Shown: positions 1 through 64,000 of the stretch, piece after piece
How positions within the stretch are numbered: the stretch's first letter is position 1
Layout of the letters: each line of letters opens with the position of its first letter
DNA from: Cornus controversa
Lineage: Eukaryota > Streptophyta > Magnoliopsida > Cornales > Cornaceae
Direction of reading: 5' to 3'
Length of the DNA stretch: 64,000 bases
Assembly (NCBI GenBank): GCA_026545225.1
Contig: CM048849.1
Location: 26,732,836 to 26,796,835, forward strand
Translations under genes and position numbers: made by a program
Notes under the pieces: model-generated
What the model saw: only the letters and a program-made list of their open reading frames with translations
Told to the model about the DNA's origin: nothing
The model's database searches: none

Positions 1-281
1 GGTCTTGGATATATTCCTTACAACAAAGATTTATGTTTAATCAAGAAAAGAAAATCTCTTAGGGAGACCTTTGTTAAGAAACATAAATCACCTTTCTCCA
101 ATTATCTATGCAATATTTGCTTAAGAAAGGGACACAAAATTTTTGATTGTCCTTTCAAGAGAAAGAGACATGGAAAAATGGTATGGGTTGTAAAAGGAAC
201 CTTTCAAAAAAACTAACCAATATGGACCCAAAGATCCATGGGTACCAAAAGAAGTTACATAATGTCTTTTTGTAGGTATGC
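1..281 (+). pseudogene. copia gag C-terminal remnant with CCHC zinc knuckle
   Basis: Frame 1 is open from base 1 to a TAA at 214-216. It holds a Cys-x2-Cys-x4-His-x4-Cys knuckle at bases 109-150, the nucleocapsid RNA-binding motif of copia Gag. Beyond it, pieces of the gag-protease linker appear in other frames, with a TAA near 260, before the protease motif resumes in frame 3 at 282. At least one frameshift and one stop therefore separate gag from pol. In intact relatives this is one continuous polyprotein. Confidence 0.75.
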
Positions 282-1739
282 TTGAAATCTACAACCAAAG
301 ATAAATGGTTTCTTGATAGCGGATGCTCAAGGCACATGACGGGAGATCGTTCAATCTTCACCTCCATTAAACATTATGATGGTGGAAGCGTAACATTTGG
401 GGACAATTCCAAAGGAAGAGTTGTCGGCATAGGAACTATTGGTATTTCATCCTTCCTATCTATTGATAATGTTTTATTAGTTAAAGGATTAAAGCATAAC
501 TTGTTTAGCATTAGTCAACTATGTGATATTGGACTTAGTGTTACATTTAAATCAAATAAATGCATTGTTGAAAAAGATGGTAAACAAATCTTCTCGGCTA
601 ATAGAAATGGAAATTTATATTCCTTGCTTTTATGTGAATTACATGATCAAGATGTTAAATGCTTTGTGTCATCTAGTGATAGTAGTTGGTTGTGGCATAG
701 AAGACTAGGACATGCTAGTATGGACTTAATCTCAAAATTGTCTTCAAAAGACTTGGTCAAAGGCCTCCCAAAGACTAAATATGTGAAAGACATGACATGT
801 AGTGCTTGCCAACTAGGAAAGCAAGTTAAATCTTCTTTTAAAAGAAAGAAGGATATCACATCTACTAGGCCACTCGACTTAATTCACATGGATTTGTTTG
901 GACCGGAAAGAATTGCTAGTCTTGGTGGAAAACTCTATGCATTTGTAATTGTAGATGATTTCTCTAGATACACTTGGGTTTTCTTCATTTCTCACAAAAA
1001 TGAGACTTCTTCTATCTTTGCAAATTTTTGTAGAAAAGTTCAAAATGAAAAAGAGTTTAAGATTAAAACCATTCGAAGTGATAGGGGTAGAGAATTCGAG
1101 AATCAAGACATTAAAAGGATTTGTGATGAAAATGGATACAATCACAACCTCTCCGCTCCTAGAACTCCTCAACAAAATGGAGTTGTTGAGAGGAAAAATA
1201 GGTCTCTCCAAGAAATGGCTAGAACAATGTTAAATGAGCATAATCTTCCTAGATACCTATGGGCCGAAGCCGTAAGTACTTCTTGCTATGTGATAAATAG
1301 AGTGATCATTAGAAAAACCATTGACAAAACACCATATGAAATTTGGAATGAGAAGAAGCCTATCATTAGTTATTTCAAAGTTTTCGGATGCAAATGTTTT
1401 GTCCTTAATGATAAGGATAATTTAGGAAAATTTGATGCTAAATCCGATGAAGGTGTTTTTCTAGGATATTCATCTAGAAGCAAAGCCTATAGAGTGTTCA
1501 ACAAAAGAACTCTAACGGTTGTTGAATCTATACACGTTGTTTTTGATGAATCACTCCCCCCTCCTCCCAAAAGAATTTTAGATGATGATGATGATGAAAG
1601 GGGAGAAATAGAAACATCTCATGAAATCGCTAGCATTGAATCAAAAAATAATGAGCCTATGGTTGATGATTCCCCAAAAGAAATCCTTGACAAAGATCTT
1701 TCTAACGAAAAAGAAGATGATTGTCCTCCTAAAAGTTAG
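282..1739 (+). pseudogene. copia pol, first half: protease motif, GAG-pre-integrase, integrase
   Basis: 485 codons. The protease active-site motif (D12-S-G, then CSRHMTG) is at the very start, so the N-terminal part of the protease is lost or in another frame. The HHCC zinc finger of the pre-integrase domain is H139, H144, C173, C176. The integrase catalytic triad is D204, D267 and E303, with exactly 35 residues between the last Asp and Glu. An acidic linker follows (430-485). The ORF ends at TAG 1737-1739, but the same frame continues open into the RT region, so a single nonsense codon splits pol. The initial ATG is simply the first in frame, not a natural start. Confidence 0.9.
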
Positions 1740-1820
1740 AAATTTGTACAAAATCACCCAATTGATCAAATCATTGGTAGTCCATCCGAAGGAGTTAGTA
1801 CTAGATCCAAAGTTAACAAT

Positions 1821-3398
1821 ATGTGCAATCACTTGGCTTTTGTATCTCAAATTGAGCCTAAAAACTTTTGTGAAGCCGAAAATGATGAGTCATGGATTCT
1901 TGCAATGCAAGAGGAACTAAATCAATTTGAAAGAAATCAAGTGTGGAAATTGGTTCCAAGACCTAAAGATAAGACAATTATCGGGACTAAGTGGGTTTTT
2001 AGAAACAAAAAGGATGAATCAGGGGTCATTACTAGAAACAAAGCTAGACTTGTAGCTCAAGGATATAATCAAGAAGAGGGAATTGATTATGAAGAAACCT
2101 TTGCACCCGTAGCTAGACTAGAGGCCATTCGAATGCTACTTGCTTTTGCTTCCTACAAAAACTTCAAGTTATATCAAATGGATGTAAAAAGCGCCTTCCT
2201 AAATGGTCTAATAGAAGAAGAGGTGTTCGTTGAACAACCACCGGGCTTTGAGGATCACAATCTTCCGAATCATGTTTATAAATTGTCAAAAGCTTTGTAT
2301 GGATTAAAACAAGCCCCAAGAGCTTGGTATGAGAGACTAAGTGGGTTCTTACTTGAGAATAACTTTGTTAGAGGAAAAATTGACAACACTCTCTTCACCA
2401 AGATTGTAAATGGAAATTTGTTAATCATACAAGTATATGTTGATGATATAATTTTTGGTTCAACAAATGAAATCTTATGTAGAGAATTCTCATCTAACAT
2501 GCAAAAGGAGTTTGAAATGAGCATGATGGGTGAACTCAATTTCTTCTTAGGTTTGCAAATTAAACAAACACTTGATGGCATTTTCATTTGTCAATCTAAG
2601 TATGTTAAAGATTTGCTAAAGAAATTTGGCTTGGAGGAAGCCAAACATGCTAAAACTCCTATGAGTCCTTCATCCAACTTGGATAAAGATGAAAAAGGGA
2701 AAGATGTTGACATCAAAAATTATAGAGGTATGATCGGAAGTCTACTATATCTAACGGCTAGTAGACCTGACATTATGTTTAGCGTATGCTTATGTGCTAG
2801 ATTTCAATCTTGTCCTAAAGAATCACATTTGAGTGCCGTTAAACGTATCTTCAAATATTTAAGCGGAACTCCCAACTTGGGACTTTGGTATCCAAGAAAC
2901 ACTTCTTTTGATCTCTTTAGCTACTCGGATGCCGACTTTGCCGGATGCAAAATTGATAGGAAAAGCACTAGTGGGACTTGTCATTTCTTGGGACAATCAC
3001 TTATATCATGGTCATGTAAGAAACAAAACTCCGTGGCCCTATCTACGGCGGAAGCCGAATATGTTGCCGCCGGAAGTAGTTGTGCCCAAACACTATATAT
3101 CAAACAACAACTACAAGATTTTTGTCTCTCATTTGACCACATTCCGATTTATTGTGACAACACAAGCGCAATATGCATTTCTAAGAATCCTATCCAACAC
3201 TCCCGAACAAAGCACATTGAAATACGATATCACTTCCTTAGAGATCATGTTACAAAAGGAGATATTGAACTCATCTTTATTTCAACCGATAAGCAACTTG
3301 CCGATATTTTCACTAAACCTCTTCAAGAAGATAGGTTTAATATCTTAAGAAGAGAAATAGGAATGGCTTTGGAACATGAAGTTGTCACATATTGCTGA
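1821..3398 (+). pseudogene. copia pol, second half: reverse transcriptase and RNase H
   Basis: 525 codons in the same frame as the integrase part; the stretch 1740-1820 between them is also open. The RT core shows D121 and the YVDD box at 206-209. RNase H follows with D370, the E411/E413 region and D446, then the conserved [11 protein letters not shown] segment (about 466-476) near the end of copia polyproteins. No other stop or frameshift is seen, so the catalytic regions look complete. Because of the upstream TAG and the broken gag junction, the element should not make a full Gag-Pol by itself. Ends about 300 bp before the next ORF. Confidence 0.9.
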
Positions 3399-3706
3399 TT
3401 CTGAGACTCTGCATTTATCAGCCGACTGATAGAACCATCAGTCGACTGAAGAGATGTTTCGGTCGACCGAAACCTCACTTTCAGTCGACTGAACAAAATG
3501 CAGTTTTTTTTTCAGCCGACTGATAAACACCTTCAGGCGACTGATACATCAATCAGTCGACCGAAACGGGTAATCAGTCGACCGAAACTACTTTGTGCCC
3601 AAATTTAAGTCGCAAACCCTAGGTTTTAAACATTTCTATCTTTTCCCTCCTTGCTTCAGGCGACCGACGAGCAAATTTCTCCTCTTCCAATTCACCACTC
3701 TCAAAC
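3399..3706 (+). other. Spacer between pol and the extra ORF
   Basis: 308 bp without an ORF of note. It holds a cluster of eight or so copies of a short GTCGAC-centred motif (listed separately) and then a pyrimidine-rich leader before the ATG at 3707. One more degenerate motif copy lies near 3657. Confidence 0.6.
3419..3589 (+). repeat. Cluster of GTCGAC-centred palindromic motifs (copia spacer)
   Basis: The motif TCAGTCGACTGA or TCGGTCGACCGA, both perfect 12-bp palindromes, recurs about every 20-30 bp. Variants include CAGCCGACTGA, CAGGCGACTGA and CAGTCGACCGAAAC. About eight copies are present. The same motif family recurs in the 3' LTR at 5762-6051. Confidence 0.85.
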
Positions 3707-5029
3707 ATGCCCCCTCGCAGAAATCCAGAGAGGAGTTCTCAATCGAAAAAGAAGACCAAAGTTTCGCACGATGGTGAGGCCTCACAGTCGGAACCCTCTC
3801 CTCTCACTGCTTCGGGGATTCCTCCATCATCATCGATCAACTCTATTCGATGGTTCAAATCCGAGCATCATCGCCTCAAATATGAAACAAAGTTTCTAAA
3901 TCGCGTCGTTGCAAAAGGGAAAATCTTGACAAGAACCGAATGTGAGTCTCTAAATCTCAACACATATGCACTATTTGATGCCATAGGTCTCGGGGATTTT
4001 GTATCCATGGACATCCCTTATTATCCAAAACTTGTGCGACTTTTCTTTGCTCATTTGATTCCTCTTACCGATACCCCCGTATCCACTGTCTACTCATATG
4101 TTGCCGGGATCGACATCATGCTTGATATAGCATCCATTGGACGGATTCTCAATCTTCCCCAAGGAGGTATCCAATACTATATCTCCCACATTTGGTATGA
4201 AGGTGCAGATTTCAATCCCTTAGAAGCTGTTCGTCAAATGAGTCAAGATAAAACCACCACAAACATCATGAAAGTGAAATCGAGCCAATTGACAGTGGAA
4301 GCTCGCCTCGTCTACAACATAATCATGTATACCATCTTTCCCAAATCCGGTGGACGTTCTGATGTCTCGTTCATGGAAGCATTCTTAGTATGGTGTGTAC
4401 TAAACGGTAAGAGATTTGATCTCTCGTACCTCATTTTTCACCACCTACTTGATTGTAAGAAAAACGGTGTTCATCTTTATTATGCCATGCCTCTCACTCG
4501 AATCTTTACAACCAAAGGCGTAAACATGAACTCCTGTAATTCGGTCACTCATGGCCTGCGAGACAGACTCAACTCCACAATGCTAAAAATGATGAAACTA
4601 AGGCAAGATGAGCATAGGCATTGGTATGATCCAAAGCTTGTTGGTGGCAATGAAACTAGTGATGAAGAAAGTGAGGAAGAAGAAGAAGAGGAGTTAGGCC
4701 AAAACAAGCCTACAGAGGCTGACATTCCTTCATCCCACCAAATGGGTACACCATCCACTCGTGATACTACATTCCAGTTCCCTCAAGATATTCGAAACAT
4801 GATAGCTGAAAACTTGGCCATTACCAAGGCCAATCAGAAGAAATTGGATGCCTTAACCAAGAAAATTGATGCACTTGCAATTTCAAGTATCAAGCAATCT
4901 GAATTGGAAGATCTTAGTGATCGTATTGAAGAGATTGCTGGACAAGTTGGCTCACATGATGAGAATTTATCCGAGCTTCGTCTTGGCTTAGACCTTCCCC
5001 TTTTTGATTTGCCAAAGGGGGAGAAGTAA
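3707..5029 (+). CDS. Extra ORF of SIRE-type copia element (plant-transposon-protein-like, env position)
   Basis: 440 codons with an intact frame. It lies between RNase H and the 3' LTR, where SIRE-lineage elements carry an additional or env-like ORF. Seen in the protein: a basic, Lys/Arg-rich N-terminus (about 4-18), a globular middle (about 45-300) resembling the domain often annotated as putative plant transposon protein, an acidic run at about 318-329, and a heptad-rich C-terminal segment (about 361-425) that should form a coiled coil. I see no signal peptide or clear membrane span, so an envelope role is not supported by this copy. The ATG at 3707 is the first long in-frame start after the palindrome spacer. 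Function unknown. Confidence 0.75.
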   Translation: MPPRRNPERSSQSKKKTKVSHDGEASQSEPSPLTASGIPPSSSINSIRWFKSEHHRLKYETKFLNRVVAKGKILTRTECESLNLNTYALFDAIGLGDFVSMDIPYYPKLVRLFFAHLIPLTDTPVSTVYSYVAGIDIMLDIASIGRILNLPQGGIQYYISHIWYEGADFNPLEAVRQMSQDKTTTNIMKVKSSQLTVEARLVYNIIMYTIFPKSGGRSDVSFMEAFLVWCVLNGKRFDLSYLIFHHLLDCKKNGVHLYYAMPLTRIFTTKGVNMNSCNSVTHGLRDRLNSTMLKMMKLRQDEHRHWYDPKLVGGNETSDEESEEEEEEELGQNKPTEADIPSSHQMGTPSTRDTTFQFPQDIRNMIAENLAITKANQKKLDALTKKIDALAISSIKQSELEDLSDRIEEIAGQVGSHDENLSELRLGLDLPLFDLPKGEK

Positions 5030-5355
5030 GAACATCTAGTTTATAAAAACATCTAGTTTATCTAATGTATTTGGCCCTTTTGTGACTTTAGCTTGTGTTA
5101 TGGATATTTTTGGGTATTTTGTGTTATGATCATGCTTTTTGAATTCATATGTGCTAGCCTGAATATAAATGAAATTATCATTTTGCTAAATTAATGTCAA
5201 ATTGTGCTTATAGGATACATGATCACAAAATAATTGAAAAACAAATTCTTTCATTTTTGTTCAATTAATATGCATGTTAACAGGGGGAGCATTGTCAAGA
5301 GCATTCCAAAAATCACATAACATAAATGATTTGTCTTCATCAAAAAGGGGGAGAT
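5030..5355 (+). other. copia 3' untranslated region with polypurine tract
   Basis: Noncoding stretch before the 3' LTR. AACATCTAGTTTAT is repeated at its start (about 5031-5059). A first G-run (CAGGGGGAGC) lies near 5281, and the polypurine tract AAAAGGGGGAGA at 5343-5354 directly precedes the LTR. This is the expected plus-strand primer site. Confidence 0.8.
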
Positions 5356-5761
5356 TGTTGACCCGAAGGTTTTTTAACCTAAGGGCAATCTTGTAATTTT
5401 GATGATTACAAATCATTTATGATGTTTTTATTTCTAATATCTTCATTTAAGTAATTATGCCAGTGATCATATATATAAAGACATATTTCAAGAAATACCA
5501 TCGCCTTCAAGTTCAAAGAAGTGCCATATGAAATCAAGAAAGGATCGTGAAGAAGCATCAAAAATGAAGCATTCAAAGTGTCAAAGTCTTCCAGGATCAA
5601 ACATCTCAAACAAGTGTCCACTTTGATGAAGGGGTAGATAGGATGGTGAGTACTTAGGAAATAATGTTAAAGTCTATTTGAATTCAAGTAAAGCTCAAGT
5701 CTTTCATGATCTCATCTAAATGACCATTCAAAAATCAGTTCCCTCGCACATACATACAGTG

Positions 5762-6051
5762 TCAGTCGACCGATGAAGTCCTTCAACCGACTGAACAAGT
5801 CTGGAATTAAATTCCAGTAGGCTTTACAAAACAGGGGAGTTTCAGTCGACCGAAGATCAGCTTCAGTCGACCGAAACTAGCGTATCAGTCGTCCGAATCA
5901 TCTATTCAGTCGACTGATGAATACTGAAAAATACTGAAAAAAATTCCAGTAGGGTTTTCAAAACAGAGGAGTTTCAGTCGACCGAATCTAAGCTTCAGTC
6001 GACCGAAACACTTGGTTCAGTCGACCGATGAAATAATCAGTCGACCGAAAC
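5762..6051 (+). repeat. GTCGAC-centred palindromic motifs in U3 of the copia LTR, inside a 132-bp duplication
   Basis: About ten copies of CAGTCGACCGA or CAGTCGACTGA and variants. Part of the cluster is a tandem duplication of about 132 bp: AATTCCAGTAGG starts at 5810 and again at 5942, each followed by a similar string of motifs. It lies 100-400 bp upstream of the TATA box. Confidence 0.85.
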
Positions 6052-6145
6052 CTGGTGGTTCAGAAAATTAACGGCTAGTTTCTGCATTTAATGCCTCAAA
6101 CCACTTGTGCAACTATTTTAAAACGGGCTTGTCTGATCTCCTCTT

Positions 6146-6153
6146 TATAAATA
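6146..6153 (+). promoter_or_regulatory. TATA box of the copia LTR
   Basis: TATAAATA in an otherwise ordinary stretch of the LTR, placed in the middle as expected for the U3/R boundary. The start of transcription would be about 25-35 bp downstream. Confidence 0.55.
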
Positions 6154-6653
6154 GGAATGACTCTATGAATCTTTTTGGTTACTGAACTTGAGAAAATCAA
6201 TTCTGATAAAATCAATCGAGCATTCGTTTCAAATACTCTGTTTTTCAAAGACTTGAGCTTTAAACACTTGTGATTCATTTAGGCTGTGAGCTTACACTTG
6301 TGTATCTATCTATTGGAAGAGAAAACCATATTGAGAGCTTCAAATTGTAAATCAATCTTTTAGAGATTCCTGTGTAAAACTTCTCCATTCAAAAGGATCA
6401 GTTTGATCCAAAGAAAGCCTAAAGGAGGTTGTTCCTTTAGCAAAGGGTTGGTGTGACCCAAGGAAGATTAAAAGAAGGAGCTTCTCTTGTATAAGAAGGT
6501 TTTGCACTCCACCTGCAAGGAGTAGCTATATTGGACACGGGAAGTCTCAAGAGGGGTCTTGAGCCGAGGAGTAGGAATTCCGAACCTCGCAAAAATCATC
6601 GTGTCAATTGTGTTTGATCTCTCTATCTCTATCTTACTATATTGTGCTTTATA

Positions 6654-6787
6654 TTGCTAAATTATTCATCAAACATTCATTGCTTAAGTAGAAGAGAAAT
6701 TGATTCTGTCATCTTGGAGTTTGCTAAATTATTCATCAAACATTCATTGCTTAAGTAGAAGAGAAATTGATTCTGTCATCTTGGAGT
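6654..6787 (+). repeat. 67-bp tandem duplication in the copia LTR
   Basis: Two adjacent copies (6654-6720 and 6721-6787) beginning TTGCTAAATTATTCATC look identical by eye. They lie just before the C-run at the LTR end. Comparison with the 5' LTR outside the window would show whether the duplication predates insertion. Confidence 0.9.
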
Positions 6788-7246
6788 TTGATAAATAAAA
6801 ATTATCTATTATTACTATAGACTCTATTCACCCCCCCCCTCTAGAGTCAATTCCTGAGTAACAGTAACGTTATATGTTGAAATTTTGAAATCACTCTTTG
6901 ACTAAAAATTGTGTTTCATGAGTAATATGGTTCCAACTTATTTTAACCAACATAAATGTGATATTACATATTTTATGTATATTCTTTCTTCTAAAATTAT
7001 ATTTGTTAGGACTTTATTTTAGTTTATTTTAATTAAAAATTTATTTTTTAAGCATTTGCATGTTTTTGGTAATTGTCATAAATTATAACTATTTACATAT
7101 TTTTAGTAATTGTCATATATTATTATATATACTTGTTTTATTTCCTTTTATAATTTTATATTATATATAATTGTATTTATATATAACTCTTATTTTATTG
7201 TATATTCTTCTTATATATATATTTACTATTATTATATATATATTTA

Positions 7247-9450
7247 CTAGCGTATTGCCCGTCCTTACGACACTATACCACAAAAAATTATTAGACTGAA
7301 ATATAAACTAATTTTATATAATCAACGTGTCAATAAACAAATATTTTCAAAATACTATTTGCATTAGCTACTGTTTACAAAAAAACAATGAGCACGCGTC
7401 TACTTCTTCTCTACTTCTTCAAAGATGAAATCATTTTCTGTTAAGTAATCAGTCATGCCCTTGAATCTTAGCTTTTCAAATTTCATGTTTTTACTTCATT
7501 CTTGCCACATGAAACCAAACCCAATATCACATCTTAAACTCCAGAAACCCAAAACTAACCGACATCATCCCATGCACCACAACTGCACAATCCAAATGCC
7601 AATCTCCTAAACCAACTACCACAAACCCATTAGCCATGCAAACCAACCCAACACCAACCCATTTCCTCCATTCTATCCACCAACACCAAGCAAACCACTG
7701 CTAAACAAAACCAATGACCCACCACCTCCATGCAAGCCAAAAACAACAACCAACCATGTATCACCACATATTGCATGACAAACTCATTTCACCATCGCAT
7801 CCCTCACCTCTCCACAACCGCCAGCCAATAACCGTGACGTCACCTCTCCACCAACAATCGTGGAACAACACACAACCTCACCTACACCACCTTCATCATG
7901 CCTTAACCAACCATCACCTCACCTTCAACACCATAACCCCCAACCGAGCCCCCAACCAACCAAGCCACTACTTCCACAAACCGCGAACCACCCATAAACC
8001 ACCACCAATCCAACCGTATCACAAACAGCCACCAACGCAACTCATCATCTTTACTCCACCACTTACCCACCTACCCATTTCTAGCAAGCAACCAGTGAGA
8101 ATGTTCAGTAATCAACAAACATTGTTATCTTCTTCGCCAAAGAAAACAAACCACAAGAAATAATAGAATTGACGCAAAAGGCAAAAAAGTTTAAAATTTT
8201 CTTTCTTACTTGTATTTAAAAAGGTTTGACACCTAGCAATACTACAATTTCTTTCTACATAAAATGAAAAAGGTTCATCCTTACCTTCTGGTTTTTGCAA
8301 ACCCCTATTTGAGAGAGTTTGATCCTGCACCAATCCGTGCAGTCAGACCAATCTTTTATCCACCAAGCCAAATATGTCACCTTAAATGTCCAGTTATATA
8401 GATTGCCTGAACTGGGCATCTGGAACTTCGAATCCTTATAATTTGTATAAAACTTGTTGAATCCCAGCCTCTCACTGTTGAAGAGAGAAATGCACCCACA
8501 AAGAAAATAACCCATAATTAGAATCATTTGACAAAAGGTCTACAAAAATTAAAAATAGATTGTGGTTTTGAGATCACCTGGTTTCTTAATCTTTGAGATG
8601 AACGGAATCTCGAATTCTGGGTCAAGAATAGAGACGTAAGCGATTGATTGTAGAGATCTGCTTCCACTCTCCACAGCTTTGGAGATCTGACAGAATCGGT
8701 GCAGTAGAGTGGCTACAGTCACGATCTCCTTTGGCCTCTTGCTTGGTGTCGCAAAATCGGTGGAGTCGTTGCTTGGTGGTGACGACCTGAGCTGTTGGTG
8801 GCGACCGTCGCCGCTGCTTATGGTGGTGGTGGACCAAGCCGATTTCGAGCTGGTGGTGGCGAACTTGGCTTTGGCCTCATGCTTGGTGGTGGCGGCAGCT
8901 TCTGCTTGAACTTGGCTTTGGCCTCATAGGGAGAGATAGAGAAAAAATAAATAAAAATAACAGTGTGTGGTGTGGAGAAACAAAGATGAAATGAAAGAGA
9001 GTGGGAGGAGAGAAAGAAATTCGGTGGAAGATGAGGAGAGAGAAAAAAAGAAAAGAAAAAAGAAAGAATAGAAAGTGGGAAGACAGAGAGAGGGTGGGTG
9101 AGGTGTAGAGAGAGAGATTATGGGAGTGTGATATAAAAGTGGAGAGAGAAAATAAATAAATAAATAGTGATGATGTTTTGGTCTGATATGAAATGAGAGG
9201 AGTGAGATATATAGTTGAAGATAGATTGATATGAATGTTATTTTAGGGGGAAAAGTAGGTGAACGCTTAAATTTGAATTTGGGTGGGAGTGAAACATGAT
9301 TGTTGATTGAAGATAGGGAGAGTAATTTTAGACCGTAGATAGGCATAGATATTTTGAACCGTCATATGAGTTTTTTAAGCATTTTTGACCTGTAGATGAT
9401 GAAAATGTTTTGGGGGGAAATTCAAATACAAAGCTCAAATGTAATATAGA
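7247..9450 (-). mobile_element. Non-autonomous Helitron, 2.2 kb, minus orientation
   Basis: Read on the minus strand it starts TCTATATTACATTTGAG at 9450 and ends ...GGGCAATACGCTAG at 7247. These are the TC 5' end and CTRR 3' end of Helitrons. It sits between host A (7246) and host T (9451) with no target duplication, as Helitrons do. Unit B of the duplication has the unoccupied AT-rich site near 51902, which confirms both ends. The subterminal hairpin is weak (CGTA/TACG). There is no Rep/helicase. Inside are CA-rich low-complexity DNA (about 7500-8100) and two exon-like stretches on the minus strand near 8295-8480 and 8600-8930, which I could not identify. Confidence 0.8.
8295..8484 (-). other. 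Unidentified exon-like fragment inside the Helitron
   Basis: On the minus strand a tract open for about 60 codons and rich in Trp and Tyr is bounded by an AG acceptor-like site (CTTCAACAG) and a donor-like AAG/GTAAGG. It could be a captured host exon, which is common in plant Helitrons. I do not recognise the protein and it may be chance. Confidence 0.3.
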
Positions 9451-10017
9451 TATATATATATATATATATATTTTTATTTATTGCATTTTATAAAAGTTTT
9501 TTATTCTTATTGAATTATAATCTTGTATTTATTATATCATATTTTTATATTACATATAATTGTATTTATATATAGCTCTTATTTTATTGTATTTTCTTCT
9601 TATATATATCTTTATATATATATATATATTATATTTATTTAATTATTATTATTATTATTATATATATATCTTTATATTTACATATTTTATTTATTTATTG
9701 TATTTTATAAAAGATTTTTATTCTTATTGACTTATAATTTTGTATTTGTTGTATTTTATTTATATTATATTATTTATAATTTTGTATTCTATATTATATT
9801 ATATTATTTTAAAATTTTAATTTATTGTATTATATTATATTTTTGAGCAAGAAATTTTTTATTTATTGTATTTTAAAAAAATCAAAAATAAAAACTTGAA
9901 CTGAAAAATGAAAACTGAAACTGAAAGCTTTGTTAAAAAGCTTTTAAATTATGCCTAAGGATTGTCAAAATTTTGACATCACTTTTACTTTTTCAGAAAT
10001 GAAAGTTGCGTTATCAA

Positions 10018-10880
10018 ACACGATTTGTGCTGCGACTTTCAAAAAAATGAAAATAAAAGTTGAAATCTGAAATCGGAAGTGTTACCAAATAGGGCCTAAG
10101 TTGTTAAATTCGGCAAAGTTCTTTTCAAATTGTCTTTGTTTCCAACCTCTACCCAAACTCTAAGAGGTCTTCTAATGTTTTTACATCAATTTTTTTTCTA
10201 ATACTTTTTAAGAACTCTCTAACTTATAAATACTTAGCTTTGATAAGGATTTTAAAAGAGAGCATTTTTGAGTTTTTAAGAAAATTCAAATTGAGATTTT
10301 TCAAAATTTTATTTCTTTGAATTGAGCACACGCGTTCACGTTCACGTTCAATGCTTAATGTGGTGTTCTACATTTGATCAATAGTATTATGAACTTTTTA
10401 AAAAAGTTATCGAGAACAGTACTCAAAGCATCATGTTTCGTTGTGAAACATAATACACGATTTGTGCTGTGACTTCCAAAAAAATGAAATGAAAGCTGAA
10501 TTTGAAATCAGAATTGTTACCAAACAGGGCCTAAGTAGTTAAATTCGACAAAGTGCTTTTCAATTTGTCTCTGTTTCCAACTTTTACCCAAACTCTAAGA
10601 GGTCTTCTAATGTTTTTACATCATTTTGTTTTCTAATACTTTTTAAGGGCTCACTAGCTTATAAATACTTAGCTTTGATAAGGATTTTAAAAAAGAGCAT
10701 TTTTGAGTTTTTAAGAAAATTCAAATTGAGATTTTTCAAAATTTTATTTTTTTGATTTGAGCACACACGTTCACGTTCACATCAATGCTTATTGTGGTGT
10801 TCTACATCTGATCAATAGTATTGTGAACTTTGTTTTAAAGTTATCCAGAACACTACTCAAAGCAACATGTTTCGTTATGA
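10018..10880 (+). repeat. 437-bp tandem duplication in unit A
   Basis: ACACGATTTGTGCTG occurs at 10018 and again at 10455, and the following ~420 bp match with scattered substitutions. The repeat spans the right end of the Harbinger-like element and its flank (the GGGCCTAAG junction is present at 10092 and again near 10528). Unit B has only one copy (from about 54300), more like the second copy here, so the duplication belongs to unit A. Confidence 0.85.
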
Positions 10881-11731
10881 AGCATAAGACGATCAAAGCG
10901 GATCATCGTAAAGTGATTATGTTGACATGGACTAACGTTTTTGATGATTCCGACGACATTGGAGTTGGAGGACACTGAACATTGCAAATAATTAAATCAA
11001 CGACTTATGGAGAGTAGTTCCGAAAGTATTACTCATTGTACTCTTTCTTAGTATAGAGGATTATTTCTCTTAAGAAGGCTAGTCTTTGTGGTTTTTGCTC
11101 GTTGAGTTTTTTCATGTACAAATTTCTTGTGCCTTTTTTACTTTTCTCTGTTTTTTATTTATTTGCTTGTGTATGATTGATTTATTGTGCACTAAATTCA
11201 TTGAAATCAAAATATAATATGAAAATCAATCAAATGAGCAAACTAGACCTATTTACTCCCTTCTAGGTCTTTTTTACTAAGATCAATGTCCACTTCACTT
11301 TTGCACACAGCGCAACTCGTACATTGCTCTTCATCCATTCAAATACTACCTCATTTTTTTTTTAAATGTAAAATTAAGAATTCAAGTCTACTCACTAAGG
11401 ATCGTAAACCACTGGTATATCTTCTTACCTTCTAAAGTAAAGGCTGAGACTTTAAGTTGCCATAAAAATAAACTATATAAGTTGTTTACCGGGACTAAAA
11501 AAAAATATAAAGAAAAGAAGATTATTGTAGATATATGAAAAGATATGTATATAAAATCAAAATAAAGAAAAGATATATATTTTAGGTGGGGTGTTTCTAA
11601 AGTTTTGAAAAGATATATAAACACACGCAAAATCAAAATAAAAAAAGGTTGAGTGAAAGTGGCTGCAGCCATTGACCTCTTGGTGGCTGTGTCTTCGGCT
11701 TCTTCCAAATGTAATACACACACGAGCACCA

Positions 11732-11957
11732 CCAGATGAGATGGGGCCACTCTGGGGGTTTGATAATTGATATTGATATTGATATTGATATTGATATTGA
11801 TATAGATATAGAGCCCATATAATTCGTGAACAAATTACCATGTGTGAGCTAAGAAATCCCATTTAATGAAAATTACTGTTACACCCTTCCGGGAAAGGAA
11901 TTTTGAAGTAGTTGAGAAGTTAAGGAATTTTCCAGATGAGATGGGGCCACTCTGGGG
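11732..11957 (+). repeat. Two copies of a 26-bp motif 200 bp apart
   Basis: CCAGATGAGATGGGGCCACT followed by CTGGGG occurs at 11732-11757 and 11932-11957. Unit B has the same pair near 56558 and 56728, so it predates the duplication. GC-rich in AT-rich surroundings. Role unknown. Confidence 0.6.
11767..11802 (+). repeat. (TTGATA)6 microsatellite
   Basis: Six perfect hexamer units. The paralogous site in unit B (56593-56604) has two, so the array changed length after the duplication. Confidence 0.9.
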
Positions 11958-12522
11958 CTTTAAGAAGAAAGACAAGTACATATGTGACAGACATGTTGAA
12001 ATATGTACAATTTCAACACTTGCTACAGTAACAAATTTGGCATTGAAGAATTTATTCAGTGTTTAAATAACTTGTAACTTGGTAATTATGGGAAATTATT
12101 GAAACTTGTTAGATGAGTATTCAAGTTCAAAATTTTTATTGGATTTGGTTGTTCATTTCAAACATCATGAAAAATTCAAGAAAAAGTATGTATAATTTTG
12201 TTATTATAACATATTGTATCTATCTAAACCTTCCATCTAAAAATTGAAACACTACTAAATTCAAAGTCATATCAACTGAGTTTGATAGGTGTTTGATAGG
12301 AGAACATCTAAAATGTACTTGGTATAAATACATTAGGTGAATCTCATTTGTATGTTTACAATACGCGCTGTGAGACTTAATATGCGTATATAACACGCAT
12401 GAGTCAAATTTATTCGGTATAAATACACTAGATATAGGGTAGATGAAACGAGACAACAACTTCACTTAGCCACAAAACAGAAACCAAGACAGTCTAAAAA
12501 GATATCAAACTACTATCACATT

Positions 12523-12862
12523 CTACTCATATTTCTTGTGAAGTTTGGAAGCAGCAAGCACAACCAGCAAGAGATATGCCAATGCTCCAAGCAGAGACAT
12601 GGCTAGGGCAGCAGACACTTGGTAACAGAATTTATCGAAGACGTTGCAAACTTTGTTCCAAAGCACGTGCGAGTTGCCTTCGTAGCCAATGACACCGATG
12701 GCGGTGGCGGCTCCGATGCTTGAAAAGAGCAGTACCAACATCACTACATCAAGGATGATGATGATCAGAGAAAACCCTTTCTTCCCACCCCTGGTGGCCA
12801 ATGTGAGAACCAAAGACAATGCTGCATATGAGCATGTTATGGCATTTGTCACCACCAAGTAC
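12523..12862 (-). pseudogene. Orphan terminal exon of a CASP-like protein gene (exon 2A)
   Basis: On the minus strand this is a duplicate of the last exon of the CASP-like gene at 57480-57819. The acceptor TTGTATTAG/G and the frame are kept, with 112 complete codons and a stop. It encodes TM2, TM3 with the family Asp in ILDVVM, the cytosol-facing loop with GNSHVLWNKVC, and TM4 with a Lys-rich tail. It differs from the other copy at about six residues, including E for K after GY, Y for H after KFC, and E for Q at the end. No first exon is visible upstream: that region is now the retrotransposon array, and exon 1 was not inside the duplicated segment. It could be a pseudo-exon or, less likely, an alternative last exon spliced from exon 1 at 61146 across about 48 kb. 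Confidence 0.75.
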
Positions 12863-13284
12863 CTAATACAAGATGTTGACGAAATTAGTAATTGCTACAA
12901 TAACACATTACATATGTGTATACATACAAGTATATTGGAAAAATTATAAATGTTTCAATCATTTTTTACCCAACACTTTAAGAAGAGTAGAGGGAGAGTT
13001 ATCTTATCTATGACAGATAAATAGTCCTCGTTGAATCCTATCTATCGGAGTATATATATTCAACCAACATATCAAAATAAGTCAAACCATTAATTGCTGG
13101 ATAATTTTGGACAACATCACAAAAATGGGTTTGGGATCCAAAATGAATTTGGTTGGCTTGGGTTAGGTATTAAGTAAAGAAATGCTAGTGATAATTAGAC
13201 ATTATGGATGACAACTTAGCCCTGCATTGAGAGCAAGTATACGTTAGACGCGTGTAGGACATCCACGGTCCAGATGAACCGTGT

Positions 13285-13289
13285 GCATG
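13285..13289. repeat. Target-site duplication, left (GCATG)
   Basis: GCATG directly before the first LTR base (TGATG...). It is repeated at 48640-48644 directly after the last LTR (...GTCA). Unit B has the unoccupied site with a single GCATG at 58273-58277. Confidence 0.9.
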
Positions 13290-13926
13290 TGATGCAGGAG
13301 CATCCGAGTCAGATGATGCTGAGCTGTCAGATGACACGTTGATGGCACTGAAATATCTTGAGTTGGCAGATCAGCGTAAAGATGGCAGGAAACCGTGACC
13401 TTGTCACTAATTAGGGTATTTTTGGATGCGATTCGGTATTTTGGCCATAACTTTGGCTACAGGTGTCAGAATCGCCTTTATGACCACAATTCGGAAAGCT
13501 TGGTTCGGCGCGCACGTCGTGGGCACCAAGCTAAAGCTGGGTGAGTCTGTTTTCGAGGTCAAAATCCACTGTTTTCCCCTCCGAATCCCTAATTTTAGTT
13601 ATTTCTTTCCTTTTTTGGTAATATTTATTTTGTTGATTAGGAAGTGATTCTGGGCTTGATTTGGGCCAGAATTCTGGCAACTTTCTTCTTTTATTTCGTA
13701 TTTTATTTTGGCAAGAATATTAGGTTTTTGCTATTTTTGGTAATGTTGACGAAGCTTAGCTATATAACCCGGCTTGTGGGTTGATTCGAAGGTACTTTTG
13801 ATTTTGAATAATAATATTGAATACCAGAGACTTTTCTCTGAGTTTTTGGGCAATTCTCGTGCTTTCTTTCTGTTTATTTTCTGTTGCCCTTAGCCTACAG
13901 AATAATCACTATTCTGTCCGGCGTCA
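13290..13926 (+). repeat. LTR 1 (outer 5' LTR)
   Basis: 637 bp, TGATGCAGG...CGGCGTCA. Its first 109 bp (to 13398) are the same as the 3' end of the gag-pol ORF, so it opens with a promoterless coding tail. TATATAA at 13761-13767 is the likely TATA box and AATAATAAT near 13807 a possible poly(A) signal. Looks identical by eye to LTRs 2-7. Confidence 0.95.
13761..13767 (+). promoter_or_regulatory. TATA box in LTR 1
   Basis: TATATAA followed by a GC-rich CCCGGC. About 30 bp downstream would be the U3/R boundary. The same box recurs at +4959 steps in every LTR (18720, 23679, 28638, 33597, 38556, 43515, 48474), so the array has eight co-oriented promoters. Confidence 0.7.
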
Positions 13927-13928
13927 GT

Positions 13929-13940
13929 TGGTATCAGAGC
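13929..13940 (+). promoter_or_regulatory. Primer-binding site, tRNA-iMet type
   Basis: TGGTATCAGAGC, complementary to the 3' end of plant initiator tRNA-Met, starts 2 bp after the LTR end. The same site occurs at 18888, 23847, 28806, 33765, 38724 and 43683, but not after LTR 8, which is followed by host DNA. Confidence 0.93.
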
Positions 13941-13977
13941 TTTCAGCATCTTCCTGGGTGAGATTTCATCAGTTTTC

Positions 13978-16900
13978 ATGGCTGGTGGTCGTGGTCGTGG
14001 TCGTCGTGGGCAGGTTCCGAACGAGGAAGCCCCACACCGTGATCGTAATGTTCAGGATTTGATGATCGAGGATTTACAGAGGCAAGTTGCAGAGTTAACC
14101 CAGCGTCTAACGGCGCAGACTATCAGTGACCGTGAGGTGGAAGATCACGAATCTGATTCCAGTTCCGACAACCCGTTTCACAATCGTGCTCGATTCTGGG
14201 GGCACCGTGGTCGGGAGGAACGTCATGGAGACCTCGGTTTCAGAGTGGATCTGCCCGAGTTTTCGGGTACGTTACAGGCCGAAGGATTTGTCGATTGGAT
14301 GAACGAAGTGGAGCGTATCTTTGAATATAAAGAAGTCCCAGATCGTGTCAAGGTGAAACTGGTCGCCATCAAACTCAAAGGCAGAGCCTCTGCATGGTGG
14401 GAGCAGTTGAGGCGATCACGAGACAGGCAGGGCAAGGCCAAGATCACTGATTGGCAGAAGATGAAGAAGAAGATGAAGGGTCACTTCCTTCCTTTCGGCT
14501 ACATTCAAACCCTGTTTCAGCGACTTCAATCGTTGAGGCAAGGATTGAGATCGGTTGATGATTACACAGAGGAGTTCTATCAATTGATAGCCCGGAATGA
14601 TTTATCTGAGACAGAAGAGCAGACGGTGGCGCGGTATTTGGGAGGATTGCGGCAGCCCCTGCAAGATATCCTCAGCCTTCACTCGCTTTGGACTGTTTCT
14701 GAAGCATACCAACGCGCACTTGCTGTGGAAAAGCAGCAGAATCGGAGGCCAGTGATCAGGAGCGATCAAAATAATCGGCCAGTTCGACCTCAAGAACCCC
14801 GTCCTGTCCAGCCGACACCACAGGGTAATTCTCACTCGAATATTAGATGTTTCAGATGTGGTGAACAGGGACACAGAGCGAATGAGTGCAGGAAGCCTGC
14901 TAGTCAGAAGGGTAAAAATCTCCTGATTGAGGAAGACGTGGTAGACGAAACTGAGGAGACTGGAGAGCCTATGTATGACGATGATGAAGATGAAGATGTG
15001 CTGTATGGAGATGGCCGTGAGAATCTGGTCATTCGTAAAAGTCTACTGACTCCCAGGGGCGATTCAGGGGATGATTGGTTGAGAACCAATATTTTTCACA
15101 CGACTTGTACAGTTGCAGATAAAGTCTGCAAGATGATCATTGACAGTGGCAGTTGTGAGAACGTAGTGTCTGAAGAGGCTGTCCAGAAATTGCAGTTGAA
15201 GACAGATCGTCATCCCAACCCGTACAAATTGTCATGGCTGAATAAAGGCAGTGAGGTAAAGGTGGATAGGAGATGCCTAGTGTCTTTCTCGATTGGCAAG
15301 AAATATTTTGATAATGCTTGGTGTGATGTTGTGGCTATGGATGCTTGTCATGTACTGTTAGGCAGACCTTGGCAGTATGATCGCAGTGTTACTCATGACG
15401 GACGAAAGAACACATATTCCCTTAGCATCAAGGGGAAGAAGATTGTGTTGGCTCCTCGTCGGGAAGGAGCCAGTCCTACCCCGGTAGCCAAAACTACTAA
15501 CCTGCTTTCTATGTCCAGGTTTTTAACTGAGATTGAGCATAGGGACGTGGTCTATGCTCTGCTGCCTTGTGGGAATAGCGCAACCGACGTGAACGAGAAT
15601 CCAGACTTACCAACAGAGGTGCAGCAACTGCTAACAGAGTTTTCTGACCTGATGCCAGAGGATCTTCCTCCGGGGCTACCGCCTATGAGGGATATTCAGC
15701 ATCAGATTGACCTTGTTCCGGGGTCCAGTTTGCCTAATCGACCGGCGTATCGCCTCAGTCCCAAGGAATCTGAGGAGTTGCAGCGGCAAGTAGTAGAGTT
15801 GCTGGAGAGGGGCTACATCCGTGAGAGTATGAGCCCATGTGCAGTTCCTGCTCTGTTAGTGCCGAAGAAGGATGGCTCTTGGCGTATGTGTGTTGATAGC
15901 CGAGCAATCAACAGGATTACAGTGAAGTACAGGTTTCCAATTCCCCGTCTGGATGATATGTTAGACCAGTTATCCGGTTCCAAGGTCTTCTCAAAAATTG
16001 ACCTTAAAAGCGGTTACCACCAGATCAGAATAAGGCCTGGGGATGAGTGGAAGACAGCGTTTAAGACGCAACATGGGTTGTATGAGTGGATGGTCATGCC
16101 TTTTGGGCTGTCCAATGCGCCCAGCACATTTATGAGGTTTATGCATCAGGTTTTACGGCCTTTTATGGGGAAATTCGTCGTAGTTTACTTCGATGACATC
16201 CTCATCTATAGCCCGACATGGATGTCACATTTTGATCACCTCCGTGCTGTCTTTGATATGTTGAGGACAGAGCACCTGTTCGTCAATCAGAAGAAGTGTG
16301 CTTTCTTCACTACTTCTGTAACTTTTCTGGGTTTTGTGGTGTCCACTGATGGTGTTCATGCAGATCCGTCGAAGATAGACGCGGTTTTGGAGTGGCCCAA
16401 ACCGAAAACCTTACACGATGTTCGAAGTTTTCATGGATTGGCATCTTTCTACCGTCGGTTCATCAGAAACTTCAGCACTCTGATTGCTCCAGTCACAGAG
16501 TGCCTTAAGGGACGTGATTTCCATTGGTCCGAGGAGGCAGAGGCCAGTTTTCATCTGGTCAAGCAGAAGATGACAGAGGCACCAGTTTTGGCACTTCCCG
16601 ACTTTGAGAAGGTGTTTGAGGTAAACTGTGATGCATCTGGGGTGGGCATTGGTGGTGTTCTGAGTCAGGAGGGGCGTCCAATAGCTTTTTTCAGTGAGAA
16701 GCTATCAGGATCGAAGAACAATTATTCCACCTATGATCTGGAGTTTTATGCCATCATTCAGTCCCTAAAGCATTGGCGTCACTACCTAATACAGAGGGAA
16801 TTCATTCTCCTCACTGATCATGAGGCTTTGAAATACATCAATGGCCAGCACAAGCTGAGTAGACGGCATGCCAAGTGGGTGGCATACTTGCAAGAGTTCA

Positions 16901-18357
16901 CATTTGCACTGAGGCACCAAGCAGGGAGTCTGAACCGTGTTGCAGATGCACTAAGCCGTCGTACGTTGCTCCTCACCACCATGAGCACCAGAGTTGCAGG
17001 TTTCGATACATTCTCTGATGTGTATGCTGCAGATCCTTCCTTCGGGAGGATAATTCAGGAGGTAATTGATGGTCAACGCTATGATTATATTTTGCACAAT
17101 GGTTACCTGTTTCGTGGATTAAAGTTGTGCATCCCAGATTGTTCACTAAGGCAACAGATTATTAGTGAACTTCATAACGAGGGTCATTTTGGGCGAGACA
17201 AGACGTTGGGTCTGATCTCTTCTAACTATTATTGGCCCAAGTTGACCAGTGACGTGGCTCATTTTGTGGAGCGTTGTTATGTGTGTCAGCGGTCCAAAGG
17301 AGTTCTCACTAATGCGGGCCTGTACACACCTTTACCGGTTCCTGAAGCTCCTTGGCTTGATGTCAGTATGGACTTTGTGTTGGGCTTACCTCGTACCCAA
17401 CGGGCCGTGGATTCTATTTTGGTTGTGGTCGATCGATTTTCCAAGATGGCCCATTTTGTTGCTTGCAGGAAAACAATGGATGCTGCCCGGGTCGCCCATC
17501 TTTACTTCAAGGAGATTGTGCGTTTACATGGTATTCCCCAATCCATTACCTCAGATCGTGATACCAAGTTCATGAGTCAATTTTGGAAGAGTCTATGGGA
17601 GAAACTGGGAACGAAGTTGAATTTTAGCAGCGCCTACCATCCTCAGACAGATGGTCAGACAGAGGTGGTGAACCGGAGTTTGGGAAACCTTTTGAGGAGT
17701 TTGACAGGAACTAAGCCAAAGCAGTGGGATTTGGCATTACCTCAAGCAGAATTTGCTTATAACAGGTCAAAGAACAGATCAACAGGAATGAGCCCATTTG
17801 AGATTGTCTATGGTCAGAACCCATCTGGGGTGCTTGACTTAGTCCCTATTCCGCGCGTGGGTCGTTTCAATCGTAAGGCAGATGAGATGGCAGAACATCT
17901 TCGAGGTATCCATGAGCAGGTCAAGCTGGCCATTCACGAGAGTAATGCCAAGTACAAGGTTCAGGCTGACAGCCACCGTCGTCAAGTACTTTTTGACGTT
18001 GGTGATTTTGTTTGGGCGGTATTAACTCGTGATCGTTTCCCTGTTGGAGAGTATAACAAGCTAAAGGAGCGAAAGATTGGTCCCTGTGAGATCCTGCAGA
18101 AGATCAATGATAACGCCTACAAACTACGTCTCCCCAGTCATTTGAGGACTTCTGACGTCTTTAATGTGAAACATCTGAGTCCTTGTTTTATGGATTCCGA
18201 TGAGGCTGTTGTAAACTCGAGGACGAGTTCTTTCCAACCCGAGGTGACTGATGCAGGAGCATCCGAGTCAGATGATGCTGAGCTGTCAGATGACACGTTG
18301 ATGGCACTGAAATATCTTGAGTTGGCAGATCAGCGTAAAGATGGCAGGAAACCGTGA
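13978..18357 (+). CDS. Gag-Pol polyprotein, copy 1 (Ty3/gypsy)
   Basis: 1459 codons in one frame. Gag: coiled-coil-like N-terminus (about 24-47), capsid region (about 85-255), CCHC knuckle C291, C294, H299, C304. Acidic linker about 318-345. Protease D389-S-G. RT D675 and YFDD 737-740. RNase H D885, E922, D947. Integrase zinc finger H1066, H1070, C1100, C1103; catalytic D1132, D1193, E1229 (35-residue spacing). GPY/F-type motif near 1366-1386. After that only about 70 residues remain, with no canonical chromodomain. The last 35 codons and the stop lie inside the next LTR. The ATG is 51 bp after LTR 1 and is the first good start. No inactivating change is seen, so it may be active. Confidence 0.95.
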   Translation: MAGGRGRGRRGQVPNEEAPHRDRNVQDLMIEDLQRQVAELTQRLTAQTISDREVEDHESDSSSDNPFHNRARFWGHRGREERHGDLGFRVDLPEFSGTLQAEGFVDWMNEVERIFEYKEVPDRVKVKLVAIKLKGRASAWWEQLRRSRDRQGKAKITDWQKMKKKMKGHFLPFGYIQTLFQRLQSLRQGLRSVDDYTEEFYQLIARNDLSETEEQTVARYLGGLRQPLQDILSLHSLWTVSEAYQRALAVEKQQNRRPVIRSDQNNRPVRPQEPRPVQPTPQGNSHSNIRCFRCGEQGHRANECRKPASQKGKNLLIEEDVVDETEETGEPMYDDDEDEDVLYGDGRENLVIRKSLLTPRGDSGDDWLRTNIFHTTCTVADKVCKMIIDSGSCENVVSEEAVQKLQLKTDRHPNPYKLSWLNKGSEVKVDRRCLVSFSIGKKYFDNAWCDVVAMDACHVLLGRPWQYDRSVTHDGRKNTYSLSIKGKKIVLAPRREGASPTPVAKTTNLLSMSRFLTEIEHRDVVYALLPCGNSATDVNENPDLPTEVQQLLTEFSDLMPEDLPPGLPPMRDIQHQIDLVPGSSLPNRPAYRLSPKESEELQRQVVELLERGYIRESMSPCAVPALLVPKKDGSWRMCVDSRAINRITVKYRFPIPRLDDMLDQLSGSKVFSKIDLKSGYHQIRIRPGDEWKTAFKTQHGLYEWMVMPFGLSNAPSTFMRFMHQVLRPFMGKFVVVYFDDILIYSPTWMSHFDHLRAVFDMLRTEHLFVNQKKCAFFTTSVTFLGFVVSTDGVHADPSKIDAVLEWPKPKTLHDVRSFHGLASFYRRFIRNFSTLIAPVTECLKGRDFHWSEEAEASFHLVKQKMTEAPVLALPDFEKVFEVNCDASGVGIGGVLSQEGRPIAFFSEKLSGSKNNYSTYDLEFYAIIQSLKHWRHYLIQREFILLTDHEALKYINGQHKLSRRHAKWVAYLQEFTFALRHQAGSLNRVADALSRRTLLLTTMSTRVAGFDTFSDVYAADPSFGRIIQEVIDGQRYDYILHNGYLFRGLKLCIPDCSLRQQIISELHNEGHFGRDKTLGLISSNYYWPKLTSDVAHFVERCYVCQRSKGVLTNAGLYTPLPVPEAPWLDVSMDFVLGLPRTQRAVDSILVVVDRFSKMAHFVACRKTMDAARVAHLYFKEIVRLHGIPQSITSDRDTKFMSQFWKSLWEKLGTKLNFSSAYHPQTDGQTEVVNRSLGNLLRSLTGTKPKQWDLALPQAEFAYNRSKNRSTGMSPFEIVYGQNPSGVLDLVPIPRVGRFNRKADEMAEHLRGIHEQVKLAIHESNAKYKVQADSHRRQVLFDVGDFVWAVLTRDRFPVGEYNKLKERKIGPCEILQKINDNAYKLRLPSHLRTSDVFNVKHLSPCFMDSDEAVVNSRTSSFQPEVTDAGASESDDAELSDDTLMALKYLELADQRKDGRKP

Positions 18358-18885
18358 CCTTGTCACTAATTAGGGTATTTTTGGATGCGATTCGGTATTT
18401 TGGCCATAACTTTGGCTACAGGTGTCAGAATCGCCTTTATGACCACAATTCGGAAAGCTTGGTTCGGCGCGCACGTCGTGGGCACCAAGCTAAAGCTGGG
18501 TGAGTCTGTTTTCGAGGTCAAAATCCACTGTTTTCCCCTCCGAATCCCTAATTTTAGTTATTTCTTTCCTTTTTTGGTAATATTTATTTTGTTGATTAGG
18601 AAGTGATTCTGGGCTTGATTTGGGCCAGAATTCTGGCAACTTTCTTCTTTTATTTCGTATTTTATTTTGGCAAGAATATTAGGTTTTTGCTATTTTTGGT
18701 AATGTTGACGAAGCTTAGCTATATAACCCGGCTTGTGGGTTGATTCGAAGGTACTTTTGATTTTGAATAATAATATTGAATACCAGAGACTTTTCTCTGA
18801 GTTTTTGGGCAATTCTCGTGCTTTCTTTCTGTTTATTTTCTGTTGCCCTTAGCCTACAGAATAATCACTATTCTGTCCGGCGTCA
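18249..18885 (+). repeat. LTR 2 (shared, internal)
   Basis: Serves as 3' LTR of copy 1 and 5' LTR of copy 2. No host sequence or target duplication at either side. The upstream purine tract is poor: GAGGTGAC directly precedes TGATG, with AACTCGAGGACGAG about 20 bp further up. Confidence 0.95.
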
Positions 18886-18936
18886 GTTGGTATCAGAGCT
18901 TTCAGCATCTTCCTGGGTGAGATTTCATCAGTTTTC

Positions 18937-21900
18937 ATGGCTGGTGGTCGTGGTCGTGGTCGTCGTGGGCAGGTTCCGAACGAGGAAGCCCCACACCGTG
19001 ATCGTAATGTTCAGGATTTGATGATCGAGGATTTACAGAGGCAAGTTGCAGAGTTAACCCAGCGTCTAACGGCGCAGACTATCAGTGACCGTGAGGTGGA
19101 AGATCACGAATCTGATTCCAGTTCCGACAACCCGTTTCACAATCGTGCTCGATTCTGGGGGCACCGTGGTCGGGAGGAACGTCATGGAGACCTCGGTTTC
19201 AGAGTGGATCTGCCCGAGTTTTCGGGTACGTTACAGGCCGAAGGATTTGTCGATTGGATGAACGAAGTGGAGCGTATCTTTGAATATAAAGAAGTCCCAG
19301 ATCGTGTCAAGGTGAAACTGGTCGCCATCAAACTCAAAGGCAGAGCCTCTGCATGGTGGGAGCAGTTGAGGCGATCACGAGACAGGCAGGGCAAGGCCAA
19401 GATCACTGATTGGCAGAAGATGAAGAAGAAGATGAAGGGTCACTTCCTTCCTTTCGGCTACATTCAAACCCTGTTTCAGCGACTTCAATCGTTGAGGCAA
19501 GGATTGAGATCGGTTGATGATTACACAGAGGAGTTCTATCAATTGATAGCCCGGAATGATTTATCTGAGACAGAAGAGCAGACGGTGGCGCGGTATTTGG
19601 GAGGATTGCGGCAGCCCCTGCAAGATATCCTCAGCCTTCACTCGCTTTGGACTGTTTCTGAAGCATACCAACGCGCACTTGCTGTGGAAAAGCAGCAGAA
19701 TCGGAGGCCAGTGATCAGGAGCGATCAAAATAATCGGCCAGTTCGACCTCAAGAACCCCGTCCTGTCCAGCCGACACCACAGGGTAATTCTCACTCGAAT
19801 ATTAGATGTTTCAGATGTGGTGAACAGGGACACAGAGCGAATGAGTGCAGGAAGCCTGCTAGTCAGAAGGGTAAAAATCTCCTGATTGAGGAAGACGTGG
19901 TAGACGAAACTGAGGAGACTGGAGAGCCTATGTATGACGATGATGAAGATGAAGATGTGCTGTATGGAGATGGCCGTGAGAATCTGGTCATTCGTAAAAG
20001 TCTACTGACTCCCAGGGGCGATTCAGGGGATGATTGGTTGAGAACCAATATTTTTCACACGACTTGTACAGTTGCAGATAAAGTCTGCAAGATGATCATT
20101 GACAGTGGCAGTTGTGAGAACGTAGTGTCTGAAGAGGCTGTCCAGAAATTGCAGTTGAAGACAGATCGTCATCCCAACCCGTACAAATTGTCATGGCTGA
20201 ATAAAGGCAGTGAGGTAAAGGTGGATAGGAGATGCCTAGTGTCTTTCTCGATTGGCAAGAAATATTTTGATAATGCTTGGTGTGATGTTGTGGCTATGGA
20301 TGCTTGTCATGTACTGTTAGGCAGACCTTGGCAGTATGATCGCAGTGTTACTCATGACGGACGAAAGAACACATATTCCCTTAGCATCAAGGGGAAGAAG
20401 ATTGTGTTGGCTCCTCGTCGGGAAGGAGCCAGTCCTACCCCGGTAGCCAAAACTACTAACCTGCTTTCTATGTCCAGGTTTTTAACTGAGATTGAGCATA
20501 GGGACGTGGTCTATGCTCTGCTGCCTTGTGGGAATAGCGCAACCGACGTGAACGAGAATCCAGACTTACCAACAGAGGTGCAGCAACTGCTAACAGAGTT
20601 TTCTGACCTGATGCCAGAGGATCTTCCTCCGGGGCTACCGCCTATGAGGGATATTCAGCATCAGATTGACCTTGTTCCGGGGTCCAGTTTGCCTAATCGA
20701 CCGGCGTATCGCCTCAGTCCCAAGGAATCTGAGGAGTTGCAGCGGCAAGTAGTAGAGTTGCTGGAGAGGGGCTACATCCGTGAGAGTATGAGCCCATGTG
20801 CAGTTCCTGCTCTGTTAGTGCCGAAGAAGGATGGCTCTTGGCGTATGTGTGTTGATAGCCGAGCAATCAACAGGATTACAGTGAAGTACAGGTTTCCAAT
20901 TCCCCATCTGGATGATATGTTAGACCAGTTATCCGGTTCCAAGGTCTTCTCAAAAATTGACCTTAAAAGCGGTTACCACCAGATCAGAATAAGGCCTGGG
21001 GATGAGTGGAAGACAGCGTTTAAGACGCAACATGGGTTGTATGAGTGGATGGTCATGCCTTTTGGGCTGTCCAATGCGCCCAGCACATTTATGAGGTTTA
21101 TGCATCAGGTTTTACGGCCTTTTATGGGGAAATTCGTCGTAGTTTACTTCGATGACATCCTCATCTATAGCCCGACATGGATGTCACATTTTGATCACCT
21201 CCGTGCTGTCTTTGATATGTTGAGGACAGAGCACCTGTTCGTCAATCAGAAGAAGTGTGCTTTCTTCACTACTTCTGTAACTTTTCTGGGTTTTGTGGTG
21301 TCCACTGATGGTGTTCATGCAGATCCGTCGAAGATAGACGCGGTTTTGGAGTGGCCCAAACCGAAAACCTTACACGATGTTCGAAGTTTTCATGGATTGG
21401 CATCTTTCTACCGTCGGTTCATCAGAAACTTCAGCACTCTGATTGCTCCAGTCACAGAGTGCCTTAAGGGACGTGATTTCCATTGGTCCGAGGAGGCAGA
21501 GGCCAGTTTTCATCTGGTCAAGCAGAAGATGACAGAGGCACCAGTTTTGGCACTTCCCGACTTTGAGAAGGTGTTTGAGGTAAACTGTGATGCATCTGGG
21601 GTGGGCATTGGTGGTGTTCTGAGTCAGGAGGGGCGTCCAATAGCTTTTTTCAGTGAGAAGCTATCAGGATCGAAGAACAATTATTCCACCTATGATCTGG
21701 AGTTTTATGCCATCATTCAGTCCCTAAAGCATTGGCGTCACTACCTAATACAGAGGGAATTCATTCTCCTCACTGATCATGAGGCTTTGAAATACATCAA
21801 TGGCCAGCACAAGCTGAGTAGACGGCATGCCAAGTGGGTGGCATACTTGCAAGAGTTCACATTTGCACTGAGGCACCAAGCAGGGAGTCTGAACCGTGTT

Positions 21901-23316
21901 GCAGATGCACTAAGCCGTCGTACGTTGCTCCTCACCACCATGAGCACCAGAGTTGCAGGTTTCGATACATTCTCTGATGTGTATGCTGCAGATCCTTCCT
22001 TCGGGAGGATAATTCAGGAGGTAATTGATGGTCAACGCTATGATTATATTTTGCACAATGGTTACCTGTTTCGTGGATTAAAGTTGTGCATCCCAGATTG
22101 TTCACTAAGGCAACAGATTATTAGTGAACTTCATAACGAGGGTCATTTTGGGCGAGACAAGACGTTGGGTCTGATCTCTTCTAACTATTATTGGCCCAAG
22201 TTGACCAGTGACGTGGCTCATTTTGTGGAGCGTTGTTATGTGTGTCAGCGGTCCAAAGGAGTTCTCACTAATGCGGGCCTGTACACACCTTTACCGGTTC
22301 CTGAAGCTCCTTGGCTTGATGTCAGTATGGACTTTGTGTTGGGCTTACCTCGTACCCAACGGGCCGTGGATTCTATTTTGGTTGTGGTCGATCGATTTTC
22401 CAAGATGGCCCATTTTGTTGCTTGCAGGAAAACAATGGATGCTGCCCGGGTCGCCCATCTTTACTTCAAGGAGATTGTGCGTTTACATGGTATTCCCCAA
22501 TCCATTACCTCAGATCGTGATACCAAGTTCATGAGTCAATTTTGGAAGAGTCTATGGGAGAAACTGGGAACGAAGTTGAATTTTAGCAGCGCCTACCATC
22601 CTCAGACAGATGGTCAGACAGAGGTGGTGAACCGGAGTTTGGGAAACCTTTTGAGGAGTTTGACAGGAACTAAGCCAAAGCAGTGGGATTTGGCATTACC
22701 TCAAGCAGAATTTGCTTATAACAGGTCAAAGAACAGATCAACAGGAATGAGCCCATTTGAGATTGTCTATGGTCAGAACCCATCTGGGGTGCTTGACTTA
22801 GTCCCTATTCCGCGCGTGGGTCGTTTCAATCGTAAGGCAGATGAGATGGCAGAACATCTTCGAGGTATCCATGAGCAGGTCAAGCTGGCCATTCACGAGA
22901 GTAATGCCAAGTACAAGGTTCAGGCTGACAGCCACCGTCGTCAAGTACTTTTTGACGTTGGTGATTTTGTTTGGGCGGTATTAACTCGTGATCGTTTCCC
23001 TGTTGGAGAGTATAACAAGCTAAAGGAGCGAAAGATTGGTCCCTGTGAGATCCTGCAGAAGATCAATGATAACGCCTACAAACTACGTCTCCCCAGTCAT
23101 TTGAGGACTTCTGACGTCTTTAATGTGAAACATCTGAGTCCTTGTTTTATGGATTCCGATGAGGCTGTTGTAAACTCGAGGACGAGTTCTTTCCAACCCG
23201 AGGTGACTGATGCAGGAGCATCCGAGTCAGATGATGCTGAGCTGTCAGATGACACGTTGATGGCACTGAAATATCTTGAGTTGGCAGATCAGCGTAAAGA
23301 TGGCAGGAAACCGTGA
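18937..23316 (+). CDS. Gag-Pol polyprotein, copy 2, with one private Arg-to-His change
   Basis: Same 1459-codon ORF and domain set as copy 1. The one protein difference in the whole array is here: base 20906 is A where other copies have G, giving His for Arg at residue 657 (PIPHLDD in place of PIPRLDD) at the start of the RT palm region. The position is near the conserved core but is not a catalytic Asp. The change marks this copy for PCR or read-based tests of the array. Ends inside LTR 3. Confidence 0.95.
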   Translation: MAGGRGRGRRGQVPNEEAPHRDRNVQDLMIEDLQRQVAELTQRLTAQTISDREVEDHESDSSSDNPFHNRARFWGHRGREERHGDLGFRVDLPEFSGTLQAEGFVDWMNEVERIFEYKEVPDRVKVKLVAIKLKGRASAWWEQLRRSRDRQGKAKITDWQKMKKKMKGHFLPFGYIQTLFQRLQSLRQGLRSVDDYTEEFYQLIARNDLSETEEQTVARYLGGLRQPLQDILSLHSLWTVSEAYQRALAVEKQQNRRPVIRSDQNNRPVRPQEPRPVQPTPQGNSHSNIRCFRCGEQGHRANECRKPASQKGKNLLIEEDVVDETEETGEPMYDDDEDEDVLYGDGRENLVIRKSLLTPRGDSGDDWLRTNIFHTTCTVADKVCKMIIDSGSCENVVSEEAVQKLQLKTDRHPNPYKLSWLNKGSEVKVDRRCLVSFSIGKKYFDNAWCDVVAMDACHVLLGRPWQYDRSVTHDGRKNTYSLSIKGKKIVLAPRREGASPTPVAKTTNLLSMSRFLTEIEHRDVVYALLPCGNSATDVNENPDLPTEVQQLLTEFSDLMPEDLPPGLPPMRDIQHQIDLVPGSSLPNRPAYRLSPKESEELQRQVVELLERGYIRESMSPCAVPALLVPKKDGSWRMCVDSRAINRITVKYRFPIPHLDDMLDQLSGSKVFSKIDLKSGYHQIRIRPGDEWKTAFKTQHGLYEWMVMPFGLSNAPSTFMRFMHQVLRPFMGKFVVVYFDDILIYSPTWMSHFDHLRAVFDMLRTEHLFVNQKKCAFFTTSVTFLGFVVSTDGVHADPSKIDAVLEWPKPKTLHDVRSFHGLASFYRRFIRNFSTLIAPVTECLKGRDFHWSEEAEASFHLVKQKMTEAPVLALPDFEKVFEVNCDASGVGIGGVLSQEGRPIAFFSEKLSGSKNNYSTYDLEFYAIIQSLKHWRHYLIQREFILLTDHEALKYINGQHKLSRRHAKWVAYLQEFTFALRHQAGSLNRVADALSRRTLLLTTMSTRVAGFDTFSDVYAADPSFGRIIQEVIDGQRYDYILHNGYLFRGLKLCIPDCSLRQQIISELHNEGHFGRDKTLGLISSNYYWPKLTSDVAHFVERCYVCQRSKGVLTNAGLYTPLPVPEAPWLDVSMDFVLGLPRTQRAVDSILVVVDRFSKMAHFVACRKTMDAARVAHLYFKEIVRLHGIPQSITSDRDTKFMSQFWKSLWEKLGTKLNFSSAYHPQTDGQTEVVNRSLGNLLRSLTGTKPKQWDLALPQAEFAYNRSKNRSTGMSPFEIVYGQNPSGVLDLVPIPRVGRFNRKADEMAEHLRGIHEQVKLAIHESNAKYKVQADSHRRQVLFDVGDFVWAVLTRDRFPVGEYNKLKERKIGPCEILQKINDNAYKLRLPSHLRTSDVFNVKHLSPCFMDSDEAVVNSRTSSFQPEVTDAGASESDDAELSDDTLMALKYLELADQRKDGRKP

Positions 23317-23844
23317 CCTTGTCACTAATTAGGGTATTTTTGGATGCGATTCGGTATTTTGGCCATAACTTTGGCTACAGGTGTCAGAATCGCCTTTATG
23401 ACCACAATTCGGAAAGCTTGGTTCGGCGCGCACGTCGTGGGCACCAAGCTAAAGCTGGGTGAGTCTGTTTTCGAGGTCAAAATCCACTGTTTTCCCCTCC
23501 GAATCCCTAATTTTAGTTATTTCTTTCCTTTTTTGGTAATATTTATTTTGTTGATTAGGAAGTGATTCTGGGCTTGATTTGGGCCAGAATTCTGGCAACT
23601 TTCTTCTTTTATTTCGTATTTTATTTTGGCAAGAATATTAGGTTTTTGCTATTTTTGGTAATGTTGACGAAGCTTAGCTATATAACCCGGCTTGTGGGTT
23701 GATTCGAAGGTACTTTTGATTTTGAATAATAATATTGAATACCAGAGACTTTTCTCTGAGTTTTTGGGCAATTCTCGTGCTTTCTTTCTGTTTATTTTCT
23801 GTTGCCCTTAGCCTACAGAATAATCACTATTCTGTCCGGCGTCA
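23208..23844 (+). repeat. LTR 3 (shared, internal)
   Basis: Same ends and length as LTR 1. TATA box at 23679 and primer site for copy 3 at 23847. Confidence 0.95.
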
Positions 23845-23895
23845 GTTGGTATCAGAGCTTTCAGCATCTTCCTGGGTGAGATTTCATCAGTTTTC

Positions 23896-26800
23896 ATGGC
23901 TGGTGGTCGTGGTCGTGGTCGTCGTGGGCAGGTTCCGAACGAGGAAGCCCCACACCGTGATCGTAATGTTCAGGATTTGATGATCGAGGATTTACAGAGG
24001 CAAGTTGCAGAGTTAACCCAGCGTCTAACGGCGCAGACTATCAGTGACCGTGAGGTGGAAGATCACGAATCTGATTCCAGTTCCGACAACCCGTTTCACA
24101 ATCGTGCTCGATTCTGGGGGCACCGTGGTCGGGAGGAACGTCATGGAGACCTCGGTTTCAGAGTGGATCTGCCTGAGTTTTCGGGTACGTTACAGGCCGA
24201 AGGATTTGTCGATTGGATGAACGAAGTGGAGCGTATCTTTGAATATAAAGAAGTCCCAGATCGTGTCAAGGTGAAACTGGTCGCCATCAAACTCAAAGGC
24301 AGAGCCTCTGCATGGTGGGAGCAGTTGAGGCGATCACGAGACAGGCAGGGCAAGGCCAAGATCACTGATTGGCAGAAGATGAAGAAGAAGATGAAGGGTC
24401 ACTTCCTTCCTTTCGGCTACATTCAAACCCTGTTTCAGCGACTTCAATCGTTGAGGCAAGGATTGAGATCGGTTGATGATTACACAGAGGAGTTCTATCA
24501 ATTGATAGCCCGGAATGATTTATCTGAGACAGAAGAGCAGACGGTGGCGCGGTATTTGGGAGGATTGCGGCAGCCCCTGCAAGATATCCTCAGCCTTCAC
24601 TCGCTTTGGACTGTTTCTGAAGCATACCAACGCGCACTTGCTGTGGAAAAGCAGCAGAATCGGAGGCCAGTGATCAGGAGCGATCAAAATAATCGGCCAG
24701 TTCGACCTCAAGAACCCCGTCCTGTCCAGCCGACACCACAGGGTAATTCTCACTCGAATATTAGATGTTTCAGATGTGGTGAACAGGGACACAGAGCGAA
24801 TGAGTGCAGGAAGCCTGCTAGTCAGAAGGGTAAAAATCTCCTGATTGAGGAAGACGTGGTAGACGAAACTGAGGAGACTGGAGAGCCTATGTATGACGAT
24901 GATGAAGATGAAGATGTGCTGTATGGAGATGGCCGTGAGAATCTGGTCATTCGTAAAAGTCTACTGACTCCCAGGGGCGATTCAGGGGATGATTGGTTGA
25001 GAACCAATATTTTTCACACGACTTGTACAGTTGCAGATAAAGTCTGCAAGATGATCATTGACAGTGGCAGTTGTGAGAACGTAGTGTCTGAAGAGGCTGT
25101 CCAGAAATTGCAGTTGAAGACAGATCGTCATCCCAACCCGTACAAATTGTCATGGCTGAATAAAGGCAGTGAGGTAAAGGTGGATAGGAGATGCCTAGTG
25201 TCTTTCTCGATTGGCAAGAAATATTTTGATAATGCTTGGTGTGATGTTGTGGCTATGGATGCTTGTCATGTACTGTTAGGCAGACCTTGGCAGTATGATC
25301 GCAGTGTTACTCATGACGGACGAAAGAACACATATTCCCTTAGCATCAAGGGGAAGAAGATTGTGTTGGCTCCTCGTCGGGAAGGAGCCAGTCCTACCCC
25401 GGTAGCCAAAACTACTAACCTGCTTTCTATGTCCAGGTTTTTAACTGAGATTGAGCATAGGGACGTGGTCTATGCTCTGCTGCCTTGTGGGAATAGCGCA
25501 ACCGACGTGAACGAGAATCCAGACTTACCAACAGAGGTGCAGCAACTGCTAACAGAGTTTTCTGACCTGATGCCAGAGGATCTTCCTCCGGGGCTACCGC
25601 CTATGAGGGATATTCAGCATCAGATTGACCTTGTTCCGGGGTCCAGTTTGCCTAATCGACCGGCGTATCGCCTCAGTCCCAAGGAATCTGAGGAGTTGCA
25701 GCGGCAAGTAGTAGAGTTGCTGGAGAGGGGCTACATCCGTGAGAGTATGAGCCCATGTGCAGTTCCTGCTCTGTTAGTGCCGAAGAAGGATGGCTCTTGG
25801 CGTATGTGTGTTGATAGCCGAGCAATCAACAGGATTACAGTGAAGTACAGGTTTCCAATTCCCCGTCTGGATGATATGTTAGACCAGTTATCCGGTTCCA
25901 AGGTCTTCTCAAAAATTGACCTTAAAAGCGGTTACCACCAGATCAGAATAAGGCCTGGGGATGAGTGGAAGACAGCGTTTAAGACGCAACATGGGTTGTA
26001 TGAGTGGATGGTCATGCCTTTTGGGCTGTCCAATGCGCCCAGCACATTTATGAGGTTTATGCATCAGGTTTTACGGCCTTTTATGGGGAAATTCGTCGTA
26101 GTTTACTTCGATGACATCCTCATCTATAGCCCGACATGGATGTCACATTTTGATCACCTCCGTGCTGTCTTTGATATGTTGAGGACAGAGCACCTGTTCG
26201 TCAATCAGAAGAAGTGTGCTTTCTTCACTACTTCTGTAACTTTTCTGGGTTTTGTGGTGTCCACTGATGGTGTTCATGCAGATCCGTCGAAGATAGACGC
26301 GGTTTTGGAGTGGCCCAAACCGAAAACCTTACACGATGTTCGAAGTTTTCATGGATTGGCATCTTTCTACCGTCGGTTCATCAGAAACTTCAGCACTCTG
26401 ATTGCTCCAGTCACAGAGTGCCTTAAGGGACGTGATTTCCATTGGTCCGAGGAGGCAGAGGCCAGTTTTCATCTGGTCAAGCAGAAGATGACAGAGGCAC
26501 CAGTTTTGGCACTTCCCGACTTTGAGAAGGTGTTTGAGGTAAACTGTGATGCATCTGGGGTGGGCATTGGTGGTGTTCTGAGTCAGGAGGGGCGTCCAAT
26601 AGCTTTTTTCAGTGAGAAGCTATCAGGATCGAAGAACAATTATTCCACCTATGATCTGGAGTTTTATGCCATCATTCAGTCCCTAAAGCATTGGCGTCAC
26701 TACCTAATACAGAGGGAATTCATTCTCCTCACTGATCATGAGGCTTTGAAATACATCAATGGCCAGCACAAGCTGAGTAGACGGCATGCCAAGTGGGTGG

Positions 26801-28275
26801 CATACTTGCAAGAGTTCACATTTGCACTGAGGCACCAAGCAGGGAGTCTGAACCGTGTTGCAGATGCACTAAGCCGTCGTACGTTGCTCCTCACCACCAT
26901 GAGCACCAGAGTTGCAGGTTTCGATACATTCTCTGATGTGTATGCTGCAGATCCTTCCTTCGGGAGGATAATTCAGGAGGTAATTGATGGTCAACGCTAT
27001 GATTATATTTTGCACAATGGTTACCTGTTTCGTGGATTAAAGTTGTGCATCCCAGATTGTTCACTAAGGCAACAGATTATTAGTGAACTTCATAACGAGG
27101 GTCATTTTGGGCGAGACAAGACGTTGGGTCTGATCTCTTCTAACTATTATTGGCCCAAGTTGACCAGTGACGTGGCTCATTTTGTGGAGCGTTGTTATGT
27201 GTGTCAGCGGTCCAAAGGAGTTCTCACTAATGCGGGCCTGTACACACCTTTACCGGTTCCTGAAGCTCCTTGGCTTGATGTCAGTATGGACTTTGTGTTG
27301 GGCTTACCTCGTACCCAACGGGCCGTGGATTCTATTTTGGTTGTGGTCGATCGATTTTCCAAGATGGCCCATTTTGTTGCTTGCAGGAAAACAATGGATG
27401 CTGCCCGGGTCGCCCATCTTTACTTCAAGGAGATTGTGCGTTTACATGGTATTCCCCAATCCATTACCTCAGATCGTGATACCAAGTTCATGAGTCAATT
27501 TTGGAAGAGTCTATGGGAGAAACTGGGAACGAAGTTGAATTTTAGCAGCGCCTACCATCCTCAGACAGATGGTCAGACAGAGGTGGTGAACCGGAGTTTG
27601 GGAAACCTTTTGAGGAGTTTGACAGGAACTAAGCCAAAGCAGTGGGATTTGGCATTACCTCAAGCAGAATTTGCTTATAACAGGTCAAAGAACAGATCAA
27701 CAGGAATGAGCCCATTTGAGATTGTCTATGGTCAGAACCCATCTGGGGTGCTTGACTTAGTCCCTATTCCGCGCGTGGGTCGTTTCAATCGTAAGGCAGA
27801 TGAGATGGCAGAACATCTTCGAGGTATCCATGAGCAGGTCAAGCTGGCCATTCACGAGAGTAATGCCAAGTACAAGGTTCAGGCTGACAGCCACCGTCGT
27901 CAAGTACTTTTTGACGTTGGTGATTTTGTTTGGGCGGTATTAACTCGTGATCGTTTCCCTGTTGGAGAGTATAACAAGCTAAAGGAGCGAAAGATTGGTC
28001 CCTGTGAGATCCTGCAGAAGATCAATGATAACGCCTACAAACTACGTCTCCCCAGTCATTTGAGGACTTCTGACGTCTTTAATGTGAAACATCTGAGTCC
28101 TTGTTTTATGGATTCCGATGAGGCTGTTGTAAACTCGAGGACGAGTTCTTTCCAACCCGAGGTGACTGATGCAGGAGCATCCGAGTCAGATGATGCTGAG
28201 CTGTCAGATGACACGTTGATGGCACTGAAATATCTTGAGTTGGCAGATCAGCGTAAAGATGGCAGGAAACCGTGA
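23896..28275 (+). CDS. Gag-Pol polyprotein, copy 3
   Basis: Protein identical to copy 1. It carries a silent T at 24174 (CCT for CCC, Pro93 in the gag region). The same T occurs in copy 5 but not in copy 4, so copies 3 and 5 share descent in a way that skips a neighbour. All catalytic residues are kept. Ends inside LTR 4. Confidence 0.95.
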   Translation: MAGGRGRGRRGQVPNEEAPHRDRNVQDLMIEDLQRQVAELTQRLTAQTISDREVEDHESDSSSDNPFHNRARFWGHRGREERHGDLGFRVDLPEFSGTLQAEGFVDWMNEVERIFEYKEVPDRVKVKLVAIKLKGRASAWWEQLRRSRDRQGKAKITDWQKMKKKMKGHFLPFGYIQTLFQRLQSLRQGLRSVDDYTEEFYQLIARNDLSETEEQTVARYLGGLRQPLQDILSLHSLWTVSEAYQRALAVEKQQNRRPVIRSDQNNRPVRPQEPRPVQPTPQGNSHSNIRCFRCGEQGHRANECRKPASQKGKNLLIEEDVVDETEETGEPMYDDDEDEDVLYGDGRENLVIRKSLLTPRGDSGDDWLRTNIFHTTCTVADKVCKMIIDSGSCENVVSEEAVQKLQLKTDRHPNPYKLSWLNKGSEVKVDRRCLVSFSIGKKYFDNAWCDVVAMDACHVLLGRPWQYDRSVTHDGRKNTYSLSIKGKKIVLAPRREGASPTPVAKTTNLLSMSRFLTEIEHRDVVYALLPCGNSATDVNENPDLPTEVQQLLTEFSDLMPEDLPPGLPPMRDIQHQIDLVPGSSLPNRPAYRLSPKESEELQRQVVELLERGYIRESMSPCAVPALLVPKKDGSWRMCVDSRAINRITVKYRFPIPRLDDMLDQLSGSKVFSKIDLKSGYHQIRIRPGDEWKTAFKTQHGLYEWMVMPFGLSNAPSTFMRFMHQVLRPFMGKFVVVYFDDILIYSPTWMSHFDHLRAVFDMLRTEHLFVNQKKCAFFTTSVTFLGFVVSTDGVHADPSKIDAVLEWPKPKTLHDVRSFHGLASFYRRFIRNFSTLIAPVTECLKGRDFHWSEEAEASFHLVKQKMTEAPVLALPDFEKVFEVNCDASGVGIGGVLSQEGRPIAFFSEKLSGSKNNYSTYDLEFYAIIQSLKHWRHYLIQREFILLTDHEALKYINGQHKLSRRHAKWVAYLQEFTFALRHQAGSLNRVADALSRRTLLLTTMSTRVAGFDTFSDVYAADPSFGRIIQEVIDGQRYDYILHNGYLFRGLKLCIPDCSLRQQIISELHNEGHFGRDKTLGLISSNYYWPKLTSDVAHFVERCYVCQRSKGVLTNAGLYTPLPVPEAPWLDVSMDFVLGLPRTQRAVDSILVVVDRFSKMAHFVACRKTMDAARVAHLYFKEIVRLHGIPQSITSDRDTKFMSQFWKSLWEKLGTKLNFSSAYHPQTDGQTEVVNRSLGNLLRSLTGTKPKQWDLALPQAEFAYNRSKNRSTGMSPFEIVYGQNPSGVLDLVPIPRVGRFNRKADEMAEHLRGIHEQVKLAIHESNAKYKVQADSHRRQVLFDVGDFVWAVLTRDRFPVGEYNKLKERKIGPCEILQKINDNAYKLRLPSHLRTSDVFNVKHLSPCFMDSDEAVVNSRTSSFQPEVTDAGASESDDAELSDDTLMALKYLELADQRKDGRKP

Positions 28276-28803
28276 CCTTGTCACTAATTAGGGTATTTTT
28301 GGATGCGATTCGGTATTTTGGCCATAACTTTGGCTACAGGTGTCAGAATCGCCTTTATGACCACAATTCGGAAAGCTTGGTTCGGCGCGCACGTCGTGGG
28401 CACCAAGCTAAAGCTGGGTGAGTCTGTTTTCGAGGTCAAAATCCACTGTTTTCCCCTCCGAATCCCTAATTTTAGTTATTTCTTTCCTTTTTTGGTAATA
28501 TTTATTTTGTTGATTAGGAAGTGATTCTGGGCTTGATTTGGGCCAGAATTCTGGCAACTTTCTTCTTTTATTTCGTATTTTATTTTGGCAAGAATATTAG
28601 GTTTTTGCTATTTTTGGTAATGTTGACGAAGCTTAGCTATATAACCCGGCTTGTGGGTTGATTCGAAGGTACTTTTGATTTTGAATAATAATATTGAATA
28701 CCAGAGACTTTTCTCTGAGTTTTTGGGCAATTCTCGTGCTTTCTTTCTGTTTATTTTCTGTTGCCCTTAGCCTACAGAATAATCACTATTCTGTCCGGCG
28801 TCA
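28167..28803 (+). repeat. LTR 4 (shared, internal)
   Basis: Same ends and length as LTR 1. TATA box at 28638 and primer site for copy 4 at 28806. Confidence 0.95.
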
Positions 28804-28854
28804 GTTGGTATCAGAGCTTTCAGCATCTTCCTGGGTGAGATTTCATCAGTTTTC

Positions 28855-31800
28855 ATGGCTGGTGGTCGTGGTCGTGGTCGTCGTGGGCAGGTTCCGAACG
28901 AGGAAGCCCCACACCGTGATCGTAATGTTCAGGATTTGATGATCGAGGATTTACAGAGGCAAGTTGCAGAGTTAACCCAGCGTCTAACGGCGCAGACTAT
29001 CAGTGACCGTGAGGTGGAAGATCACGAATCTGATTCCAGTTCCGACAACCCGTTTCACAATCGTGCTCGATTCTGGGGGCACCGTGGTCGGGAGGAACGT
29101 CATGGAGACCTCGGTTTCAGAGTGGATCTGCCCGAGTTTTCGGGTACGTTACAGGCCGAAGGATTTGTCGATTGGATGAACGAAGTGGAGCGTATCTTTG
29201 AATATAAAGAAGTCCCAGATCGTGTCAAGGTGAAACTGGTCGCCATCAAACTCAAAGGCAGAGCCTCTGCATGGTGGGAGCAGTTGAGGCGATCACGAGA
29301 CAGGCAGGGCAAGGCCAAGATCACTGATTGGCAGAAGATGAAGAAGAAGATGAAGGGTCACTTCCTTCCTTTCGGCTACATTCAAACCCTGTTTCAGCGA
29401 CTTCAATCGTTGAGGCAAGGATTGAGATCGGTTGATGATTACACAGAGGAGTTCTATCAATTGATAGCCCGGAATGATTTATCTGAGACAGAAGAGCAGA
29501 CGGTGGCGCGGTATTTGGGAGGATTGCGGCAGCCCCTGCAAGATATCCTCAGCCTTCACTCGCTTTGGACTGTTTCTGAAGCATACCAACGCGCACTTGC
29601 TGTGGAAAAGCAGCAGAATCGGAGGCCAGTGATCAGGAGCGATCAAAATAATCGGCCAGTTCGACCTCAAGAACCCCGTCCTGTCCAGCCGACACCACAG
29701 GGTAATTCTCACTCGAATATTAGATGTTTCAGATGTGGTGAACAGGGACACAGAGCGAATGAGTGCAGGAAGCCTGCTAGTCAGAAGGGTAAAAATCTCC
29801 TGATTGAGGAAGACGTGGTAGACGAAACTGAGGAGACTGGAGAGCCTATGTATGACGATGATGAAGATGAAGATGTGCTGTATGGAGATGGCCGTGAGAA
29901 TCTGGTCATTCGTAAAAGTCTACTGACTCCCAGGGGCGATTCAGGGGATGATTGGTTGAGAACCAATATTTTTCACACGACTTGTACAGTTGCAGATAAA
30001 GTCTGCAAGATGATCATTGACAGTGGCAGTTGTGAGAACGTAGTGTCTGAAGAGGCTGTCCAGAAATTGCAGTTGAAGACAGATCGTCATCCCAACCCGT
30101 ACAAATTGTCATGGCTGAATAAAGGCAGTGAGGTAAAGGTGGATAGGAGATGCCTAGTGTCTTTCTCGATTGGCAAGAAATATTTTGATAATGCTTGGTG
30201 TGATGTTGTGGCTATGGATGCTTGTCATGTACTGTTAGGCAGACCTTGGCAGTATGATCGCAGTGTTACTCATGACGGACGAAAGAACACATATTCCCTT
30301 AGCATCAAGGGGAAGAAGATTGTGTTGGCTCCTCGTCGGGAAGGAGCCAGTCCTACCCCGGTAGCCAAAACTACTAACCTGCTTTCTATGTCCAGGTTTT
30401 TAACTGAGATTGAGCATAGGGACGTGGTCTATGCTCTGCTGCCTTGTGGGAATAGCGCAACCGACGTGAACGAGAATCCAGACTTACCAACAGAGGTGCA
30501 GCAACTGCTAACAGAGTTTTCTGACCTGATGCCAGAGGATCTTCCTCCGGGGCTACCGCCTATGAGGGATATTCAGCATCAGATTGACCTTGTTCCGGGG
30601 TCCAGTTTGCCTAATCGACCGGCGTATCGCCTCAGTCCCAAGGAATCTGAGGAGTTGCAGCGGCAAGTAGTAGAGTTGCTGGAGAGGGGCTACATCCGTG
30701 AGAGTATGAGCCCATGTGCAGTTCCTGCTCTGTTAGTGCCGAAGAAGGATGGCTCTTGGCGTATGTGTGTTGATAGCCGAGCAATCAACAGGATTACAGT
30801 GAAGTACAGGTTTCCAATTCCCCGTCTGGATGATATGTTAGACCAGTTATCCGGTTCCAAGGTCTTCTCAAAAATTGACCTTAAAAGCGGTTACCACCAG
30901 ATCAGAATAAGGCCTGGGGATGAGTGGAAGACAGCGTTTAAGACGCAACATGGGTTGTATGAGTGGATGGTCATGCCTTTTGGGCTGTCCAATGCGCCCA
31001 GCACATTTATGAGGTTTATGCATCAGGTTTTACGGCCTTTTATGGGGAAATTCGTCGTAGTTTACTTCGATGACATCCTCATCTATAGCCCGACATGGAT
31101 GTCACATTTTGATCACCTCCGTGCTGTCTTTGATATGTTGAGGACAGAGCACCTGTTCGTCAATCAGAAGAAGTGTGCTTTCTTCACTACTTCTGTAACT
31201 TTTCTGGGTTTTGTGGTGTCCACTGATGGTGTTCATGCAGATCCGTCGAAGATAGACGCGGTTTTGGAGTGGCCCAAACCGAAAACCTTACACGATGTTC
31301 GAAGTTTTCATGGATTGGCATCTTTCTACCGTCGGTTCATCAGAAACTTCAGCACTCTGATTGCTCCAGTCACAGAGTGCCTTAAGGGACGTGATTTCCA
31401 TTGGTCCGAGGAGGCAGAGGCCAGTTTTCATCTGGTCAAGCAGAAGATGACAGAGGCACCAGTTTTGGCACTTCCCGACTTTGAGAAGGTGTTTGAGGTA
31501 AACTGTGATGCATCTGGGGTGGGCATTGGTGGTGTTCTGAGTCAGGAGGGGCGTCCAATAGCTTTTTTCAGTGAGAAGCTATCAGGATCGAAGAACAATT
31601 ATTCCACCTATGATCTGGAGTTTTATGCCATCATTCAGTCCCTAAAGCATTGGCGTCACTACCTAATACAGAGGGAATTCATTCTCCTCACTGATCATGA
31701 GGCTTTGAAATACATCAATGGCCAGCACAAGCTGAGTAGACGGCATGCCAAGTGGGTGGCATACTTGCAAGAGTTCACATTTGCACTGAGGCACCAAGCA

Positions 31801-33234
31801 GGGAGTCTGAACCGTGTTGCAGATGCACTAAGCCGTCGTACGTTGCTCCTCACCACCATGAGCACCAGAGTTGCAGGTTTCGATACATTCTCTGATGTGT
31901 ATGCTGCAGATCCTTCCTTCGGGAGGATAATTCAGGAGGTAATTGATGGTCAACGCTATGATTATATTTTGCACAATGGTTACCTGTTTCGTGGATTAAA
32001 GTTGTGCATCCCAGATTGTTCACTAAGGCAACAGATTATTAGTGAACTTCATAACGAGGGTCATTTTGGGCGAGACAAGACGTTGGGTCTGATCTCTTCT
32101 AACTATTATTGGCCCAAGTTGACCAGTGACGTGGCTCATTTTGTGGAGCGTTGTTATGTGTGTCAGCGGTCCAAAGGAGTTCTCACTAATGCGGGCCTGT
32201 ACACACCTTTACCGGTTCCTGAAGCTCCTTGGCTTGATGTCAGTATGGACTTTGTGTTGGGCTTACCTCGTACCCAACGGGCCGTGGATTCTATTTTGGT
32301 TGTGGTCGATCGATTTTCCAAGATGGCCCATTTTGTTGCTTGCAGGAAAACAATGGATGCTGCCCGGGTCGCCCATCTTTACTTCAAGGAGATTGTGCGT
32401 TTACATGGTATTCCCCAATCCATTACCTCAGATCGTGATACCAAGTTCATGAGTCAATTTTGGAAGAGTCTATGGGAGAAACTGGGAACGAAGTTGAATT
32501 TTAGCAGCGCCTACCATCCTCAGACAGATGGTCAGACAGAGGTGGTGAACCGGAGTTTGGGAAACCTTTTGAGGAGTTTGACAGGAACTAAGCCAAAGCA
32601 GTGGGATTTGGCATTACCTCAAGCAGAATTTGCTTATAACAGGTCAAAGAACAGATCAACAGGAATGAGCCCATTTGAGATTGTCTATGGTCAGAACCCA
32701 TCTGGGGTGCTTGACTTAGTCCCTATTCCGCGCGTGGGTCGTTTCAATCGTAAGGCAGATGAGATGGCAGAACATCTTCGAGGTATCCATGAGCAGGTCA
32801 AGCTGGCCATTCACGAGAGTAATGCCAAGTACAAGGTTCAGGCTGACAGCCACCGTCGTCAAGTACTTTTTGACGTTGGTGATTTTGTTTGGGCGGTATT
32901 AACTCGTGATCGTTTCCCTGTTGGAGAGTATAACAAGCTAAAGGAGCGAAAGATTGGTCCCTGTGAGATCCTGCAGAAGATCAATGATAACGCCTACAAA
33001 CTACGTCTCCCCAGTCATTTGAGGACTTCTGACGTCTTTAATGTGAAACATCTGAGTCCTTGTTTTATGGATTCCGATGAGGCTGTTGTAAACTCGAGGA
33101 CGAGTTCTTTCCAACCCGAGGTGACTGATGCAGGAGCATCCGAGTCAGATGATGCTGAGCTGTCAGATGACACGTTGATGGCACTGAAATATCTTGAGTT
33201 GGCAGATCAGCGTAAAGATGGCAGGAAACCGTGA
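28855..33234 (+). CDS. Gag-Pol polyprotein, copy 4
   Basis: Protein identical to copy 1, with C at the silent gag site (29133) and G at the RT site (30824). Middle unit of the array. No stop, frameshift or indel. Ends inside LTR 5. Confidence 0.95.
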   Translation: MAGGRGRGRRGQVPNEEAPHRDRNVQDLMIEDLQRQVAELTQRLTAQTISDREVEDHESDSSSDNPFHNRARFWGHRGREERHGDLGFRVDLPEFSGTLQAEGFVDWMNEVERIFEYKEVPDRVKVKLVAIKLKGRASAWWEQLRRSRDRQGKAKITDWQKMKKKMKGHFLPFGYIQTLFQRLQSLRQGLRSVDDYTEEFYQLIARNDLSETEEQTVARYLGGLRQPLQDILSLHSLWTVSEAYQRALAVEKQQNRRPVIRSDQNNRPVRPQEPRPVQPTPQGNSHSNIRCFRCGEQGHRANECRKPASQKGKNLLIEEDVVDETEETGEPMYDDDEDEDVLYGDGRENLVIRKSLLTPRGDSGDDWLRTNIFHTTCTVADKVCKMIIDSGSCENVVSEEAVQKLQLKTDRHPNPYKLSWLNKGSEVKVDRRCLVSFSIGKKYFDNAWCDVVAMDACHVLLGRPWQYDRSVTHDGRKNTYSLSIKGKKIVLAPRREGASPTPVAKTTNLLSMSRFLTEIEHRDVVYALLPCGNSATDVNENPDLPTEVQQLLTEFSDLMPEDLPPGLPPMRDIQHQIDLVPGSSLPNRPAYRLSPKESEELQRQVVELLERGYIRESMSPCAVPALLVPKKDGSWRMCVDSRAINRITVKYRFPIPRLDDMLDQLSGSKVFSKIDLKSGYHQIRIRPGDEWKTAFKTQHGLYEWMVMPFGLSNAPSTFMRFMHQVLRPFMGKFVVVYFDDILIYSPTWMSHFDHLRAVFDMLRTEHLFVNQKKCAFFTTSVTFLGFVVSTDGVHADPSKIDAVLEWPKPKTLHDVRSFHGLASFYRRFIRNFSTLIAPVTECLKGRDFHWSEEAEASFHLVKQKMTEAPVLALPDFEKVFEVNCDASGVGIGGVLSQEGRPIAFFSEKLSGSKNNYSTYDLEFYAIIQSLKHWRHYLIQREFILLTDHEALKYINGQHKLSRRHAKWVAYLQEFTFALRHQAGSLNRVADALSRRTLLLTTMSTRVAGFDTFSDVYAADPSFGRIIQEVIDGQRYDYILHNGYLFRGLKLCIPDCSLRQQIISELHNEGHFGRDKTLGLISSNYYWPKLTSDVAHFVERCYVCQRSKGVLTNAGLYTPLPVPEAPWLDVSMDFVLGLPRTQRAVDSILVVVDRFSKMAHFVACRKTMDAARVAHLYFKEIVRLHGIPQSITSDRDTKFMSQFWKSLWEKLGTKLNFSSAYHPQTDGQTEVVNRSLGNLLRSLTGTKPKQWDLALPQAEFAYNRSKNRSTGMSPFEIVYGQNPSGVLDLVPIPRVGRFNRKADEMAEHLRGIHEQVKLAIHESNAKYKVQADSHRRQVLFDVGDFVWAVLTRDRFPVGEYNKLKERKIGPCEILQKINDNAYKLRLPSHLRTSDVFNVKHLSPCFMDSDEAVVNSRTSSFQPEVTDAGASESDDAELSDDTLMALKYLELADQRKDGRKP

Positions 33235-33762
33235 CCTTGTCACTAATTAGGGTATTTTTGGATGCGATTCGGTATTTTGGCCATAACTTTGGCTACAGGT
33301 GTCAGAATCGCCTTTATGACCACAATTCGGAAAGCTTGGTTCGGCGCGCACGTCGTGGGCACCAAGCTAAAGCTGGGTGAGTCTGTTTTCGAGGTCAAAA
33401 TCCACTGTTTTCCCCTCCGAATCCCTAATTTTAGTTATTTCTTTCCTTTTTTGGTAATATTTATTTTGTTGATTAGGAAGTGATTCTGGGCTTGATTTGG
33501 GCCAGAATTCTGGCAACTTTCTTCTTTTATTTCGTATTTTATTTTGGCAAGAATATTAGGTTTTTGCTATTTTTGGTAATGTTGACGAAGCTTAGCTATA
33601 TAACCCGGCTTGTGGGTTGATTCGAAGGTACTTTTGATTTTGAATAATAATATTGAATACCAGAGACTTTTCTCTGAGTTTTTGGGCAATTCTCGTGCTT
33701 TCTTTCTGTTTATTTTCTGTTGCCCTTAGCCTACAGAATAATCACTATTCTGTCCGGCGTCA
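33126..33762 (+). repeat. LTR 5 (shared, internal)
   Basis: Same ends and length as LTR 1. TATA box at 33597 and primer site for copy 5 at 33765. Confidence 0.95.
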
Positions 33763-33813
33763 GTTGGTATCAGAGCTTTCAGCATCTTCCTGGGTGAGAT
33801 TTCATCAGTTTTC

Positions 33814-36800
33814 ATGGCTGGTGGTCGTGGTCGTGGTCGTCGTGGGCAGGTTCCGAACGAGGAAGCCCCACACCGTGATCGTAATGTTCAGGATTTGATG
33901 ATCGAGGATTTACAGAGGCAAGTTGCAGAGTTAACCCAGCGTCTAACGGCGCAGACTATCAGTGACCGTGAGGTGGAAGATCACGAATCTGATTCCAGTT
34001 CCGACAACCCGTTTCACAATCGTGCTCGATTCTGGGGGCACCGTGGTCGGGAGGAACGTCATGGAGACCTCGGTTTCAGAGTGGATCTGCCTGAGTTTTC
34101 GGGTACGTTACAGGCCGAAGGATTTGTCGATTGGATGAACGAAGTGGAGCGTATCTTTGAATATAAAGAAGTCCCAGATCGTGTCAAGGTGAAACTGGTC
34201 GCCATCAAACTCAAAGGCAGAGCCTCTGCATGGTGGGAGCAGTTGAGGCGATCACGAGACAGGCAGGGCAAGGCCAAGATCACTGATTGGCAGAAGATGA
34301 AGAAGAAGATGAAGGGTCACTTCCTTCCTTTCGGCTACATTCAAACCCTGTTTCAGCGACTTCAATCGTTGAGGCAAGGATTGAGATCGGTTGATGATTA
34401 CACAGAGGAGTTCTATCAATTGATAGCCCGGAATGATTTATCTGAGACAGAAGAGCAGACGGTGGCGCGGTATTTGGGAGGATTGCGGCAGCCCCTGCAA
34501 GATATCCTCAGCCTTCACTCGCTTTGGACTGTTTCTGAAGCATACCAACGCGCACTTGCTGTGGAAAAGCAGCAGAATCGGAGGCCAGTGATCAGGAGCG
34601 ATCAAAATAATCGGCCAGTTCGACCTCAAGAACCCCGTCCTGTCCAGCCGACACCACAGGGTAATTCTCACTCGAATATTAGATGTTTCAGATGTGGTGA
34701 ACAGGGACACAGAGCGAATGAGTGCAGGAAGCCTGCTAGTCAGAAGGGTAAAAATCTCCTGATTGAGGAAGACGTGGTAGACGAAACTGAGGAGACTGGA
34801 GAGCCTATGTATGACGATGATGAAGATGAAGATGTGCTGTATGGAGATGGCCGTGAGAATCTGGTCATTCGTAAAAGTCTACTGACTCCCAGGGGCGATT
34901 CAGGGGATGATTGGTTGAGAACCAATATTTTTCACACGACTTGTACAGTTGCAGATAAAGTCTGCAAGATGATCATTGACAGTGGCAGTTGTGAGAACGT
35001 AGTGTCTGAAGAGGCTGTCCAGAAATTGCAGTTGAAGACAGATCGTCATCCCAACCCGTACAAATTGTCATGGCTGAATAAAGGCAGTGAGGTAAAGGTG
35101 GATAGGAGATGCCTAGTGTCTTTCTCGATTGGCAAGAAATATTTTGATAATGCTTGGTGTGATGTTGTGGCTATGGATGCTTGTCATGTACTGTTAGGCA
35201 GACCTTGGCAGTATGATCGCAGTGTTACTCATGACGGACGAAAGAACACATATTCCCTTAGCATCAAGGGGAAGAAGATTGTGTTGGCTCCTCGTCGGGA
35301 AGGAGCCAGTCCTACCCCGGTAGCCAAAACTACTAACCTGCTTTCTATGTCCAGGTTTTTAACTGAGATTGAGCATAGGGACGTGGTCTATGCTCTGCTG
35401 CCTTGTGGGAATAGCGCAACCGACGTGAACGAGAATCCAGACTTACCAACAGAGGTGCAGCAACTGCTAACAGAGTTTTCTGACCTGATGCCAGAGGATC
35501 TTCCTCCGGGGCTACCGCCTATGAGGGATATTCAGCATCAGATTGACCTTGTTCCGGGGTCCAGTTTGCCTAATCGACCGGCGTATCGCCTCAGTCCCAA
35601 GGAATCTGAGGAGTTGCAGCGGCAAGTAGTAGAGTTGCTGGAGAGGGGCTACATCCGTGAGAGTATGAGCCCATGTGCAGTTCCTGCTCTGTTAGTGCCG
35701 AAGAAGGATGGCTCTTGGCGTATGTGTGTTGATAGCCGAGCAATCAACAGGATTACAGTGAAGTACAGGTTTCCAATTCCCCGTCTGGATGATATGTTAG
35801 ACCAGTTATCCGGTTCCAAGGTCTTCTCAAAAATTGACCTTAAAAGCGGTTACCACCAGATCAGAATAAGGCCTGGGGATGAGTGGAAGACAGCGTTTAA
35901 GACGCAACATGGGTTGTATGAGTGGATGGTCATGCCTTTTGGGCTGTCCAATGCGCCCAGCACATTTATGAGGTTTATGCATCAGGTTTTACGGCCTTTT
36001 ATGGGGAAATTCGTCGTAGTTTACTTCGATGACATCCTCATCTATAGCCCGACATGGATGTCACATTTTGATCACCTCCGTGCTGTCTTTGATATGTTGA
36101 GGACAGAGCACCTGTTCGTCAATCAGAAGAAGTGTGCTTTCTTCACTACTTCTGTAACTTTTCTGGGTTTTGTGGTGTCCACTGATGGTGTTCATGCAGA
36201 TCCGTCGAAGATAGACGCGGTTTTGGAGTGGCCCAAACCGAAAACCTTACACGATGTTCGAAGTTTTCATGGATTGGCATCTTTCTACCGTCGGTTCATC
36301 AGAAACTTCAGCACTCTGATTGCTCCAGTCACAGAGTGCCTTAAGGGACGTGATTTCCATTGGTCCGAGGAGGCAGAGGCCAGTTTTCATCTGGTCAAGC
36401 AGAAGATGACAGAGGCACCAGTTTTGGCACTTCCCGACTTTGAGAAGGTGTTTGAGGTAAACTGTGATGCATCTGGGGTGGGCATTGGTGGTGTTCTGAG
36501 TCAGGAGGGGCGTCCAATAGCTTTTTTCAGTGAGAAGCTATCAGGATCGAAGAACAATTATTCCACCTATGATCTGGAGTTTTATGCCATCATTCAGTCC
36601 CTAAAGCATTGGCGTCACTACCTAATACAGAGGGAATTCATTCTCCTCACTGATCATGAGGCTTTGAAATACATCAATGGCCAGCACAAGCTGAGTAGAC
36701 GGCATGCCAAGTGGGTGGCATACTTGCAAGAGTTCACATTTGCACTGAGGCACCAAGCAGGGAGTCTGAACCGTGTTGCAGATGCACTAAGCCGTCGTAC

Positions 36801-38193
36801 GTTGCTCCTCACCACCATGAGCACCAGAGTTGCAGGTTTCGATACATTCTCTGATGTGTATGCTGCAGATCCTTCCTTCGGGAGGATAATTCAGGAGGTA
36901 ATTGATGGTCAACGCTATGATTATATTTTGCACAATGGTTACCTGTTTCGTGGATTAAAGTTGTGCATCCCAGATTGTTCACTAAGGCAACAGATTATTA
37001 GTGAACTTCATAACGAGGGTCATTTTGGGCGAGACAAGACGTTGGGTCTGATCTCTTCTAACTATTATTGGCCCAAGTTGACCAGTGACGTGGCTCATTT
37101 TGTGGAGCGTTGTTATGTGTGTCAGCGGTCCAAAGGAGTTCTCACTAATGCGGGCCTGTACACACCTTTACCGGTTCCTGAAGCTCCTTGGCTTGATGTC
37201 AGTATGGACTTTGTGTTGGGCTTACCTCGTACCCAACGGGCCGTGGATTCTATTTTGGTTGTGGTCGATCGATTTTCCAAGATGGCCCATTTTGTTGCTT
37301 GCAGGAAAACAATGGATGCTGCCCGGGTCGCCCATCTTTACTTCAAGGAGATTGTGCGTTTACATGGTATTCCCCAATCCATTACCTCAGATCGTGATAC
37401 CAAGTTCATGAGTCAATTTTGGAAGAGTCTATGGGAGAAACTGGGAACGAAGTTGAATTTTAGCAGCGCCTACCATCCTCAGACAGATGGTCAGACAGAG
37501 GTGGTGAACCGGAGTTTGGGAAACCTTTTGAGGAGTTTGACAGGAACTAAGCCAAAGCAGTGGGATTTGGCATTACCTCAAGCAGAATTTGCTTATAACA
37601 GGTCAAAGAACAGATCAACAGGAATGAGCCCATTTGAGATTGTCTATGGTCAGAACCCATCTGGGGTGCTTGACTTAGTCCCTATTCCGCGCGTGGGTCG
37701 TTTCAATCGTAAGGCAGATGAGATGGCAGAACATCTTCGAGGTATCCATGAGCAGGTCAAGCTGGCCATTCACGAGAGTAATGCCAAGTACAAGGTTCAG
37801 GCTGACAGCCACCGTCGTCAAGTACTTTTTGACGTTGGTGATTTTGTTTGGGCGGTATTAACTCGTGATCGTTTCCCTGTTGGAGAGTATAACAAGCTAA
37901 AGGAGCGAAAGATTGGTCCCTGTGAGATCCTGCAGAAGATCAATGATAACGCCTACAAACTACGTCTCCCCAGTCATTTGAGGACTTCTGACGTCTTTAA
38001 TGTGAAACATCTGAGTCCTTGTTTTATGGATTCCGATGAGGCTGTTGTAAACTCGAGGACGAGTTCTTTCCAACCCGAGGTGACTGATGCAGGAGCATCC
38101 GAGTCAGATGATGCTGAGCTGTCAGATGACACGTTGATGGCACTGAAATATCTTGAGTTGGCAGATCAGCGTAAAGATGGCAGGAAACCGTGA
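33814..38193 (+). CDS. Gag-Pol polyprotein, copy 5
   Basis: Protein identical to copy 1. Shares the silent T (34092) with copy 3, while copies 4 and 6 on either side have C. Ends inside LTR 6. Confidence 0.95.
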   Translation: MAGGRGRGRRGQVPNEEAPHRDRNVQDLMIEDLQRQVAELTQRLTAQTISDREVEDHESDSSSDNPFHNRARFWGHRGREERHGDLGFRVDLPEFSGTLQAEGFVDWMNEVERIFEYKEVPDRVKVKLVAIKLKGRASAWWEQLRRSRDRQGKAKITDWQKMKKKMKGHFLPFGYIQTLFQRLQSLRQGLRSVDDYTEEFYQLIARNDLSETEEQTVARYLGGLRQPLQDILSLHSLWTVSEAYQRALAVEKQQNRRPVIRSDQNNRPVRPQEPRPVQPTPQGNSHSNIRCFRCGEQGHRANECRKPASQKGKNLLIEEDVVDETEETGEPMYDDDEDEDVLYGDGRENLVIRKSLLTPRGDSGDDWLRTNIFHTTCTVADKVCKMIIDSGSCENVVSEEAVQKLQLKTDRHPNPYKLSWLNKGSEVKVDRRCLVSFSIGKKYFDNAWCDVVAMDACHVLLGRPWQYDRSVTHDGRKNTYSLSIKGKKIVLAPRREGASPTPVAKTTNLLSMSRFLTEIEHRDVVYALLPCGNSATDVNENPDLPTEVQQLLTEFSDLMPEDLPPGLPPMRDIQHQIDLVPGSSLPNRPAYRLSPKESEELQRQVVELLERGYIRESMSPCAVPALLVPKKDGSWRMCVDSRAINRITVKYRFPIPRLDDMLDQLSGSKVFSKIDLKSGYHQIRIRPGDEWKTAFKTQHGLYEWMVMPFGLSNAPSTFMRFMHQVLRPFMGKFVVVYFDDILIYSPTWMSHFDHLRAVFDMLRTEHLFVNQKKCAFFTTSVTFLGFVVSTDGVHADPSKIDAVLEWPKPKTLHDVRSFHGLASFYRRFIRNFSTLIAPVTECLKGRDFHWSEEAEASFHLVKQKMTEAPVLALPDFEKVFEVNCDASGVGIGGVLSQEGRPIAFFSEKLSGSKNNYSTYDLEFYAIIQSLKHWRHYLIQREFILLTDHEALKYINGQHKLSRRHAKWVAYLQEFTFALRHQAGSLNRVADALSRRTLLLTTMSTRVAGFDTFSDVYAADPSFGRIIQEVIDGQRYDYILHNGYLFRGLKLCIPDCSLRQQIISELHNEGHFGRDKTLGLISSNYYWPKLTSDVAHFVERCYVCQRSKGVLTNAGLYTPLPVPEAPWLDVSMDFVLGLPRTQRAVDSILVVVDRFSKMAHFVACRKTMDAARVAHLYFKEIVRLHGIPQSITSDRDTKFMSQFWKSLWEKLGTKLNFSSAYHPQTDGQTEVVNRSLGNLLRSLTGTKPKQWDLALPQAEFAYNRSKNRSTGMSPFEIVYGQNPSGVLDLVPIPRVGRFNRKADEMAEHLRGIHEQVKLAIHESNAKYKVQADSHRRQVLFDVGDFVWAVLTRDRFPVGEYNKLKERKIGPCEILQKINDNAYKLRLPSHLRTSDVFNVKHLSPCFMDSDEAVVNSRTSSFQPEVTDAGASESDDAELSDDTLMALKYLELADQRKDGRKP

Positions 38194-38721
38194 CCTTGTC
38201 ACTAATTAGGGTATTTTTGGATGCGATTCGGTATTTTGGCCATAACTTTGGCTACAGGTGTCAGAATCGCCTTTATGACCACAATTCGGAAAGCTTGGTT
38301 CGGCGCGCACGTCGTGGGCACCAAGCTAAAGCTGGGTGAGTCTGTTTTCGAGGTCAAAATCCACTGTTTTCCCCTCCGAATCCCTAATTTTAGTTATTTC
38401 TTTCCTTTTTTGGTAATATTTATTTTGTTGATTAGGAAGTGATTCTGGGCTTGATTTGGGCCAGAATTCTGGCAACTTTCTTCTTTTATTTCGTATTTTA
38501 TTTTGGCAAGAATATTAGGTTTTTGCTATTTTTGGTAATGTTGACGAAGCTTAGCTATATAACCCGGCTTGTGGGTTGATTCGAAGGTACTTTTGATTTT
38601 GAATAATAATATTGAATACCAGAGACTTTTCTCTGAGTTTTTGGGCAATTCTCGTGCTTTCTTTCTGTTTATTTTCTGTTGCCCTTAGCCTACAGAATAA
38701 TCACTATTCTGTCCGGCGTCA
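38085..38721 (+). repeat. LTR 6 (shared, internal)
   Basis: Same ends and length as LTR 1. TATA box at 38556 and primer site for copy 6 at 38724. Confidence 0.95.
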
Positions 38722-38772
38722 GTTGGTATCAGAGCTTTCAGCATCTTCCTGGGTGAGATTTCATCAGTTTTC

Positions 38773-41700
38773 ATGGCTGGTGGTCGTGGTCGTGGTCGTC
38801 GTGGGCAGGTTCCGAACGAGGAAGCCCCACACCGTGATCGTAATGTTCAGGATTTGATGATCGAGGATTTACAGAGGCAAGTTGCAGAGTTAACCCAGCG
38901 TCTAACGGCGCAGACTATCAGTGACCGTGAGGTGGAAGATCACGAATCTGATTCCAGTTCCGACAACCCGTTTCACAATCGTGCTCGATTCTGGGGGCAC
39001 CGTGGTCGGGAGGAACGTCATGGAGACCTCGGTTTCAGAGTGGATCTGCCCGAGTTTTCGGGTACGTTACAGGCCGAAGGATTTGTCGATTGGATGAACG
39101 AAGTGGAGCGTATCTTTGAATATAAAGAAGTCCCAGATCGTGTCAAGGTGAAACTGGTCGCCATCAAACTCAAAGGCAGAGCCTCTGCATGGTGGGAGCA
39201 GTTGAGGCGATCACGAGACAGGCAGGGCAAGGCCAAGATCACTGATTGGCAGAAGATGAAGAAGAAGATGAAGGGTCACTTCCTTCCTTTCGGCTACATT
39301 CAAACCCTGTTTCAGCGACTTCAATCGTTGAGGCAAGGATTGAGATCGGTTGATGATTACACAGAGGAGTTCTATCAATTGATAGCCCGGAATGATTTAT
39401 CTGAGACAGAAGAGCAGACGGTGGCGCGGTATTTGGGAGGATTGCGGCAGCCCCTGCAAGATATCCTCAGCCTTCACTCGCTTTGGACTGTTTCTGAAGC
39501 ATACCAACGCGCACTTGCTGTGGAAAAGCAGCAGAATCGGAGGCCAGTGATCAGGAGCGATCAAAATAATCGGCCAGTTCGACCTCAAGAACCCCGTCCT
39601 GTCCAGCCGACACCACAGGGTAATTCTCACTCGAATATTAGATGTTTCAGATGTGGTGAACAGGGACACAGAGCGAATGAGTGCAGGAAGCCTGCTAGTC
39701 AGAAGGGTAAAAATCTCCTGATTGAGGAAGACGTGGTAGACGAAACTGAGGAGACTGGAGAGCCTATGTATGACGATGATGAAGATGAAGATGTGCTGTA
39801 TGGAGATGGCCGTGAGAATCTGGTCATTCGTAAAAGTCTACTGACTCCCAGGGGCGATTCAGGGGATGATTGGTTGAGAACCAATATTTTTCACACGACT
39901 TGTACAGTTGCAGATAAAGTCTGCAAGATGATCATTGACAGTGGCAGTTGTGAGAACGTAGTGTCTGAAGAGGCTGTCCAGAAATTGCAGTTGAAGACAG
40001 ATCGTCATCCCAACCCGTACAAATTGTCATGGCTGAATAAAGGCAGTGAGGTAAAGGTGGATAGGAGATGCCTAGTGTCTTTCTCGATTGGCAAGAAATA
40101 TTTTGATAATGCTTGGTGTGATGTTGTGGCTATGGATGCTTGTCATGTACTGTTAGGCAGACCTTGGCAGTATGATCGCAGTGTTACTCATGACGGACGA
40201 AAGAACACATATTCCCTTAGCATCAAGGGGAAGAAGATTGTGTTGGCTCCTCGTCGGGAAGGAGCCAGTCCTACCCCGGTAGCCAAAACTACTAACCTGC
40301 TTTCTATGTCCAGGTTTTTAACTGAGATTGAGCATAGGGACGTGGTCTATGCTCTGCTGCCTTGTGGGAATAGCGCAACCGACGTGAACGAGAATCCAGA
40401 CTTACCAACAGAGGTGCAGCAACTGCTAACAGAGTTTTCTGACCTGATGCCAGAGGATCTTCCTCCGGGGCTACCGCCTATGAGGGATATTCAGCATCAG
40501 ATTGACCTTGTTCCGGGGTCCAGTTTGCCTAATCGACCGGCGTATCGCCTCAGTCCCAAGGAATCTGAGGAGTTGCAGCGGCAAGTAGTAGAGTTGCTGG
40601 AGAGGGGCTACATCCGTGAGAGTATGAGCCCATGTGCAGTTCCTGCTCTGTTAGTGCCGAAGAAGGATGGCTCTTGGCGTATGTGTGTTGATAGCCGAGC
40701 AATCAACAGGATTACAGTGAAGTACAGGTTTCCAATTCCCCGTCTGGATGATATGTTAGACCAGTTATCCGGTTCCAAGGTCTTCTCAAAAATTGACCTT
40801 AAAAGCGGTTACCACCAGATCAGAATAAGGCCTGGGGATGAGTGGAAGACAGCGTTTAAGACGCAACATGGGTTGTATGAGTGGATGGTCATGCCTTTTG
40901 GGCTGTCCAATGCGCCCAGCACATTTATGAGGTTTATGCATCAGGTTTTACGGCCTTTTATGGGGAAATTCGTCGTAGTTTACTTCGATGACATCCTCAT
41001 CTATAGCCCGACATGGATGTCACATTTTGATCACCTCCGTGCTGTCTTTGATATGTTGAGGACAGAGCACCTGTTCGTCAATCAGAAGAAGTGTGCTTTC
41101 TTCACTACTTCTGTAACTTTTCTGGGTTTTGTGGTGTCCACTGATGGTGTTCATGCAGATCCGTCGAAGATAGACGCGGTTTTGGAGTGGCCCAAACCGA
41201 AAACCTTACACGATGTTCGAAGTTTTCATGGATTGGCATCTTTCTACCGTCGGTTCATCAGAAACTTCAGCACTCTGATTGCTCCAGTCACAGAGTGCCT
41301 TAAGGGACGTGATTTCCATTGGTCCGAGGAGGCAGAGGCCAGTTTTCATCTGGTCAAGCAGAAGATGACAGAGGCACCAGTTTTGGCACTTCCCGACTTT
41401 GAGAAGGTGTTTGAGGTAAACTGTGATGCATCTGGGGTGGGCATTGGTGGTGTTCTGAGTCAGGAGGGGCGTCCAATAGCTTTTTTCAGTGAGAAGCTAT
41501 CAGGATCGAAGAACAATTATTCCACCTATGATCTGGAGTTTTATGCCATCATTCAGTCCCTAAAGCATTGGCGTCACTACCTAATACAGAGGGAATTCAT
41601 TCTCCTCACTGATCATGAGGCTTTGAAATACATCAATGGCCAGCACAAGCTGAGTAGACGGCATGCCAAGTGGGTGGCATACTTGCAAGAGTTCACATTT

Positions 41701-43152
41701 GCACTGAGGCACCAAGCAGGGAGTCTGAACCGTGTTGCAGATGCACTAAGCCGTCGTACGTTGCTCCTCACCACCATGAGCACCAGAGTTGCAGGTTTCG
41801 ATACATTCTCTGATGTGTATGCTGCAGATCCTTCCTTCGGGAGGATAATTCAGGAGGTAATTGATGGTCAACGCTATGATTATATTTTGCACAATGGTTA
41901 CCTGTTTCGTGGATTAAAGTTGTGCATCCCAGATTGTTCACTAAGGCAACAGATTATTAGTGAACTTCATAACGAGGGTCATTTTGGGCGAGACAAGACG
42001 TTGGGTCTGATCTCTTCTAACTATTATTGGCCCAAGTTGACCAGTGACGTGGCTCATTTTGTGGAGCGTTGTTATGTGTGTCAGCGGTCCAAAGGAGTTC
42101 TCACTAATGCGGGCCTGTACACACCTTTACCGGTTCCTGAAGCTCCTTGGCTTGATGTCAGTATGGACTTTGTGTTGGGCTTACCTCGTACCCAACGGGC
42201 CGTGGATTCTATTTTGGTTGTGGTCGATCGATTTTCCAAGATGGCCCATTTTGTTGCTTGCAGGAAAACAATGGATGCTGCCCGGGTCGCCCATCTTTAC
42301 TTCAAGGAGATTGTGCGTTTACATGGTATTCCCCAATCCATTACCTCAGATCGTGATACCAAGTTCATGAGTCAATTTTGGAAGAGTCTATGGGAGAAAC
42401 TGGGAACGAAGTTGAATTTTAGCAGCGCCTACCATCCTCAGACAGATGGTCAGACAGAGGTGGTGAACCGGAGTTTGGGAAACCTTTTGAGGAGTTTGAC
42501 AGGAACTAAGCCAAAGCAGTGGGATTTGGCATTACCTCAAGCAGAATTTGCTTATAACAGGTCAAAGAACAGATCAACAGGAATGAGCCCATTTGAGATT
42601 GTCTATGGTCAGAACCCATCTGGGGTGCTTGACTTAGTCCCTATTCCGCGCGTGGGTCGTTTCAATCGTAAGGCAGATGAGATGGCAGAACATCTTCGAG
42701 GTATCCATGAGCAGGTCAAGCTGGCCATTCACGAGAGTAATGCCAAGTACAAGGTTCAGGCTGACAGCCACCGTCGTCAAGTACTTTTTGACGTTGGTGA
42801 TTTTGTTTGGGCGGTATTAACTCGTGATCGTTTCCCTGTTGGAGAGTATAACAAGCTAAAGGAGCGAAAGATTGGTCCCTGTGAGATCCTGCAGAAGATC
42901 AATGATAACGCCTACAAACTACGTCTCCCCAGTCATTTGAGGACTTCTGACGTCTTTAATGTGAAACATCTGAGTCCTTGTTTTATGGATTCCGATGAGG
43001 CTGTTGTAAACTCGAGGACGAGTTCTTTCCAACCCGAGGTGACTGATGCAGGAGCATCCGAGTCAGATGATGCTGAGCTGTCAGATGACACGTTGATGGC
43101 ACTGAAATATCTTGAGTTGGCAGATCAGCGTAAAGATGGCAGGAAACCGTGA
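38773..43152 (+). CDS. Gag-Pol polyprotein, copy 6
   Basis: Protein identical to copy 1, with C at the silent gag site (39051). No private change was noticed. Ends inside LTR 7. Confidence 0.95.
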   Translation: MAGGRGRGRRGQVPNEEAPHRDRNVQDLMIEDLQRQVAELTQRLTAQTISDREVEDHESDSSSDNPFHNRARFWGHRGREERHGDLGFRVDLPEFSGTLQAEGFVDWMNEVERIFEYKEVPDRVKVKLVAIKLKGRASAWWEQLRRSRDRQGKAKITDWQKMKKKMKGHFLPFGYIQTLFQRLQSLRQGLRSVDDYTEEFYQLIARNDLSETEEQTVARYLGGLRQPLQDILSLHSLWTVSEAYQRALAVEKQQNRRPVIRSDQNNRPVRPQEPRPVQPTPQGNSHSNIRCFRCGEQGHRANECRKPASQKGKNLLIEEDVVDETEETGEPMYDDDEDEDVLYGDGRENLVIRKSLLTPRGDSGDDWLRTNIFHTTCTVADKVCKMIIDSGSCENVVSEEAVQKLQLKTDRHPNPYKLSWLNKGSEVKVDRRCLVSFSIGKKYFDNAWCDVVAMDACHVLLGRPWQYDRSVTHDGRKNTYSLSIKGKKIVLAPRREGASPTPVAKTTNLLSMSRFLTEIEHRDVVYALLPCGNSATDVNENPDLPTEVQQLLTEFSDLMPEDLPPGLPPMRDIQHQIDLVPGSSLPNRPAYRLSPKESEELQRQVVELLERGYIRESMSPCAVPALLVPKKDGSWRMCVDSRAINRITVKYRFPIPRLDDMLDQLSGSKVFSKIDLKSGYHQIRIRPGDEWKTAFKTQHGLYEWMVMPFGLSNAPSTFMRFMHQVLRPFMGKFVVVYFDDILIYSPTWMSHFDHLRAVFDMLRTEHLFVNQKKCAFFTTSVTFLGFVVSTDGVHADPSKIDAVLEWPKPKTLHDVRSFHGLASFYRRFIRNFSTLIAPVTECLKGRDFHWSEEAEASFHLVKQKMTEAPVLALPDFEKVFEVNCDASGVGIGGVLSQEGRPIAFFSEKLSGSKNNYSTYDLEFYAIIQSLKHWRHYLIQREFILLTDHEALKYINGQHKLSRRHAKWVAYLQEFTFALRHQAGSLNRVADALSRRTLLLTTMSTRVAGFDTFSDVYAADPSFGRIIQEVIDGQRYDYILHNGYLFRGLKLCIPDCSLRQQIISELHNEGHFGRDKTLGLISSNYYWPKLTSDVAHFVERCYVCQRSKGVLTNAGLYTPLPVPEAPWLDVSMDFVLGLPRTQRAVDSILVVVDRFSKMAHFVACRKTMDAARVAHLYFKEIVRLHGIPQSITSDRDTKFMSQFWKSLWEKLGTKLNFSSAYHPQTDGQTEVVNRSLGNLLRSLTGTKPKQWDLALPQAEFAYNRSKNRSTGMSPFEIVYGQNPSGVLDLVPIPRVGRFNRKADEMAEHLRGIHEQVKLAIHESNAKYKVQADSHRRQVLFDVGDFVWAVLTRDRFPVGEYNKLKERKIGPCEILQKINDNAYKLRLPSHLRTSDVFNVKHLSPCFMDSDEAVVNSRTSSFQPEVTDAGASESDDAELSDDTLMALKYLELADQRKDGRKP

Positions 43153-43680
43153 CCTTGTCACTAATTAGGGTATTTTTGGATGCGATTCGGTATTTTGGCC
43201 ATAACTTTGGCTACAGGTGTCAGAATCGCCTTTATGACCACAATTCGGAAAGCTTGGTTCGGCGCGCACGTCGTGGGCACCAAGCTAAAGCTGGGTGAGT
43301 CTGTTTTCGAGGTCAAAATCCACTGTTTTCCCCTCCGAATCCCTAATTTTAGTTATTTCTTTCCTTTTTTGGTAATATTTATTTTGTTGATTAGGAAGTG
43401 ATTCTGGGCTTGATTTGGGCCAGAATTCTGGCAACTTTCTTCTTTTATTTCGTATTTTATTTTGGCAAGAATATTAGGTTTTTGCTATTTTTGGTAATGT
43501 TGACGAAGCTTAGCTATATAACCCGGCTTGTGGGTTGATTCGAAGGTACTTTTGATTTTGAATAATAATATTGAATACCAGAGACTTTTCTCTGAGTTTT
43601 TGGGCAATTCTCGTGCTTTCTTTCTGTTTATTTTCTGTTGCCCTTAGCCTACAGAATAATCACTATTCTGTCCGGCGTCA
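43044..43680 (+). repeat. LTR 7 (shared, internal)
   Basis: Same ends and length as LTR 1. TATA box at 43515 and primer site for copy 7 at 43683. Confidence 0.95.
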
Positions 43681-43731
43681 GTTGGTATCAGAGCTTTCAG
43701 CATCTTCCTGGGTGAGATTTCATCAGTTTTC

Positions 43732-46700
43732 ATGGCTGGTGGTCGTGGTCGTGGTCGTCGTGGGCAGGTTCCGAACGAGGAAGCCCCACACCGTGATCGT
43801 AATGTTCAGGATTTGATGATCGAGGATTTACAGAGGCAAGTTGCAGAGTTAACCCAGCGTCTAACGGCGCAGACTATCAGTGACCGTGAGGTGGAAGATC
43901 ACGAATCTGATTCCAGTTCCGACAACCCGTTTCACAATCGTGCTCGATTCTGGGGGCACCGTGGTCGGGAGGAACGTCATGGAGACCTCGGTTTCAGAGT
44001 GGATCTGCCCGAGTTTTCGGGTACGTTACAGGCCGAAGGATTTGTCGATTGGATGAACGAAGTGGAGCGTATCTTTGAATATAAAGAAGTCCCAGATCGT
44101 GTCAAGGTGAAACTGGTCGCCATCAAACTCAAAGGCAGAGCCTCTGCATGGTGGGAGCAGTTGAGGCGATCACGAGACAGGCAGGGCAAGGCCAAGATCA
44201 CTGATTGGCAGAAGATGAAGAAGAAGATGAAGGGTCACTTCCTTCCTTTCGGCTACATTCAAACCCTGTTTCAGCGACTTCAATCGTTGAGGCAAGGATT
44301 GAGATCGGTTGATGATTACACAGAGGAGTTCTATCAATTGATAGCCCGGAATGATTTATCTGAGACAGAAGAGCAGACGGTGGCGCGGTATTTGGGAGGA
44401 TTGCGGCAGCCCCTGCAAGATATCCTCAGCCTTCACTCGCTTTGGACTGTTTCTGAAGCATACCAACGCGCACTTGCTGTGGAAAAGCAGCAGAATCGGA
44501 GGCCAGTGATCAGGAGCGATCAAAATAATCGGCCAGTTCGACCTCAAGAACCCCGTCCTGTCCAGCCGACACCACAGGGTAATTCTCACTCGAATATTAG
44601 ATGTTTCAGATGTGGTGAACAGGGACACAGAGCGAATGAGTGCAGGAAGCCTGCTAGTCAGAAGGGTAAAAATCTCCTGATTGAGGAAGACGTGGTAGAC
44701 GAAACTGAGGAGACTGGAGAGCCTATGTATGACGATGATGAAGATGAAGATGTGCTGTATGGAGATGGCCGTGAGAATCTGGTCATTCGTAAAAGTCTAC
44801 TGACTCCCAGGGGCGATTCAGGGGATGATTGGTTGAGAACCAATATTTTTCACACGACTTGTACAGTTGCAGATAAAGTCTGCAAGATGATCATTGACAG
44901 TGGCAGTTGTGAGAACGTAGTGTCTGAAGAGGCTGTCCAGAAATTGCAGTTGAAGACAGATCGTCATCCCAACCCGTACAAATTGTCATGGCTGAATAAA
45001 GGCAGTGAGGTAAAGGTGGATAGGAGATGCCTAGTGTCTTTCTCGATTGGCAAGAAATATTTTGATAATGCTTGGTGTGATGTTGTGGCTATGGATGCTT
45101 GTCATGTACTGTTAGGCAGACCTTGGCAGTATGATCGCAGTGTTACTCATGACGGACGAAAGAACACATATTCCCTTAGCATCAAGGGGAAGAAGATTGT
45201 GTTGGCTCCTCGTCGGGAAGGAGCCAGTCCTACCCCGGTAGCCAAAACTACTAACCTGCTTTCTATGTCCAGGTTTTTAACTGAGATTGAGCATAGGGAC
45301 GTGGTCTATGCTCTGCTGCCTTGTGGGAATAGCGCAACCGACGTGAACGAGAATCCAGACTTACCAACAGAGGTGCAGCAACTGCTAACAGAGTTTTCTG
45401 ACCTGATGCCAGAGGATCTTCCTCCGGGGCTACCGCCTATGAGGGATATTCAGCATCAGATTGACCTTGTTCCGGGGTCCAGTTTGCCTAATCGACCGGC
45501 GTATCGCCTCAGTCCCAAGGAATCTGAGGAGTTGCAGCGGCAAGTAGTAGAGTTGCTGGAGAGGGGCTACATCCGTGAGAGTATGAGCCCATGTGCAGTT
45601 CCTGCTCTGTTAGTGCCGAAGAAGGATGGCTCTTGGCGTATGTGTGTTGATAGCCGAGCAATCAACAGGATTACAGTGAAGTACAGGTTTCCAATTCCCC
45701 GTCTGGATGATATGTTAGACCAGTTATCCGGTTCCAAGGTCTTCTCAAAAATTGACCTTAAAAGCGGTTACCACCAGATCAGAATAAGGCCTGGGGATGA
45801 GTGGAAGACAGCGTTTAAGACGCAACATGGGTTGTATGAGTGGATGGTCATGCCTTTTGGGCTGTCCAATGCGCCCAGCACATTTATGAGGTTTATGCAT
45901 CAGGTTTTACGGCCTTTTATGGGGAAATTCGTCGTAGTTTACTTCGATGACATCCTCATCTATAGCCCGACATGGATGTCACATTTTGATCACCTCCGTG
46001 CTGTCTTTGATATGTTGAGGACAGAGCACCTGTTCGTCAATCAGAAGAAGTGTGCTTTCTTCACTACTTCTGTAACTTTTCTGGGTTTTGTGGTGTCCAC
46101 TGATGGTGTTCATGCAGATCCGTCGAAGATAGACGCGGTTTTGGAGTGGCCCAAACCGAAAACCTTACACGATGTTCGAAGTTTTCATGGATTGGCATCT
46201 TTCTACCGTCGGTTCATCAGAAACTTCAGCACTCTGATTGCTCCAGTCACAGAGTGCCTTAAGGGACGTGATTTCCATTGGTCCGAGGAGGCAGAGGCCA
46301 GTTTTCATCTGGTCAAGCAGAAGATGACAGAGGCACCAGTTTTGGCACTTCCCGACTTTGAGAAGGTGTTTGAGGTAAACTGTGATGCATCTGGGGTGGG
46401 CATTGGTGGTGTTCTGAGTCAGGAGGGGCGTCCAATAGCTTTTTTCAGTGAGAAGCTATCAGGATCGAAGAACAATTATTCCACCTATGATCTGGAGTTT
46501 TATGCCATCATTCAGTCCCTAAAGCATTGGCGTCACTACCTAATACAGAGGGAATTCATTCTCCTCACTGATCATGAGGCTTTGAAATACATCAATGGCC
46601 AGCACAAGCTGAGTAGACGGCATGCCAAGTGGGTGGCATACTTGCAAGAGTTCACATTTGCACTGAGGCACCAAGCAGGGAGTCTGAACCGTGTTGCAGA

Positions 46701-48111
46701 TGCACTAAGCCGTCGTACGTTGCTCCTCACCACCATGAGCACCAGAGTTGCAGGTTTCGATACATTCTCTGATGTGTATGCTGCAGATCCTTCCTTCGGG
46801 AGGATAATTCAGGAGGTAATTGATGGTCAACGCTATGATTATATTTTGCACAATGGTTACCTGTTTCGTGGATTAAAGTTGTGCATCCCAGATTGTTCAC
46901 TAAGGCAACAGATTATTAGTGAACTTCATAACGAGGGTCATTTTGGGCGAGACAAGACGTTGGGTCTGATCTCTTCTAACTATTATTGGCCCAAGTTGAC
47001 CAGTGACGTGGCTCATTTTGTGGAGCGTTGTTATGTGTGTCAGCGGTCCAAAGGAGTTCTCACTAATGCGGGCCTGTACACACCTTTACCGGTTCCTGAA
47101 GCTCCTTGGCTTGATGTCAGTATGGACTTTGTGTTGGGCTTACCTCGTACCCAACGGGCCGTGGATTCTATTTTGGTTGTGGTCGATCGATTTTCCAAGA
47201 TGGCCCATTTTGTTGCTTGCAGGAAAACAATGGATGCTGCCCGGGTCGCCCATCTTTACTTCAAGGAGATTGTGCGTTTACATGGTATTCCCCAATCCAT
47301 TACCTCAGATCGTGATACCAAGTTCATGAGTCAATTTTGGAAGAGTCTATGGGAGAAACTGGGAACGAAGTTGAATTTTAGCAGCGCCTACCATCCTCAG
47401 ACAGATGGTCAGACAGAGGTGGTGAACCGGAGTTTGGGAAACCTTTTGAGGAGTTTGACAGGAACTAAGCCAAAGCAGTGGGATTTGGCATTACCTCAAG
47501 CAGAATTTGCTTATAACAGGTCAAAGAACAGATCAACAGGAATGAGCCCATTTGAGATTGTCTATGGTCAGAACCCATCTGGGGTGCTTGACTTAGTCCC
47601 TATTCCGCGCGTGGGTCGTTTCAATCGTAAGGCAGATGAGATGGCAGAACATCTTCGAGGTATCCATGAGCAGGTCAAGCTGGCCATTCACGAGAGTAAT
47701 GCCAAGTACAAGGTTCAGGCTGACAGCCACCGTCGTCAAGTACTTTTTGACGTTGGTGATTTTGTTTGGGCGGTATTAACTCGTGATCGTTTCCCTGTTG
47801 GAGAGTATAACAAGCTAAAGGAGCGAAAGATTGGTCCCTGTGAGATCCTGCAGAAGATCAATGATAACGCCTACAAACTACGTCTCCCCAGTCATTTGAG
47901 GACTTCTGACGTCTTTAATGTGAAACATCTGAGTCCTTGTTTTATGGATTCCGATGAGGCTGTTGTAAACTCGAGGACGAGTTCTTTCCAACCCGAGGTG
48001 ACTGATGCAGGAGCATCCGAGTCAGATGATGCTGAGCTGTCAGATGACACGTTGATGGCACTGAAATATCTTGAGTTGGCAGATCAGCGTAAAGATGGCA
48101 GGAAACCGTGA
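43732..48111 (+). CDS. Gag-Pol polyprotein, copy 7
   Basis: Protein identical to copy 1, with C at the silent gag site (44010). The ORF finishes within the outer LTR 8, which keeps the coding tail intact. Last unit before host DNA. Confidence 0.95.
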   Translation: MAGGRGRGRRGQVPNEEAPHRDRNVQDLMIEDLQRQVAELTQRLTAQTISDREVEDHESDSSSDNPFHNRARFWGHRGREERHGDLGFRVDLPEFSGTLQAEGFVDWMNEVERIFEYKEVPDRVKVKLVAIKLKGRASAWWEQLRRSRDRQGKAKITDWQKMKKKMKGHFLPFGYIQTLFQRLQSLRQGLRSVDDYTEEFYQLIARNDLSETEEQTVARYLGGLRQPLQDILSLHSLWTVSEAYQRALAVEKQQNRRPVIRSDQNNRPVRPQEPRPVQPTPQGNSHSNIRCFRCGEQGHRANECRKPASQKGKNLLIEEDVVDETEETGEPMYDDDEDEDVLYGDGRENLVIRKSLLTPRGDSGDDWLRTNIFHTTCTVADKVCKMIIDSGSCENVVSEEAVQKLQLKTDRHPNPYKLSWLNKGSEVKVDRRCLVSFSIGKKYFDNAWCDVVAMDACHVLLGRPWQYDRSVTHDGRKNTYSLSIKGKKIVLAPRREGASPTPVAKTTNLLSMSRFLTEIEHRDVVYALLPCGNSATDVNENPDLPTEVQQLLTEFSDLMPEDLPPGLPPMRDIQHQIDLVPGSSLPNRPAYRLSPKESEELQRQVVELLERGYIRESMSPCAVPALLVPKKDGSWRMCVDSRAINRITVKYRFPIPRLDDMLDQLSGSKVFSKIDLKSGYHQIRIRPGDEWKTAFKTQHGLYEWMVMPFGLSNAPSTFMRFMHQVLRPFMGKFVVVYFDDILIYSPTWMSHFDHLRAVFDMLRTEHLFVNQKKCAFFTTSVTFLGFVVSTDGVHADPSKIDAVLEWPKPKTLHDVRSFHGLASFYRRFIRNFSTLIAPVTECLKGRDFHWSEEAEASFHLVKQKMTEAPVLALPDFEKVFEVNCDASGVGIGGVLSQEGRPIAFFSEKLSGSKNNYSTYDLEFYAIIQSLKHWRHYLIQREFILLTDHEALKYINGQHKLSRRHAKWVAYLQEFTFALRHQAGSLNRVADALSRRTLLLTTMSTRVAGFDTFSDVYAADPSFGRIIQEVIDGQRYDYILHNGYLFRGLKLCIPDCSLRQQIISELHNEGHFGRDKTLGLISSNYYWPKLTSDVAHFVERCYVCQRSKGVLTNAGLYTPLPVPEAPWLDVSMDFVLGLPRTQRAVDSILVVVDRFSKMAHFVACRKTMDAARVAHLYFKEIVRLHGIPQSITSDRDTKFMSQFWKSLWEKLGTKLNFSSAYHPQTDGQTEVVNRSLGNLLRSLTGTKPKQWDLALPQAEFAYNRSKNRSTGMSPFEIVYGQNPSGVLDLVPIPRVGRFNRKADEMAEHLRGIHEQVKLAIHESNAKYKVQADSHRRQVLFDVGDFVWAVLTRDRFPVGEYNKLKERKIGPCEILQKINDNAYKLRLPSHLRTSDVFNVKHLSPCFMDSDEAVVNSRTSSFQPEVTDAGASESDDAELSDDTLMALKYLELADQRKDGRKP

Positions 48112-48639
48112 CCTTGTCACTAATTAGGGTATTTTTGGATGCGATTCGGTATTTTGGCCATAACTTTGGTTACAGGTGTCAGAATCGCCTTTATGACCAC
48201 AATTCGGAAAGCTTGGTTCGGCGCGCACGTCGTGGGCACCTAGCTAAAGCTGGGTGAGTCTGTTTTCGAGGTCAAAATCCACTGTTTTCCCCTCCGAATC
48301 CCTAATTTTAGTTATTTCTTTCCTTTTTTGGTAATATTTATTTTGTTGATTAGGAAGTGATTCTGGGCTTGATTTGGGCCAGAATTCTGGCAACTTTCTT
48401 CTTTTATTTCGTATTTTATTTTGGCAAGAATATTAGGTTTTTGCTATTTTTGGTAATGTTGACGAAGCTTAGCTATATAACCCGGCTTGTGGGTTGATTC
48501 GAAGGTACTTTTGATTTTGAATAATAATATTGAATACCAGAGACTTTTCTCTGAGTTTTTGGGCAATTCTCGTGCTTTCTTTCTGTTTATTTTCTGTTGC
48601 CCTTAGCCTACAGAATAATCACTATTCTGTCCGGCGTCA
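48003..48639 (+). repeat. LTR 8 (outer 3' LTR), with two private substitutions
   Basis: Same 637-bp length but differs from LTR 1 at two sites: T for C at 48170 (LTR position 168) and T for A at 48241 (position 239). I see no other difference by eye. It is followed by GCATG and host sequence, not by a primer site. Confidence 0.95.
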
Positions 48640-48644
48640 GCATG
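48640..48644. repeat. Target-site duplication, right (GCATG)
   Basis: Second copy of the 5-bp duplication flanking the whole array. Unit A host sequence resumes here (TACACCGGACACCG), matching unit B at 58278. Confidence 0.9.
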
Positions 48645-49101
48645 TACACCGGACACCGAACGCAATTAATATCTATTCCAGCATTGGACGATGTTAGACA
48701 AACAAGCAACTTAGTGCACCAGGTGACAATAACCAACCCAAAATTAATTTGGTTGACATTGCTTAACGCGTCAATCAGAGAAACGCTGGTGCAAGATACT
48801 AATGACACTTTATTGTGTGAAGACTTGGTTGCTGATTAATGCGATTTGGTGGCTATGTTTTTTAATAGTTATGATTAGTAATGAAAAATGCCCTTTCACT
48901 ATTTCAATTAAAAGGTGAATGCTTTTTAGGCTCTCCATTCCGACTGAAATAGTAGGCCGAATGTAGTATCTCAGTCATAGAATTCATTAAAGTGGAATCA
49001 TTGGGATGCATTCCGCTCACCATTTCGGTTGGAATGATGGATTTCTTTTTTAAAAGGGAAAGAATAGGTAAATATAATTTTTTTAGTGTTCAGAGTGCAC
49101 C
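48640..49101. repeat. Segmental duplication unit A, right part
   Basis: Continues unit A after the array. It matches unit B 58273-58865, except that unit B has one block twice (133-bp tandem repeat). Similarity stops after AGTGCACC at 49101 and 58865. Derived from CASP-like gene intron; no gene seen. Confidence 0.85.
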
Positions 49102-49731
49102 TTAAAGAATCAAAATGATCAGGCCAATAGTGTCGTGTGCTTGGAAGCATACATATCATTTTAGAAATTAGATTTTTTATTATTAAATTATTGAGGGTAT
49201 AATGGTAAAATCATCCTAAAATATTATTTCAAATCATCATAGGAGAGGTCAGTGCAACTATGGCAAACCTCACGGGAGTTCAGTGCAATTATGACAATTC
49301 TCGGGAGAGGTCAGTGCAATTACGGCAAATCTCTAGGGATGTCATTGTATTTTACCCTATCTAAAATATAATATGATATAATAATGTAAGGGAAAAATTG
49401 ACTTTTCACTCTTAAAATTTATTCAGGCCATAAAAAAAAATTGATTTAGGTGAGATGAATGAAATAAAAGTTAAATGGTCTCTCCGACTGTAATTTGACC
49501 AAACCTCAGAGGAGGTCAGTGAATTTAAACCTATTATTTATGTGTAAGATTAATGATCAACGGATATTAATTTGCATTTATATTCCATAGCACACCAATT
49601 TATTAAATGTTTGTATTAATATTCTATTTTAAAGATAATCAATTTGTCTCTTAAATCCTAATAATATTAAAATAGTTGGTAATTTTAAAAACTCAACACT
49701 ATCATGTTTTGATGATAATTAAATATAATTA
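49102..49731. other. Spacer between duplication units, with a MULE-end-like remnant
   Basis: AT-rich and without a gene. At 49242-49345 a block of about 32 bp containing GAGGTCAGTGCAATTA is present three times with changes, and related text (CCTCAGAGGAGGTCAGTG) recurs near 49503. Repeated short blocks of this kind are common at the ends of plant Mutator-like elements. I could not define both ends. Confidence 0.45.
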
Positions 49732-51043
49732 GGGTAATTTACACTTAGACCCCTGTATTTTGCCTTTATTTCACTTTGCCCCCTCACCTTTGTAAAAGTA
49801 CACTTTTCCCCTTGTCGGACAATGTCAATTGTCAGAATAAACTTTTTGGATGGAAATGACTAAACTACCCTTGTTGTGTTAAAAGATATATTTTTTTTTA
49901 CCAAACACACTATTCCAAGCTTGTCTTTACTTATCAACCAAACCAAACACTCCACTAAGGATCCTATCAACTAAACCAAAACCAAACACTTCACTTTCGT
50001 TCTCTACATTGACTACTTAACTAATCATGACTCTAAAAATCAATCATACACCCCAAAACCATCGATGATGATTGGAGACACTGGCGAACCGGCCACCACC
50101 ACAACCTCTCACTCTATCCACAAATAGAAACACTAACTACCACCTCCCCCACCATCACTGTCGTCGGCACCACCACCACCAAGAAACTAACCCTCATGCC
50201 CCTCATCTATTTCGAAGGCGCCGGTGACCCTTTGGAAAAGAATTGCTGTCCAAATCGTCTATACGCCACCACAACCCCCATCCACTGTTTCCAAGAACCA
50301 AACATAATCGCACAACCCAAAATCATTAACATACCTTATTTCACATTCAACAACAATCTCTCTCTTTAACAAACCCAATCGGACTCATCCTCACTGTCAC
50401 TGAAGCTATCATTATCTCTAATCGCCATTGCCATCAACGACGACTATCACGAGAGCTCAAACCACCATGTTAGCTCTTAGTTACAATCGTCGTCACCACT
50501 TTCACCTTCTTACGTTCTCGTCACCGAAGGCTATTGTCACAACTCTTTTTGTCTTCGTTGTTGGCCAACCATCACTATTGCCATTGTCACACTGGAGCAT
50601 CACTGAGAACCTTGGTCGTTCTCTCTCTACGTCATCTTGTACGCAATCTGTTTCATAATTTTTGTAAAGGCAAACATTTGGTTTGTTTATAACCAAAGTC
50701 AAACTAACTTATGGTTTAGATTTGATGGATCCAATCCAAAAGAAATCCAGTAGTTCAAATTTTGGCTTAAACAAGATTGTTTGTTTAGGCTCATTTCAGT
50801 TTCACTCTAATGATCATTTGAGGGGGAAAGTGTTAAATTAAGTCTGGAGGGTAATCTAGGTATAAAAATTTCTTTTTGGATTATGGAAGCCAAAATATTC
50901 TCCAGTGGTTTGAGAAAATCTTCGAAAGGGGTCAAAGTGCTCATTGTTTCATAAAATAAGGAGTGTAAGTGTAATTTTGCAAACCGCAGGAGGTCAAAGT
51001 GAAATAAAAACAAACCATAAGGGGGACTAAGTGTAAATTATCC
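49732..51043. mobile_element. MULE-like non-autonomous DNA transposon, 1.3 kb, 9-bp TSD
   Basis: Left end GGGTAATTTACACTTAGACC and right end (inverted) GGATAATTTACACTTAGTCC begin inverted repeats of roughly 80 bp with mismatches. They are flanked by a perfect 9-bp target duplication ATATAATTA at 49723-49731 and 51044-51052. Nine-base duplications are the Mutator hallmark. There is no transposase. The interior is CA/CT-rich low-complexity DNA (about 50050-50650), possibly derived from host sequence but not recognised. Confidence 0.85.
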
Positions 51044-51052
51044 ATATAATTA

Positions 51053-51379
51053 TTATAAATGAACTTTTATTGCTTAGTGAAACGTAACCCAATGACTCTC
51101 TCCTTGCCAACTTAATTTTATAGATTATGTGCTAAAAATTAAAAATAAAAATTGTATAGATTATAATTCTATGTCCCAACAGATTTTTATTATTATTTTA
51201 TTTTATTTTTTAAAAACGATTTTTCAACTACCCACTTAATCTGTTGGAACCTTTGGCCAATCCATAATGGACTTCAACTAATTGGTTAGAAGCCAAAATT
51301 AGTTAAATGTGATTCTATAATTAATTTATTTTAATACAAAATACTTGAGAACCATTTCTTGTATACCACCAACCGATTC
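51053..51379. other. AT-rich spacer, nothing recognised
   Basis: Lies between the MULE target duplication and the Harbinger-like element. No ORF, RNA gene or repeat was noticed beyond homopolymer runs. Confidence 0.5.
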
Positions 51380-52200
51380 TAAGGGGCTGTTTGGTAACGC
51401 TGTCGGATTCCATTTTTTGATTTCTGAAAAATGAAATTTGAAAACCATTATGCTATTTTTTTTGTTAAAAGTAGAATACATTTGGTAACGTCATATGCCG
51501 TTGAAATTTTGAAATCACAAATCTGAAAATATGTTTGGTAACATTATATGTTGTGGTATCTTTGACTAAAAATTGTGTTTAAGTAATATGGTTCCAACTT
51601 ATTTTAACCAACATAAATGTGATATTACATATTTTATGTATATTTTTCCTCTAAAATTATATTTGTTAGGACTTTATTTTAGTTTATTTTAATTAAAATT
51701 TTATTTTTTAAGCATTTGCATGTTTTTTGGTAATTGTCATAAATTCTAACTATTTACATATTTTTAGTAATTGTCATATATTATTATATATACTTGTTTT
51801 ATTTCCTTTTATAATTTTATATTATATATAATTGTATTTATATATAACTCTTATTTTATTGTATTTTCTTCTTATATATATTTATTATTATTATATATAT
51901 TTATATATATATTTTTATTTATTGTATTTTATAAAAGTTTTTTTATTCTTATTGACTTATAATTTTGTATTTATTATATTATATTTTTATATTATATATA
52001 ATTGTATTTATATATAGCTCTTATTTTATTGGTTTTTCTTCTTGTATATATGTATTATATTTATTTATTTATTATATATATATATATATATATTTATATT
52101 TACATATTTTATTTATTTATTGTATTTTATAAAAGATTTTTATTCTTATTGACTTACAATTTTGTATTTGTTGTTATTTATTTATATTATATTATTTATA

Positions 52201-53044
52201 GGGAGACTTCGCACTCCCATTTTCTACAATTGTACTCCACTTACCTTTTTCTTTTAAATAAAATAACAAAAAGGTCCCTAAACTAATTAATATACCTTAT
52301 TTTATAAGAACACAAGTACCCTTTATACTATAAAATTAAACTTTTTTTTACCTTCTTTAGTTTCTTTATTATGTTTTTTTGGGTCCTATCAAAAGAGATA
52401 ATTTTTTTTTTTTACTTTCTTTAGTACTTTTTTTTTTATTTAATCTTGTCAAAAGAGATAACTTGTTCATAAGTCTTTTTTTTTTTCCTTCCTGTCAAAA
52501 AGATAATTTATTTAACAAAAATAACTTTTTTTTTGTACTTGTTCCAATAGAGATAATTTATTCAATATAACGATAAATTTTTTTTAGGTTCTCTCAATGT
52601 AGATAGTTACTCAACAAGAATAAATTTTTTTAGGTACTTTTTTTTTTGTCATGTCAAGAGAGAATTTATTCAACAAGGATAACTATTTTTTGGGTACTTT
52701 TTAATTTTTAATTCCTGCCAAAAGATATAATTTCTTCAATATATATATATATATATATATATTGGACTTGTTAAAAGAAATAATTTATTCAACATACATA
52801 ACTTTTATTGGGACCGTAAAAAGAGAGAATTTATTGTTGGATTATTTTTTTCCAAGAATTATTTTTGGATCTGGTCAAAAGAGACCACAAACATTAAAGA
52901 TAGGAGACAAAGATGATGTCTGAAAGGATAGTTTAGAATTTTGAAAAAAGTTAATCATTTACATATGAAGTGAAGGTTAGCAATGACATTTTTCCTGAGA
53001 TGGGAGTGCAAACGTAAAAAATGGGAGTGCGAATATCGCCTCCC
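52201..53044. mobile_element. TIR DNA transposon, 844 bp, 8-bp TSD (hAT-like)
   Basis: The ends are inverted repeats sharing CGCACTCCCATTTT after a GGGAG start; the right end has a few extra bases. They are flanked by TATTTATA at 52193-52200 and 53045-53052. Unit A has the empty site with one TATTTATA at 9771-9778. The interior is T-rich, with a degenerate internal repeat built on ...AAAGAGATAATTTATTCAAC... units. No coding capacity. The 8-bp duplication favours hAT, but the target is AT-rich and the family is not certain. Confidence 0.75.
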
Positions 53045-53207
53045 TATTTATAATTTTCTTATTTATTGTATTTTTATTTTGTTATATTTATATTTTTTGA
53101 GTAACCAATTTTTTATTTATTGTATTTTTTAATTTTTTTATTCTTGCTTATTATAAAATTTTAATTTTTATATTATATTATATTTTTTAGCAAGAAAATT
53201 TTTTATT

Positions 53208-54152
53208 GGACAATGCTTGAGTCCTGCCCTAGTAGCACCAACTTCATCCTCCTGCTTATGTGGACCAATAGAATTTAAACAGCTATTCAAAACTTATCTC
53301 TCCCGTCTATTATTGCTATTTTTTTTTTGTCTCTTCAACTCCCACCTGCACATTATCTCTCCGGTCTAAATTTTATCAAAAGTGCTTCCACCTAATTTTC
53401 AGTTCTTTAGACAATATTCATATGTGGGATCATTTCTTGAACTCATCTGGGATGGGGCAAGGTGTGATGATTTGTAAATAGTTTTTGTATTCGTTATCTT
53501 TCAAAATATACATTGAAATAAAATAATATTTTATGTATGTGGGAAAAACTATTTTATGAATAGTTTTTGAGTTCAGTATCTCTGCTACCTATCTGCTCTT
53601 TTTTTTGGTAGGTAAGTTACTCTCATGCACACAATCACTATTCAACAAAAAGTCTTAAAACTATTATGATGGCTCATGGCCACATGATCCCAATGGTAGA
53701 CATGGCAAGGCAACCATTATCACAACACCCCTCAATGCGCCTCTCATCTCTAAAACCATCAACATGGATATCGAACTAGGCTCAAACATCAGTATCTGTC
53801 TTATTAAGTTCTCTTCTTTGGGAGTAGGGTTGCCAGAAGGATGTGAGAATGTAAGTGGGTCTAAATGGAGGGTGAGAGAGATGGGTTTTGGGAATAGTGG
53901 TGGTGGTGGGCATCAGAAGTGGCAGAGGTCACTATCCGGGTAGTAGTAGTGTCAACGATGAAGATGAGAGAGAGAGGGAGTACATATAGGTTTGATAAAT
54001 GGGTTAAATATTCAGACTCGTTAAAAAATGGGTTTGATCTAACTTTTTTTTTTTAATATTATATAAAGTTAGACACATGTCAAATTTTTATAGAACCAGA
54101 TCAGCAAGCAGAATAAATTGCATCATGCTAGGGCTGGGCCCCAGCATTGTCC
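53208..54152. mobile_element. MULE-like element carrying a host gene fragment (Pack-MULE-like), 945 bp
   Basis: Ends GGACAATGCTTGAGTCC and (inverted) GGACAATGCTGGGGCCC start inverted repeats of about 25 well-matched bp, fading over about 70 bp. Flanks TTTTTTATT (53199-53207) and TTTTTCATT (54153-54161) form a 9-bp duplication with one mismatch. Unit A has the empty site at 9855-9863. Inside is a UDP-glycosyltransferase N-terminal fragment (53666-53850), so a piece of a host gene was captured. Confidence 0.8.
53666..53850 (+). pseudogene. Captured UDP-glycosyltransferase (UGT73-like) N-terminal fragment
   Basis: Two open pieces in different frames read as the start of a plant family-1 glycosyltransferase. 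The first holds GHMIPMVDMAR, the acceptor-side motif with the catalytic-type His. The second holds TIITTPLNA and later GLPEGCEN, in the order and approximate spacing of UGT73 enzymes. A short deletion after DMAR (about where LLAQRG normally stands) shifts the frame, so it is not translatable as one protein. The fragment stops at GAGAAT followed by GTAAGT, which may be chance. No PSPG box or C-terminal half is present. Non-functional as an enzyme; it could give rise to small RNAs. Confidence 0.75.
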
Positions 54153-54843
54153 TTTTTCATTTATTGTATTTTTAAAGAAAATTAAAAATAAAAAGTTAGA
54201 TGAAAAATGAAATCTGAAACTAACTTTCAAATTATGCTTAAGAATTGTCAAAAATTTGACATTACTTTCATTATTTCATAAATGAAAGTTGCATTACTAA
54301 ACACGATTTGTGCTGTGACTTCCAAAAAAATGAAATGAAAGCTGAATCTGAAATCAGAATTGTTACCAAACAGGGCCTAAGTTGTTAAATTCGACAAAGT
54401 GCTTTTCAAATTGTCTTTGTTTCCAACTTCTACCCAAACTCTAAGGGGTCTTCTAATGTTTTTACATCATTTTGTTTTCTAATACTTTTTAAGAGCTCTC
54501 TAGCTTATAAATACTTAGCTTTGATAAGTATTTTAAAAAAGAGCATTTTTGAGTTTTTAAGAAAATTCAAATTGAGATTTTTCAAAATTTTATTTTTTTG
54601 ATTTGAGCACACACGTTCACGTTCACATCAATGCTTATTGTGGTGTTCTACATCTGATCAATAGTATTGTGAACTTTGTTTAAAAGTTATCCAAAACACT
54701 ACTCAAAGCAACATGTTTCGTTATGAAGCATAAGACAATCAAAGCAGATCATCGTAAAGTGATTATGTTGACATGGACTAACGTTTTTGATGATTCCGAC
54801 GACATTGGAGTTGGAGGACACTGAACATTGCAAATAATTAAAT

Positions 54844-55795
54844 GGGATAATTACACTTACCTCCCTTCTAGTTTGGCTTTATAACACTTACCTCCCCTGT
54901 GTTTTGGAATATAACACTTACCCCCCTCTAGTTTGCACATTGGTAACAAATACCCCCTTTTGTCAATCAAACTAACGGTTATTGCTAATATCATCAAAAT
55001 TTAATCTTAAAAGGATAATTATACCCCACTATGAGCCACCATTTTGAGCAGACCCACTTCGGATCTTCAACCATAGCAACATCACCTCCAGAAGAGCCAC
55101 CACCCACCACCTGCACCATCAACAATCACCATTGAAACCACTGCCGAGAAGACCCAGCTCTAGCCAAATCACTAGCCACTATCATCCCAATGCCAAAGTT
55201 GCAATTGAAGCCAAGACTCACCACCTCCACTGCCGCACCTAGAAGACTTATATCTCCACTGCCGTCATCACCTCGACCAAAAAGACCCAATGTCAATCAG
55301 ACCTACCAAACCACCAACTCCACCACCATTATTCAAGCAACACCCAAACAGTTGTGTAAACCCCTTTCCCCCACTATGAGCCACCACTGTGAACAGACCC
55401 ACTTCGGACCTTCAACCGTAGCGACATCACCTCTAGCCGAGCCGCCACCTAACTCCATCTCCACTATGCTTCACCACCTACGCCATCAACACTCACCATT
55501 GAAACCATTGCTGAGAGGACCCAACTCCGGCCAAACCACTAGTCACTACTATCCCAATGTCGGAGCTGTCATTGAAATCGAGACCCGCCAACTTCAGTTG
55601 CAATATTTTTGAGGGTATAATTGTTATTTTAAGATTAAATTTTGATGATATTAGCAATAACTGTTAGTTTGATTGACAAAAGGGGGTATCTGTTACCAAT
55701 GTGCAAACTAGAGGGGGGTAAGTGTTATATTCCAAAACACAGGGGAGGTAAGTGTTATAAAGCCAAACTAGAAGGGAGGTAAGTGTAATTATCCC
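54844..55795. mobile_element. MULE-like transposon with long terminal inverted repeats, 952 bp, 9-bp TSD
   Basis: GGGATAATTACACTTACC at the left, its inverse at the right; the inverted repeats run about 185 bp (54844-55030 and 55610-55795). Flanked by a perfect TAATTAAAT at 54835-54843 and 55796-55804. Unit A holds the empty site with one copy at 10989-10997. The TIRs themselves contain short repeats of the type TATAACACTTACC. The interior has a direct duplication (about 55033 and 55378, both starting GAGCCACCA). The long open frame across the CA-rich interior is low-complexity and not taken as a gene. Confidence 0.92.
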
Positions 55796-56592
55796 TAATT
55801 AAATCAATGACTTATGGAGAGTAGTTCCGAAAGTATTACTCATTGTACTCTTTCTTAGTATAGAGGATTATTTCTCTTAAGAAGACTAGTCTTTGTGGTT
55901 TTTGCTCGTTGAGTTTTTTCATGTACAAATTTCTTGTGCCTTTTTTACTTTTCTCTGTTTTTTATTTATTTGCTTGTGTATGATTGATTTATTGTGCACT
56001 AAATTCATTGAAATCAAAATATAATATGAAAATCAATCAAATGAGCAAACTAGACCTATTTACTCCCTTCTAGGTCTTTTTTACTAAGATCAATGTCCAC
56101 TTCACTTTTGCACACAGCGCAACTTGTACATTGCTCTTCATCCATTCAAATACTACCTCATTTTTTTTAAAAATGTAAAATTAAGAGTTCAAGTCTCCTC
56201 ACGAAGGATCGTAAACCACTTGTATATCTTCTTACCTTCTAAAGTAAAGGCTGAGACTTTAAGTTGCCATAAAAATAAACTATATAAGTTATTTACCAGG
56301 ACTAAAAAAAAAATATAAAGAAAAGAAGATGGTTATAATAGCAGATTATTGTAGATATATAAAAAGATATGTATATAAAATCAAAATAAAGAAAAGATAT
56401 ATATTTTTAGGTGGGGGTGTTTCTAAAGTTTTGGCAAGATATATAAACACACGCAGAATCAAAATAAAAAAAGGTTGAGTGAAAGTGGCTGCAGCCATTG
56501 ACCTCTTGGTGGCCCTGTCTTTGGCTTCTTCCAAATGTAATACACACACGAGCACCACCAGATGAGATGGGGCCACTTTGGGGGTTTGATAA

Positions 56593-56604
56593 TTGATATT
56601 GATA
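56593..56604 (+). repeat. (TTGATA)2, short allele of the unit A microsatellite
   Basis: Paralogous position of the six-unit repeat at 11767; here only two units. Confidence 0.7.
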
Positions 56605-57479
56605 TACAGCCCATATAATCCCTGAACAAATTCCCATGTGTGAGCTAAGAAATCCCATTTAATGAAAATTACTGTTACACCCTTCCTGGAAAGGAATTTT
56701 GAAGTAGTTGAGAAGTTAAGGAATTTTCCAGATGAGATGGGGCCACTCTGGGGCTTTAAGAAGAAAGACAAGTGCATATGTGACAGACATGTTGAAATAT
56801 GTACAATTTCAACACTTGTTACAGTAACAAATTTGACATTAAAGAATTTATTCAGTGTTTAAATAACTTGTAACTCGGTAATTATGGGAAATTATTGAAA
56901 CTTGTTATATGAGTATTCAAGTTCAAATTTTGTTTTGGATTTGGTTGTTCAATTCAAACATCATGAAGAATTCAAGAAAAAATTTGTATAATTTTGTTAT
57001 TATAACATATTGTATCTATCTAAACGTTCCATCTAAAAAATAAAACACTACTAAAGATCTTGATTGATTTAATATTTTAAACAATTCAAAGTTGGATCAA
57101 CTGTGTTTGATAGGAGAATGTCTAGAATGCACCTGGTATAAAAATACTAGGTGAATCTCATCTGTATGTGTACAATATGTACTGTGAGACTCACTATACA
57201 TATATAACACGCATGTAGATCTTCTCCTTTGATAGGAGCTATTGGTTAATGTATTAGAACAATCCTTTGTCATCAAGTTAATCAATCATGCAATTCCACA
57301 TATTAAACACATGAAACATTTGTTAGAAGGCAAATTTTACATATATGAAACACCAAAAGGAAACAACAGCACAAGAGAAATCTACCATACATTATGTCCA
57401 CAGCCACTGGACAACAACTTCACTTAGCCACAAACATAAACCAAGACAGTCTAAAAAGAGATCAAACTACTATCACATT

Positions 57480-57819
57480 CTACTGATATTTCTTGTGAAG
57501 TTTGGAAGCAGCAAGCACAACCAGCAAGAGATATGCCAATGCTCCAAGCAGAGACATGATTAGGGCAGCAGACACTTGGTGACAGAATTTATCGAAGACA
57601 TTGCACACTTTGTTCCAAAGCACGTGCGAGTTGCCTTTGTAGCCAATGAGGCCGACGGCGGTGGCGGCTCCGATGCTAGAAAATAGCAGTACCAACATCA
57701 CTACATCAAGGATGATGATGATCAGAGAAAACCCTTTCTTCCCACCCCTGGTGGCCAATGTGAGAACCAAAGACAATGCTGCATATGAGCATGTTATGGC
57801 ATTTGTCACCACCAAGTAC
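57480..57819 (-). CDS. CASP-like membrane protein (CASPL1E-like), exon 2
   Basis: Last exon, 340 bp: acceptor TTGTATTAG/G at 57820-57821, stop at 57480. Joined to exon 1 (GT + G completes a Val codon) it gives a protein of 199 residues, the usual size for CASP-like proteins. This exon holds TM2 (from YLVVTNAITC), TM3 with the conserved Asp in ILDVVM, a loop with GNSHVLWNKVCNVF, TM4 and a short Lys-rich cytosolic tail. The family forms four-span scaffolds in the plasma membrane, related to the Casparian-strip CASPs and to MARVEL proteins; the role of CASPL1E members is not well defined. No second intron is seen. Confidence 0.92.
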
Positions 57820-58331
57820 CTAATACAAGATGTTGACGAAATTAGTGGTTGCTACAATAACACATTACATATGTGTATACATACCAGTATAAATGAAAAA
57901 TGAAAAATGATAAATATTTCAATCATTTTTTATCCACCACTTTAAGAAGAGTGAGGGAGAGTTATCTTATCTATTACTGATAAATAGTTCTCGTGGAACT
58001 CTATCCATTGGAGTCGCACATGTGGCATTCATTACTCATGTATATATTTATCTAACATATCAAAATAAATCAATCATTAATTCGCTGGATAATTTTGGTC
58101 TACAGCACAAAAATGGGTTTGGTACCCAAAATCAATTTGGTTGGCTTGGGTTAGGTATTAAGTAGAGAAATGCTAGTGATAATTAGACATGATGGATGAC
58201 AACTTAGCCTAGTATTGAGAGTAAGTATACGTTAGACGCGTGTAGAACATCGATGATTCAGATGAACTGTGTGCATGTACACCGGACACCGGATGCAATT
58301 AATATCAATTCTAGCTTGGACGATGTTACAC

Positions 58332-58597
58332 AAACAAGCTACTTAGTGCACCAGGTGACAATAACCAACCCAAAATTAATTTGGTTGACTTGGGTTAACG
58401 CCTCAAGCAAAGAAAAGCTGGTGCGAGATACTAATGACACTATATTGTGTGAAGACTTTGGTTGAAACAAGCTACTTAGTGCAACAGGTGACAATAACCA
58501 ACCCAAAATTAATTTGGTTGACTTTGGTTAACGCGTCAATCAAAGAAAAGCTGGTGCGAGATACTAGTGACACTTTATTGTGTGAAGACTTTGGTTG
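58332..58597. repeat. 133-bp tandem duplication in unit B
   Basis: AAACAAGCTACTTAGTGCA occurs at 58332 and, nearly unchanged, at 58465, with about 133 bp repeated. Unit A has one copy (near 48697). Each copy holds an imperfect palindrome around AACCCAAAATTAATTTGGTT. Confidence 0.85.
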
Positions 58598-59349
58598 CAG
58601 ATTAATGCGATTTGGTAGCTATGTTTTTTAATAGTTATGATTAGTAATGAATAATGTAGTTTCGCTATTTCAATTAAAAGGTGAATGCTTTTTAGGCTCT
58701 CCATTCCAACCGAAATAGTAGGCCGAATGTAGTATCTCAGTCATAGAATGCATTAAAGTGGAATCAATGCGATGCATTCGGCTCAGCATTTCGGTTGGAA
58801 TGATGAATTTCTTTTAAAAGGGAAAGAATAGGTAAAGATAATTTTTTTAGTGTACATAGTGCACCGTGAAGAGTGAAGATTAGATCTTACATTTGGTTGA
58901 TTCTTTTTGAGTCTTTATTTTTCAAAGTCAGAACCTGCTGTTAATCGGACTCTAATTTTATATGAAAATTAAAATAATTGTGAAAATTTAACACACTTGT
59001 ATTCATTTCTGTAAGAGTATTTATGTGCTTGTGACATGAATAAGAAAGTGAAGTACATGAGCCTATTATCAAGCCTAAGCATTTAAAAATATGGAGACAA
59101 TTTCATTACTAATGCAAGTCAGTCAACCCTCCTCTCTAAAGTCATGTGATTTGCTATGCCCCTTAATAAATATATTAAACAAGAAAGTTGGCCAAATTTA
59201 AGACCTAACCACACATATGTACAATCAATGCCAACCACTTCTGTATATCAAACAACATGCATGTGTAGTCCATTCTATCTTTCCCTTCTTTGCACCAGAG
59301 CCTTCTAATTTTCACACTTTTTACTCATATTTTGCATGTTATCACTCTT

Positions 59350-59488
59350 TATATATATATATATATATATGCAGTCTCCTGTTTACAATGTTACTAAAAC
59401 ATATATTTATACAAAAATATATACTTGGAAGAGAAGTAATCTATATATATATATATATACAGAGAGAGAGAGAGAGAGAGCGAGAGAG
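59350..59488. repeat. Microsatellites (TA)n, (TA)n, (GA)n in the intron
   Basis: (TA)n at about 59350-59370 and 59441-59459, then (AG)n at about 59461-59488. Ordinary plant simple repeats. Confidence 0.9.
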
Positions 59489-60886
59489 GGGTAATCTACC
59501 CAGTTATTTATTAATGCTATTCGGTTACCATTTCTTTTCCTTGCACAACATGTAAAAAGTGTCAACTAAGTTACACATGTCCTGTTGCACTAAATAGGTC
59601 ATAAAGACGTGACACGTACCCACGTCGTAACTCTTACCCTTGATCTTAGGCAGATTTTATTTTAGGGTCATTAATTGGCGCAAAAAACTTGGGAAAAAAA
59701 ATATTGTTTTGATGCATTTCTTATAACTAATGCCAACTGTAACAGGCTGTGGAGAACAAAATATCTAGTTGTGCATAGCTGTAGATGATTTGACAGAGTG
59801 AGAAGATAAAAGATTTTTTATTTTTTTTATGATAAATCAAATCTTTCAACGTGTACAAGAGATTATTAAGTAGTTACGAAATCATTAATTTTGGATTAAT
59901 AGCGACGTACCACATGCTTTGTCGTTTTTATTTCAATACTTATCGTGAAGTGTTATTATTGATTCGGACAAATGAATGAGAGTATCTAATAATTTCTTTC
60001 GACGCACAAAGAAGATATTATTGGATTACATGCTATGCCAAATTTCAAGGTTGAAAGACTTATAAGCTTGTTTAGAAATTTTTTCTTGTTTAGGTTTTTT
60101 CCCCTCAAGACCACAGTTTCGAAGTTCATTCTATGAAGTACAATTGAGAGGTATTTAATAACAGAATTATACAAAAATCCATGTATTATTATTTTTCTAT
60201 AATTTTTTAAAAACTGTTTTCTATTTTCCCTGATACCAGAAGCTTTTTCAAATAACAAAAGCAAAAAAAATCATATAACCTTGGAAGTTCCAATTTGAGA
60301 CAGAGAAATAGCAGCATATTAAGAGGGCCTTTGTAATATACTCATATATATCATTCAAGGATGTGAAAATCAATAAAAATGTTGCAAGGATAAAATTAAA
60401 ATAAAAAAGATAAAAAAGAAAAATAAATAAATAAATGCAAAAGGTTCATAATGTTGGGATTTCCTTTTTCCTAATTAATTGTTCTGCATCAATGTTGACT
60501 AAAAATTGTATTTTGTTAGGTTCGAATTTAAATCATATCTATATAAAATAAAAAGAGTATTTGCTAAATATCATGAAAATGTTTCTACCATGCATGCAAA
60601 TACTCTAAGAAAAATCATAATAGATAATCTGAAATCGGAATTAGAACCGACCACCGAGACTATGAGTGTCAAATCAAACTCCCATCAATATGGAAGTTTT
60701 CTATTTAGTGAAAGGTAAGAGAGTTAGAGGTACAAAATTATTCCTGAAGTATTGTATAATTTTTCGTTCGAAAAAAGTATTGAATAATTTCTCCGACGGA
60801 TAATATGTGTGTTGAATTCTAAACTAATTTCTAAAAAATAAGAAAATAAAAAATAAATAAAGAGGAGAGGAAGAGAGAGAACTCAC

Positions 60887-61146
60887 ACAAAGGCAGACAT
60901 GTAATTCCACTTAGCAGTAACGGGAACATTTAAGGGTGGCAAGGTGGAAACTAGCTGCATGGGCACAACCTTAGTCTGCTTATCAACACCCATAAGTATT
61001 GCAGCCACCAGAGTGAATGCCAAGGCCATAAGCCTCAACACAAACTCAGAACAACTCAAGCTCCTTTTATTAGCCATCTTCACTTCTTGTTCTCTGCCTT
61101 CAATGTTACTCGCCCCATTGCTAAACTTGTTTTGGGTCTCCATCAT
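60887..61146 (-). CDS. CASP-like membrane protein (CASPL1E-like), exon 1
   Basis: Starts ATGATG at 61146 and ends in TTT-GT before the donor GTGAGT. Codes for a hydrophilic cytosolic N-terminus of about 30 residues, TM1 with the family Arg (FVLRLMALAF), and the first outer loop with KQTKVVPMQL and TLPPLNV, which closely resembles Arabidopsis CASP-like 1E proteins. The CASP-specific outer-loop signature of the true Casparian-strip CASPs is absent. Continues in exon 2 at 57819. A second Met directly follows the first; which is used makes no difference to the domains. A TATA box lies about 60 bp upstream. The gene looks intact. Confidence 0.92.
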
Positions 61147-61204
61147 ACAAGAAAATTTTCCAAGAAAATCTAGTTATGGGGAGAGAGAGAGAGGGGTGGG
61201 GTGC

Positions 61205-61211
61205 TTATATA
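61205..61211 (-). promoter_or_regulatory. TATA box of the CASP-like gene
   Basis: On the minus strand CTATATAAGC lies 59 bp upstream of the ATG, within CT-rich (GA on the plus strand) repeats on both sides (61178-61192, 61211-61223). This predicts a 5' UTR of roughly 30 bp. Pyrimidine-rich tracts of this kind are common in plant core promoters. Confidence 0.65.
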
Positions 61212-62205
61212 GAGAGAGAAAGAGCACTAAAAAGGAGGTGTGAAGGGGAGGAGTTTATTTTGCATTAATGTTAGGAGGGGAATGGCCCGAATGGGAATGG
61301 GAATGGGAATGGGTACGGTTCTTATATATATATATATATTTGTCAATGTTGATGACATTAATGCGTAGAGGGATTGAGTAGGTGTTTGTGTCGTTGTGGG
61401 AGAGGACATATTAGTGGTTTGGCCGTTGGTGAACAGTGACAACTTCAATTTTGGTTCTCACTTGGGGATGCGACTTCATCGATTTGCTTTCCTATTATAT
61501 TGACTAAAAGATTAACCTTATTTGATGATTTTTTACACTTTCTATTTTATTTTATGGAATTTTGGCATTTTACAAACATGAAACCTTTTTCGGGAATTGG
61601 GATAGATATGATTGACCATGGTAGTGGGTTGGTCATTGTTGCAGACAGAGTGTAACGTTTCATTTACAGGTTCACACTTGGTGTGGACGTTTGGGAATTG
61701 GGATATGATTGACCAATTCGTTTTCCTATTGACTAAAATATTAACCTTATTTGATGAATTTTTACATTTATTTTTTTTTTATGCAAAATTTTCAGCTTTT
61801 ACAAACAAGAAAATTTTAAGAAATGAATCCTAAGTGCTTATGTTTTAGATAATTTTAAATTGAAAATTTTTAATATTTTTTTAAAATTCTAAGTGATCAC
61901 TTGTTATTGACAAAGTGAAGCCACTATCATTTAATTTTTTTTTCATTTTAAGTAAATTTAAAATACACACTTAATTGAATAAACAATTAATCAATTCAAT
62001 TCTGTAATGAATTGGATTATAAAAAAGTGTACCTATATTAAAAGTAAAAAAGCTTTTTCGTAAAAAATGAAAAAACTCAGACTCAATCAATAACATTCTT
62101 TTCTTGAAATGTGATATTTGCTTGGCTCAATCTTATTAGTCGATATATTACCACCAAAGACTATAGACTAGTGAGTGGTTGAGGAAAAGAAAAAGAGAAA
62201 GAGGT

Positions 62206-62243
<38 letters not shown>

Positions 62244-62279
62244 GAACCTTTTTAAATTTTCAAAAAAAAAAACACACAC

Positions 62280-62331
<52 letters not shown>

Positions 62332-63337
62332 TGCCAAATTAGTAGTTTGACTTTAGCCTATCTTTGGCGCACAGTGTCCATTGAGGAGGCCCAATTATTG
62401 GTCACAATTATCAACAGTTTTGAGTTTTGTGTTTAAACTAATAGTAGTAGTGGCTGCCGACTTCCTAAAAGTAAATTGTTATTCTTATGTCAGCAGAGCA
62501 AATACAAGTGTGGCAGTCTTATATGTATGTATACATTCACACACACAAATACACACAAAACTTTGTATTGTGATCAATTGATCATATATCATTTTATGGA
62601 GAGATTTTGAGTTAGGGAAAAATAATCAACTTTTTATGTCATATATAGATGAAATATAATGATCAGAATATATTCCATAGATGTTGTTAATTAGACCTTG
62701 AAACACAATCTCAAATGATATAAGTAATAAAGTACTGTTCTTGTGATTCAATTTAAATTTGAGTGAAACTTTTCAATGCAAATTCAATTTAGACTAGACT
62801 AGGGACACATCATGTCCAATCTTACCAAACAATATACTATATATTATTAATAGTATTGTTGGCAAAACTTTAGCCACCCCAACTTCAGCTGATACAAACC
62901 TAACACAATAATTCCATCTCAACTTAGACTCAACAAATTCAATCTCAACCTGAGCTCATAAGAAAAAATATAAATTGGACTTGGGTTAAGCTCATTGGAT
63001 TGGAGGTGGGATTGACCCCTCTACTCGTTCGAGTTGTAATTTTTTTTTTAAAAAAATTATTAAACTGAAATCAAATATTGAAAATTTAGATATTTTGAAA
63101 TGTTAAAATTAAAATGAGCATTTGACAAGTAATTCTTGTAGGATAAAAAAAAAAGCATGCTTTTTAGAATATAAAAAACACCAAATTTTGTAGCACTAGA
63201 ATAATAGAATTTCACTCTATGAATCCCAAATAAGTGTTGCATATAAATACATTTTTTTTTTACTAAAGTTCAAATATATGAATATATACAAAACCAACAA
63301 CTACACCACCAATTTGTAATATCAATCACCCCACCAG
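61212..63337. other. Intergenic, microsatellite-rich; no gene seen
   Basis: Upstream region of the CASP-like gene. Holds (GGGAAT)n at about 61289-61312 and (TA)n at 61325-61340. A short region is repeated with changes near 61590-61640 and 61690-61760 (GGGAATTGGGATA...ATGATTGACCA, then TTGACTAAAA.ATTAACC). Further (TA)n at 62209-62239 and 62285-62323. Low-complexity ORFs only. Confidence 0.6.
62209..62323. repeat. (TA)n microsatellite pair
   Basis: Two long (TA)n arrays, 62209-62239 and 62285-62323, separated by a short unique stretch and an (AC)n run. Likely to be length-variable. Confidence 0.9.
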
Positions 63338-63888
63338 CAAGGACGGAGCTTGGATTTCACTTCCCTGTCGGGGGGAGGGGGCACAATGTATTTGATAAAA
63401 TAAATAAATAAATAAACTAACATGATACGTATAGATTTTTCAAATCAAAAGGCAGAAATGAAAAAAGAAAATCATTCAAAGTAATATGCTAATCAAGACT
63501 AGTAAGAGAGAAATACTTAGAAAAGATGAAGGAAGAAATGAAAAATTAAAAAGTCAGAAAAAATGGAGTATCATCATGATAGTATTCTTAATTAAAGAGA
63601 GAGAAAAATATGGGTTTAATTACGGTTTGATGGAAGGAAGGGAAAAAATTAGGGTTTGATTAAAGAAAGGGAATGCAAATATATTTCAGGAGAATTTAAA
63701 AATATATTAAAGAGGAAAAAGAAGAATAAGAAGGAAAATAAAATGAAAAGAATTAGAGAGATTTTTAGTAGGGGCATTATGTAATATTTGACATATAATA
63801 TGCATGTATTTAAAAAATTATCAATGGACTAGCCTGGCTACCCCTCACACCCCCCCCCCCCTCGGGGGCCAAGTTGGATCCGTCTATG
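63338..63888. mobile_element. hAT-like non-autonomous element, 551 bp (tentative)
   Basis: Left CAAGGACGGAGCTTGG and inverted right CATAGACGGATCCAACTTGG resemble the CA-starting ends of plant hAT MITEs. G/C-runs follow both ends (63369-63381 and 63851-63868). Flanks CCCACCAG (63330-63337) and CCCACTAG (63889-63896) form an 8-bp duplication with one mismatch. The interior is AG-rich without coding capacity. Confidence 0.55.
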
Positions 63889-63896
63889 CCCACTAG

Positions 63897-64000
63897 GTTG
63901 TGTCATATGTAATTGTTAAATCTATCATCAATATTTATTCTAATACCAATTGATATGATAAGGTCTGCAACTTTAGGTTCAAATGTAGAATTAGTACAAT
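63897..64000. other. Unassigned sequence at the window end
   Basis: Short AT-rich tail; nothing recognised. Confidence 0.4.

Follow-up and report, generated by a model that had tools for sequence, protein, structure and literature searches.

The window analyzed here is a 64,000-bp stretch of the Cornus controversa genome (C5:26732836-26796835, in a 771.7-Mb assembly, 772 Mb when rounded, of 61 contigs), and it contains a tandem array of an LTR retrotransposon. Self-comparison of the window detected one strong period, of 4959 bp; at this offset all 1-kb bins between 14 and 43 kb showed an identity of 0.999-1.000, against values of 0.22-0.32 in the bins outside the block. The array occupies window positions 13290-48639 and measures 7 x 4959 + 637 bp, in which eight LTRs alternate with seven internal regions, neighboring internal regions share the LTR between them, and an LTR stands at either end (Table 1). 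Every LTR starts with TGATG and ends with GTCA. The unit alignment agreed with the initial annotation, which had described this block as free of length changes, with a handful of substitutions and all reading frames intact: four columns vary in the whole array, and all seven 1459-aa gag-pol frames are open. Its suggestion of seven potentially active copies holds as far as the frames go, activity being something that these open frames may indicate.

Table 1. Features of the tandem array and of its insertion site, in window coordinates.
Feature	Position	Strand	Basis
Target-site duplication (TSD) GCATG, left	13285..13289	.	flank comparison
LTR1, at the 5' end of the array, with A239	13290..13926	+	
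Unit 1 gag-pol frame, 1459 aa, final 109 bp within LTR2	13978..18357	+	
LTR2, shared	18249..18885	+	
Unit 2 gag-pol frame, Arg657His from change at 20906	18937..23316	+	
LTR3, shared	23208..23844	+	
Unit 3 gag-pol frame, T at 24174 (synonymous)	23896..28275	+	
LTR4, shared	28167..28803	+	
Unit 4 gag-pol frame	28855..33234	+	
LTR5, shared	33126..33762	+	
Unit 5 gag-pol frame, T at 34092 (synonymous, shared with unit 3)	33814..38193	+	
LTR6, shared	38085..38721	+	
Unit 6 gag-pol frame	38773..43152	+	
LTR7, shared	43044..43680	+	
Unit 7 gag-pol frame	43732..48111	+	
LTR8, 3' terminal, T at LTR positions 168 (48170) and 239 (48241)	48003..48639	+	
Target-site duplication GCATG, right	48640..48644	.	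flank comparison
Empty site, one GCATG, paralogous flank copy B	58273..58277	.	flank comparison

The frame of unit 1, the sole unit scanned, matched models of gag, Ty3 capsid, zinc knuckle, aspartic protease, RT, RNase H and integrase in the order gag-PR-RT-RH-IN, as in Ty3/gypsy elements, and the TG...CA ends of the LTRs and the 5-bp TSD are likewise those of Ty3/gypsy; no chromodomain was found in unit 1 by Pfam at E 0.001. A candidate primer binding site, TGGTATCAGAGC, which may match initiator tRNA-Met, lies two bases 3' of LTR1. The excerpted text of PMC3059260 gives the CRM LTR termini as TGATG...CATCA, with LTRs of 299-1225 bp, elements of 5.1-10.2 kb and a 5-bp TSD, and describes a coding region that extends into the 3' LTR in CRM group A. 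The array LTRs share the TGATG start and end in CGTCA, one base from CATCA, and the gag-pol frame reaches 109 bp into the next LTR as in group A. The fit to CRM is partial, covering the start, the TSD, LTR size, element size and coding into the 3' LTR; a chromodomain is missing from 22% of CRM elements (PMC6317226, in excerpt). Judged by these sequence features, the element appears to be a chromovirus-like Ty3/gypsy retrotransposon, perhaps a member of CRM.

Comparison of the flanks showed that GCATG occurs once on each side, forming a single TSD around the whole block, and that the paralogous flank copy B carries GCATG once with no element, exactly as had been annotated. This paralogue is identical to the flank left of the site in 781 of 871 columns. 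The single TSD and the empty paralogous site therefore indicate one integration event and not seven, and they rule out nested or independent insertions. Copies of a CASP-like gene lie on the minus strand in both flanks, with exons at 12526-12894 and 57483-57851, and copy B has a first exon near 60886-61077 on the same strand, with a predicted splice end. Because exons of copy B lie on either side of the empty site, this site looks to be within the first intron of copy B; the first exon of copy A was not found in the minus-strand frames of 48640-55801. An Rfam search returned no matches, and the frame at 3707-5029 had no relatives at E 0.001 among 6150 candidates. For an integrase end, the most identical named proteins among the 120 listed were from Hibiscus (87%) and Olea (82%), and for a copia piece, again among 120 listed, from Cornus (85%, with 80% of the query covered) and Rhododendron (76%).

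The four variable columns comprise two in the LTR and two in the internal region. At LTR position 168 (C/T) LTR8 carries T and LTR1-7 carry C, and at position 239 (A/T) LTR8 carries T and LTR1-7 carry A. Unit column 967 is T in units 3 and 5 only (C C T C T C C) and column 2658 is A in unit 2 only, both being CpG sites. Two mutations suffice for this internal pattern if a two-unit block was duplicated, and three are needed if single units only were. The longest stretch of the array with no distinguishing site is 14,078 bp. Both differences associated with the LTR1/LTR8 comparison fall within LTRs and none is fixed internally, which is mildly odd under equal ages (p 0.05).

The two LTR markers were compared with those of the closest relatives in the genome. 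Of 1609 candidates for the LTR query 40 were scored, which makes family counts lower bounds, and 30 of these 40 LTRs were fetched, namely the eight of the window and 22 from the closest relatives. Position 239 was T in all 22 relatives' LTRs, and among the 30 A239 was confined to window LTR1-7; T168 occurred in none of the 22 and was private to LTR8. The absence of A239 from the 22 relatives' LTRs indicates that no progeny of the array is present among them. Reverse transcription normally leaves an element with two identical terminal LTRs at integration, both U3 copies being made from one template. At single-copy loci with both LTRs fetched the LTR pair was identical in seven of seven, which marks a family with young members, and matching 5-bp TSDs were found at six of these seven, the exception lying on C1. 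Site 239 varies in older copies: of the 13 readable LTRs in the 13-unit array at C5:16.4 Mb, two have A and 11 have T; the base is deleted from all three C9-array LTRs and from the single C2 LTR compared, is C in one LTR and T in the other at an old C1 locus, and is T in all five LTRs of the C6 array. The site can therefore change repeatedly, which makes a source carrying A239 with a back change in LTR8 possible. Collectively, the marker comparison argues strongly, if not conclusively, that position 239 changed from T to A in the resident 5' LTR and was then copied by unequal exchange. A test for an excess of changes in LTR8 (p 0.002-0.006) and a simulation with a low likelihood for a concatemer were withdrawn, both having scored the two differences as LTR8 changes; the relatives place the 239 change in LTR1-7 and not in LTR8, and after correction the excess in LTR8 was not significant (p 0.05-0.07).

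The seven internal regions of the array were also compared with ten other internal regions from eight loci. The plain unit differed from these ten at 1-10 columns in 4322 bp, no internal column of the plain unit was private to the array, and 967T and 2658A were absent from all ten; any two array units are separated by at most two internal sites. The lack of a private internal column suggests that the units descend from one recent copy and that the array was built soon after insertion.

At least five further arrays of the same family, with 2, 3, 4, 13 and ~94 units, were found in this genome. A 23-mer spanning the LTR start gave 222 forward and 92 reverse exact matches (100 of the 314 listed), and a 31-mer spanning the LTR end and the primer site gave 106, of which, among the 100 listed, 29 fell in five arrays and 71 had no array spacing. 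The periods vary across arrays (4959, 4956, ~4960, ~4932 and 4958 bp), and matching 5-bp duplications bound five of the six arrays, the window array included. The array at C9:9.46 Mb has two units and the TSD AGAGG; that at C5:55.62 Mb has three units and the TSD CTAAC, its three internal regions being identical and all carrying the same broken frame; and that at C6:37.78 Mb has four units, five identical LTRs and the TSD CAAGG. In the 13-unit array at C5:16.41-16.48 Mb the terminal LTR is truncated, and TSD evidence is hence absent from it. A candidate dimer at C1:51.86 Mb was left out of the count: its expected outer edge (L073) gave only a 14-bp chance LTR match, and its other two LTRs are old.

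The 13-unit array preserves a distinct distribution of changes. Counted from the 5' edge, its 13 full LTRs carry 4, 3, 2, 1, 0, 1, 0, 0, 0, 0, 1, 0 and 0 LTR-specific changes, in a tally that scores 204A once despite its presence in two LTRs and omits A239. Nine of the 12 changes lie in the first three LTRs (binomial p 0.0002, with the grouping picked after the data were viewed), and 204A alternates, being present in L081 and L083 and absent from L082 in between. Both the pile-up at the edge and the alternating marker are predicted by homogenization through unequal exchange. One of the 12 changes, 78T, also occurs in the truncated last LTR.

The largest array, at C2:38,426,823-38,651,647, comprises 224,825 bp inside a single GAAAA duplication. 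The 70 spacings of its 71 listed junctions were 4958 bp (17), 1775 bp (43), 1781 bp (8), 1773 bp (one) and 3550 bp (one). Its ~94 units are 18 full-length units by spacing, the first unit counted, and 76 short ones that fit the remaining length; this count comes from spacing and arithmetic, and short stretches sampled between 38.62 and 38.652 Mb agree with it. Short units combine an LTR with the internal region up to position ~1699 and the final 80-90 bp, and three neighboring short units differ at 4 to 8 sites. In the listed part the blocks run 13 long, 2 short, 5 long and then short, and the pieces sampled share 96-98% identity with the window unit. We know of no cDNA as long as 224,825 bp. 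The enclosure of such a length, beyond one cDNA, within one 5-bp duplication indicates that the C2 array probably grew in place, and that this family can amplify after insertion.

Given this family resemblance and its own marker at position 239, the window heptamer is best explained likewise, and we put the probability at roughly 75% that it represents one insertion followed by unequal sister-chromatid exchange and is an early stage of satellite birth. A Ty3/gypsy element inserted once, creating the GCATG duplication. A T-to-A change at position 239 of the 5' LTR would then have arisen by mutation or reverse-transcription error, as the relatives suggest; sister chromatids would have misaligned, LTR8 with LTR1, and a crossover left of position 239 would have duplicated the LTR1-internal unit. 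More unequal exchanges would have raised the number to seven. In at least one of them a block of two units would have been copied (3-4, giving 5-6), accounting for the T at column 967 in both units 3 and 5. The same process in sibling insertions may have produced the arrays of 2, 3, 4, 13 and ~94 units, with an internally deleted unit amplified as well in the C2 array. The outcome would be a young macrosatellite of retrotransposon units with all LTRs co-oriented.

The initial annotation had offered unequal exchange, a preformed concatemer and assembly expansion as explanations, and the first is now best supported, the second being disfavored. A preformed multimer, in which recombined cDNAs of one molecule or the roll-out of a one-LTR circle give a seven-unit linear molecule that integrase inserts once, would yield the single TSD and the near identity of the units; Ty1 multimers transpose in yeast lacking Sgs1 (PMC4378997, in excerpt), and circles and tandem insertions are reviewed in PMC12786077 (in excerpt). 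However, a reverse-transcribed tandem RNA should have identical terminal LTRs, and here LTR1 departs from LTR8 at positions 168 and 239; moreover, ~35 kb would far exceed one element length, and the same-family 225-kb array with its single TSD cannot arise this way, which leaves this route a slim chance. Fresh family cDNA or circles could instead have recombined into the resident LTR without integrase, a route also covered in the excerpt of PMC12786077 and compatible with the close similarity of the siblings to the plain unit. A circle or cDNA from the closest relatives, however, would introduce T239, and LTR2-7 all carry A; together with the scarcity of internal differences among the array units, this makes such recombination very unlikely.

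An assembly expansion or contraction, by which the plant's unit number would differ from that assembled, has a small chance. Shorter reads would be unable to fix the unit number across the 14,078 bp that hold no distinguishing site, and consensus steps could have smoothed unit differences; yet the unit-specific changes retained in units 2, 3 and 5, the distinct LTR8, the differing periods and the TSDs around five of the six arrays speak against it. The window array is a real, recent tandem array as assembled, with at least five others in the same family, and the living plant probably carries seven units. Beyond the window, we lean, with less assurance, towards the reading that one recently active coding family repeatedly seeds macrosatellites: single insertions, most with the 5-bp duplication kept, would expand by unequal exchange via 2, 3, 4, 7, 13 and ~94 units, a shortened unit taking over in the largest, so that stages of satellite birth coexist in one genome with the founding insertion readable.

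Satellite DNA may thus have been caught in the making. The value of the window array lies in presenting early satellite birth with the founding insertion still marked, and the series from single element to satellite in one genome lets rates, sites of crossover and the change to a shorter unit be measured. Tandem LTR retrotransposons have been reported in rice, Arabidopsis, almond and cotton (Morales-Diaz et al. 2025, PMC11899658, in excerpt), and with at least six arrays of 2 to ~94 units in this family as well, the heptamer can no longer be called simply unusual, as it was at first. Like the window array, those in PMC11899658 alternate internal regions with shared LTRs in one TSD; they are mostly gypsy, are called single insertions and vary in unit number between haplotypes. 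The two loci detailed in that source have two internal regions and the window array seven, and no unit number of seven or more appears in its main text. Its authors left undecided whether such arrays originate by complex insertion or later recombination, whereas the 2-to-94 series in one family, the 225-kb single-TSD array and the marker common to seven LTRs and not the eighth favor amplification after insertion. LTR-IN-LTR-IN-LTR complex elements of Arabidopsis and maize are built alike, from three LTRs of which the middle one is shared; for A. thaliana the excerpt of PMC5379124 gives ten such elements and four that exceed three LTRs. Cassandra TRIM arrays likewise consist of long runs of near-identical shared-LTR units, with up to 12 repeats, but Cassandra is short and non-coding, and each 5-kb unit of the window array carries an open gag-pol frame (PMC7215508, in excerpt, where the abbreviation TSD does not occur).

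A coding LTR retrotransposon with seven or more units, or such a one-family series, was not met in the literature searched, which lies mostly outside the subscription journals, and this is no proof of novelty. Retrotransposon-derived plant satellites, such as the kilobase-scale centromere satellites of potato, are built of tandem monomers that are fragments of elements. Compared with satellites of this type, the window array consists of whole coding elements, and the footprint of the insertion is still visible.

Exons of a CASP-like gene (Casparian strip membrane protein domain) were present in duplicate in the window. The array lies upstream of the copy A exon, and its site in this copy corresponds to a position in the probable first intron of the CASP-like copy B; the ~7 kb that follow the array on its right side yielded no first exon for copy A. 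A search for relatives of the 440-aa frame at the window's left end at E 0.001 found none.

Reading frames and exons in the window beside the array
Feature	Position	Strand
Copia integrase and reverse transcriptase, two separate frames	336-3398	+
440-aa frame, Pfam Transposase_32 match	3707-5029	+
CASP-like exon, copy A	12526-12894	-
CASP-like exon, copy B	57483-57851	-
CASP-like first exon, copy B	60886-61077	-

In the same assembly (G000), another array of the family, at G000:C2:38,426,823-38,651,647 (224,825 bp; fetched pieces L061 and L072 at the edges, sample L041), was enclosed as a whole by a single GAAAA duplication, with ~18 full-length units (estimated by spacing) and an estimated ~76 internally deleted units of 1775 bp arranged in blocks. 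A 13-unit array was observed at G000:C5:16.412-16.477 Mb (L076-L089), with a unit spacing of ~4932 (one 4944). Its final LTR is cut short at position 213, and the number of LTR-specific changes declines with distance from the 5′ edge. Solo LTRs of the family occurred at G000:C2:50908578 (L016) and G000:C1:109889912 (L027) between matching 5-bp flanks, ATATA and GAATC, respectively, as expected of the product that LTR-LTR exchange would give.
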